64,000 nt of DNA, from positions 30,001 through 94,000 of the forward strand of contig CM018913.1 in NCBI GenBank assembly GCA_009663005.1. The letters are read 5' to 3'. The notes beneath the pieces are model-generated. The model searched no databases. It saw only the letters and a program-made list of their open reading frames with translations, and was not told the DNA's origin. The position numbers were made by a program, and so were the translations under genes. The stretch comes from Actinidia chinensis (lineage: Eukaryota > Streptophyta > Magnoliopsida > Ericales > Actinidiaceae). Of this stretch, positions 1 through 64,000 are shown piece by piece; position 1 is the stretch's first letter; each line of letters starts with the position of its first letter.

Positions 1-39
1 TAATTTGTGATCTAACGTTGTTTGTTACACTTTTGGCAG

Positions 40-2605
40 GGTGTCTATGGGGACAACGGGTCGCTTATGTATCACCAGGGTTATGGGTATGCACCCTATG
101 GCCCTTATTCACCAGCTGCCTCCCCTGTTCCAACTATGGGACACGATGGGCATCTATATGGGGCTCAGAGTTACCAGTATCCAACTCCATATTTCCAATC
201 CCTGACTCCAACTAGTGCGCCTTACAACCCGCCTTCAGTTGTTCCTCCTAAAGGCGAGATTTCCACCTCTATAGATGCTGACCAAACACCTTTATCCGTG
301 GGAGCTGCTAATGGAAACTCAAATGGCATTGCTAACAGTGGGGTCGGAAAGGGAAATAATGGACCTGCACCCAAAAAACAAACATATCAGAATTCATCAT
401 TTAACTCAAATGGTTCTTATGGAAGGGGTGGTCTGCCTGGAGCACTTCCTGCATCTGGATTTCAAGATCCCAGATTTAGCTTTGATGGTTTAAGGTCTCC
501 CATCCCTTGGTTGGATGCCCCAATATTTCCTGACGGGCAGCCTAGGCCTGTGAATACCACATCAATGGTTTCATCAATCTCGGTTGCAAACAGCACACCT
601 TCATCAAAGAGTCAGAATTATCGTCCTCATTCTCATCTTGTGGTATGTTATCTTATTCCATGTAAGGCAATTGTTTTGATGCAGACAGCTAGTGCTGTGA
701 AATATATACCGGTTTTCCATATAGAAAAGGATGAATTAGCACCTGAACTCCTCAAGTCAGTTCAGTCATTGAATTTGGATTCATATTGGAAGGTTGTGAA
801 CCACGTGAATTGGTTGATCCTCTCTAAAACCATTTAGGGAGTAAATAGCAGCAGATTCAACTTTTAATGTAGCTTTCGTCTGATTAGTGAAACTGAGTTT
901 TATTTATTGTGATGTTCTATAATGTTGATCAGTTGGATATTTTGAAACTTGCTTTGAAATTATTTTATGATCCATGTTTTCTAGATTGATTTTATGCATA
1001 GAATTTGTCTGATAGGAAGCTTCTCATCGTATTTGCAGGGTTTGCACCAACCGAGACCAATGTCTGGCTTGAACACAGGTAATGGATATGTGAATGGGAT
1101 GTACCCAAACAAATTGTATGGCCAGTATGGGAGCACCTTCAGATCCGGTTTTCCATTTGGTTCTAATAGTTATGATTCACGAACACATGGACGTGAGTGG
1201 TTGAGTGTTGATAGCAAGTACAAACCCAGGGGGCGAAACAATGGTTTCTTTGGTTACGGCAATGAGAATGTGGATGGCTTGAATGAGCTAAACAGGGGAC
1301 CAAGAGCAAAGAGCAGTAAGAACCAAAAGGGGTTTACTCCGGTTCTTGTGGCGGTGAAAGGGCAGAACATCCCGTTGCATGCAACAAATATTGATGAGAA
1401 GGACAAGGTAAGCATGATTCCAGATCGAGAACAATACAACAAAGCAGATTTCCCTGAAAGTTATAGAGATGCGAAATTCTTCATCATTAAGTCATATAGT
1501 GAGGATGATGTCCACAAGAGCATCAAGTATAATGTGTGGGCTAGCACTCCAAATGGCAATAAAAAGCTTGATGCAGCATACCAGGAGGCTCAGCAGAAGT
1601 CTAGTGGCTGCCCTGTTTTTCTCTTGTTCTCAGTAAGCAGTTACATTGATTGCTTTATTAGGATTTTTTCTTTCTTGACTTCGCTTGGTTTAGCAACTAA
1701 TCTTGAACTGTTGTGAGTAGGTCAATACTAGTGGACAATTTGTCGGTATTGCAGAGATGGTAGGGCCTGTTGATTTCCACAAGAATTTTGAGTACTGGCA
1801 GCAAGACAAATGGAATGGTTGCTTCCCTGTCAAGTGGCACATTGTAAAGGATGTGCCCAATAGTCTGTTGAAGCACATCACTCTGGAGAATAACGAGAAC
1901 AAACCTGTCACTAACAGTAGGGATACTCAAGAGGTATGTGTTTTTCTGGTGGCTCTTTTTTATTTGTTTGTTTTGTTATTTCTTTTTTTAATCCCAAGTT
2001 CCATGCGATTTATGTAGGTCAAATTGGAGCAGGGGCTTCAAATGCTCAAAATATTTAAGGATCATTCTAGCAGGACATGCATCGTGGATGATTTTGATTT
2101 TTACGAGGGTCGCCAGAATACAATTCAGGAGAAGAAGGCCAAGCAACAGCAGTTCCAGAAGCAGGCAAGACGAATATTATTGCCTGTCTATATGAAATAG
2201 TACAAATTTCAGTATAATTTGTCAGTTGTGAGATGGCCAGCAATATATTAATTAGTCAGTTTACTTTTTCCCTTGTTATGTTATGGAAAAATTCCATTTG
2301 AACTCTTAAATTATTTTTTTTAGAGATATTTGTAAGACCTAAGCTGATCTGTTTACTTTGGTCCTAATGAACAGTCATTACAGGTATGGGAAGGGAAGCC
2401 AATTGATGAAAAGAACAAAGAAGGGGCAAATGGGGAACTGAAATCAGATGTTGCCTCTGATTTGGGCGAGTCTAATTCTCCTGTTCATACTGGTGGGGAT
2501 GTTAATCTTTCAGAAAACGTAACCGTTGCAAAATGTGGAGACACTCCAACGGGTGCTGAATCAGCTCCATTGTCTGAGAATAGGAGTTCTGCAAATGGTT
2601 GCTAG
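40..2605 (+). CDS. ECT: YTH-domain m6A RNA reader, ECT family (5' end missing)
   Basis: Five exons are visible: 40-642, 1039-1632, 1721-1933, 2018-2164 and 2384-2605, all joined in phase 0, giving 592 codons and a TAG stop at 2603-2605. The first is an internal exon, so the true start lies left of the window. The first ~340 visible residues are Tyr/Pro/Gly/Asn/Ser-rich and probably disordered, and contain the plant ECT segment [10 protein letters not shown] and the block YKPRGRNNG. The YTH domain runs from about residue 345 ([14 protein letters not shown]) to about 515. The three aromatic-cage tryptophans are present, in VWAST, YWQQ and DKWNG, so N6-methyladenosine binding should be intact. 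The family is cytoplasmic and controls mRNA fate and organ growth. The C-terminal tail is acidic and poorly conserved. No frameshift or stop is seen. The exact paralogue number cannot be assigned. Confidence 0.93.
2165..2383 (+). other. GC-AG intron in the YTH gene
   Basis: Exon 4 must end at the CAG of 2162-2164 to keep the family sequence reading QKQ then VWEGKP. The intron therefore starts with GCAAGA, not GT, and ends with TTACAG at 2383. GC-AG introns are a known minor class and need a strong flanking match, which CAG/GCAAG provides. Confidence 0.75.
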
Positions 2606-3189
2606 CTTTGTCTTGCACGGGGTGGCCTATGATGTTTTACGGGCTCATCTGTCCAGAGATATCTTGCTGGTTTATAATGATATACAGTGGGAAAAGCTGG
2701 CTAATTCTTCGGTTGGGCCACCCTGCGTGATCGGCCTTGCTGCTTTCTTGATTTAACAAAATGAATGGGCATGGAAAGTGGCTGAGGCGGGCTCTATTTC
2801 GTAGAATGATGAAAGTGTGGAGCCTCATTTCTTCTCATGATGGATCGGGGTCTTGTAGCTGTTAGTTTCTGACAGGTCTCGGGTGGTATCCTAGGGTTTT
2901 TTGTTTGTCTTTTCCGTTTTCCTTTTCCATTTTTCCTTGGTTGGTTTAATATCTTTTCCCGTGTTTCATGTTTTTCTCCCTTTTTCTTTTTTGTGGGAAT
3001 CATCACCTTTTATTAATAGTTTGGCCTTTATATTATGTCCCATCTCATCTTGTAAATCTCTAGTCTAGTGAGTGTCTAGTTGTTGCAAAGGAGCTTTTTT
3101 GCCTTTTGTGTTTTTTAGAGAGCTAGAAGCTGCAAGGTGGGAAAAGTAGTGCAATATAAAGTTGTTATAAAATTAAAATTGTGTTTGAC

Positions 3190-3210
3190 AATAATAATAA
3201 TAATAATAAT
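3190..3210. repeat. (AAT)n microsatellite
   Basis: About seven perfect AAT units downstream of the YTH gene. Confidence 0.9.
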
Positions 3211-3383
3211 TTGTGTTTGAATGTAGAAACGCATTCCAATACCCAAGCAGTTGTAGTTTTTGTGTGTTAAAAAACTGCTTATCTCAAGTGTTTTTTGTCC
3301 AGGCAATGAACTAATCACGCGTCTCGTGCCTTCATCATTCTCTTTCTAGAATTGTGGTCGCATTGTCTAATTAATAGTATGTT

Positions 3384-3408
3384 GTCTCTCTCTCTCTCTC
3401 TGTCTCTC
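3384..3408. repeat. (TC)n microsatellite
   Basis: TC dinucleotide run with one TG interruption. Confidence 0.9.
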
Positions 3409-3490
3409 AATTTTTTGATGTAAATCTTGCAAAGATCAATGTCAAAAGTCTCAGAACACACGGATACACATGAAAGGAAATATACAAGGT

Positions 3491-3511
3491 ATTCATTCAT
3501 TCATTCATTCA
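3491..3511. repeat. (ATTC)n microsatellite
   Basis: Five tandem ATTC units. Confidence 0.9.
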
Positions 3512-4659
3512 TAAAGACCCAATGTGATTTGCAAGTATTAATGCTTTCCTCTGATTGTCTGGACGAGTAGTTAGCTTTTTCTGTACCCCATCACGAGTCT
3601 TAATCTAGTCAAGGCTGTGTTTGAATTAGGAGTTATGGAAGCAAAAATAATAACAAACAAAAAAGGTATGGAAGCCATAAGATAATATAGGAGAAAAATT
3701 AGGCATGGAAGCGATAAAGATAATGAATGAATAATTATTTTTTCGATTACATGTAGATTTTTTGGCATAGGAAAATAATAAGTAAAAAAAAAAGACACAT
3801 TTGTAATTGGACATTAAATAGTACAACTAAAATAGATTGAGAATTATTTCTTACAGATGGTTATGGACCTGGTGGGGGGCCGCACACTTGCATTGCGTTC
3901 ATCTTTTTGGTTAGATGGATTAAACACTACTCAACTCAAGAACACAATGACCACGAGTCTTTGACAAAGTGAAGGTGTGTACTGCAAGTCACATGAAATC
4001 ATACTCAAAATAATAACAATTAATTGTTGGGATAGGTTTCACCAGAAATGGACATAATAGAACAGCAACGGTTGAAGTAACATTAAAATTATGCGTCTGT
4101 ACTTAAATGAGACAACGTGAATTTGATACGTCATTGGTGTTGTAAATTTGTAATTAGCGTACAATTGGGTGATAATTTAAGGATGAACACATGAGTTTAA
4201 TTCTAAAGAGGTGTATGTAGCATAAAAATTAATATTAATTTTAATTTTAAAATGACGAAAATCTATTTTAATTGAAAATTTAAGTAGGTAATACTATTAT
4301 ACAAACAGTCTTAAAGATATAAAGAAGTTTACATACCCACATATCTATCCGTTTCGCTTTATCGACTACGAGTATTGTGTCGAAGGTTTTTGGAACGTAG
4401 AGTAGTGTTCAATACTACAATCAATCGACCTTTTCTCTCTTTATCTGTACAAAATCTGTTTAATTGAAAATGGCCAGAAATTTGAGGAAAGCCCATCAGG
4501 CAGCAAACTCTTCTCTGCAATTAACCAAGCCCTTCACATAACCTTGGATTCTGATCCTCGGTATATACATACATTTTGTTCAATTACCCTTTTACGACTA
4601 CTTTTTCTCTTTAATTCAATTCTGTATATATATGGTTGGGTTTTGCATGTATATATATG

Positions 4660-5525
4660 TGTTTATTTTAGCTATCTAATGTATAATTTGCTCTTGGCTT
4701 AGATAGATTGTAGATTTTAGTTGGGATTATTGCTCTTAAACTGGTTAGCTGACTTTTTATGACGTGTTTTGATCTGATTTCAAGAATTATTTAGGAGGAA
4801 AGAAGAATGAATTGATATCATATATGTGATCCATTGGTGCCAAATTAATTTATTTTTGTATTGGTGAAGAAGGTCCCCGTTTTTCATTTGACTCAGTTTC
4901 CTATGTTTTTGATATGCCTACAATCAGTATCCCCTCCATTACCCTATAATCTGTACAGATACGTGTGTATTCATTTCTACTATGTACTCTGTAATTTCGC
5001 TTGGCTTCAACAATTTCGGGACTTGATTATAACAGATTATACTTGGGATTGTTGTTCTTTAAGGCTTCGTTTGATATAAGATTTTGAGAGTGGGATTGGA
5101 CTATTAGTCTGTTGTGGGGCTCACTTTAATCATGTTTTAGTACAAAAGTTAAACTCGGGACTAATAGTCCATTGGGGCTGTTAATCCCAAAAATGGAGAT
5201 TAGGAATCCCATGGGTGGTTGGTATTACTAATCCAATCTCATGGGACTATTAATCTAAGGAAATTGGGATTGGATTGCTAATCCCATTAAATTAGAATAT
5301 GTTATCAAACATGGCATAAATGTCTAGCTGACTTCTTATGACACAGTTAGATCTGTTTCCAATAATTATTTAAGGGAAAAAGACGAGTGAATTGATATTA
5401 TCTGTGAATCATTGGTCCAAGTTAACTTATGTTTCTCTTGGTGAAGGTCACTGCTTTTCGTTTGGACCAATTGCTTATTTTTTAATTTCTAGTTTATGAA
5501 TTTGAGGTGCCTATAATCAGTAAAA
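4660..5525 (+). repeat. Old tandem duplication inside intron 1 of the E1-beta relic
   Basis: The stretch 4660-4930 is repeated in diverged form at about 4980-5525. Shared landmarks in the same order are CTTGGCTT, TTGGGATT, TAGCTGACTT, AATTATTTA, GAATTGATAT and ATAATCAGTA-like. The second copy is longer only because a 254-bp MITE sits in it. Confidence 0.65.
5063..5316. mobile_element. Tourist/PIF-Harbinger-like MITE, 254 bp
   Basis: Ends GGCTTCGTTTGATA and the reverse complement TGCCATGTTTGATA form an imperfect 14-bp terminal inverted repeat. It is flanked by TAA at 5060-5062 and 5317-5319. The undisturbed first copy of the surrounding duplication lacks it, which acts as an empty site. The interior is rich in short palindromes around TAATCCCA. 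Confidence 0.7.
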
Positions 5526-6410
5526 GATTCTTAAAAGACCCCCTTTAGCTTGGCACAGTTGATTGGTTCTCAACTCTCATAGCTGCAGTGCCTTCTCCAC
5601 TGCAAAGGGATTTACATATAGGAAATGATTAGGAACTGACTTAAAACATACAATGCATTATGCATAACCAATTAGCTCTACCGTGCAATACTTGTGAAAA
5701 GTTGTGTACTTTTCTCTACATTCATTTTATGAAAGGAGAATGACTATGAAGCACAAATACTTCATTTTAGCTGTTGTAGCAGTGTATGGCATGTGTCGGA
5801 CGTGCCGGAATGCATGTCAGACACGCCTCGTGGTGAATCTTTATTAACCTGTACTGGGCATGACATACGTATCTCAGGACGCTTAGGACAATACTTGTTG
5901 TATATTGCATGTTCATACTTCAGAGTTGAGTTCTAAAATCAAACTACATTAGTTTGGTGATGAGGTCAGTGAGTTTGTTAGTTGCTTTTCTTTTCTTTTT
6001 TTGTATTACCATGTTTTTAGTTCTCTAGCTTAAGGTGTGTTGAATGCATGTCCCCTTAAAAAATTGAAACTTCTAAAAGGGACTGAGATTGTGAGAGGGA
6101 GGGAGTATATACTTTCTGCCTTATCCCTGCCATGTCTGTATCCTTTTTTTTATATTTAAATTGCGTGTCCTGATGTCGGTGCTTACATCATGCCTGTACT
6201 TGGTAGTTGTTATCCGTTGTCCTGTAGATCTGTTTCATTGAACCTTTGGGACTGCCTTGCTGACTTATCCCCTCTTTTTTTTGAACTTCTGCATCTTCCC
6301 TCAACCCTGACTCATCAGTGCACATTCAATTATGATTAGCTACTTGTTTTCTTACCGATGTTTGAACAGCTTTACAATTATAACTACCATGCATTAGTTC
6401 TTCTACGTGC

Positions 6411-6498
6411 ATGTGAACCATGATGCCTGTATTATTTATAGTCATGTGACATGCATGCGAACCATGATGCCTGTATTATTTATAGTCATGTGACATGC
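6411..6498 (+). repeat. 44-bp tandem duplication
   Basis: Two adjacent copies (6411-6454 and 6455-6498) differ only at the fourth base (ATGTGAACC versus ATGCGAACC). It lies in the same intron as the larger duplication and is much younger. Confidence 0.92.
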
Positions 6499-9400
6499 AT
6501 CTATCTTCTTTTCTTTGTGTTCAATCTGCTTGCTTGCCACCTCTGTGACATTGTTTTATATATCGCATTAGGGTTATACCTGCATCAATGAATCAAGTAT
6601 GCTTGTCTAAACATCATTATGTCGATGGGGGTTGGGTGATGGGTGGAAGTGGAGATTGGTTATGATAGTTTTACATGGCAAAGATATGCAAAGCCATTTG
6701 GCTCAACTTTTAATCCCAATTTTTGGCTGCTTTTATGAAAAGAAGATTGCTATTCGCAACGGCCTGTTCAGCTTTTGTTAAATATTCTTTTTTGTGCCAC
6801 AAAGCTGAAAATGAAAATTCTGAATGAAGCCCAATAATGCCCAAACCAATTAAGCAACAACCAATTAAAAAAACAATGCCATAGACAATTCAACATTAAT
6901 AAACTAAGCAGGTTTTTACATAGTTTGCTAGATGCCTGAAAAATCAGCCAAACCGTCTGTTTTTTAATACTGAACCCAACAATGCAGGGGGCTTATTTGT
7001 ACCATGCGAACCCATACATTGTCAGCTGTACAGAAACTTACCTTTTCAATAATCTGTTCTTCATAGTGCCTAGGTATTTGGAGAAGATGTGGGCTTTGGG
7101 GTATTTAGATAAACAACAGGTAGCTGAATCGATTGGTAACAGAGAGTTTTCAATACCCCTCTTTGTGGAATAGGTATAATCTTTATCTTAGATTGCTGGG
7201 CCTTTATAATTTTCTGATGCATTTTCAAGTACTTCTAAATTTAGGAAGGTTAAGTAAGAATTTCTAGTTTGGAAGCTGATTCACTTTAACATCAAACTCA
7301 AAGATGGAGTGTTATAAGAATCTCACTGTGTATTCAATACTTTTACTATATTGATCTTGTTCTCCATTTCTTTTTATCAATGTTCTGATTTTTCTTTTTC
7401 TCTTGAAACTATTTTTTTTTATTTTTTATGAATGTTACCATACACAGGGCATCGTAGGATTTGGGATCGGTCTGGCTGTGATGGTAAGCTCAAAACTTTA
7501 GTAGATTATCGTATAGGATTTTATGTCAAAACCCTCCATTGAGTCTGCTTATTGCCTTCCTCGTCTTAATATTTTCGCATGATAGCTGCAACTTGTGTCA
7601 ATTCACATGGTAGGCAAATCGAGCTACAGCAGAAATTCAATTTGCAGATTATATCTATCCGGCATTTGATCAGGCATGCATCATCCCTGGTGGCAAGTTG
7701 TAGTGCATCCTCACTATTGAAATTTGGCTAACTGAATTTCTACTTCATAGATTGTCAATGAAGCAGCTAAATTCAGATATCAGAGTGGCAATCAATTTAA
7801 TTGCGGAGGTAATTTTACATGAAATTATTAGTATCAATTTAAATTGTTCGTGTTTCCATTGCGTCCGGAGGATTCTTTGTGATTTACCAGGTTTGACAAT
7901 AAGAGCACCTTATGAAGCTGTGGGTCATGGAGAGCATTATCACTCACAATCCCCTGAAGCTTTTTTCTGCCATGTTCCTAGAATCAAGTTATATAATGTG
8001 CTGTTGTATGCTCCTTCCTTTCATCCCTCTCTCAAGGAGCAATGCCCCCACAGCATCATCTAGATCGTGCAGGATTTGGGTGACTTCCATTGAGAAAAAA
8101 GGATGCTTGACATCACCTTGATTATTTTAAGAACTGTAGGTAGACATCCATTTCTCTCAAGAATGAGTAAAAATATAATGCATTACATTTGAAGAAAGAG
8201 GCATGGTAAGAGTAGTCGTAACTCGTAAGGACATGCAATGCTAATTTCTGAATGATGAAAATTCAAACTTTTGTTTTATTCATTCCTAGAAAGAACTACA
8301 GGCATTTACTATTATGTAGATCAAAGAACTAATTTCCTTCAACTAGGACACATATCTGGTAAAGTACGAAAGTGCTGACATGTTAGATTATGAGCATTTG
8401 ATATTTTTTTTCAAGGACATTACTTTCAATAACAGAATTTGGACTAATGCACATTGGAATTGGGGGAGTTCCATCAGTTTTAACCAGATTCATAGGGTTA
8501 TGCCATATGACACACTAACATGGCTTTTAGGGCTTACTTGGAGGACCTTTAAGGCTTACTTGGAGGAACTTTTATGTTTTCTCAATTTTCCAAAGTTGAT
8601 TAAGAAAGCTGTTCCTGCATTTTGTACAAGTAGAAATATAGACACTGTCCAATTTCTTCAAGAGTAGTTTGTTTGTAGGTTGTAATTCCTCGAAGCCCCA
8701 TGCAAACGAAAGGGTTGTTATTGTCATCCATACGCAACCTGAACCCTGTTGTATTCCTTGAATCAAAGGTATTGCATTATTCTCCATTGATTTATCTCGA
8801 GTCATTGGATCCAAAACCTTGTCAAATGTTTTTTTGAAACATTGTTAATAATCTAAATATCTTGGATTTTCAGTGGCTTTACCGTTTGGTCATCGAAGAG
8901 GTGCCCGAGCATTATTATATGTTGCCTCTATCAGAGGCAGAGGTACGTTAATTTTAGTTCTATAATTGATGGAGTACACTAAATCTGAAGAAATTGCGTG
9001 CATCAAATTCTGGTGATTCGAGAAGGTAGTGAGTCTAGTGACATAACACTAGTTTGGTTGGGGTGCTCAGCTAGCTATCATGAAAGAGGCCCGTGTTGAG
9101 GCTGATAAGGTAAATGATGCACAATATGTTTCTAATTAACTTCCAAAGTGTTATTTGCATCAAAGGATCACAAATATGCCAGCAGGTGGTGTTAACTTTG
9201 TTTCATTCTGAACTATTTGTTTCTCTTTTTTATGCAACAACTGTGCGCTTGTGCGTTTGATGTGAGTGACGCAAATAGTTATTCGCCATGTGAGAGTTTG
9301 CAGGAAAGAATTTCTTGTGAGCTGATTGATCGAAGAACTCTAATACCTTGGGACAAGGAAACAGTGGAGGCCTCTGTTAGCAAGCCTGGAAGGCTTCTTG

Positions 9401-10434
9401 TAAGTATTAAATGTTAAAACCATTGTATAATAAACTTTCTGAAAGTGGTAGTTGCAACTCTTGGTAATCTGCCTGATTTCTTATTTGTCGATTAGTCATG
9501 AAGCTCCAGTAACTGGTGGATTTGGTGCTGAAATTTCTGCTCCCATTGTCGAACGTTGCTTCTTGAGGGTAATCTTGCAACATTCCAATCCCTTATTTCG
9601 ACTCAGTGTTATTGGTTGATTGCTAGCTTTTCAGTAAAAATGCCAAGGTTGAATGTCTTCATTATTACGCTTGAGAAGCTACCACTACTGATGGTCAAAG
9701 TATTTTGCATATGAAGCATTAGATGTGCTCTTACTTCTTGACAGATATGTGTCCGGTTCGGTCCGTCCACTCGTTCAAATGGGCCGGAAGAAAAATAAGA
9801 AACTGAATGGAAAGAAGAAGAATGATACCACTAATATGCATGCTTAAATCAAACTGAATAAAATAGTACTGTAGTATATAATGCATCTTAAATAAAAAGG
9901 AGAAATAAGTTCAATTAGCTAGAAAATCTGTCATAGTAATTTGTTTACTGCATTAAGACGCACATAGGAGGACACCTCTGTTGCAGTAGGAACGTGCTGC
10001 ATGTCTCTAAGTCGTACATATATGCATATAGGGATTTTGTCTACCTATTTACTGGTTTGCCATATTTTTCTGGTCATAGTTCTTCTAAGAGTTGCACTCA
10101 AGTGAGAGATTTTCTATATGATTGTGTGTCCATTAAAATATCATGTGCCCGTTAAAATATGACCCGACCATATATTGGATTGGTCTTAGTGGGCTGATTT
10201 TTAGTCGCTTTTCCAGTCTTCAAGAATTTAATTGGGATAGGCTTTTGAGAAACTCCTTTTCCACTTGTTTTTGATTCTACATGCCCACCAAGAACAAGGT
10301 TAAATCTGTTACCAAACATTTTGTACTGGTCTGTGTTGAAAAGATATTAATGCTATTGCCACTTACAATGGCTGCTGCTGCTCTACTTTTGAATGCAGAT
10401 ATTAGATGCAATCAATTCAACAGTGAATTACTAG

Positions 10435-11214
10435 TGCATAAGCAACTCTGGTGCGGATAAGCTCATTAGAGAGAGGTCACTATGTCATCAGCATCATAGA
10501 AATTCATAAAGTGGAACAAAACAGAAAGAGAAAAGTCGGGGATGAACACTTCCCTGGCTGTGTTTCTCTTCAACCTGTTCCACATTGAATATAGATACTG
10601 TAATAAGATCATGTTTCTTACCATTCTTTTGAAATGTTGATGGTCTAATGCAGCATACTGTTGTCATAAAATACTTTCCGAGTATATGACGTGAAAAATG
10701 CAATTGATCGTGGCATGTTAAATATTGTCACCAGGCGGATCATATTTGTTTTTCAGTTCTTGGAAGAGGTCCTAATGCAATGATTATGATGATGATGATA
10801 AATTTGGCGTGTACAATTTTCTGTTATCTTACAATTAGAATTGTCTTCTTAGTTGGGAAATTGCAGAAAGAGACTTTTTACACTATCAATGTCCAGCACC
10901 CACCTCTCTCTCTCTCTCTCTCTCTCAATCTCTCTCCCTCTCTCTGCTGCCCATTGTAAGTTTTAATCTTACGAGGAATTTGCCAAATATAATTTTGAAG
11001 TCCAAATACATAAAAGAATACCATGAACCTTCTCATTTTATATTTGCATGTCCAACCAAGAAAACTCGTACCCATACAAAATGCACGAAGAGAAGTTAAA
11101 ATCAAACACTCTAGTGTAGTGCAAGTGCAAGTTCTTACTAGCCTGAAGACATTGAAAATGCTATAGAATGAATTGATGCTACTACATGTGATACAAAACA
11201 AAACAAAACTCGTG
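10435..11214. other. Intergenic DNA with a CT-rich microsatellite
   Basis: This separates the E1-beta relic and the convergent TBP gene. It contains an imperfect (CT)n run at 10903-10945. I see no other gene. Confidence 0.6.
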
Positions 11215-11236
11215 GTCCTGATTTCAATCAAGTAAA

Positions 11237-11242
11237 TTTATT
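11237..11242 (-). terminator. TBP: Poly(A) signal AATAAA of the TBP gene
   Basis: AATAAA on the minus strand, about 175 bases beyond the last exon's first base. It is the nearest canonical signal downstream of the TBP stop, so mRNA ends are expected near 11215. Confidence 0.5.
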
Positions 11243-11414
11243 TAACACCACCGCACCACACCACCACCCCCAAAAAAATTAAGCCATTTTTTCCTCGCAT
11301 CTATTTACAGTAAAACCAGTTTCAGCAGTCATGATATCCAATAGCAGATTTCCTTGCTCTTCATTTTCTTAACACTACTTGCAGATATTGGTCAGTTGCT
11401 CATCCCCAAAACAA

Positions 11415-14400
11415 TCTGCAACAAAATGGACAAATTAGATTAGTCAACCTTTCAGCAATGAAAACTGGAGTACATTGCAAGTAGTGTAATCAATCATCTG
11501 TCTTTAATGGATTAGTGGAGACATAGGGCACCAAATATCAGGTCTCTGAATCCACTGCTCCATATGCAACAAACCACAAAGCTGAAGATGTAATCAAGTC
11601 AAATATTTCATGGATACAAAATTAAGATTAAACAGCACGCATTTCAACTCAGGTTCCAAGTATTCCTTGCAGGTTTCCAGCAATTAAAAAAGAAAAAGAA
11701 AATAAAGAATAGAAAAGAAAATAAAGCAATGGGTCTTGAACATTGTTTGCCGTTATACTATAATGCTAAAAGACTACTTTCCCACCAACTTACACAAGTC
11801 ATCTTTTGGAATCTTCTGTAGTAATGTTTGCTAAATCAAGGAACTAGGTGGACGGACTAATAAAAAAAAATTGATAAGTAGAACAGAGTACATGAAGTGC
11901 TAGGTAAGCGAGGCAAGTAAAAGTTAGCGCCCCTAATCAAAAGATTCAAGCTATGATCAATGCTGGAACATAAATAAATGCAATTAGGTGTCATACCATT
12001 GCTGAACTTTCCTGAACTCGGTAAGAACTGGGTATATATTCTCAAAGGCAGAATAAGTCTCATCTCTCACCTGAAGAATTTGAAGAAACACAACAGTGCA
12101 GATTACAGACAGCCAGAATACCTTATAAAACCTGAAAAACTACATGAAAAAGTCAATGAGGCAACTTCCAGATCTTATTCATCACCTTCGCGCCTGTAAG
12201 AACAATTTTCCCAGAAACAAATATAAGCAGCACAATTTTTGGTTGTTTCATCCGGTAGATCAATCCAGGGAACAGTTCTGGTTCATACTGTATCACAAGC
12301 CTGATCTATCATTAGTATTATGAATGAAGAGATTGATGCATTTGCCTTAATTTAAAAAAGCTTCTAAACATGACATGACCAGTAACACTGTCAGCAACTT
12401 TGGCAGTCAGTTGAGGAAGTACATAAGATAGTAAGATACATTGAACAACGCCCAAAAAAGTTACAACAATAATCTACTTTGACCTTCTTCTGGATTATTA
12501 ACTAACATTCTAGACCAATTATAAACCAAGGATTGCAGAACACAACCTTAACTGCAAAACTTTATCCTGTCACCGTTGATGCAATGCAAAACCTTCTAGG
12601 ATTTCCAGTTACAGCCATGACTTTTATATGAAGACCAAAAAATATACATATCGAAACTCGCTATCACTTACACTTGAAAAAGCACCATGGGAGTATGCAA
12701 GGCCTTCAAGTCTAATTGGAAATTTAACGTCACATGAGCCAACTATGTTCTGAATCTTGAAATCCTGTGCGGAAAAAAAGAATGAGTATGACAACTATCT
12801 AATCTAAGAAAGTGACAACCATAGGGTGACTGATATGTGTGTTGTATCAGTATGTGCACACTTTTAGGAGTACATACCTTGAATTTAGCCGGAAAACCGA
12901 GCTTTTGTATGATTCGAGCATACTGGCAAAAAGCAAACATAACACATGGGAACATATTTTTAAAAAATAAAAATAAAACATCAATACCACACACCTAGAA
13001 TCGATTCAAATACCAGGTTACACTTATCACAATAAAGATGACACAGAAAGTTCATCATGACATTCCTTCTACAGTAAAAAGTTGAAAACTTCAATGCTTA
13101 TTGATAAAAATATCATTCCTTCTACCTTGCGTGCTGCCAATTTTGACTGTTGTTCACTCTTTGCCCCAGTACAAACCTGAAGCCACATGAGAAGTACTTA
13201 AGCAATAGAAAGGATAGCCAACCAATAACTTTTAATCCATATAGTGACATTCAAATTGCATTAACATATTATGAGAGGCATTAGATGTCAACATAATATT
13301 TTTCCATTGACCATTAGCACTTGATGTCGACATCATATTTTAGCAATATGGAACTCTCAAAAATAAAGAGAGCCTGTGAATCTTGAACAGACATGAGAAA
13401 GCTTTTCATGCGATCAAGTCATGCAATCCTGTTCCAAGAACCAAAAATGTAAATTGTGCTAATTACAAGTATTACCTGTAACTCCATAAGCTTAAACTAT
13501 AAAGAAGATGGTAGTTGATGTTAGTGTTTATTGCTCCTATGTATGGCTCCTCCACAAGTCACAAGCAACTCTGTACGTAAATGCATTAACATACCTCGGA
13601 AGCTTGGGGAATAGCAACAAAAAACAAAAGTCTCAGCAACCTATTCCTCTAAGGACTGCTAAAGGTAGATCATATGAAATGAAGGTTTTTCCATGAAACG
13701 GGTTGGGTTCAACTAGGGATATAGGATATGATGTTTCTTTCCAAATGCATAATTATGCAAGTTACTGGTTCATCCTGTAGTTTTTTTCACAATACCCACT
13801 TCTTACATTATGGTTACCAGCAAGCATTAGGACCAATGAAAAAGAGTCATCCTTTGTTGAGTCGGGATATGACACAATGATGTGAGGATAATATTTCGAA
13901 AACAGGCTTACACTATATGGCACATGAGGAATGCAAGTATAAATCTACAAGCATCTACGATGTTCCATGGGCTACGCAAATCTGCAATTCAGCTATCATA
14001 GGCTAACTTAATATCAGTTTTGGGACAAGACAAATGCATTAAAATTTTGGGTGCTGAAGTTCTTTGTAAATTGAGCTCAAGCTATATATTACTTGACCTC
14101 AAGAGAGTATAGCAAGAAGACAGTATATTCTATGAAATACTGATTATGCAATGCATTTTCCTTTCCAACAGAAAAGACTAGCATATATCTCCATTCTTTT
14201 AAAATCGTGCAAAAATTACATTACAAAAGAATGGCAAGTAACACCCCAAAAACTACATAAGTAAATAGATGTCCTATAAGATTTTTAATTAATGATGCTT
14301 ATTTTAGTTAAGAAAGCCTCAAATCAAATGCAACGAGTATCAGGTTAGCTTGGCTTTTAAAGTTGACACGACCATCAAGTAGTACAAGAGTCTCAACCTC

Positions 14401-17400
14401 CGGTTATCCTAGCATATAGGCCTTAAAAATTTAATCAGTTCATCTCTACCTGCAACTATCAAGCAAGTAACAAAACCTCTCTAGAAGTGACGTGAAGACG
14501 TGCCAGCTCACTGTACACCAGAAAACCCCTAAAGAAATCATAGTCAACCTTTAAATCTAGGCAGAGGATGTGATATGGGCAAAATGTTGTAGTAAGAAAT
14601 AAAAAGCTTCATATTGAAACCTAATTTGTATGCCTGGAGTAAGGAGGAGACATTTTTGGATACAAGAAACAACAATTGTTTACGAAATTTTATGGGCAGC
14701 AAATAGTGTGGAATTTGATAATTTTCCATAAAGAACATAAGGCATGACATGGAGACACTCACCATCTTTCCAGAAGCAAATATTAATGCCGTAGTTTTTG
14801 GTTCTCTTATCCTCATAATTACAGCAGCAAAACGCTGCAAAAGGAGCAAAAGTAAAGAAGATTCAAATAAAGATTGATAAAGAAATCAGAAAATACTAAC
14901 TTTGAAAAATAAATTTTAATAAACTTCTTAAATCTTTAGTTCTCAAAGTGCAAGACGGGATTCCAGATTTAAATTTTCAAAGGCTAAGCAGAAAATCTCA
15001 GTCAAACATACTCCATACCTTGGGATTGTATTCTGCATTTCGAGCTTGAAGTGCAATGGCCTTAAGATCCAACTTGCAGTCTAAGTTTACTGTTGACACT
15101 ATGTTCCTAGTCGTACAGACAATTTGTTGTTAAGAATCATAATCAGTTGTTAACTGGAGAAAGAACGTCTTGCTACAAATTTGAATATTTTAAGCATGTT
15201 GTCCAGAAAATAATTGGGGATGGGATAGATACCCAAACAATCCTCTATATGACTACATCAATAAGAACAAATTAGTAGTGCCACTGGTTTTCCATTTCCC
15301 AAGCATATTTTGGCATGTTTTATGGTGGTAGTAATCCCCTAGATGGAAATTTATACATGTATCAGGTGCGTGCAGTTAGTGCAATGATCAAACTATAAAA
15401 GCAAATAAACAGACCAAGCAGCACCATCATTGCAATAGCACACGCAAGTGGAGAAATTTAGTTGGAACCTCTTTTACATGATATGCATATAAGAAGAGGA
15501 TGTCCCCAACCCCAATTATCAAATGCATAAAAACCCCAAATCATCTAAATCATACAAAGACGGGAATAACTTAACTTCAAAATACCCAGCATCTAGTTGA
15601 CTTTCTTTTCTAATGAAACTAAGTAGTTGACGTCGCCAACCAGCTCTCTGTGCTTGATAAATGCTTCTTTAGTGCCTACAAACATCTAAGTCCAAATTAT
15701 AGAAGGTAAACGCTCGACCCAAGTACAAAGTGATCAATATGAGTCAGTAATTTTTAATAGGTGAATTGTAGGTATTAGCTTGGGGACTGGGGATACCACG
15801 TTGCTCTACAATCACAACCACGGCCCCTCATGATTGAGCATAAGCTGGACAAGTCCAAGAGGATAACTTGGAAAGCCATCACCTTGTCTCCGCCGCGAGA
15901 TCTAAGAGCCTGTGGACTGGAGGTAAAGATGGGAGTCTGCCAAGTAATGCACCACGGTCTGGTACGAAGCGGAAGTGTGCACTACTTTGGCCTGTCTATT
16001 AGAAGAGAGAGGTCTGCATTTCTTTATTATAATGGTTCAAGTGGTCCTGTCACGTGGACTATAACAGAAACCAGGAGAGCACGTCCCTTGATTTCCGGTG
16101 AGGTCATAAGGACCTCACATGGGTCGATTAAGACCACTCACATGAGCTACTAAAAGTCATGTGAGCGGAAGCCTATAGATAGGGGGACTGCTTTGTTGAA
16201 ATCGACAAGCTTTAAACACTGTTCATTTGCTTCTCCACTAAAGAAGAAGTCCTGGATTATGCCTCTCTCTGGTAGACTATTGCTTTCTCTTTCCCTCTGA
16301 GTTATATCTCTTTAGATCCCTTACAGAGAACTACTGCTTTCATACATCCCACTACTTCTCATTTCATACATTCCATATCGAGATCTGTCTCTTAGATCTC
16401 ACACATGAACATAAATGTATAAGAAGGATGCCGAAGGGGCATTGCCCAAGTACATAAAAAGGGAAAAAATGGATGAATATACAAAAAAGACATAGTTATA
16501 AGCCCTCCCCAAAGTGTAACTCCCTCATGAAGTTCACTAACAAAAAGGAGGAGAGACAAAAGCCTCCTTAATCCAAAAATAAAAAGAACTAAATAAAGCC
16601 AATTTAAGTCTACGAGTAGTCATCTGCACGTCTTCAAAAGTCTGCATATTTATTTCTCTCCATAAACACGACATTAAGCATAAAGGAGCAATTCTCCAGC
16701 CTCCACACCTTTTTGACCCTCTTATCCCGACGCTAAACATGCCAACAATCGAGAAGATGAATAGCCGAAGCCGGTGTAATCCAACTCACTCCAAAATCAA
16801 AAAACAATAGCCCTAGAAGGGAAAAAAATGCTCATCCTTGTCCAATTATGTTATATGGGCTCTTTTCTAAACACCAGTACTCGTGTAGGACATTTGGGTA
16901 GATTACGGGATATGGTAAAAATCATCCACCCAACAATCACGTTTAGTATTTTGAGTGTACCATATAGCGATGCATAAGCACCCATTTAATCCAAGAAACA
17001 TTCTATTGCTCCTTATAAACATCATTTTCCCCCGAAAACAAAATAGGTATATTAAAACGGATATTTTTGTAGTGTCCATGCTCTTTAGGCATAAGAATTG
17101 GATGAATCCGACGCTTAGAAACATACACTTATATGGGTATTTTTCATTTGCATTGCTTCTAAAGTTATTTTTCATGTGAACCCAATTTCTTGGAATTTCA
17201 AATTTTTTTACCAAAATTAGTGATTGTGAAACAGATGAGTTGACGCTCTTGTTGGTCATTCTTGATGATTTTTCCTTGAGACCTAATGTTAGTAATACAT
17301 GGACATTGGTCAATTCAATCTTCGTAGATTTTCTCATGGAAGTGTTTCTTGGAAAAAATAATTGATACTCACATGTTTACCTTTTCTCCATTGTAAAAGA

Positions 17401-18372
17401 GTTTAGAAAGTTGTTGCACCCCTTAAACGTAAGGTAGCTACGTTCTATGACTTATTGAAGGCTCATGACTAATGAGACCTTCCAGAAAAGAATACCTGAT
17501 AGTACACTAAGTGACAAACTGAGGTCTCCTTCCAGAAAAGGAGACTTGATGACATATTGTGAATTAAAATTAATAAATTATACATAAAAATCTATAAAAT
17601 ATGGATATCTACAAGAAATTGAGGGAGGAGAGGCGACAGCAGTCTGGCCACCATTCCCTCTGCATGTAAACTTCCAAGCGGACTTAAATCAATCATCATT
17701 TTTTAATGAAGGACAATTGGACTGAAAATCCAGGTTTAATAATTATATTACTGGATCTGCCAAGATTATCAATTATTGATCTGTGTATATGCATGAACAA
17801 GCACATTCTCCTGTGATTATGTGTGCTCGATCAGAAACTATGGTCATGGTTGCAAAATGATTGAGAGCTAGTTTACATATTCCAAATAGCACTTGATGCG
17901 AGAAATTCATACAAATAGTCAAGGAATACGTCAACAATTATTCAGTACATATTTCAGCGCACAAGATAGTGTTTGTTTTCTTCAATTGCCACAAGTGAAT
18001 GACAAACCGATAATCATATAAGTAAAAACACATTGTGTGAGTTCAAGATATTATGGCGAATTTCCCTTCTTTTTCTCTGACAAGATACAACCATGCCAAT
18101 GCACAAGCGCAGTTGAGGTGCACAAGCCTATTGTCTTGTTGGCATCATATATAGCAGAATTGGCCAAATTTTCAAATCTAGCATATACGGAGTACATAGC
18201 TTTTATTACAATAATAGTACAACAATCTGGTGTCAATGTACAACATGGAATCGAAAAAACTGATAGGGGGGATGGATTGGTGGGAAGGGACTCACTGGAG
18301 AGTTGGGACAATTCCAGACGGATGCTTGGAAAGATCCACTGGCTGGCTCCCTTCCAACACTTGATCCTCCAT
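11415..18372 (-). CDS. TBP: TATA-binding protein (TBP), complete, 200 aa
   Basis: Coding exons on the minus strand: 18372-18296 (start [14 protein letters not shown]), 15106-15019, 14834-14763, 13176-13126, 12922-12878, 12764-12672, 12287-12186, 12070-11997 and the final A of the stop at 11415. Junction phases all fit and total exactly 200 codons, the usual plant TBP length. The short N-terminus is followed by the two saddle repeats. The four DNA-intercalating Phe lie in RFAAV, IFASGK, LFPGL and IFVSGK. The protein nucleates TFIID/TFIIIB at promoters in the nucleus. The stop codon is split: TG ends the exon at 11997 and A opens the last exon after a 581-bp intron. If that intron were kept, the protein would end QQWYDT. 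Intron 1 (3.2 kb) has collected transposon debris. No lesion is seen. Confidence 0.96.
15767..16403. repeat. Candidate repeat (solo-LTR-like) in TBP intron 1
   Basis: A GC-richer island starts TGTAGG, has a TATA-like CTATAGATAGG segment at about 16175 followed by CT-rich sequence, and ends near CTCACA. It differs in composition from the AT-rich intron. I found no target-site duplication, so the LTR reading is weak. The open frame at 15830-16153 matches no family I know. Confidence 0.3.
16405..16800 (-). mobile_element. 3' end of a LINE (L1-type), decayed
   Basis: The minus strand at 16740-16537 reads [15 protein letters not shown], then FEDVQ and LKLALF. This matches the zf-RVT tail of plant L1 ORF2 (classical W-APLCLMWCIWRERN). 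The preceding [19 protein letters not shown] lies in another frame, so there is a frameshift. The 3' UTR has the typical GTACTTGGGCAATGCCCCTT motif near 16440. It is inserted in the same orientation as TBP. Confidence 0.75.
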
Positions 18373-18965
18373 GCTTCCCCAAACACTGCTCCTATGTCTT
18401 CTAACACACAAGTAACAAGAAATCAGAAAACACTCTTACACCATACCAGAAACCACTTCTCACTCTTCCCCACTCTATTTTTGAGAACTTCCTAGGAAAA
18501 AGCAAACTATTTTTTTAACCCCTCTCAAGAAAAAACTCAAATCTTCCAATCTATAAGAAAAAATTACCGTATATAAATACACTTGTAGATAGATTAACAC
18601 ACATACAATGACGCCCATAATACCATGTTTTAAACTAAAAATAATTCGAATATAAGAGTAGAAAATAGAGAAACAAAGAAACCTGGAAAGGCAATTGATT
18701 TGAGAGAAAATTAAGCTTGTGAGGTCAATTGAATCGTTAGGTTTTCGAATCAAAAACCCAAACCCAATTGAGTGCTTATTTGCAAAAAGGAAGAACCCAG
18801 AACACGGATCTAACGCAAGCGAAGATTTGAGAGTCGGAAAGAGAGATCAGACCTTTTATGATACGGAATGTTCGTGTAAGAAAATGAAATTTAGGGTTTC
18901 GATTCAGACTCAGAGATCTGGGAGATTTTTTTGCAACAAGAGTGAGAAGAATCGAAATAGGGCGG
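18373..18965 (-). other. TBP: TBP 5' UTR with a leader intron
   Basis: On the minus strand, exon 1 seems to begin at 18400, after the acceptor GTGTGTTAG. A plausible donor CCAG/GTTTCT lies at 18683/18682, giving a leader intron of about 280 bases. The outer UTR exon (about 18965-18683) is CT-rich. Boundaries are inferred from splice consensus only. Confidence 0.5.
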
Positions 18966-18987
18966 TAAGAATTTGAAAAGTATCGTC

Positions 18988-18996
18988 TTTTATATA
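18988..18996 (-). promoter_or_regulatory. TBP: TATA box of the TBP gene
   Basis: Minus-strand TATATAAAA sits upstream of the CT-rich leader and predicts a start site near 18960. It is the only good TATA match just 5' of the TBP leader. Confidence 0.6.
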
Positions 18997-19331
18997 GCAA
19001 AGGAGATTTATAGGAGGGATCGTTTGAGAGCGGAAGGGAGAGGAGTGAGAGAGAAGAAAGGGTTTGTTATTTTTGAGTGGTGAGGAAAGATCTGGAGACA
19101 GCTTATCGATGAGCCCTTGTTACTTTCCCAAAATAACCTCATTCCGTGCTCTGTGAAGTCCACTTCTTGTGGAGGGTATATTCGTCAAGGGAAAGGTGGC
19201 TTTATCCGCTACAAGTTAGCTCACGGTGCTTGTTCCTGCATTTTATGAAAGACTCACAAATCTTTGCCACCTTTCATGCGCATTCTGTCAGACGACTCAG
19301 ACCTTTGTAATTACAATAGTGATTGGGTGTG
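18997..19331. other. Upstream region of TBP
   Basis: Promoter-side DNA with GA-rich stretches (19025-19090 on +). No gene seen. Confidence 0.4.
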
Positions 19332-19468
19332 TACAAGACACATTTATTTTTGTTTTTTCACAAAATAAGTGAGATCCGTCTTAATTAGAATTTTTACGCT
19401 TTTTTAATAATTTTAATTAGAGTGAGTCCCACTTATTTTATGAGAGGGCAAAATAAATGTGTAAAATT
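19332..19468. mobile_element. Foldback MITE-like element
   Basis: Inverted halves ACACATTTATTTT...CACAAAATAAGTGAG and CCCACTTATTTTATGAGAGG...AAAATAAATGTGT face each other across a short AT loop. It resembles common plant hAT-type MITEs. Ends are approximate. Confidence 0.5.
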
Positions 19469-19624
19469 ATTATTCTTTGTAATTAAGGGCAAATATCGTA
19501 TCGGTGGGAACTTCAAGAATTTATATGAGTTCATGAGCCTGACACAAAATATGAACCGTATGCAGGAAAATAATTATCCTAGACCGAGAATCAAAAAATT
19601 AGCTTACCCTTATCCTTGCGGAGA

Positions 19625-20015
19625 CTTAGTCTCCGTTTGGCATCAGTTTTTTTTTTTTTTTAAATAAATTAAAAAATTAATTAAATTATTTTTGTTAGTT
19701 TTAATTAAAGTAAATCAAAAAAATCAAAAAATAAAAAAAATTGGTCTCTTTTTAGTAAACAAACTTTAAAACAAATTAACTTTTAAGCATTACCAAACGG
19801 ATGGCACTATCTTTCATTTTTTGTAAACTTTTTGCTTAAAATAAAACAAATAAAAAAATCATCAGAGTTGACTTTTTGCCTTTCATTTTTTTTTTTTTTT
19901 TTTTTTTTATTTTTTTATTTAGTTTACTATAAAGTAAAATTACAAAAAAAAAAATTCGGTCTTTTTGATAGTAAGTTAAAAAAAATTTAATTTTAAGTAT
20001 TACCAAACGGAGCCT
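19625..20015. repeat. AT-rich repeat with CCGTTTGG-type ends
   Basis: It begins TCTCCGTTTGGCATC and ends TACCAAACGGAGCC. A second similar right end, TTACCAAACGGAT, occurs at about 19790, suggesting two nested or tandem elements. It contains a T run of about 20 bases at 19888-19908. Confidence 0.4.
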
Positions 20016-20029
20016 CACTCTCTCACCGT

Positions 20030-20036
20030 ATTATTA

Positions 20037-20068
<32 letters not shown>

Positions 20069-20069
20069 T
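20030..20069. repeat. (TTA)n microsatellite
   Basis: About 13 TTA units with one TTG interruption. Confidence 0.92.
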
Positions 20070-20155
20070 AATTTCCTTCCTAGGCCAGCTGGCTAGCTAG
20101 CTGCTTCTTTTCCTCTCCTTTCCATTTCTTTCTCAGGTTTCAAACAAAGCCTTAA

Positions 20156-20638
20156 GGTCTGGTTTGGTTTGGATTGCTTTGTAAGTAGAATTTTTGTTTT
20201 ATTTTAAATTTTTGATAGATGCCGAATAGCATAGGTGGATAAATTTTAGAGGCAGATAAATTTTAATTTTGTTTGAATATTTTTTAAAATGAGTGAATAA
20301 AAGTGGGGGATAAGAAAAAAAATATATAGAGAAAAATAAAATATAAAATATCTAGATATTAAAAATATATATTTTGTTTCTCTCTATATATAAAAATAAA
20401 AATATATATTTTGTTTTTATATATGTTTTTTTCTTATCCCTCACCCCCTTATCCACCCGGATAACTTTTAGTTAGGGTGAGGGTCACCCAAAAATTATCC
20501 GCCTCTATCCGCCCGCTGAGAAAAAAATTATTTGAGGAGAAAAGTTATCCGCCTGATAAAAACTATCCAAACGCTGGATAAAAAAAATTATCCAAAAAAA
20601 AAAATTATCCCCTCGCTATCCGCTAGCCAAACAAGCCA
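20156..20638. mobile_element. MITE family A, copy 1 (about 483 bp)
   Basis: Ends GGTCTGGTTTGG and, on the other strand, TGGCTTGTTTGGC. The interior has motifs TTATCCGCC, ACTTTTAGTTAGGGT and GGGGATAAGAAAAAAAATAT, all shared with 22909-23381. Target-site duplication is not clear here (TAA on the left only). Confidence 0.6.
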
Positions 20639-20860
20639 TTCTAAACCTTCTAGTGATGTTGTTAACCATTAAATTTTCGTGGTTCTGTTTAATCTTTTAT
20701 TTTTTTGTTAAATGAAAACAAAACTGTTTGTGTTGCCAAAAAATAAATGAAAATAAACCTAAACCAAACTTTCACTATTTGAAAATAGTGAAAACAAGAA
20801 AAAGTATTTTTATTTTATTTACAAAAATTTTTCATTCAAAATTTTTTATCCAAATTTTCA

Positions 20861-21432
20861 ACCACCAACCCCACCACCACCACCACCACCAACCAACCAC
20901 CACCGCACCGCCACGACACCCCAACACATCACCACCGCCACCACCACAACTACCACACGCGCACCGCCACCTCCTCCACCCACCCCTGCCAACCCCAACC
21001 ACCATCACCGACCGCCACTTCCACCTCCAACCAACCACGCCGCCGCCACCTCCACCACCACCGCCGTTGCCACCCAACCACACCCACCATCACCCAAACA
21101 CCGCTGCCATCGCCACAACCCAACACCACCACCACACCACCTCACCCCACCTCCACCTTCAACCACCATCACCATCACCGCCCGCAATCACCACCCACAC
21201 CTCCACCGCCACTTTTACCTCCACCCACCCGCGTCGCCGCCGACCACCACCAAACCTCCACCACCAACCCACCACCTCCAACCACCGCCGCCGCCACCAC
21301 CACCGCCACCCCTACACCATCACCGCCGCCACTTCCACCTCCAACCAACCACTGCCGCCGCCACTCCAAACACCACCGCCGTTTTCCACCTCCAACCCAC
21401 CATCGCCACCTCCTCTACCACCGCACACTACC
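20861..21432. repeat. CCA/CAC-rich low-complexity block
   Basis: About 570 bases built from degenerate CCACCA and CACCGC units. The plus strand is almost free of G runs, and the minus strand is GGTGGT-rich. Several frames stay open over it simply because stops cannot form, so the His/Pro-rich or Gly/Trp-rich translations are not evidence of a gene. It is flanked by AT-rich arms with the partial palindrome CTATTTGAAAATAG. Confidence 0.85.
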
Positions 21433-22908
21433 GTCTCTAAATCTCTTTTGAAAATAGTTTTCAAAAAGGTGAAACACAAAACATATTTTTTTTTTAAATA
21501 GTTTAAAAATTAGGTGGACAAAAAGTATTTAGGTTCTATTTATTAAAAAATTAAATAATAACAACAAAACAAAAATTAAACAAACACAAAAAACAGAAGA
21601 AAATAAAAACGTTACCAAACATCCCGCAATACATAATTCAAGTCTTTGCGCTTTTCAAGTCTCCATACAATCTTCTTAGATTTTTTAGTTTTTAATAAAT
21701 AAAAATGATGCCTGCAATTATGATTTTATGGGTCCATAGCCTTTTTAAGAGGTTTGACTTTGATGTTTTGTTAAAGATTTATCATTGGACAATCTTACGT
21801 GTAATGTGTGAAATTGGCAAGATTAATATGAAATTAAATTTATAATAATTTGAAAGAACAAAAATAAACTTACAGAACTTTTTGTTTGAAAGTCAGAATC
21901 TAAAATGGTTGACTGAGCATGATTTAATTAGTGTCCTAAGGACAGATAATCATTCCGCATTGGTGCCAATGAAATAATGACTAGTCTCTCAGGATTACAA
22001 CAGTCGGAATCTCACTGGATACAACACAACAACAGCGAGTCTGGCGAACCAATAACAATAAAAATGTTTTTGCAGTGAAGGAAGTGCAGATGAAAAGAAG
22101 ATTTAGTATTGCAAAAGATGTTTTTCGATATTCCAGAATAGTAAAAGGGGAAGACTTTTATAGAATGATTCGTGGCGTTGAGAAGAGAGATGCAACTTTT
22201 CAGAAGGAAGGCAAACCCATCCAATGTCGGTTATTAAAATTTAAACGGTTGCAGGAGGGACTAAAACGAACAGACGCAATAGTTCCGGGACTATCCGAAA
22301 AGGACGAACATTTGAGAAACTAATCGAAAAGACGGCAAACTGTTCGGAGACAAAATTGCAATAAAAAAATTATTATTAAAAAAATAAAAACATTTTTTAT
22401 AAAAAATATATATAGCAGTAAAAATATCTCCTTATAAGCTACATTCATCTTCACATTTATGTAGTATACTTTGAAGTCAATTTTCAATTCAATTGTAAAT
22501 AGTTTTGAACAACTAATTACATATTCTTAATACTCACATTAAAGTATATCCATAACTACTTGGACCCACCCAAAAGATGTGTGGGTCCCACTTTAATTAA
22601 GCCTTAAAATTGGGCAAAACTAATGGATTAAGAACCCAGTTTTTCAACAATTATTTCTTAAATCATGATTGAAAATTCTTGTAAAAGCTTGGAAATGGGA
22701 TGAAATAAATTTGACAGAATCCATTATTTTGAGAAGAAAAATGGGAAGACTTGCGCTCTATTATCGGTTCCAGGACATCTGAAGACCCCCACACGACCTT
22801 TTCACTTGCATCCCACGAGGCAACCACGCGTAAAGGTGACTACTGTTGGAAATTTAATGGGTGAATGAATATTAAAGGGATATTATATGTCTTAAATCAT
22901 CCTTATTA
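21433..22908. other. Intergenic DNA, nothing recognised
   Basis: AT-rich. One frame is open at 22075-22323 (82 codons, Lys/Arg-rich), but it matches no family I know and has no supporting context. Confidence 0.4.
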
Positions 22909-23381
22909 TGGCATGTTTGGCCGGTCGATTAGGAGGGGAAAACTTTTTTCCCTGAATAATTTTTTTTCCTCGGCGTTTGGCTGGTGGATATGGAGGCGGA
23001 TAACTTTTACTCCGGATAATTTTTCCCCCAGCAGGGCGGTTAGGAGAATAAGAGGAAGGATAATTTTTAGATAATCTAGACCCTAACTAAAAGTTATCCC
23101 TGGGGATAAGGGGGGAGAGAGAAGAAAAAAAATATATAGAAAGAGAGAATAAAATAGATAAGTTTTTTTGATTATATATATAAAAAAAAATCTAGTATAT
23201 TGGTTAAGTCAAGATGCTGGATAGGTGTTGCTCGATATATATGTGACTACGGAGGTCACACCCTTATCCACGCATGTCTAAAAGTATCCAAAACAAAGTT
23301 AAAAGTTAAGTTATTCCCATTATAAAATTTATCCTCCATCTAAAAGTTATCTCCCTCCCATATCTCAAGCCAAACGGGCCC
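22909..23381. mobile_element. MITE family A, copy 2 (473 bp), Harbinger-like
   Basis: The 13-bp terminal inverted repeat TGGCATGTTTGGC / GGGCCCGTTTGGC is flanked by TTA at 22906-22908 and 23382-23384, the 3-bp duplication typical of PIF/Harbinger. The interior shares several long motifs with 20156-20638. Confidence 0.65.
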
Positions 23382-23526
23382 TTAGCAGCTTAATGGCAGC
23401 TGTTTTTTGTCCAATAATCATCCTACATATATAAGTGATGTTTTAATGGCTGAATTTATCTAAGTAATTTTATATTCCAATAGTTATATTAAGGATATAT
23501 ATGATAAATTCCAATAGTTATATTTA

Positions 23527-23834
23527 GGGTTGTCTACGGGTCGGGTTGGATTTAGTGGTGGAGTCAGGAAAAAACTTCAGGTGGGGCAATTGTTAAATTT
23601 TTTTTCGGAAGGGGGGCATTTATAATTTTGAGGAGAGACAAATAAATTTTTTTTCTAGAACTATATGGCAAATTTTTTTCCAAAACTTGAGAGGGGGGCA
23701 GCTGCCCCCGGGGCCCACATGGATCCGCCTTCTGGGTTGGATTTGGGATTATCCGGACATCCGACCGAACTGGGCGGGTTGAAGAAGATTGGGTCTGAAT
23801 TCGATCCAATATAGGTCGGATGGATATTGGGATT
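23527..23834. repeat. Nested transposon debris left of the gap
   Basis: A CGGGTCGGGTTGGATTT segment is interrupted at about 23551-23732 by a second element (GTGGTGGAGTCAGG ... GGATCCGCCTT) whose ends are inverted. The outer sequence resumes with GGGTTGGATTTGGG. Confidence 0.45.
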
Positions 23835-23934
23835 NNNNNNNNNNNNNNNNNNNNNNNNNNNNNNNNNNNNNNNNNNNNNNNNNNNNNNNNNNNNNNNNNN
23901 NNNNNNNNNNNNNNNNNNNNNNNNNNNNNNNNNN
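23835..23934. other. Assembly gap (100 N)
   Basis: Exactly 100 N, a conventional placeholder size. The true length is unknown. Confidence 1.
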
Positions 23935-24525
23935 GACCCAGTCTGGGAACCCAGGCCATCAAAATCCGGCCTGCAAGGGAGATTGGTATGGAGTGCCGTT
24001 GCACAGGTGTTGGCTTCACATAATTGCATTCCGAATATTTTCATTGAGAGGCTCACCGAGATCAATCTTCTGGCAAAGTATCACCGGAGGTGGAACCTGA
24101 TTCCCACTTGTCTCCACGGAATGTCTTCATAGCAATCGAAGTTTAATCCCAGTGTGTCCCTGATCACCAATTGTTTGCTCTGCCATTATCATCATCTCAA
24201 AGGGGTTAACTACCCGATCCCAACTGCCACTTCTTCTGTCCCAACCACCTCCACCGACCGCCACTACCAGACCAGGACCGATAGAGTCATTCCGAGGCCC
24301 AGTCCAACGGTTCCCAACTAAAGGAGCACCATACCCAGATCGATCTGTCCCAGAAGTTGAGCCACCACTACCTGGAGCTGGTCGGATGAAGGTGCCGATA
24401 CGCAGATGTGGAGGAACATATTGTTCGATCGTACAGTGGACACCAACATTTCCGTTAATTAACTCGAAGAACCTGCCGCAGCGCCATTCAGCTGCAGCAA
24501 CTGAATCAGCCCATGAACTACGCAT
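23935..24525 (-). pseudogene. Truncated DEAD-box RNA helicase pseudogene (DDX3/Ded1-like)
   Basis: The minus strand starts with ATG at 24525: MRSSWADSVA, then YVPPHLR, GNRWTGPRNDSIG and GGGGWDRRSG, the N-terminus of the plant RH11/37/52 group. It continues with the Q motif YVKPTPVQRHSIPISLAGR. Reading is broken: a stop at 24127, then further frame changes before and after the Q motif. The segment that should give Walker A (AQTGSGKT) is scrambled by an extra base and runs straight into the gap at 23934. Beyond the gap lies transposon sequence, so the other ~400 residues of the helicase core are not in the window. Confidence 0.85.
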
Positions 24526-25440
24526 TAGTCAAATAACACTTCACTGTTTTTCAAAAAAAACTCCTCTGAAATTTTCACTTGAACTCCAATGCAGGAATTT
24601 CCCCACAGCCATGATCGCATATAATGCTTTCAAATGAGGGACTTTGATTGAGTTTCTTTAGCTTTCGTCACAATCAAATGCACTAATCTCGATTTATTTC
24701 TCCTTAGCTTAAACCTGATAACAACACTACTCAAACCAAAATATATATTAATGAAACTTAACAAGTGCCAACCAAATAATAATAACCAAAAAAATACAGA
24801 TTAATACAGGTTCTACCACGGATAGTAGCAGGGGAAAAAGGGACAAAACTAAATGCAAACATCATAAACATTCGAAATCAAAAACCACATACCAAACCAA
24901 ATCTAAATCATGTGATGAGCTTGATTCAACTGCAGGAACATATATCAGTCCACAACTACGAAGAGTAAATAAACAATTCACCGTTTCTTTCGAAAAATTC
25001 CCATTCCCCTCCCCACCACCCAAAAAAACTTTCGGATAAAGCTTCAATTGAAGGAATCTCCCAAACCCCTATCAACATATAATCCTCCGCCAAAATCAGA
25101 CTCTATTCCGAATTTCTATAGGTTCATTCAAGCCCAATGCAGCTCTCGATTTATCTCTCCCTATCTTAAACCTGATCAAACCACGAAATTACTCACGGAA
25201 AAAAGGATCTATTCACGAAACTTAAAAAATGGCAACCATAACATACATCAACAAAATCACAATCCATCATGATCGTTTCAAAAAAAGAAAAGAAGCGAAA
25301 ATCGTAATGTTTGAGTCGAATCATAAACAAAGGAACCAATATTATGAAAGAAAGAGAGAGGGGCGTAGTTAGATATATCGAGAGAAATTTGTAGATACGG
25401 AGGAGGGGGGAGGAAGTCGTTGAACCCTAATTAGCAGATG
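24526..25440 (-). repeat. Helicase-relic 5' region with a diverged tandem duplication
   Basis: About 24530-24780 and 24965-25250 share ordered motifs: TTCAC(T/C)GTTT, CATATAAT, CTCGATTTAT, TTAAACCTGAT and GAAACTTAA. The right end (25340-25440) is GA/CT-rich like a plant leader, so this probably includes the old promoter and 5' UTR intron. Confidence 0.5.
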
Positions 25441-28192
25441 AGCAGATTGGAGACGATCCAACAAAACCTTCCTTTCTCTCTGTTGACGCTTTTCTTTCTA
25501 CATATTTCAACGGGTGTCAAATATCTCTTCCCGAATGTCGCTTCTCAAACCCAAAGACGAGGAATTATTGATTTCTACGCAATATTTACGGTTGAAATTC
25601 ATTTGAATTAATTCAATTATTGAGATTTTATTTAAAATTATTTATTTTTAACTCAAAAATATCACTTTTTTTTCTTAAAAAGTGTGAGACTGCATATATT
25701 CTTATACAATTGACAAAAAATATTTTAAAATGGGCCCATTCAATTATTTTTTAGTGGGACTTACAATAAAAAATTAAAATACGATTAACGGTTTATATTA
25801 TTTTAGTTATTTTGATGATAAGAGTTTAAAAATATAAAAAAATTATTCAATTTTGAGATAAAAATATATATTTTTTATTTTTAGTAAACATTCTCTTAAA
25901 TTATATATTTTTAAACTCTTTTCATCAAAAGAAACCGAAAAAGTATAAAATATTGATTAATCGGTGAAAAACTTACTAAAAATAATAAAAAGTAAAAAAT
26001 AAAAAAGATAAAAAAAATTATCTCAAATATAAAGAAAACATTATTTTTATACGTCTATTTTTTTTATATTTATTAAAATTAAATTTAGCTAATTGGTATA
26101 ATAAAAAAATATTAAGTAAAAAATATTAATTTAACATTAATTTATTATAATAATAAAATATATATATATAATATGAGACCAACATATTTTAAATCTTTCA
26201 AAACTAACTATCTATACTACAAAACAAAAACTTATTTGAATAAAATGTTATTTTAGTACGCCTATATTTATTGAAATTAATTTATCATAATTATAATAAA
26301 AATATTTGAGTAAAAATAAAATTTAAATCAATTTACCATTACTCAAAAATTAAAATATATATAAATTTTAACAAGTACGCATAAGAAATGGTCGTGTTGT
26401 TTAATAGTACTCGTGGACACGGACAATTACTAGTTCTAAATACCTAATATGTTTTGCTCCAGGACATACCGCTCAAACAAACTTGGACTAGCTTACAAAA
26501 AATTAAAAAAATGTTAATCAATGAAATATGGATAAAAAATATATTAATTTGTGTTTAAAAAACATATATTTAAAAACATCAAAAAAGATGGTTGAAATTG
26601 TTGAGTATGATTCCGAGTGTTTAATGACTTTTTTTGTTGTTGTTGAAATTTGAAATAACTTTTTCGTTGGTAAAAGAAAATGTTGGATTGTTTGTTACGA
26701 AATCATTCAATGAGAATCTAGTCTGAACTTAGTAGAGATTGATGTAGTTTTGTGACAAAAATATATGGCGATCAAAGCTTGGCATATGATGCATCTTCCC
26801 GTTTTTTCGTGGCTTTAGCAACTCAAATTCAACAGAGGTTTCTTTTCTTGGCTGGATCACTTGAATCCAATGAAAATTTATAGATCTTGATATTATCATT
26901 ATTGTACATAATTTTAACTTTTTTCTCCCATTAATTTTGGCATCTGTGGTACGTAGTTCTTGATATTGCTACATTTGCTTGGAAGAGGAAAAGTCTGGAG
27001 CCTCTCTTTCTAGGTGATTTGTTGAGGTAGAGTTTTTAGGAAGTTCTAAGGAAAGCTGTTGTGGGAAATGATGAAAATTTGAAAAGAATTGCAAATCAGA
27101 ATATAAATATTTAAGGATTAAGGCAAGGCAAACACTTACGAAGTTATATTTAAGATAGTAATTTCTTCACTATGGTGCAAATGGACTATAGAAAACTCTA
27201 TCTCAATGTTACAGTGTATACTAATTTAAAATTAATTAAGGTTGCATTCCTTAATAATCTTATAATCAGAATAGCACACCGAACAAAGAAAAATAATGAA
27301 GAATAGAAGGAGAGCGAAAAAAGTGAGAGAAAAATTTTTTCCTTGTGTAATTAATGTGGATTCCTCTGGTTCTATTTATAGAGAAACTAAAAAAAAAAAA
27401 AAAAAAAGGATATCCAAATATCAAAACTTTTCACCGATGGGAGACTAAAATCTCAACCTTTCAACATTTGCAACATTTCATTTCACTAGCCATTTTTGAC
27501 AAAGTTCAACGGTCAAAATTACAGCCGTGTCCCCCAACGGGACTAAAAAAAATAAAGCGAAACGTGGCGTACTAAATTAAATGTAATTAAAACAGTAATA
27601 ATTAAAATAACTATTATTACCGCTAATTTAAATTTTAAAAACTAAAAATCTCTATTTTTTCTCCTTTATTATAATATATTATATAAGTTTTCTTTATATA
27701 TATATAAAGGAGAATACTAAAAGTTGTAATTTTCTCAAAGGAGAAATCTCAAAACTTGAGGAGAAACTAATAAAACTTCTCCCACTTATAGAAAAATCAT
27801 TTCTACTAAACCATGTAGTTAAACAATGTGGAATAAGTATTCTCTCATAAAAATAGAACAATTCTCACAAAAACCTTGCCTTAGCAATGTGAGATAAACT
27901 TATCTTATAAAGAGAGAGTCACTCCAACTAGAATCATAATTTATCAATGTGGGACAAAATTTGATCATCAAATATAAAACTCCTTCAAACTTAAAAAATA
28001 TCCTTCAATCTTAAAAATCACTAAGTAAATAATATTTTTATTAATATTAATAAATATCTTATTTATATAACAGAAGCGTGGTGTAGAAAAAGATTGATGG
28101 AGGGGGCTGAAGAGAGAATTTTAAACGATGCTTTTGTTCGGTGGTAGTTTGATTTGAGGAATTTATATTTTTTTGAGTGTTGAGCATCTAGA
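25441..28192. other. AT-rich intergenic DNA
   Basis: I see no gene. Features are AT palindromes near 26160 and 27700 and three spaced copies of a CAATGTG(G/A)GA-like motif at 27823, 27883 and 27945. Confidence 0.5.
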
Positions 28193-28535
28193 GTTGTGCA
28201 AATATTCGTCAATCGGCGCCAAATCAGCCGGACCAACCCAAATTCGATTAAAACCGTTTACTCTATGAATGAATAACGGGTGAAATTTAACTAATTCGAT
28301 CACATTAAATTCGGGGTGGGCCATTAAATTGTTCAATCCGACCGTCCAACTCGCCTAATCCGACGAAATATTACACTAAAAGACATAATTTTATCCAGTC
28401 CGATCAAATTCGACCCGACCCGACCCGACCCGACCATCTATTGAATCGGATTCGGACCCAAATTTTTTTAATTTGATCAATTTGGTTCGGTGCGGATAAT
28501 TCTCAGACCTGACCCGACCAACCCGTGACGCCCTA
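28193..28535. mobile_element. Foldback element with CCCGA repeats
   Basis: It starts GTTGTGCAAATATTCGTCA and ends CCCGTGACGCCCT. Inside is a tandem GACCC run at about 28410-28433. It resembles the elements at 23527 and 52711. Confidence 0.45.
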
Positions 28536-29843
28536 CTGACCCATTGGTTTGATTTTTAAGCTCGGTGTGAATTGTAAGATTATTATTTATTTATTAAATT
28601 TAGATTTAAACCTTTAAGAAAAATGATATAAAAAATAAATAAATATTTGCAAAAGGGTGTGGTGGTAAAGAAAAGGCGAGGGACACTCCTCTTCATTAGG
28701 GTTCACAACCACCGCACGCTCCCACTCCCTCTTCCTCTCTCTCCCGTCTCTCTCTATCAACAAACTGCAGCTTTCGCTATAGACTCGTTTCTTCTCTCCA
28801 AAAGGTAGGACGACGACGGAGTAGTAGTAGGAGGAGAAATCGTTTGTTAGAAGAAATCTAGGGTTTCCGAAGATCTCCGATCTGTGAAGATGACCTTTGA
28901 TCGGTCCCTTCAAGCATCATGGCAACCTCGACGAGCAGATCTCTCAGCTTATTGCAGTGCAAAACCTCTTCGTGAGCAGAGTTACCTTTCTCCTTTCTTT
29001 ATTGTCCTTTCGCTTTCTTGTTGAATTCACCAAACTTCTCGTTGCGATATAAGTACTTTGTTTGATTGTTTTGAATCATTGGATCAGAATTCATTTTTCG
29101 GGGGGTTTTCACCGAAAAGTTTGTGACAAATTTGTTGATTTAGCGTTGATCTGGAATGTTCCAGATGATTTTTAGGAGATCCATGATTTTTTCCCCCAAA
29201 TTAGTATGGTGCTTGAATCGGATCAACCATGAGATTTGTTCTTGATGAGTAAGAAGGGGGGGAAACCCAGGGAAAGGAGATATCAAAAGTTTGGCTTAGC
29301 TCGATCATCCTATTTCAGTGCACTTCATTACATCTGAAATCTACCACACCGCAATTCATCTTCATATATGAGTATCGCTGTGACGTGTCACCCCTCATAA
29401 CCCCAGTTTAACCAGCGAGTACGCCTGTTGAAATCCACACACAAACCATACTTTGTCTGGCCCCAAACCCAACTGGTCGGACTCTTTCCGACTACAACTG
29501 TATCGCCAGCAATGGGAACTGTCCAATTGGCGGTACTAATACTACATGGTTGTGGTTAGGTGGAGACAAATGGGTTCACTAAGTCCCATTGGATTTTTTT
29601 TTTTTATTGGCTGATTATATTAAGTAGAAATAAGTGACATGAAATAGGAAAAGGATTTCTTTGACTTTATTCGTTGTGAATTTTTATGTTCATTAGTTGA
29701 ATTTGTGTTTGCTAGTATTGTAGTGGGCCTGTTATAATCGGGAACATGAATGGATGCAGGAAAAGGAAAACTTAAATTGGGGAGGCCAATTATGTACAAA
29801 ACATAAAAATTGTTACTTACATTAGGAAAAAAAAAAAAAATGT

Positions 29844-29885
<42 letters not shown>

Positions 29886-30017
29886 GGGGTGGTTGGGGGG
29901 GGGGGGGGGGGGAGGGGGGGGGGGGGGGGGGGGGGGGGCGGGGGGGGGGGGGAAAAAAATGGCAAAATGGGGGGGGGGCAATAATTAAAAAAAAAAATTG
30001 GGGGGGGGGGGGGGGGG
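29844..30017. repeat. Extreme poly-G tract
   Basis: About 110 nearly uninterrupted G (29844-29952), then shorter G runs at 29969-29978 and 30000-30017 separated by A-rich spacers. It lies in intron 1 of the PP2A relic. Confidence 0.95.
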
Positions 30018-33000
30018 CCAATAGTTAAGCCATATTTAAGTTCAACTTTGTGGCGACGCGAACTAATATAATTTGAAAATTTAGTGGCTAATATTACCAT
30101 AAAATAGAGTTTATTGGAAAACCTGGGTGGGGGGCGGGAGTGTCGCCTGGGGTGGAGTTCGAAGAAACTTAGTTTTAGCGGGGTAAAAATTGTAGAATTA
30201 TAGGAATTAGGGCAAATACTAATTTTGTAGGACCACCAAAATGGTATTTATGATAAATTTTATACCCACTGCCCTATAGTGGCTCGTACATGGTGGGCTC
30301 ACCACAAACCGGCCCCCCGGGTTCATCCCTGATGGGGAGATAGTCCGTGGCTTATTTATGGTAGTTAATTCAGCATGTTATATTTGTAAAAGTATTTAGC
30401 CATTGGTAACAAATGAAATGGTACATGGTATGTTCATGCTTGTACATTTTGATTCCATCATTTTCTTATTCTTTTTTCTCAAGACTCGCAAACCCATTAT
30501 TGTTTTACCAAGCAGGTTGTTGGAGTTTGTTATTGGTGTAAAGACACTGCTTCTTAGTGGCTCCCACTGTTAGTCAAAAAATAGAAAATAAAAAATGCCT
30601 TTTGCCCTAAATTGCAATAGACATTATAATATTGGACCTCTAAGTGTGTAGATGTTCATGGTCACCACTCTGGTAATTCCAACTTACCTCTGTGCTAGAT
30701 TACTGTTACGTTCCATCGGGTATTTGCTTTAATTAGATATGGTCTTATATATCAGATCATAAGTGGTGCGCCTCACAGTTTGAAGTTGCATAATACGTAG
30801 ACAATTTTGGAATCTACTCGATTGCTTTCTTATTTACGGTATTGAATAAATATCTATTTCTTTAATTTTTTGTCTCAGAGACCTTTTTGCCAAAGAAGGT
30901 CAAAGTAATGTTTTTGGAATTGGAACACTTATAGTGATTTTTCTTGTTACTTGAGGTTTTTTGTTTGCATTTTTTCATAATGATGAGGTTTTCAAATGGC
31001 TCAATGTGATTTCTTTGTTGTGGCGTTTTTTATTGACGAGGTTTGTATGTTTGGCAGCTGCGCAAGTGGTTATATTTTAGTGCCTATCACTGTGTGTGAA
31101 TAAGCCACCAAAGCTTGAGGATTCTTCTAGCTTGATGAATGAATAAGTATTACTATGAAAAGGAGCGTTTGTTGAGGTCCCACCTTAAGAAGGAGTCTAT
31201 ATTTGACTCATTCCCATGACTTAGATATCACATTAAACATTGCCGCATTGTTATTATTATTTTCTTGTTGAGAAGTGTTGTTATCATTATGATCAAGAGT
31301 CACTTCTAGTGGATGTCCTTTTGTTTTGGAATAATAGAGGTGCGGTATTGATCTTCTTTCTTTGGTGTAGGTTAGGGTGTTATGTGAGAAGGCAAGGGAG
31401 CTTCTAATGGAAGAAAAGCAATGTTCAGGTATGATTTTGTCCATCATTTTGTGCTATATGAACTCATTGTTACTTAAAAAAAAAAAAAGGGGGTGCAGGA
31501 TCTTGAGATTCTGCCACATCCTGGTGAGGGGTATTTAATGATGTGGCACTTTGTTTAATGGAATGGGAAAATAGGTAAGGATGTGGGGCCATAGTATGTC
31601 TAGTCTTCTGTTAGGAATAAACTATGAATACGTCATTATGAGGAAGCACTACCAGTTAATATTCAATGTGCTGTTCCTTTTCATGGTACAACCTGTTGTG
31701 CTCAAGCTCTTACATGAGGAACTGTAAACACCATTTTGATAAATAGTATTGGATTGTTTGGCTAATTTTTATTGTATTCCAGGCTGAGCTTTTAATCGAT
31801 TCACAATGACTAGAGTCGTCTCCTATTTGGAATTCTAACCATTGATACAATAGAATGATTGTGTAGCAAGGGCCCATTGATAATGAATTGAAGAATGATT
31901 TTTTAGTTGCAAGGGATTATTCTAAGTTTGGTTCTCTAGCCTTGCCAGCAGGGAAGCAGGGTTTGATTCTATGTTCTTTAATACTGTTGTTGGAATAATT
32001 CCTGACAATCCTTCCTTCTCCAACTCCATCAGAAAAAAAGGACCAATAAAAAGGACACAAAATTACTTTGAAATGTGAAGCACTACTGATATATTTGAAC
32101 TCTATCCTAAAAAAGTGCAACTTTAAATTTATTAGCTTTATGGCCTAGATTTGGAGTTCAAATCTTTACTGATTGAAGAAGATATCAGTGAATTTAGCGA
32201 CTTACTTCAGTACTGAACTTTGAAGGAGCTTTTTGCTAAAAGGGAAAAGTAGTTTGCAAATTTGAAATTTAGCATGAAATTTAGTAACACTGAATCTTCA
32301 AGTTGGTAGACATTTGCGTGTTAAAATTTTAATTTAAAACCTATTGTTCATTTCTGTTGAATGATGATGTGAAAGTCTAATGATTGATTACATATACATC
32401 ACAAGTGACTAAATACGCTTGCTAAAGAAACCGGTGAAGCTTTCAATTTTCATCACTCAGATTTGTCAAAAGCCCATAAATTTACAGTTGAAACCATTAT
32501 TAAGGTTTCGAGTTGTCCTAACTTGTGTGAGTGAAGGTGCCTTTTACCTCTTGCACTCAGTGTTGCTTCCTCCCTTTTTAATATTTTTTTCATTTTATGT
32601 CTTTTTTCGGGAGTGGGGTAGGGAGCAGGTCAAGCGGGGCTGGTTCGTTGTTTTCTGTTTTTTCATTTATTTTGTATAACTTTGAGTTTCTATAGGTCTC
32701 ACTGCGGGTACAACCTAATTAGTTTCCCCTTTTTCTATCTTTTGTTTGCCTATGTCAGCCTGTGAACCGCCTGTACAATATGTGGTGATATTCATGGGCA
32801 ATTCCACGATCTTGCTGAGCTTTTTCGAATTGGAGGGAAGGTATGAACCTTATTTGAGGACCTTGTTGCATTACATGTTGGGCAACTATATAGGCAATTC
32901 ATTTCCATTGCTAATAGGATGCTAACTTTGAAGATTGAAATGGGTGGACTCTTTCAGATGCTCTTTCACATCAAGATCTATGATTTTGTGATGTGATTGT

Positions 33001-33596
33001 GCTATACGTCAGCATGTTGTTGGGATTTTTGCTGGAGTCATCCTATTTTTTGTTTATGCGGTATTTCAGAAATGATTAAAAAGAATAATACATTACAATT
33101 CATTCACTCAAAGTTGTATGTTTGTATGCGTATATGTCTCCTTATGGATCCATACGTGCATCTTACTATGCCGTGTCTTGACTTTTTGGAGTTGCCATCT
33201 TGCATGCTCTATGCCTGTTGCCAACTGTCAACACTTGTCCATGCTCTACCCGTCCTACCGATTGTAGTCATGAATATTCCCCCTTTTCAAGTTCCTAATT
33301 TGCGACTTTGTTACTTTAACGTTTCATACTCCTAATACACCTAATTCACTCATCAAATTGTTATTTTGTTAATTTATGTTTTTTGCTTCTTTTTGTAGAA
33401 ATTTCGTTAATTGATTTTTGCTTACCTATCTTTTTTCTGATTCATAGTGTCAGATACAAGTATTTGTTCAATGGGAGATTGGTCGATCGTGGTTATTATT
33501 CAGTTGAACCTGGTACATAAGTGCATATATTATTTCTTATACTAAAGTTTTGAGAATAGTCAATTATGAAAGTAAGGCTGGCTGAATTGTAAAATA

Positions 33597-33853
33597 GTCC
33601 TTCCGTCCCTATTTGTTTCTCCGCTTGATGATCAAAATGTTTTCTACTTTGAAAAGTCAATTAGCAAAAATTTTGTAGACTTCCCCTTTTGCACCTTCAC
33701 TTTTGAATTGATGTGATACTCCACTTCTTCACTTTTAAGGAAATTTCCAAGTTGATGAAGGATGATTTTGGTAAGTAACTTTAAAGGGTACCATCTTTGA
33801 CTCCTTAAAATGTTGGATTCTCCAAATTGGCAAACAAATTGGGAAGGAGGGAG
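33597..33853. mobile_element. Stowaway (Tc1/mariner-type) MITE, 257 bp
   Basis: Ends GTCCTTCCGTCCCTATTTGTTT and, reversed, CTCCCTCCTTCCCAATTTGTTT are the classical Stowaway terminal repeat. It is flanked by TA at 33595-33596 and 33854-33855. It sits in intron 4 of the PP2A relic. Confidence 0.88.
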
Positions 33854-35637
33854 TAATAGTCTACCTTACTCTTCATGACTTCTCTGGTTTTCAGATTTAG
33901 TTACCCAGGGAAAGGATTTACCTGAATTGCCTTATTTGGTTTTGCAACCTGTTGTCTGCTACATCCGTACTCAATTTATGTGTGTTAGCTTTTGGTGGCT
34001 TTGAAAGTGCGCTATCATCAACGAATTACTATTTTAAGAGGAATCATGAGAGTCGACAGGTATTCTTTGGTGCTGCATTCTGATTTTTGTGGTTTTTTTG
34101 TTCTTGTTCTTCCAAATTTCGGTAGTCTTTTTAATTGAATTTTGCCCAACATTTCATGGTTTATGAATTCCCCGGTAATCACTGTATGATTTGTGCTGAG
34201 TGTTTCTGTTTTGGGTTGCAGATCACTCAAGTTTATGGGTTTTATGACGAATGCCTACGAAAGTGAGTTTCTCACACCCTTTGCTGTAAGAGGTCAAGTC
34301 ATTTGGAGTGATGATATCCTCTTAAGACACAACCTTGAATGTCTCTGCATAATTTTAGCCTCCTATTGCATATCCAGTGTCTGCTTGTTTCTTGTAATTA
34401 AGACCAATGAAAACCACAATAAATTTAAAGAACGAGTACGCACCGTGTCACGAAATTTTAACTGAAAACTAAAGGAAATTTGTCCCCAAGACCATAAACC
34501 CTTATCCAGACCAACCAACAATTCCATATTGAATTAAAAGTTACTTGGATTTAGATGCTAGGAATTGTAATCCTTATTTGGTTCGGCTAAGTCTGAAATC
34601 CTTCACAATGCTCCATCACTCTAAGTGACTTGGATCCAATCAACCTTTTTTTTATTCAACTGCCCTTCAATGTAGCTTCTTGTTTTGATCTCCATTCTTA
34701 ACCAGCTCTGTTACCAACAGCCACGAGTTGATATAATGATGCAGTACGAGTGAGGGTTATGTATAATGAACTCATTCTAGATCATAGGTTGGAGAAATCT
34801 CATGTAGACTTGGTTCTAGATTGAGAGAGTATGTTAAGTGAAAGTATTGGAGAAAAAGAAGCTCTCAAGAAAACTCATGCATTCACATAAAAGCTGCTAG
34901 TCTCATGTATACTCTCAATGATAAAAGTAAATTTTGGAATTGGATACGAAATCCAATGTGTATTTAGCAAATCCCCAGTGTGCTCCATTGGGTGCTGAGT
35001 GCTAGCAAGTGGACCTTTTGGACTTGCCCGTAGTGAGACTAGCAGGTGAAGCCTTTGCCAAGTGATACCTTGTCCTTTAACCTTTTTATTTGTAGGAACT
35101 TTGACCATTTGGAACCATTTTTCTCTCTAGCTAACTTTATTTGGAACCATCTTACGTAGGGTTCAACAATTTCGTAAGTGATGTATGGTTTACTTAACAT
35201 TTTCTATGGGATCTATGTTACATGAACTCGGGTACAAGCATCAGGTGTGGGGGGTGGGGGTGGGGGTGTCCAAGCGTTTCCTAAACTTAAATCTTAGGGT
35301 ATTAGGATGTCTCCAAAATTGGGTATGGGTACGGGAATATATCTTGAACACTTATTTGTATTATATATTGTCTAATATTCTAGGTAATATTTCGTAAAAT
35401 TATCTATAAATTATTTGAAATCCAAAGGATAAGAGTAATAAAGAATTTCTGGCTCCCATCCATATGAAAAGCTAGAAATGTTACTATTCTCGCTAACATG
35501 GGCTTCTTTTCTTCAAATATCGTAAATTTAGATGATCCAAGTGTTAAAATTGGGTTCATGTGTCAGACTCATATTCCACACCCTCATAACCATGTCAAAT
35601 TAGAAGAGTCTATTACAATATATTATTGTGTGTGTGT

Positions 35638-35656
35638 ATATATATATATATATATA
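35638..35656. repeat. (TA)n microsatellite
   Basis: A TA run in intron 6 of the PP2A relic. Confidence 0.9.
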
Positions 35657-35742
35657 ATCTCATTTAGTGCCGTATTTTTCATTGCCTTTGGATAAACTTG
35701 ATGTATAATATATGTATGTGTATATATAATTATATACTAGGA

Positions 35743-36245
35743 AGCACGGACACTCCTCCGGAGACAACGTACCGAGTGTCAGACACTCCACAGACACGGA
35801 CACGCACACGCGTGGGACACGTCTCGGACACGCCACATGGCGTGTCCATATTTTTTATTTATTACTTCTTATTTCGGACACTTCTAGGACACGGATTAGA
35901 CACGTGTGTCTATTTTGGACACGCTAGGGACACGTCAGGACTCAAGTATAATTATGAAAATAAAAAAGTGGGGGTCACTTTGCAATTGTGAAAAGTTGAA
36001 TTTTCTCTTAAAATAAAAATAAAAGATCTGTTGGTTTATATTTGTCATTTTAGTCTTTTAGATGAAATGATATAGTTATTTTATGATATGTTAATACTTT
36101 AAGTTATAGAAGACTTGGTATTTTTATTTTATTTATTATTATCTTGCACTTATTTAATTACCATTGATTATAATATAAATATATAGGACATATAAAAGTG
36201 TATATATATATATATACCGTGTTTCCGCCGTGTCGTGTCTTGCAT
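35743..36245. repeat. Repeat with GGACACG motifs, copy 1
   Basis: It begins AAGCACGGACACTCC and ends CCGCCGTGTCGTGTCTTGC, roughly inverted. The left 200 bases contain many GGACACG/GACACGTG heptamers. Confidence 0.55.
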
Positions 36246-36989
36246 GTATATATTGCAGTATATATTGCAGTGCCACCTAAGGTTTGAGCAGAAAGATCAT
36301 TTTTATTGATTTTTATACTTAAACGTCTTCCTGTGACTCTTGACGCTGTTAACTCCTTTTGTGACATTTTTGTACACAAAAATTGATCTATATGTTTAAG
36401 GGTGATCTTCGTGAGGAAAACTTTCAAATGTTACAAACAGTTGTATAAGATTTTGTCACGTAATTTGCTGCAAGGTGAAAAAATGTCCATCAGAATCAAT
36501 ATGGGAACATATATGCGTGAACCTTGAGTCGTAAGTTCCTTAAGTTGTGTGACCGGAACGTGTTTGGAGGGGGGACTGAGCGTTGGGAGGAAGTGGATTT
36601 GGTAGATTATTCATTTAGTTTTGGTAGGAATTTCATTAAATTTACCAAATAAAGGGTGAGAGGGGGGCTTAAGTGAAGTTTGTTCACCATAAGTGATGTG
36701 GACATGAGGAGCTGGAGAAAGCTTTCCTGCCATATTACTTTTAGCTTCTTTAGACAAGCCTCTTGGACAGAATATTTTTGGGGATTTGACAATGGTGGAT
36801 ATTGGCTTGGGGAGGAATTTGCAAGATGCGTAGGGGGGTATTTATCATCTAATCTTAACTTTCTATGAGCATAGGAAGCATGAAATGGTGAAGAATCCTT
36901 GTGTTGGCTTGGAAATAGGAGCGGTTCGATGTGAAGTCCTTCTAGGAGAATCGCTGCAATTGGCGGCTCTGAGCACCACAAATGCCTAA

Positions 36990-37480
36990 AGGACCCCATA
37001 TCCGTGTTCGGACACGTATGGGACACGGAACTCCGGGGACGATCCAAAATAAGTTATGGGATACAAATGTGGCTGTCCCATAATATAATAATTTACAGTA
37101 ATTTATAATAATTTTTTTTATGGGGATATTTGCGCCTCGGGGACACATTTGAGACACGGCGGAAGTACTTTTTACCAATAAATAAAGTTGTTTCAGGGGA
37201 TCAAATGACCACCGGTAGAAAACGTAGTTTTTATTTATACAAACCCTCCATCTTTTATTAAGTAGAAGCTACAGGTACATATTGTCAAGGAGAGATTCAT
37301 ATGTGGATTATAGACTGGAGAAAAAATGTGATTCCCATGATGATGATTGTATATGTGTATATTTATATTCAAAAAGATATAAAATAGTATTTTTGCCATG
37401 TCCCCACCAGACGTATCTTGATTTTTTGAGGATTGCCGTGTCCCGTGTTGGTGTCCATTGTCGGTTGTCTATACTGTTGC
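36990..37480. repeat. Repeat with GGACACG motifs, copy 2
   Basis: Shares the GTTCGGACACGTATGGGACACGG theme with copy 1 and the end CCGTGTCCCGTGTTGGTGTCC. A shorter related piece occurs at about 5788-5830. Confidence 0.45.
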
Positions 37481-40032
37481 TTCTTAGTGGAGGGGTGATT
37501 TTTCAGGGAGTGAGGGTGTTTTCCTCTTCATACGTAGATCGTTTGTTGAACCCAATTTGCGATGATTAGCTTGGTCTCTTGGGAGGGTTATGCATAACTA
37601 ACTGCCTAAGCCTAGATCGTTTGATAAAATTTTATTGATTCTATTTATTGTAAGAAGATGTTAGGCCCTTTTCTGTCTTGTGCATTACAGGCGCTATGTT
37701 TGGGCAAGTACAGGTTATCATGGTTTTTTTCCAGTCCTTGTTCTAGTTTCCCATGTTATCCGTTCTTGGCTATATGTAGAAGGATTAATGCGTGGTACGA
37801 TAAACTTCTTTTGTCGTGTGGAATTGTTTGGTTGGGGCTTGGATGGACTATGGTTTGGAGATCAAAATATCCTTAGTGCAGTATATGCGCTTTTGATTCC
37901 GCCACATAAATAACTCAATGGATATTTAGCCTGCTGCCTTTTATTATGAAATCACTGAACTATTGATTATTATGATTTGCATTTCTTTTAATGAAATACC
38001 ATATCTGGATTGCAATATTCTTATTTCCTTGTTCCATGTATATTAACTGGTTGTTAAACCCTCTCTTGGTTGTTGGCAGATATGGTAATGCGACTGTTTA
38101 TTTGGAAAATCTGTAAGATTTGTTCGAATATTTCCTCGGACAGCGTTGGTTAGTATGATTTTTAATTGCATGAATTGGTCTGCAATCTTGCATTTGGAGG
38201 AAGAAAAAGGCAATTAATTATATTTTGGTCTGCACGCTCGAAGGAGTTGTACTTGTTACGATGCAAGGTTTAGAAAGAAAGAAGAGGGAGGGCAAAAGCT
38301 ATGAATAAATGTATGCATATTAATAGAATTTATAGCTTTACAGCATAAAGTTATGAAAGGAGGTTTGCACGGTGACCTTGAAGGTTGGCATTAGATTATA
38401 TGGAGCTGAATTGAGTTGTGAACTTGATAGTGCTCCTGCTAGTATGTTTCTGGATGGAAGGAGTAGGCAAATTGTTCATTTTGATAGTCATCTTTAGCCT
38501 GCTCGTCTGCCCTCATTGCCACCACCCATAAACAAGCAGCCAGTGCAGTACTAAAACAAACAAAAAAAGCTTGTTGATGTATCTGGACCATCATAATTCC
38601 AGGACCTCTCATTTATATCCTAATTCACTCACAACCATGTTGGTCACCTTGGAGTCACTAGCTAAACCAACCATCACTAGCATGTTTTAACTTCATGACG
38701 GACACCCCCACTGTTGTTTTTAATGGTTAGTGCCACCCTCTCCGCTAATGGTTTGTGCACCTCTCCAAACCTTTGTTATTGCATCTTTTACCCCAACTAT
38801 TTCATTATCTGTACTGCTACTGTTTTGTGCATCTCTACCTCTCTTATTGTATCCGTTGTCTGATTATTTGTGAATATCATTTCTGTCCAGAAACATGGAT
38901 TCACCAATGCAACAAAGCAATAGTGCAGTTTCCTTTTTTATTGTAGTAGTTTGCTCTTATATTCTTTGCTCTTATATTCTGTCAAGGTTTTGGTTTTCCG
39001 ACCAAATTTAAGTCAGGTTTTCTAACTTCACTCTGAAGTGCTTGTGCACTTTTAACTCCCAAAAGTTCAAAGATTCAGTTAGCTACATTTAATTATTTTA
39101 TAGTTCCATTTGGATGCTTTCTTCCGAATTTTTCAATGCATGCTTGTTCTGTTGTCATAGACTACATTGCCGTCGGGTAATCCTTTTTCAGATCGTCTTA
39201 ATTTCCTTGCATATGTTATGAGCCATAAGACGATTCCCTAAAAGGGCCTGAAAGCACATTATTATGATTATATTTCAAGCAATAATTGCAAAACTTTTCT
39301 TTCCCCTGTTCTCATACCCAGAAGGTTATCGATGAAAGGCACAAATAAGAAGTTGATATTTTGTTAAGTTTTTCTGTTTATGAATGCCATATTCTTGTTA
39401 AAATTTTTTGTTCATTTTGATGTTGATTGGTGTTGTTTTCCAATTTTAGGTTGAATCAGAAATATTTTGTCTCCACGGTGGACTTTCCCCCTCCATTGAA
39501 ACCCTTGATAACATACGCAACTTTGATCGTGTTCAAGAAGTTTCCTCATGAGGGGCCTTTGTGTGATCTTTGTGGTCCGACCCTGATGATCGTTGCGGTT
39601 GGGATCTCACCCAGGGGTGCTGGATATACTTTTGGCCAAGTATCTTCTTGTTTCCTGTTTTCTTTCAGTGTATTTTTCTTCCCTGAAGAAAAAAAGACAG
39701 TGCTTTATTTCCTAATTACTTGTATGGTGCTTGCAGGACATATCTGAGCAGTTTAACCATACCAATAACTTAAAGCTAATTGCTAGAGCACACCAACTGG
39801 TTATGGAGGGATTTAACTGGGGACATGTAACTAATTTCCCTACCTTCGTGATTTGTTTGGTGTTTTTTTATATTTGGTTCAGGGTGAGATCTCTTGACTG
39901 ATTGTGGATTTATTGTTACAGGAGCAAAAGGTTGTAACCATATTTAGTGCAACCTAATTATTGGTTACCGCTGTGGCAACATGGCGTCATCCTGGAAGTT
40001 GATGACTGCAGAGGGCACCACTTTATTTCAGG

Positions 40033-40059
40033 TCTCTCTCTCTCTCTCTCTCTCTCTCA
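40033..40059. repeat. (CT)n microsatellite
   Basis: Directly follows the exon-10 donor of the PP2A relic. Confidence 0.92.
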
Positions 40060-40545
40060 CACCCACACCAACACCCACCAGTATTTGAGATAATGTGGGA
40101 GATCCATTTGTCATGTGAGTATGTCTCTCAGCATAGTTGTGGTTTGTTGCTGAATATATTATAATGTTACCATTTATTCTATTAGCTTAACAGCTTTTAG
40201 ATAGGACTAGTAAGTGGTACACAATTTGATAACAATTGATCCCAATTAGGATTATCACCGCCTTCCTGATATTAAAATGCGTTGTGAGGAATATAATTAA
40301 AAAAAAGTTATTTCCCATTTGGGCTAGGTGGGAATAGTGTACGATAAAACAAATTTTTTTTTGACCCCTCTCTAACAACCTAAGCTTTTGAACGAGTCAA
40401 TGGTTACCATTTAATATGGTAGTAGTCTCACTCCTATGATCCGTTTGTAGCTCAAAACTATTATTTTCCGTGTCGGTTGCAGTTTGAGCCTGCCTCCAGG
40501 AGGGGAGATCCAGATTTGTAACACGGAGAAGAGAACACCAGATTA

Positions 40546-42081
40546 CTTATTATATGCAGTTTTGACTTGAATTATTACGGATCAAGTGGCAATTGTCTAC
40601 CTGCTGGGTGCTATTTTCCAAACTTCAGAATCACATGATTGCCACGGATAGTGCGTGGGTTGGTTGTTACAGAATGTATAATCAGCTGATAAGGCTTACT
40701 TCATGTCAGTTATTACCTGAAATTTTAGCGGTGAAGAGTGAGATGCTCGGGGCTGTTGGCACATTAGCAGCATACGTATCTTTAGGAACAATACGGGTAT
40801 TCTGTTCTGTTCTTATTGTTCTTGCCTTGTTTTTCATTTTCACCCACCCCGACTTTTTGCCTCTTTCTTGTAGGGTATGGTTACTTTGGGGGGTGGGGTG
40901 GTGTAGATGCAGGAGTTTTATTTTCTCTATTCTTTCCTCTCTTAGGGATGGTTGCATAATTTTTGCCCAGTTGAAACCAACTCTTTTCTAGTTTGGTGGC
41001 TTGCTTTCTAGCGACTCACACAGTAGCCCTCTTGAACTTGATGATTTAGTGGTTCTCTTCTCTTTAAGTTACCTGGATGTAAAATAGGTTCTTCCAAATT
41101 AACATCTGTTCATCGAAGTAACTGTAAGGAAGTTTATAGTACGACTTTTGCATAATTTGATGTTGGCTCCTTGATTAGTTGGCTGCATTTCTTTACTTCA
41201 ACTAAAAAAAGTTACTCTCGAGACCCGGTAAAGGAATCAAAATGACCCCCCCCTATTAAATCCTCATAGATTTACACTTGTAGTTTCTGAAAGAGCTATG
41301 TTGTGGTGATCTATGAAAAGCGCTTGGTGTTTGATTGTTGCTGTGTGGTGGAATTGAGGTATTGTGCGGCCTGTATGCTCGCTTGTGTGCCCCTTTTGGA
41401 GTATAAGAGAGTGATTCCAAGTATGACCAATAAATGTATCTTCTTCTCCAAGTTTAGTGAACATTTATGGTTAAATCTATCAAATTTGTGTTAAAACTGA
41501 AATCATATTGATCCAAATCAAAAACATTTGGTGCGTGTTGTTTCAATCAGGAAGTGAGGAGATAGGATTGATAAGTTTTTTGAATGCTGGTCACGATATG
41601 GGTTTCTTATACTCAAGTCTGTATTTTCTTATTGTAATCTTTAGTGTTTTACGTCACGCAAAAAGGAATTATATTATGTTTTCTAATGGGCTTGGCAACG
41701 TAGTGGAACGCAGGACTGTAAAGGAAGACACTTTCTTTGAGTGGCAGCTCATGTTTAGTTGATGAGGCTCATTTGAGAAACTCAAAAATCCATTTTGAGC
41801 ACATAATTTTGGGCTTGGCTTAGTGCGATTAAAGTCAATTTTGAGATCAATTTGTAAGCTAATACACCTATAAAATGCTTCTGGGCCTGGAGAGTGCATC
41901 CTGATGTTACAATCATTTTCATGGTTGTAAGAGTTCACATCTATAATACTCTCAAACCCCAAATATACTCTCCCCTTATCTGCACAATCAAACTACTTTC
42001 TGCGTTTTTTGTGGGTATTTTGGTTGCAGAAAATGGAAATTTTAATTGAAGACCAGACTTGGAACTGATACAAGATCTAGT
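40546..42081. other. Intergenic DNA, nothing recognised
   Basis: Downstream of the PP2A relic. A few short open frames have no family resemblance. Confidence 0.4.
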
Positions 42082-42207
42082 TTAAGCCAATGGGAGCATG
42101 AGAAGCTTCTTGGTCCACCCAACATAAACTCTCTTTGTCAAGTTATCGTAATCGTTGTCCTTGATCGCATCCAAGCTCTTACGGTACAGCAACAGGGAAA
42201 TACAGAC
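42082..42207 (-). pseudogene. PSY: Last-exon relic of phytoene synthase
   Basis: On the minus strand, after an intact acceptor (TTTTGCAG), the exon reads [18 protein letters not shown], then NLTKRVYV and KKLLMLPLA. This matches the C-terminus of plant phytoene synthase (LLLYRQILDEIEANDYNNF, TKRAYV, KKLLALPIAY). The tyrosine codon after LPLA has become TAA, which cuts the tail. PSY makes phytoene in plastids, the entry step of carotenoid synthesis. I could not find its other exons with confidence between 42.3 and 48.8 kb, so this is a fragment or the remainder is too decayed. Confidence 0.65.
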
Positions 42208-45200
42208 CTGCAAAATCACCATGAAAATAACCCACATGTGAAATGTGCATACACAAAATGCCATAGGGAATTAATGTACAGTTATGCATGAGAGAAGAAA
42301 ATTTTCAAGGATTGAATCACTACATCTAAACATATCGACTATTTGGATGGGACCCACAATGTTTCAGGACGGATGCAAAAAATATAAGAAATGCAGAGCT
42401 AATGTCTTATATGGGCCCACACACTACTAAAATAAATAGTCCTAGAAAAAAATGCAACCCCAGGGGTCTGATTTTTCGTCATTCCCAAGGAGGTGAATCC
42501 CAGCAAGGTGAGATCTCAAGTAATATATAACCAATTATAAATGATCGAACTAAATCAAACATTGAAGTTACGAACCACTGAATAATTACTTCCTGCGACA
42601 CTTCAATTTGTGCACTTTTCTGCATATGATGAACTTTTTGAAAGTTTTTGAAACAATATGTAGACCTTTGTTCCCACAAAAAGCTCTTTTTGTCCACCCC
42701 ACTCATCCCCCAAATCCATCCGCACCCCAAAATCTATTATTATATATATATATGCAACAAAAAAGCTGTCATAAACACTCCAGATCATTTGAACCAAAAT
42801 TTCTCAAACTATATACAATTTGTGTAAGGTTTGTTCAATATTTCTGTCAAGAAAATATAAATATATATTACGGATTTTTTCCCGAGGGGGCTCCAGTTTC
42901 ACGATCATCGATCCCACCCCTTTGGTGGTTAGGGAAAGAAAAGATGGCTCTGTCATGGCTTTTGAACACAGGATCCAGCAACAACTGCTTTCATGAGTTG
43001 CACAACAGCCATGGCCAAGATTTTATTCTCGTTAGGTGTGTTTTGTATATCCTACTTGTAACAAAGACCCTATGATATAAACCTATTTGTAGTACATCAA
43101 CAACTGCTTTACCGGAGTTGTACTATAGCCATGGCCAAAACTGTATTATCAATTGCGGGTGTGAGAATCTGTATGTTGAGATGAGAATCAACATGAAGAT
43201 GTGGATTGGATTTATTGTAAACAAATTTAAAAAAACCCATTTGTTTTGAAAAAAGCCAAGTATCATAAAAATAATAAATAAAAAAAAGGAACATTAAAAT
43301 GAGTCGTGTTGAAAGGACACTCTTTTCTCTAAAAAGCATATGATAGGTCATAGCCCGTCTAAATTGATTGGTAAAAACATTAGATTGTTTTCGTTAGAAA
43401 GTAGAAAGAAAGCCTTATTTTTATGCTTATATCAAAAAATAGCCGTTGAATCTCAATTTAATACTCTAACAATGCATGCATCAATAATATTGATTGGAAT
43501 TATTTTATTCTCCTTTCTTTGTCGAATACACATGAAGGCCACACAAAAAAAAAATCAATCTTCATATTGGTTTTTTTTTGTAGTTTTATTATGAGATGGT
43601 GATACCACAAGATATAACTATCGCAACAAATTTTTAATAGACGTGGTCAGTTACCTTGATGACCTCGTCTAAAAATTCACTTCATGATTGTCAACCTGAA
43701 AAGATAAGGCTTTACAAACTACAAATTTTCAAAATCCAAAACACCACGTGGCTCATAATAAAAGAATACAATTTCTGCCAACATTCTAGAGATTGTTATT
43801 TCCTGTTTTGCATAAATATTCTGTTTTTCCATTTGAAGTTATTTTGGAAGATGTGTTTTAAAAGCCAGTGAGATAAACAAACTGACATTGAACGCGTATG
43901 AGGAGGAAGGAAAGAGCGAGTGTTATTGGCAATCTCTATTGCCATCAGTAAACAAGGAAAAAGTCTCTGAGATAACCATACTGAGAATGAACTTAGACTG
44001 AGGAAAGAGAACAGTTTCTTTTTTTGGCAATTCCGTCATGAAGAACAAGAAAAAGTTGATCTGCATAAGGAAAAAGTTATGGTTCATTGTGTTCTTACTT
44101 GTCAGTAAATCTTCTTATTTCCAAAGAAACTGGGACCAACAGCCTTTTCAAACGATCAAACCATGAAGGATCAGATTCAGAACTGCCAGCAAGTCGAACC
44201 CATTTCTTGAAGATGGCTCTATCAATTAGTTGCAAAGAAATTCTCAGGAAAGTACACTATTGTTAGTGAGCATGGTTGTAAGAGACGAGAACTAACAGAA
44301 TAAGACATTTTCCACCATATGTATAAATGCTTCTTGATGAATAACAACTCAGTATACGCTGTTTTTGGCGCTCTCTCTCTATATATATACATATGTACAA
44401 GACAATAGATGTGAAAATAGAATATATACTCTTAATTGTCTCCTCTAGACATTGGCATGGGTTGAGCTGCCAAAACCACAGCCAAAAACTTAAAGCAAGA
44501 AATCCCACCATCCAAACATGAGGTCCTTCGGTGTTAAGCCCATATCAAAATACTCCCGAGCCATATTTTGCCACCATAACAGCAAATGTTAAAGTAATCT
44601 AGGCCCTCAACAATGGAAACCGTAAATTTTCGAATACTTGAGTGAATTTGTCCATCCTGTTAAGGTTGATGAGGAGCTGGCAACCTCAACAGACCTTTGA
44701 AGCAATACCAGATACGAAAATCCACCATCCCACCAGTTAGAAGCAAAGCCAGCATTTTCTCCGCTTGAGAAGGATGTGATGAAGAACCAGCAAGTATAAG
44801 TAAGCATCGTAGTAAAAAGAGAACTTCAAAACCTGCATACTTCTATGTTTCTTCATTTGATATGTTATCGCTCATGACAGAAGTAGATGCAAGAGGTATT
44901 TACTTAACAAGATCGAGTTGTCCCCAGAAACTCTGAAATTAGGCAAGTCTTAAGTTCTACATGGAAATGTCACTTCCCTCGCGAGCAAGGTATCCTCGAT
45001 CTCAAATTTGTATTCATAACCAGCATACTAACTTCCTTTCTGCCATTTTCCTCCAATGTTGGTTGATACGGACAAAGTGGCAATTAACGTAACACCTCCT
45101 AATCTCCACTGGCCTGACAATTGAAACAAAGCAGAAAGGAAATAGAGGTGGGTGAATAAAATTATGAAGTGAAACAGAACTATTTTTAAACCAACTTCAT

Positions 45201-45485
45201 TTCAATTGGTGGAGATATGTTGGATGGTTCGAATATTGCTCCAAATATCTTTATTATTTTCGGGTTTTGATTAACAAGAAATTGGAAGTGTAGTGGGATT
45301 GTGTTTCTGGTTCCTTCTTTGGATTATATTGGTTGAGTGTAAGGCTATCATGAAGATGAGAACGGATGTTGACTCTTTATGGATAGTTTTGTTTTGTCAT
45401 GGATGTTGGACTCTTTATGGACCGATTTTGTTATTTGTCACTTTTTGGGTCCTCTTTGAAGGGGATTCCCTATTTTTACTTATAG
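42208..45485. other. Unresolved minus-strand region
   Basis: It may hold decayed exons, for example around 44120-44220 and 44650-44800 on the minus strand, but I recognise no family. It also has an old ~50-bp direct repeat (42979 and 43098, both starting CAACAACTGCTT, followed by AGCCATGGCCAA). Confidence 0.3.
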
Positions 45486-45660
45486 ATTAGGGGCAACAGG
45501 TGACACTGTTTAGTGGTTACCAACTCGACCTATTAACCTTGAGGTCATGGGTTTGAACTAAGGCCCACCACGTTGTGCATATAATGGCAAATGTTAGGTT
45601 TGTATCCAATCTATCCCTCCTAAACCCCCATTAGGACCTGTGCAGGGGTTGTTTTTTTCT
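45486..45660 (+). mobile_element. tRNA-derived SINE
   Basis: A-box-like TAGTGGTTACCAACTCG and B-box-like GGGTTTGAACTAA are separated by CCTTGAGGTCAT, a typical plant SINE head. The 3' part ends AGGACCTGTGCAGGGG followed by a T run. Confidence 0.55.
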
Positions 45661-46133
45661 ATTTTTAATTTTACAATATGAGATCACATATAGTGAGAGA
45701 TTTTTTTTGATTGCTTTTCTGTTTCCCTCTTTGGGGGCTCCTTGTCCTCCAACTACAAAATGGAACTCATGTTCAACGTACCTTTGTGAGGCTACTTTCG
45801 TTAAACAAAGCATTTGGAATAGGAGGTGGTTGTGAGACTTTAATCACATTTGTCGATAATCCTAGAGTTAAACTGGACTATTAGGATTTCAAAGGGAATT
45901 ATATACAATTCATTTGCATATAATTGGAACTCCATACTTCAGGAAGATTACTAACCTGATTCAACACCGACCATAGCGCTTCAATTTTTCCAGTTTAGGC
46001 CCTTCAAAGGTGAACTCATTCAAACGAACCCCTTTTGGGAAATGGAGTGCATCAGGAAAACAACATTGTCTCTAATTGATTGGAATGTTCTTTCTAAAAA
46101 CCGCTGGATTCTCGTTAAGATGAGTCACCATTT

Positions 46134-46370
46134 TCATCTATCAACACAAAGCCATACAGCAGCATTTAAGTCACTCAGGACCCGATCCATAGATACTACT
46201 GTTGTAGCTTGACTTTGTATAAACAATCCGATCCCCTCTCTTGGAAACATTGTAAACACTTTCTTGAGTGAAGAATCTGGCATAATTCTGGGCTTTGTGA
46301 GCGCAAAACAAAAGGCGTGAAGGTTTTGCATAGCCCTGAAAATTGACTCAGATGTTGCAGACAATGAGTG
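46134..46370 (-). other. Unrecognised open segment, possible exon relic
   Basis: Minus-strand frame with normal protein-like composition (SESIFRAMQNLHAF, MFPREGIGLF). I do not recognise the family. It contains SQATT, as in phytoene synthase, but the neighbours do not align well, so I make no claim. Confidence 0.2.
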
Positions 46371-47140
46371 ACCATTTCCAATTGATTGATAAAATCAAAA
46401 ATTGGCTGCTTAAATCAGGGGCCAAATATAGGCAAAATAATTCATAGTTAATTGATATGAAGAACGTCCCCGTTTATATGTCACGCGAACATGGACTTTT
46501 GAGGAGTCCAGAACCAGTAAGCTGTTGCATACAAGTTTTGAATGGATCAATTAGGACCGTACGTGTGAAAGCAGTTATAAGTGCATAGGTAGGTTGCATT
46601 GAAAAGAAAATTTGAGCCATGTGAAGAGATACAAGGACAAGGAATTATGCTACCTCTGCGTGAGGCATGCGTACGGCGTCTCTAATTAATAAATCACTAA
46701 TGTTATCTGTCATCCATGCTCTATAAATCATCACATGGTTTAACTTAAACTCTAGAAGTAAAAGTTTTTCAGATGGATAAGAGCTCTATAGCTGGTTTCT
46801 GTATGGTCAACAAAAGTTGAATGTTTTACAATCAATAAGATATCAATGCTTCTGCACAAAAGCTCTAAAGTTGCTTTCTGCTGAGCCCATGCCATGATTG
46901 CAAAACATAGACAAGGGGTCCGGCTATGGTTCCTTGAGATCAAAGATAGGCAGGGGAAGCATACCTTCTTCTCCATGGAAGGTTCCCATACTTAAAACCG
47001 AGGGAAAAGGAAGGGAAAGCTTAGAGAGATAGAAAACTCTACACTGTTAGAGAAAACCTGTGGGAATATAGCAACTTGGAGTCCCATGTTTTATTATCGC
47101 ATGTGCCATGGCGTAATGTTTTTTCCTAAACACTAAGTCA

Positions 47141-47270
47141 GTGTTGGATCAAGGATTTGGTGAAGGAAATGGAAATGGAAAGGTAGATGATTCAATGATC
47201 CCGAATGATTGGATCGTCTAACTTTTCCATTTTCATTTCCTTTACCCCACCGAATCCTTGATCCAAATAC
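47141..47270. mobile_element. Hairpin MITE, about 130 bp
   Basis: Near-perfect palindrome: GTGTTGGATCAAGGATT ... AATCCTTGATCCAAATAC with arms of about 55 bases. Confidence 0.65.
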
Positions 47271-47596
47271 ATCCTAAAAGGTGGATCCAGACATCTTGTC
47301 GTAAATAGCATCTTGCGCTTAGTACTGGCAGAGAATACAATTTTGAAAAGCAGTTAGATAAAAGTCAAGAGAAAAACTCAACGTGACGTTTGAAGCAAAC
47401 AGGACATAAAACCAGTTGCAGTCGTAGTAATCATATATATTTTTTTATGGTTTGTGGAACTTGTCTATCAAAGTAGCAAGTAACCTCTATGCACTGTTTT
47501 GCCACAAAAATGGAAAATGAATAAATTAAGGACACTGAATTAGGCTTCCAATGAGCAACTAATTTCAGTGATTGAGCCCCCCTACAAAGACCATAG

Positions 47597-47599
<3 letters not shown>

Positions 47600-47629
<30 letters not shown>
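47600..47629. repeat. (GA)n microsatellite
   Basis: About 15 uninterrupted GA units. Confidence 0.95.
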
Positions 47630-47630
<1 letters not shown>

Positions 47631-47889
47631 CCCGATTGAGTTCATAGTGAAGATTTGTTTGCAAAAGAAACTGTTTATATTTAACTATAAACAAAAGTTA
47701 GAACTTCCAATTCTATTGAAGCCTCAAGTACCATGGACCCAATGGAGTTAATAAAAAAACATAAAGGAATTCGCTGAAAGAGTGAATTCAATAGTTGGCT
47801 ATTTACAGCGTTTGGATGGGGAAATTGGTTTTCTTTGTAAATTGGTTTTTGAAAATAAAATTTCAATATCTAGAATATATGGAATTTAA

Positions 47890-48197
47890 TGCTCCATTTG
47901 GATTGATGTGGATTTCAATTCAAGGGATCTAGTAATTAATATCAACAAAATGCAAGAGATTTAGCCATGGGTGGTTTGTTAAACTAGTGGAAGGTGGATT
48001 AGAGGTCGATAAGTATTTCCTATATAATTAGGATAGAATTTCAAATCACACTATTAAATAATCATTTCAAATCCATCATGAAATGAACTCCAAAACTCAA
48101 TGTCTAATCCATATGTAAACTAACATATCTACCTTTAAGCTATTCTCAATGAATATTAATGCCAAATTCTGAAATCCACATATATTCAAATGGAGCC
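47890..48197. mobile_element. Tourist-like MITE, 308 bp
   Basis: TIR TGCTCCATTTGGAT / GGCTCCATTTGAAT, flanked by TAA at 47887-47889 and 48198-48200. Inner inverted motif TGTGGATTTCA. Confidence 0.7.
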
Positions 48198-48594
48198 TAA
48201 AATGTGAATTCATGTGTGGAATTTGCAAGTAAAATTGACCTATCTCGATTCAGTGTCTTAACATTAATCTCCCTAATGAAGTCATACAATTATAACCTTT
48301 TTACAATTTCCTAAAGTCCAAACCAAGCCCCCATTTGTTCTCTGTATAATCACTTACGTTGGACTACATTCAGGCAAATCAAAAGCTACAATCAAACCCA
48401 TTTGAAACCCTTTTACCAGATTTTTCAATTCTATGCTTACCAAACTTTGAAAAAACTAATTAAGAGGGACAACATAAACTTCATAGGAATTGGTATAAAA
48501 TATTGAGTTCTTTATGAGATATTGAGTTCAAAACTTGAATTGAAAACTTCAACAAAGTGATGCTTAAAAAAACATGAGCGAGAGCGGGATTTCG

Positions 48595-48741
48595 CTACCT
48601 TGGAAAGCAGATTTTTTGAGTAAAGAGAAAAGCGAAGGTGCCTGATCTGGATTCGCGAAGGGGTATTTGTGGGGTATCTGATAAGGAAGCTAGTTTCGCG
48701 TTGCAATAACTCAGAGGCCTCGTGGAAAGTGATCATTTCTG
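48595..48741 (-). other. Unrecognised candidate first exon
   Basis: Minus-strand ATG followed by 48 open codons (MITFHEASELLQRE...) to a good donor AAG/GTAGCG at 48595. It is Arg/Ser-rich and could be a plastid or mitochondrial leader. I cannot name it. Confidence 0.25.
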
Positions 48742-48754
48742 CAAAATAACCCAA

Positions 48755-51447
48755 CCAGAAAGCAGAAGAGGACTGATTCTATGTGGGATTTTTATTTTTT
48801 ATTTTTGGAACATTTCCACTTTGCCCCCTTATGTATATATCATATGGGATGCATCCCTCGTGTTATTTATTCCTATATAATATGTTATAGTTGTGAATCG
48901 AAATGCACATCAAATTCTGTTATACTAATAGGAAAGTGCGACTCCTTGCATAGTGTTTGTAGAAAGTGAACTATTTTCTTAAGATAAAATACTTTAAATT
49001 TTCAAACTTTTTAAAATGCCATTGTTTTATTTTTTATATTTTCTCCTTTTAGTCCCTCCAATCACCACAAACCTCCTCTCTCTCTCTGCCCCAATATCTT
49101 CAAATAATTATATATACAACGCGTACTATCCTCTCTCTCATGACAATAAAACAAAAAGATTAGGGTAATCGAGGTAAATTTATAATACATTGGACAATAG
49201 TTGGTCCAAAATCATAGAATGTTATGTGGTGTGATTGAATATGATCAAACTACAAGGAAGGAAAAATGAAATTTACCTTTATTTTTGGCAAAAACGGACT
49301 TTCATAGCGAAAGCGAAATAATAAAATAGAAAAAAATTTGAGGAAGGCATATTTTGGGTAAATTATAATGACCTCTCTAAGTTGAAGAATTATATTTAGA
49401 CTCCCTTTTTTGGAATAATTACACCAGCATCCCTTAAGGTTTATATCTATATAATTCTAACTCCAAAAACGGTTGGTGAAACAGAGTTGACTGGAAGTAA
49501 ACATGATGATTTCATTAACTGTGTACTTAATGCCTATTCACTACTGGTTAATTTAACTATGCGAAGAGAAGTGGTTTACATTCTTAGTAAAAATGTGGGA
49601 AAAACAAAATGTCCTTAAATATCCTGTTGCTGCAACTTTATCTCTAATTTTAATGCCACCCTGTTTTCCGTGTTGCTCCCCATTCAACTCACTTTTCGTG
49701 GCTATCCATAAATGCCATAACTGCATCCACCCTCACCATCCGATCAATCCCAACTCAGATCATCCCACCCCGTACCACCCCAAGTTGCTCTCCTCCTCTA
49801 ATCCCCCATTACATAGCACTCATAAAACTGAATTGTCTATTCTCCTTTTCTATGCCCTACTCTGATTTTCTAACGCAACATCTCAACCACATTTGAATTC
49901 CAATCGCGATTTGCCTTGTTTTAATTGAAATTAAAAATAACCCTAGTATTTGATTGCACAATTAAACAACATATATACGATGAATCTAATAATTTTATCA
50001 TAATAGAAACACAATAAATAATCGATATAAGATATTTAGAAAAAAACAAAGTAGAAAAAAAAATTACGAATCAAGGAAAAATACACTATCAAAGTAGTCG
50101 TATATAAGAGCTCCTCACATCCTATTGTGAATGTACACACGGGGTGTCTAACTATTGTTTTTGAATTTTGTGAACCATCTTTCGTGCTACTCTTCTCGCT
50201 CCTTCACCTCTTCACCTAATTCGAGTACACCGAGCATTTAACCCGTACCTTCAAATACTTTCAAATGATTTTTTATTTAATGATTGATTACTTTATAATC
50301 TTAGAGCTCGTAAATACCCCGATCATAAATTATGTAATAGACTCCTTTAGTACAAAAAATTGAACTTATAATCCTTCAAAACGCTGTATTAAATTAAAAC
50401 ATAATTTTTCTTTTTAATAACAAATACTTAAAACGTGTAAACTCGACTTTCATGGCTGCTAGTTTCGATTAAGGGGAAGGCGACAAATTTCAATCACTAG
50501 CTCCCTGCTTTGTCTCAAAATTATACTTTTAATCCTTATAGTTTTACTATTTTCATTAACTTTTAATTATGAAAACTTAATTCCAAAGTTGCTTTAAAAT
50601 AATCATTTATGCCGAATTCACAAACTATCACTCAAAAACACTCTGAGTGCCAATTCACAGGACATAAATTAAAATAAATATAAAATTAAAATATTTGCCT
50701 TACACATTGATAAACCACACGAGAAATTATAGTCTCAGAAGAAATGTTTTGAAGCAATTGTGACAGTGGGGACTCGGGCACTCACTAGGTTACCCCCCAC
50801 ACCCAAATATTGATGTGTTTTGCACGCCATAGACCAGTGACAACGACTCTGTCACTTTTACCCACAAGTGATATTGGGATTCGTTGATCAAATTTATCTA
50901 ATTCGAGTGTATAGTTTTGATGTTTAAAGTTTATGTATGGAGATCGAGTCACTAATTTGGGAGCCTTTTGAAGATTTTGTAAGGACTACTTTTTTAATTA
51001 CTGGATCTACAACCTCAATATTCAATGTGTACCTTAAATAGTGTTTTCCGAATGGGCTCGAGCCGCCGTGGTATTATTACGGACTCGCCTACGTGACGCG
51101 CCCACATTCACTCATTTGAGTGATGGGACAATTTTTTTACTTTTTTTTAGTGGAGTCCCTCTCTAATAGTAAATTTAGAGCTTCATATAAATGATCGTAA
51201 AATACCACGGGTTCAAGCCCACCACTCGTACCTCAATCATTGATAGTTCAATGGTAAAGTGACCACCTGTAAAGAAAACTGACGGGGTAAAGAGAAATTT
51301 TTGACATTTTTCCGAAAGCTCCTCGCCGTCCCAATCCAACTTCGCTCTTCCAAAATTCACAGGCATACAAATCCTCGGCGTGAAAGCTCTTTCTCCCTCT
51401 CTAAAAAACACAACTCTCTCTCTCCGCATACTCTCTCTCTAGTGTGG
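48755..51447. other. AT-rich intergenic DNA and eIF2B-relic upstream region
   Basis: I see no gene. CT-rich leader-like sequence at 51400-51440 precedes the eIF2B-gamma relic. Confidence 0.5.
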
Positions 51448-52232
51448 ACGGGATTTTCAGGTGGTAGTATTGGCAGGCGGCACTTCGAGGAACTGCATCC
51501 CTCTCGTTTCAAAAGGGTTTCGTCTTCTTCATGCTTTTTTTTTTCTTCTGTATTTTTGGCATATTGTTTTTTTGTTTCCAGTTTTTCGTTATACATGGAA
51601 AAAAATAATCTCAGGAGGTTCCGAATGCGCTATTGCCCGTGGCGAACCGCCCCGTTCTGTCCTATGTTCTGGAGTTTTGGAGCAAAGCAATCTCAAGCAT
51701 CTCATTGTTGTAAGTCTCTCTCTCTCTTTATATATATGCACGTTATGCCGTAACTCCTCATTGAATTTAAGAAAAAAAATATGAGCTAAATCTTGAATGA
51801 ATTTATCAAGCTGCAAATGAAATTTGTCTTTTCGTGCGCCTTTTTTTGGTTAAGTTCTGTCCAAGGCCATCCCCAATCCTTACTTATACTTTTAACTAAA
51901 TTGAGTTGAAAGTTGAGCAAAAGGCTTCATTTGATATGTAGCACTCCAATGAACAATGTCAAGTATGAGGAGAAATCTGGGAGTAAAGAAGAGGGAAGTG
52001 GAAAGTTTGTGCAAAAGTTGCATGTGTTAAGTTTGTGTTGGATTTATATTTGAGTAAGGAAAATTGGGCCTTCTTTGATTTGAGTAAAATTGAATTTGAT
52101 ATAAGTTCCAGGTAAAGTATCTGGTGAGGGTTTTGATGGTTTTTCCTCAAATTTAAGTTTGAATCAAGATTTGAGTGATGGAATGGATGTCCTAAGCAAA
52201 CATTAGCTTTTGGGTAGAACTTCTAGTTTGTA

Positions 52233-52251
52233 CACCCACCCACCCACCCAC
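52233..52251. repeat. (CCCA)n microsatellite
   Basis: Four to five CCCA units just before the third eIF2B-relic exon. Confidence 0.85.
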
Positions 52252-52710
52252 AAAAAAAAAAACTTTTTATAATTGTTTGTGAAAAAATAATTTCTATGCA
52301 AACTAGGGTTTTTAATTTCTTTGTGTATGGAGGATAGGTCGTTGAAGGTTGGAAGGTGTGAAGATGCAGCACTTCGAGTTGGTGGTTGGATATCTAGTGC
52401 TTATGTGGATCGTCTTCATGTTGAGGTAATTATTATATGACTGCCTGATTTGTTTGTTTAAGTGATTGAAGGCATAAGCTTTGAACTGTTTTTGACTTAA
52501 TTCCGTTATAAAACACAATATTGTAGATACTAGAGGGTTAAGTTAGTGAATTATATTAACTTGTTATTGACTATTATGTTGTAAATTCTCAATGGTTAAC
52601 TATACGAGCAATTTTTTTTTTCATTGGAACAAAATGAAAGACCCTTAGGAAATAATGAATAGTGATTTTGAGGCTTGGGAGTGGAATGGCATGATTATTT
52701 ATTATTGATA

Positions 52711-53244
52711 GGTGTGTGAACGGGTCTGGTTAGGCACATTGAGAGAAAAAAGTGCAACCAACCTACCCTTGGTGGGTTAGCATTAGTCCAATCCTCAGTC
52801 GACCCACCAACCTTCAAAATCAATGGGTTGGTTAATTTTTTTGGCAGTTTCAACTCCGTGTGTTTGATGGGTTGGCCGGATAGAAATTTGAGAGAGAAAA
52901 AAATCTCAATTTTAATTCACTCTTATAAAATAAGAGGTTGAAGCACTCTAATAGAAAACTTCACTAGAGAAACAATGAGTACAAAGATGATGAAAAAGGA
53001 TTTTAGCATCATAGTAAATTTGGTGAGAATAAATAGGTGTGAAAAGAGTTATATTTATGACTTATATCTAAATGGGCGGTTTGGGGTCGGCTTAGTAGCA
53101 TATCAACAAAGTTAAACCCCGTAGTTCACTCGCCTCAAAAAAATGCTTATCTCCCACCTAACCCAACCCGCTCACCCTCTCAAACTACAAGTTGCGGAGA
53201 GGGTCAGGTGGATTGGGTTAGGTTGGCGGGTTTTTTGCACACCC
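52711..53244. mobile_element. Foldback element with CGGGTC-type ends
   Basis: Starts GGTGTGTGAACGGGTCTGG and ends GGCGGGTTTTTTGCACACCC, which are inverted. It sits in the 4.9-kb intron of the eIF2B relic and resembles 28193-28535. Confidence 0.5.
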
Positions 53245-55929
53245 TTATTTATTAGCAGTAGCTTTTTTCTGTGTCACAATCCGGTTTTATAAACGAACAA
53301 TATGGTCTACATTGTAAACAACGATTAGTGAAACTTACTGAGTAGAATAACCGGGTATAGCTGTGGATTAATAAATATGGGAACAATGATCAACAATCCA
53401 AGCTCACGTTATGACTGGTCTAATATGGAAGAAGTTTTGTGTTGGTCTTGAGATTTTTTGACATGTTACACTTTATGATTGGACTTTGGAACAAATCAGG
53501 GGAGGAACTAACCATGCCCCCCCACCCCCACCCCCAATTCTGTGCAACCCCTTTAGTATCTGTGTATACTTATATGTCTAGAAAAATTATGCTATTGGTA
53601 CTATTGCATTTGACGAATCACATGCACCAATCATACGTGATGTGCAGGATAATGTGGTTAATTGCACATAAGGTTGATACATGAGATGGTGCCCAAATGC
53701 TTGTGACCCCATAGCATTACTGTGAAAATTATTTATATGCTGCATTTTGTAATGTTTCCATATGCACGTGCAAATCGCAGTTGCACATGATTTGGATAGC
53801 TTGTTATACATTGTTGGACCTATTTCCTAACAACTTAAGCTTTTTTGATCAATTGATGATCTAACAGTTTGCGTGTTTACTTCTGTGAACCAAAACAAGC
53901 TTTAATGTTTAGAACATGAGTTATTGAGGTTAGTAGACCTACTAGCGCTCTGTCCTCATCAGATTATTCTTAACTAATGAGTTTCTTGGTTATTTGATAA
54001 GCCGACGGCTAGTGGAGAGCCCCACTTCAAATAAATTGAAAGATTTACGTGGTGGAGGACTGGAGGCTTATATGTAGATCAAGGATGTTAGCCACTGCAT
54101 CATCACTCAAATTATTATAGACTTTCTAGTTAGCCTTGTTGTATTAGCCCTGGCAAATTTTGATTTGTTTGTTACCTTGGATTAGTAATTTATGTGGTGG
54201 CCTAAAAATCTACCTTAGATCTTTTAAGTACCCCTTACGGTTAGTCTTTACCACTAATGTGCATCTCTTATCTGGCTTTATTAGTTATATAATATAATGA
54301 TGGTAAACCCTAAAAAATATGAACTCTGGAGGAATAATTAATGATCCCTATGATTATTGGGATGCTTGGTTACCTAGTTCTATCAAGGCAAGTTAGCAGG
54401 TTGTGATAAGACTTTGTTAAGAGTACTACTCCTGTTTGAATCATTTTGACCTGACATGGTTATGATATTTTTTTCCTCTGTGGAATTCTTAAAATGGTAT
54501 ACTACTTTCACATATAGTATTTGTGGAAGAAAGTTCATGCTACGGCCTTAACTAGTTTTACAGAACACCTTGATAGGAATGATTAGTTCACTCTTCAGGT
54601 ATTGCTAGATGGTATGCACTCGACTTTTTACTAGTTTTGTCTTGGGTAATGGTGGGTATATTTAGTTGTGGTAGGGTGTTTGATTTGGGGAGATCTCATT
54701 TGTTCTTATATTCCCTCAGTTATATTGGGTTTTTGCTCTTATAATGCCTTGCTTCCACGGCTTGTTCTCATTTTGCCCCCATTTATTGGAATTTCAATTT
54801 CTTTAGAAATCTTAATAATGCCGAAGCTAATGAATTGACTTATTGTGTTATCCATTCTTGAGGGCGTTTTGTTGAGAAGTGATGTCATCGATAAGAGAAA
54901 GTGGTCTATTCATTATTCGGCTCTATTTTCTCGCAAGGTCTTTTTTGAACAGATTATTGATGATCGCAGTGAACCACTTATTGACCTTCATGTGTGCAAC
55001 TTGAAAATAATAATATTTGCTTTATCACTTGCTCATAAGAAGCTTAATACCAATGAATTGAATCAGAAGAGGAGACCTAATTGCCTTCTGTTTCTATAGT
55101 GGTGTGTTTTGTGGAGAGGAAGATAAATTGCACAATCCTAGTACTTTTGAAGGGTCCTCCTTTGTATTATTTTTTCTTCATGACATTAGATGAACATTGC
55201 AATGTATGAAGACCAAGTCCTTAGCTCTGTTGGTTGCCACTTGCCAATTTTGTTTCGATTAATGCTTGACATAGAGAATAATACTCCAATTCCTCCTACA
55301 ACAAGGCGATGTTGTTGGGGAAATCAACTTAATAGCTAGCCCTTGTAACCAATGATTGACCCACCAAGAGTTAGGCTCCTCGTACATTCTTGCTTCAATA
55401 ACATGGGGCTGATTGAAAACCCTGTTTTTCCATAGAAAGCATCATATTCGACAAAACCATTTTGGAGATAACTTTAGTTTTGAAAAAACCATTTGCAGCA
55501 CTTACTTTGGTTCATTCATACACTCCTCGATCAACAAGTGTTGTCAGTCCCCAAACTCCACTACTTCGACCTTGAAGCCAAGACTCGTGATAATCTTTAA
55601 TGACGAAGGTATCTTCCCATGGAATGCCAGATAGCCGGAAAAATTTGGAACACGTCAATTTTAAAGAAAATTATAAAGAAAGAAACCCTAGCAATGATAA
55701 TAATCCCAACTAAATATTAATCTCAATGTCACAAGTGTTTAACAATGATAATAAGCCTAGGATTTATAGGCTAACTAAATGTTCCCAAATTGGAAATAAA
55801 CAAAAAATTCCGTAATTACATATTTGATTCCTATACCAAGCCAAAATTAAATAATGATTTTTTTTTCTTCTGCCCTTGTGTCATGTAGGTGCGATCAATG
55901 GCAGGTCTCTAGTGATCCCCATTACTTGT

Positions 55930-56150
55930 TTCCATTTGGCTTTTAGAATTTGATGAATAGCATCAAAGAAATATGATTGTCCTGTAATGAGATCTTTCCC
56001 TTCATGTTCAAGACAATAACTTTCACATTCTCAATCATCATGTCACACCTATCGTACACAAGATGTAGCACAAAAGAATCAGTGTCTGCTTCCCTTAGCA
56101 TGCCAACAATAGTCACTATAAAACTCAAGAGGTAATCTAGGTCATCCATA
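55930..56150 (-). mobile_element. hAT transposase relic (DUF659-like)
   Basis: Minus-strand peptide LREADTDSFVLHLVYDRCD, then MMIENVK, matches the R-ADTDKP-LHLIY---D-MIEKVK segment of plant hAT-type DUF659 proteins. The open frame ends at 55943 and no other domain is visible, so it is a fragment. Confidence 0.55.
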
Positions 56151-59100
56151 AAGTATTATTTAAAACTTTTGCTTCACCTCACTAGCTTTAGTTCTTATAC
56201 ATGAGCTTAATTAAGTTACCACCTAAAGGATAGTAGCGTGGTCAATGTTACACATCCGTTCCTTGTAGTCATGTAGTTGGACTAAACAGAAGCTAAATTG
56301 GGGAAATTTATGAATATTTTTTCTTCCCTAACCACCAATGTTTCTTCAGCAGTCATATTTTCTGGGTTGAATTCTGCACTGTTGTCGTCTTTTTCTCAAG
56401 ACCAGATAAGCGCGTTATCCTTGAATGTTGGATGGCAAGTCACATCTTAATAATCTGCTGATAAGCTCCCTGAACTGTACTTTGGTTTTTATTTCTTCTC
56501 TTGTTTTCTCTTTCCTTTTTTTTTGGAAGTGGAAAAATGTGCTGTTTGTCTTAGTTCAATACTTGCTAAATTAATAAAAAAAAATGTTCTATTTTCAAAA
56601 CATGTGGTTTTTTTTGTTAGATATTTTGCATGGACTTGGGTGTGGGCATGTGTCTAAGGGTCCGGTTCTTCTAATTTTCATCTCAAGGACATAGAGACAT
56701 GACAATATATTCCTATTCCTAATGTGTCACAGAGCATTTCATGAGTAATATGAGAGTTTTATGCATCGCACTATGATAAACTCGAATTAAAAATATCACT
56801 TGCAGGGTGAATGTCCAACTGAAAATGTAGGGACAATACCATCTCCCTACCGGTGAATGGTGTCCGACCACGGTTGTGCTTTGCCAACATTTAGGATAGT
56901 CCATGTAACCTAATTTGTTAGTGTAGTCTAGGTTAGCAGCTTTGCATTATATCATGATTCATAACTTCCTCTAGCCCAATGTTTGATGCTGCTTTGTTAA
57001 TTTAATAATGGTCCCAAGTTTGTCATACTCGGGAATTGGATTTGTTTTGCTCAATTACATAGAAATTTAGGAATTAAGAATCACTTATGAGAACTCCCAT
57101 TGACCGCTTGTCCAAAATTGTTGTCTTGATGCATATTTTGTCCAAAAATTGTTCATTTGCTCTGAATTAATGTGCCTTTGAAGTATTCTGTGGGAGGCCC
57201 TACGTAGAGCTGGCAAAACTTGATTTATTCTTCTCGTGCTATGTGTTAGTTCTTAAGATCATATCACAGTTATGATACTCACTTAGTTGACAAATGGAGA
57301 TTGATTGAAGTTTCAAATTTCAGGTAGCTGCAGTCCCGAGAATATTGGGACAGCTGGTGCTCTTCGGGCCATTGGTCACTACCTGACTGCACATGATATC
57401 TTGGTTGGAGTTCTTCAACTTTTGGTGGCATTAATGCTTGTAACAATTTACAGCTATTTTATTCTGTATGTTTATGTAGGTTGTGAGTGGTGATCCCTGT
57501 TTTGGGTTCTGTGATGTTCCTCCTGGAGCTTGTGGCGGCAGCTCATAGACGACATGATGCGGTAGTGAACTGCAAATGCTTTGCTCTGGCTCCTGTGATT
57601 GGTCCCATCGGAGTCCAGGTTCCTCCTGGTGGAAATGACAAAACCAAGAAAACAGGACGCTATAAATATTATCGGGCTGACCCCACAAAACAATTTCTGT
57701 TGTTCATAGCAGCTGTTAGATCCTTATATTTATATATCATATCTTATCTAAATGTAACATTTGTTTCATCCATCTTGAGTATTTTTTGGCAGGTGCGGAG
57801 GTTGAGAATAGATAGATTTCAAAGAGCATTCTCCGTGCAGTGGGGCAGTTTTGTCCAAGCTACTGTTAGAAACACGTGGGTGATTCATGTCAATTAATGG
57901 CGATGAGAGTCCGATTTTTTAGTTTTCGTCCCCTTGTTATTAGTGGTGTTGTATTTATTTAGCTTGTTTCCTTGCTAACTATCACATAAGCCATCCTCCT
58001 TTTGTGGTATTGTGAATGAAAATGTTTATTCGGAGATGGTAGCTAGTGATCTGCCTTTGATCTTCTTGATTGTGTCTTTATTCTAAGAAAAAGGAAGAGA
58101 TAGCTTTATTAACTTTTACTGCTGACATCCTTTTCTTTCCTCTAGTTTCTGTGCCTTCTTATTTTCATCTCATTTCGTATGACATTTATTTCTTATCCTT
58201 CTCTAACTTGTGGTGGCTATTAATTTCATTCTCAAGTTTGTAAAAAACACGGAAGAAAAAACTCATTTTCATCAGTTGTATACTAGTTATTAGGAAGCCA
58301 GTAGATCTAAATATGTTATTGTAAATTTGGGAATTGTTTTTTGTCACCTTCCTCTTCTAGTTTTTTCTTGCCATTTCTAAGATTTGTTTATAACCTGTTT
58401 CATGTAAAAAATGATTATGTTTGGAAAAATGACATCTATCTTGACAGTTTCCTTAATGGTTTACAAGCTTCTGATTGGTTCGTAACTCAGGCTCTCTTAT
58501 CCCATCTAGATGGAAATTCGTCTGATCTGAATGGATGCTCATTTATAGCTTTTCAAGAGGTTTGAGGTTGATCTACTTCCAATTGTGTTTTACTTCATTT
58601 TAGAATCTCTGTGCTTATCATATCCTTATTTTCATCACCTTGTTTCTTCTAGGTCTTTTCCTCTTCAGAAATACTTGATCAAAAAGAAGTTTCCAAAGCT
58701 TAAGGCAGATGTGCTGCCTTAATCCTTGTCAGGAGCCAGCTGGTTGGTTGATAAGATGCCTGCATGATTTTTTGCATATTTGTATTATTTTGTTCATTAT
58801 TCTTTCCCCCTACAAAAATTCCGAGGTCTTAAATTAATCATTGGATGTTAGCTCAAGCAGAAGAAAATGGGAAGACAAGTTGTTTCCTCCCTGGATAACA
58901 AATAATGCTGTCTCAACTTGTGGTCAAGACATCTTCCTCAAGTTTCCATGACACTTTGTGCCATGGGTCCCAATGGATGGCTGCCCCCCTTTCCTAGAAA
59001 AAACCATAATGTTGTGTTTATTGCCAGCAAGGAACAAGTATTGTGCACGCTTGAATTCGATTCTCAAGCTTTTAGCGACATTAACCACGAGATGTGAGTT

Positions 59101-60431
59101 TTAAAACATTACGAGATTTTGTGACTTCTCATTATTTTCTTTGTTTATTTTCTTTCCCACTATTCTAGTGTCAGTGGAGTGGCGTCATTTCCAAGTATTT
59201 TCCTCAGGTTCAATAAGGAAGAGGGGGCAGGTCCCTATCAGTATGAGGTGTCCGGTCGTCGTGTGCTCAGTAACTACAAGTCATAATGCCGGAAGTGGGA
59301 TACTACGCTGCAGTAGCTTATAAAGTCTAGACAACTAATACAGGGACTGCTACTACACTCCTTTCATACCAACGGGCCGAATGTAAATATCATAAAGACT
59401 AAGTAATGAATACTGATACTAAAATTTGTATTCTAATAGTGGGTAGCTAGGCAGATGTCTAATGAATCTTTTTGGCAGCAGATATTATTATTTCTTAAAT
59501 TTACTGATTCAATTGTTGTTTCTAACATCCTTGGTAATGTTTAGCAAGTTTACAGATCCCTCTAGATTCGGCATAGTAGTATCATATTTCCGTAGCGGAT
59601 ATCATATTACAATACTTCTACTACATTCAAAAAAATACAATGGTTCTCACCATTCTTAGCTTGTCTGTAATAATACTGAAAATATATATGTTAATTGAGT
59701 TTGTTAATAGTTTATTTATTTATCTTTTTGCAAGCATGTTCTAGCAGTACCCATTTATTTTTTTCCCGTTTCTCCGTACTGTATACTAATAATTCATATC
59801 AGTATGGTGTAGCCACGCTTCATCGGTTTGATTGTTGTAGGTGGACCACAATGCATCCTGGGAGAAGGTTCACACATGGGTGACAAATGTAATTGTAAAA
59901 ACGATCCTGTTCTTGGCCGTCATTGCCGGATAGGTTCCAACGTAAAGGGTGATGATACATTTGTGCCTCAACAACGACGGGAATTAATTCCAACTATGAG
60001 AACGAGTCCCATATACTTGTTAATCTATTTTTGTTCACAAAATACATTTTCATGTATGCTACTTTTCAACGTTCCTTTAAACTGGGGAATTGGCAACACT
60101 TTTATCAATTGTACTGCAGGTGTCAATTCAGTTATTATACCATGTGACTAATTGGAGATGGTTTGTTCCATTCAAGGCTCTGTTTAATTTGCAGCCAACG
60201 TGCAACTCCAAGACCGTTTTGTCGCTGAGAGATTCCAGTTCTCTCTCTGCTCTCTCTCCTCTCTCTCCCTCTCCCTGGGGTCAAACAGGGTCTGCTGTAT
60301 GGTGTATTTGCATTGACTGCCCTATGTTTCTTAATAGTTGGGCTTTGGTGTTTCTTCTCAAGGTAGGAGCATGTTTTTGTGGTCAGTTGCTGGCCAGCGA
60401 ATATAAGGGGGAATCCTTGGCAAGGAAATAG

Positions 60432-62369
60432 AAATTCGGTCTTTAATCTTGTGATTATTCTTTTGTTTCTTATTGGTAATGTATGGCTTGTTGGAGATTT
60501 GATTTTTTAAATTGCTTGTGGGAGGTAGAGCTTGCATCAAGTTGTGGGTTTATTTGGAATTGTGACCATCAAGTAGGTTGTTGAGAGCCTGTCTTTATTC
60601 TCACCTCAATGTGTCTATTTTGAAGTCTGGTGGTTTAAAATATTTGAATTATCAGATTGAAACTTATTTTTGGAATTAGATGGCAAGCTTGTATGCATTG
60701 CTTCTGGTCAGATGAGAGAGAGAGATTACGTACCGCGATGACCTGAAATTATGCGACCAACTATGCGATCCATGCACTAGAGTTTTTAGTTTACCAAGCC
60801 TATGTCTTTTTTGGAGATTGAATTTGGCAGATTAGAAATTCAGTCGGATTTAAATTGATAACAAATCATCTTAGACTAAGTCAGATTACTATCTTATGAA
60901 ATTTCAATATGTTTTGTTTGTTTTACAATGCATGAGTCTTTGATTAAACATTGTTTATTCATGTTTTTCATGATTGCCTTCACATCAGAATTTTTAACTA
61001 AATAAAAAAAAGACAGTTTGATGATTATAAAGTAAATTAATATATATAATATCTATATATCATTTTTGTTATCTTCATTGTTTTCTTTTTTCTATTTTTT
61101 TTCCTTTCCCCCTTTTTTATTTATTTTTTTTTCTCTCTCTTTTTTTGGATGTTTTAGTTTCGTTTTTCTCTTTTTTTTAATATTAGTTTCTGTTTTAAAT
61201 TTTAACTTTTTTTGTTTATATATTATACACACACACATACATTGTTTGTGTTTCTTGTTTTTCTTTTTTTTCTCTATATTTTTTATATTTTCCTGTTTCT
61301 TATCTACTTTTTTTTATTTTTTAATTATTTTTTCTATCTTTTTTTTTTGCTTTTTTATACTGTTTTTTGAATTTTTTTTTAAAATTATTTTAACTTTTTT
61401 CCTTTTTTTTTTTAATTTTTTTGTTGATATTCACCCCTCTTTTAAATTTTAATTTATTTTTTTCCTTCTTTTTTCTTTTTCCTTCTTATACATTTTTTTC
61501 TCTATTTCTATCTTCTTTTTTTTTTTTGTTGATATTTTTACTGTTTTTTATATACTATTTCTGTGTTTTTAGCAATTTTTTTTTCTGTTTTTTTCCTTTT
61601 TCTTTAATATAATATTATATATGTATATTTATGTGTGTGTATGTGTATCTATGGTATATATTCTATTTGTTATTTTTTCTAGTTTTTCCTTTTTACTTAT
61701 TATCGAGAAAAATGGGGTGTGGTTAAGTGTTACTATTTACTTATTATGGGTATTTTACTTATTTAGATTTAATCCAGACCCTTTGGATTTGTAATAATGG
61801 GGGTGGGTTTATTACAAATTCAGTCAATTTGATAGATTAGAAATCCGTCCTCGGATTACATATCCAACCTCAAAGAAAGTCACAAATACCATATTGGTGG
61901 TTTCACAAATTTGTAATCCAATCCGACATTTTTTATCTCTAAAACAAATATACCCCAAGCCAAGGATCTTATTATTGCGTCTTGCATTTTCCACTTCTTA
62001 GCTTCTCATCCGTACAATCGTACCACAAAATTTGGACATTGGTGATGCAATACTGACAAGTAATATTGAATCCGTAATCTACGCAAAAAATGCCACATTA
62101 ATTCTAACATTAAGTTGGTAAATATTATAATGTTTAATCATACTTCATCCTTACTACAGTAGAAACTTAAAAAACAATTTCAAAAATTTTGAGTGAGATC
62201 GTCCTTGGGTCTATCTTTGCTCATATATATTTATTCTCAACACTAATTTTTGTAATATTAGTAACTAATACTACTATACTATTTAAGATTTTTAATAAAT
62301 TTTTGAGGTGATGATTGTCCCTTGGGGGCTCCCTTCTCTTGGTCCATCTTTGCCCCATACATATTTATA
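60432..62369. other. Intergenic DNA with a T-rich tract
   Basis: No gene seen apart from the T-rich tract listed separately. Short inverted GGATTTGTAAT-type motifs near 61785 and 61911 may mark another small element. Confidence 0.4.
61060..61620. repeat. Very T-rich low-complexity tract
   Basis: More than 500 bases of T runs broken by C, with few purines. Long Phe-rich open frames here are a by-product of composition. Confidence 0.9.
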
Positions 62370-63968
62370 GGGATAACTTCATTCACACCCCCTGAGATTT
62401 TTTTATAATTGCACTGCCTCCCCCTTTAAGAGCAAAAATTGACCATTATCCCCTGACCCCAGTCCCCCCACCCCACCGCCACCCCTGCATTTTTTTTTTA
62501 TTTTTTTTTTCGTTTTTTTCTTTTAATTATTTTTTAGTATTTATTAAATCTAATTATTTTTTTATCATTTTTGTTTTTGGATAAATATTTTTTTATTATA
62601 TTTTGTGTTTTTTTAATTTTTTTTTATAATTAATTTTTAATAAAAAATAAATAAACATAAAAATAAAAAAGAGAACCAAATTTAAGTTCACAAATAATCT
62701 GATCATTATATTTAAAAAATTGGTACAACTTTTTAGTTGTAGTATAATATATAAAATGTCCTTAAAATTCCATTAATTCAATGCCTAATTTAGCTCCTTT
62801 TTAAAAAAAATTTAAGTATTTTAGTTTCTGAGTTTTTTAATTTTTTTTAAATTAAAAACAAAATCGTTTCATCAACAATTTTGATAAAGCCAGTGATGAG
62901 GCTAAATCTTGGTCATTAGATCTTAATTCAAATTAAATATGCCAATCAGATATAAATTCATACATTAGATGGCAAACTTGCTAAATTTTAGATACTTTCC
63001 GTTAAAATTTGCTAAAATAATTCTCTAAAAATTTAAAACTCAGAATTAAAATACTTGATTTTTTTTTAAAAAAAGTAATCCAATTGGCCTTTAATAATGA
63101 TTTTAAGATTTTTATAATTTATACATACAACTAAAAAATTGTACACTTTTTTAAATCTAATGATCAGATTATTTGTACCTTAAATTTGTATTCTCTTTTT
63201 AATTTTAATTTTAATTTTAAATTTATTCTTTTATAAAATAATAATTAAAAAAACTAAAAAAATACAATAAAAAAAACATATAAATAAAAAACTGATAAAA
63301 AATAATTAGATTAAAAAAGTAATAAAAATAATTAAAGAAAACTAAAAAAACTAAAAAAATCGCAGGTGTTGCCTCAAGATAATGCCCATATGAAATTAGA
63401 TAATGCCCAAGATTAGGCTCATCACTTGGGCATTATCAAATTGTTGATGACGATAAAAAAAATAAAAAAACTCAGAAACAAAATACTTAAGTTTTTTAAA
63501 AAGCAGGCCAAATTGGCGTGTAATTAATGAGTTTTAAGACATTTTTAATTTAACATACAACTAAAAAGTTTGTACCATTTTTTTAATATATGAGCAGAAT
63601 TATTTGTGAACTTAATTTGTGTTCTCTTTTTTATTTTTATTTTTATTTATTTTTTATTAAAACTTAATTAACAAAAAATTAAAAAACACAAACTATATAA
63701 AAAATATTATCCAAAAAAAAACTGATAAAAAAATAAATTAGATTAAAAAGTAATAAAAATATTAAAAGAAAACTAACAAAAAATAAAAAAAATCGCGGGG
63801 GTGGGGGTGGGGTGGGGGTGAGGGGCTGGGTCAGGGGCATAATAGTGTGGGGGGGGGGGGGGTGGGTCATTTTGCTCTTACAGGGTAGGTCAGTTGTTCA
63901 TTTTTAAAACTACAGGGAAAGTCAGTGCAATTATGAAAAATCTCAGGGGATGTGGATGAAGTTATCCC
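62370..63968. mobile_element. Mutator-like foldback element, 1599 bp
   Basis: Starts GGGATAACTTCATTCACACC and its right end, reversed, reads GGGATAACTTCATCCACATC. Inversion continues for hundreds of bases (left arm to about 62905, right arm from about 63413). A perfect 10-bp target duplication CATATTTATA lies at 62360-62369 and 63969-63978, as expected of MULEs. It contains no transposase. A third partial arm copy (about 63070-63365) sits in the loop in the same orientation as the right arm. Confidence 0.85.
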
Positions 63969-64000
63969 CATATTTATACCCACATTATGGATAATCCAAG

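Follow-up and report, generated by a model that had tools for sequence, protein, structure and literature searches.

The window analysed here is a stretch of 64,000 nucleotides at the start of an Actinidia chinensis chromosome, C26 (CM018913.1), positions 30,001 to 94,000, in an assembly of 638,422,350 bases in 1499 contigs. A gap of 100 Ns at window positions 23,835-23,934 joins two contig ends and separates the YTH, E1-beta and TBP genes on the left from the DEAD-box gene, PP2A-C, the PSY exon and eIF2B-gamma on the right, and TBP and the DEAD-box gene are connected solely across this scaffold gap. In window coordinates, the features are as follows.

1..23834, no strand: left contig end, a second copy of C26:347817-371721 in unchanged orientation
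40..2605, plus strand: YTH-domain gene, 3' part, open to its stop (YTH, PF04146, 1.4e-15 for 985-1635)
4470..10431, plus strand: probable E1-beta pseudogene of the branched-chain keto acid dehydrogenase type, from its homeolog and shared indels
11999..18372, minus strand: TBP gene, eight open coding exons, 200 codons; open on C28 too
19601..23834, no strand: low-accuracy stretch adjoining the gap, with the fault in either copy or in both, from comparison with the other copy
23835..23934, no strand: 100-N gap, from the sequence
23935..64000, no strand: right contig, within a noisy copy, inverted, of C26:~538-602k that probably reaches ~607k, from BLAST matches
23935..24528, minus strand: presumed DEAD-box helicase, 5' part, frameshifted, from its translation
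28890..40550, plus strand: presumed PP2A-C catalytic subunit, broken in the window; other copy at C26:~590.7-602.1k
42067..42207, minus strand: phytoene-synthase-like (PSY) exon fragment, from a sequence match
44435..46323, minus strand: DUF7755 gene with a CGL160-like end, broken in the window; two long exons open at C26:584858-586867, plus strand
51443..60431, plus strand: eIF2B-gamma pieces in shifting frames, from a match to solved eIF2B-gamma

The initial annotation had described this stretch as a cluster of four or five dead genes that keep their introns, interleaved with flawless YTH and TBP genes. All the genes named there can be located in the sequence together with their lesions, which exceed chance expectation; for PP2A-C and the DUF7755 gene, the lesions carry the signature of noise described below. 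We take the gene at 23935..24528 to be a DEAD-box helicase, although a Pfam search of 24127-24528 gave no hit, and that at 28890..40550 to be the PP2A catalytic subunit, whose C-terminus is found as expected in the other copy. The exon at 42067..42207 is presumably of PSY, from its match to a phytoene synthase query. E1-beta has as its closest solved relative the branched-chain keto acid dehydrogenase E1 beta subunit (chains 2j9f and 1dtw). The DUF7755 gene is a further broken gene, absent from the earlier list; its CGL160-C-like end scores below the Pfam cut-off, and its 229-aa exon found no match in the PDB. A degenerate ACC repeat at 20861-21343 yields long chance open frames, and an element at ~25570-26440 has counterparts on many contigs, for the most part with 66-89% identity. 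No treatment of this locus was found in the titles and abstract openings of the literature searched.

A second copy of the left part of the window lies further along the same chromosome. By BLAST, 1-21,424 recurs at C26:347,817-369,145 in the same orientation with 97.4% identity, and 20,859-23,821 matches the other C26 copy at 82.3%. The repeat extends upstream of the window, with C26:12,183-22,500 being 99.3% identical to C26:330,001-340,339, and ends at the 100-N gap of the window. When the two copies are compared in 1-kb tiles, 16 of 23 are at least 99.4% identical and the remaining seven range from 87.0 to 98.3%. Even the clean part differs in a noise-like manner: over the 15 kb of 4,001-19,000 there are 44 indels and 31 substitutions, 26% of the latter being transitions. 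The stretch adjoining the gap (19,601-23,834), with overlapping BLAST pieces counted, shows 264 indels and 356 substitutions, of which 33% are transitions. At 2,001-3,800, where there are 37 substitutions (27% transitions) and 87 indels, a three-way alignment of the window, the other C26 copy and C28 identifies the copy at C26:350k as the bad one: it carries dense short indels, the last two YTH exons included, and the window agrees with C28. Noisy kilobases thus interrupt otherwise clean sequence, and one copy of a gene may seem dead when the other is flawless. This removes the argument that clean neighbours exclude sequencing error: good and bad kilobases lie intermingled in this assembly, and with the YTH end of the other C26 copy itself broken by noise, an intact neighbour proves nothing.

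The left part also has a homeologous block on chromosome C28. Twelve listed BLAST pieces match window 1-19,293 to C28:201.9-223.1k in reverse orientation; seven are longer than 400 bp, at 84.7-92.2% identity, and five are short (86-311 bp), at 67-79%. C28 was also considered as partner of the whole window and was rejected, as only 1-19,293 matches it. The initial annotation had called for a search for a partner block with intact copies, and for E1-beta this was found, C28 carrying an intact E1-beta together with TBP and YTH. Retention of TBP, also proposed there, is borne out by its presence on both C26 and C28. The Ks values suggested for measurement are 0.095 for the TBP homeologs (Ka 0.013, ratio 0.14, 200 codons, both open) and 0.142 for the YTH homeologs (Ka 0.0355, ratio 0.25, 586 codons), the latter gene being kept on both chromosomes as well. 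Collinearity between C28 and the C26:330-378k copy holds on either side of TBP, and the homeolog of C26:200-203k lies at C28:380-382.5k; together these point to C26:330-378k as the native place, the window copy probably being the redundant one.

We read E1-beta as a genuine unprocessed pseudogene, a neutral-looking relic and a real dead homeolog, in agreement with the initial annotation. Thirteen exons can be placed in order in the window copy, with introns kept and some exons damaged, and the intact syntenic partner at C28:218775-211731 has all 13 exon pieces open. The coding indels comprise deletions of 55, 3, 2, 1, 32 and 4 bases and insertions of 1, 9 and 1; all nine are common to the C26:352-358k copy and absent from C28. 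Splice sites are lost as well: the exon 12 acceptor is deleted, and changes affect the donor after exon 6 and the acceptors of exons 9 and 11. Pairwise Ka is 0.063 and Ks 0.064 (Ka/Ks 0.98) over 315 codons, with only ~13 synonymous changes. Between the two C26 copies, 10 of the 13 exons are identical; exons 3 and 4 are affected by noise in the other C26 copy, and exon 7 has two changes confined to the window, at clean sites where the other C26 copy and C28 agree, so that haplotype differences may contribute to some extent. One E1-beta intron contains a 44-base tandem duplication (97%) at 6408-6500. The loss of E1-beta appears to have followed the duplication behind the C26/C28 homeologs, as an ordinary homeolog loss.

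The right part of the window matches a different region of C26, and in the opposite orientation. Five BLAST pieces place window 28,502-55,853 in reverse order along C26:602,420-574,921, and one piece of 131 bp lies on the other strand; the visible matches are at 28502-31337, 36302-48863 and 53372-55853. The inverted match continues beyond the window, C26:95,935-96,846 pairing with 564,920-564,001 (the stretch 562,859-564,920 also being matched) and C26:120,998-123,000 with 539,919-537,940, and is thus collinear over ~64 kb between the outermost matched pieces. The first 997 bases of the C26:120001-123000 probe found no second place on C26 in the parts searched. An extension of the inverted copy to C26:200k was considered and found no support, the 200001-203000 query matching C28 only, with no second place on C26 in the searched parts, a small part of the expected C26 partner being compared. 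The right part gave no match of at least 150 bp at E 1e-10 to C26:330-420k, to the searched parts of C28:170-250k or to C26:1-22.5k, and two DNA searches for its homeolog elsewhere showed none among the candidates scored, which numbered 39 of 975 in one search and 39 of 343 in the other; apart from the inverted C26 copy, these gave short or repeat-like matches. The right half thus has two features of a false duplication, a collinear second copy in the same assembly and a 100-N gap at one edge.

The differences between these two copies look like sequencing noise rather than mutation. Based on BLAST pieces of at least 500 bp, window 28,501-49,000 differs from its C26 copy by 446 substitutions (112 transitions, 25%) and 536 indels in 14,200 aligned bases, 415 of the 536 indels being of one base, and 53,001-56,000 by 2 substitutions and 20 indels in 2,478 aligned bases. 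In contrast, the homeolog control (window 4,001-19,000 against C28) has 1,084 substitutions (589 transitions, 54%) and 178 indels in 13,761 aligned bases, giving 0.16 indels per substitution compared with 1.20 for the right half. A random substitution process would yield one third transitions. For 36,302-48,863, MAFFT gives 457 substitutions (36% transitions) and 391 indels, and BLAST 353 mismatches and 434 gap openings; the MAFFT picture is milder, but both are far from the homeolog control. A long G homopolymer tract lies at ~29830-30020 and aligns as a 200-base insertion in the window relative to the other copy; this insertion may be an artefact.

The genes of the right half follow the same pattern where they could be compared. 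In the other copy of this stretch (C26:574,921-602,420), all six compared exons of PP2A-C are open, through the C-terminus, and the window differs from this open copy by 24 substitutions and 15 noise-like indels in 608 coding bases. These six come from about eleven exons (a count by eye), about five in C26:594,921-599,920 being left out, and one, at 39,738-39,829, shows no differences between copies. PP2A-C was thus not found to be an unprocessed pseudogene with real lesions, and its listing as a dead gene is not supported. Raw reads had been proposed as the means by which the indels might be removed; for PP2A-C the second assembled copy served as a stand-in, and its compared exons lack the frame breaks. 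The DUF7755 gene differs from its other copy by 53 substitutions and 44 indels over 1,050 bases compared. For the DEAD-box gene and for eIF2B-gamma, small searches for a second copy returned the window itself only, and a stretch between eIF2B-gamma exons is 98.9% identical to the other copy, only part of the partner having been compared. We infer that the lesions of these two genes are artefact noise too; that they are instead real relics on a diverged haplotype, with that part of the right half truly decaying, seems very unlikely. The isolated PSY exon adjoins PP2A-C. Each copy, within the part of the other one compared, contains a single clear match, and the in-frame stop falls at the same alignment position in both. 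The window showed no further clear PSY exon, so that this one is a true relic, a real gene fragment.

Taken together, these results very probably describe a mosaic in which redundant contigs were scaffolded together at the chromosome start, and in which the second contig was poorly corrected and E1-beta is the only real pseudogene. The left contig (to 23,834) would be a second assembled copy of C26:~348-372k, and the right contig (from 23,935), inserted in inverted orientation, would repeat C26:~538-602k or more at low accuracy; the two redundant contigs would have been scaffolded ahead of the native chromosome end. The genes on the right contig would be broken because it lacked a good consensus, leaving raw-read-like indels of 1-2 bases and random substitutions, as comparison shows for PP2A-C and the DUF7755 gene and as is proposed by extension for the DEAD-box gene and eIF2B-gamma. 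E1-beta, in turn, would have lost its function after the duplication that gave the C26 and C28 homeologs, the C28 copy staying intact. The assembly itself shows that the sequence is present in duplicate, with one piece inverted, that the differences are noise-like and that exons are open in the other copy; the right-half copy would have no separate locus in the plant. The single contiguous block of the initial annotation is not supported, the named genes falling in two halves split by a scaffold gap, the right piece inverted relative to its other copy. Thus, the cluster of dead genes in the form proposed is no real feature of the biology, and what remains of it is the E1-beta loss and the PSY fragment.

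The original proposal, in which a single block underwent fractionation following whole-genome duplication, losing four or five genes to decay and retaining TBP and YTH, accommodates E1-beta, since the partner block on C28 is present at Ks 0.095-0.142. It is nonetheless difficult to reconcile with the compared PP2A-C exons and the long DUF7755 exons being open in the other assembled copy, with differences rich in indels and transversions, with the N gap between the halves, and with the failure to see a right-half homeolog on another chromosome among the candidates scored, and we regard it as improbable to a high degree. Alternatively, the plant might really carry a recent segmental duplication, inverted and at least 64 kb long, on which the genes have since died; this would explain why the match is collinear over about that distance between the outermost matched pieces. 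Real decay, however, proceeds mostly by substitution with an excess of transitions, as in the control, whereas the values observed here are 1.2 to 10 indels per substitution and 0-25% transitions. The noise is also patchy by kilobase, with 500-bp tiles ranging from 0 substitutions (from 39,001) to 30 (from 30,001), and such a duplication appears the least probable of the alternatives considered.

If the window and the C26:348k copy shared source reads, E1-beta could be an artefact as well. The noise islands differ between the two C26 copies, yet all nine coding indels are common to both and include events of 55, 32 and 9 bases, and the flanking differences from C28 bear an evolutionary signature; an artefactual E1-beta is consequently even harder to credit than fractionation of the whole block.

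Under the preferred reading of a mosaic of redundant contigs, the inversion of the second contig makes genes that are far apart in the main copy (~240 kb, extrapolated) look like neighbours. The window therefore provides a worked case in which a chromosome-scale plant assembly can fake an unprocessed pseudogene cluster, complete with introns and "pristine" neighbours, and losses could be over-counted when such assemblies are surveyed for pseudogenes or fractionation. Even without reads, noise and real decay can be told apart by comparison with a second copy, through the ratio of indels to substitutions and the fraction of transitions. The one true loss, of E1-beta after the recent duplication, is ordinary.

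Both components of this locus resemble described systems. The available part of PMC6804796 reports, for the recent kiwifruit duplication Ad-alpha, a Ks peak of about 0.12-0.18 and 29 pseudochromosomes; the TBP and YTH Ks values of 0.095 and 0.142, with a collinear C26/C28 block and one E1-beta lost, resemble the loss of an Ad-alpha homeolog. For long-read assemblies, the available part of PMC8081667 describes redundant contigs in the primary assembly and tandem copies with an intervening gap, a consensus quality that differs between the copies of a false duplication, with one haplotype left at lower quality, and short CLR indels that cause frameshifts. The present case shares with these the redundant copies, the gap, the uneven consensus and the frameshifting short indels. 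Unlike the cases in that part of the account, the second contig here is also inverted, and the duplication is known from the assembly sequence alone.
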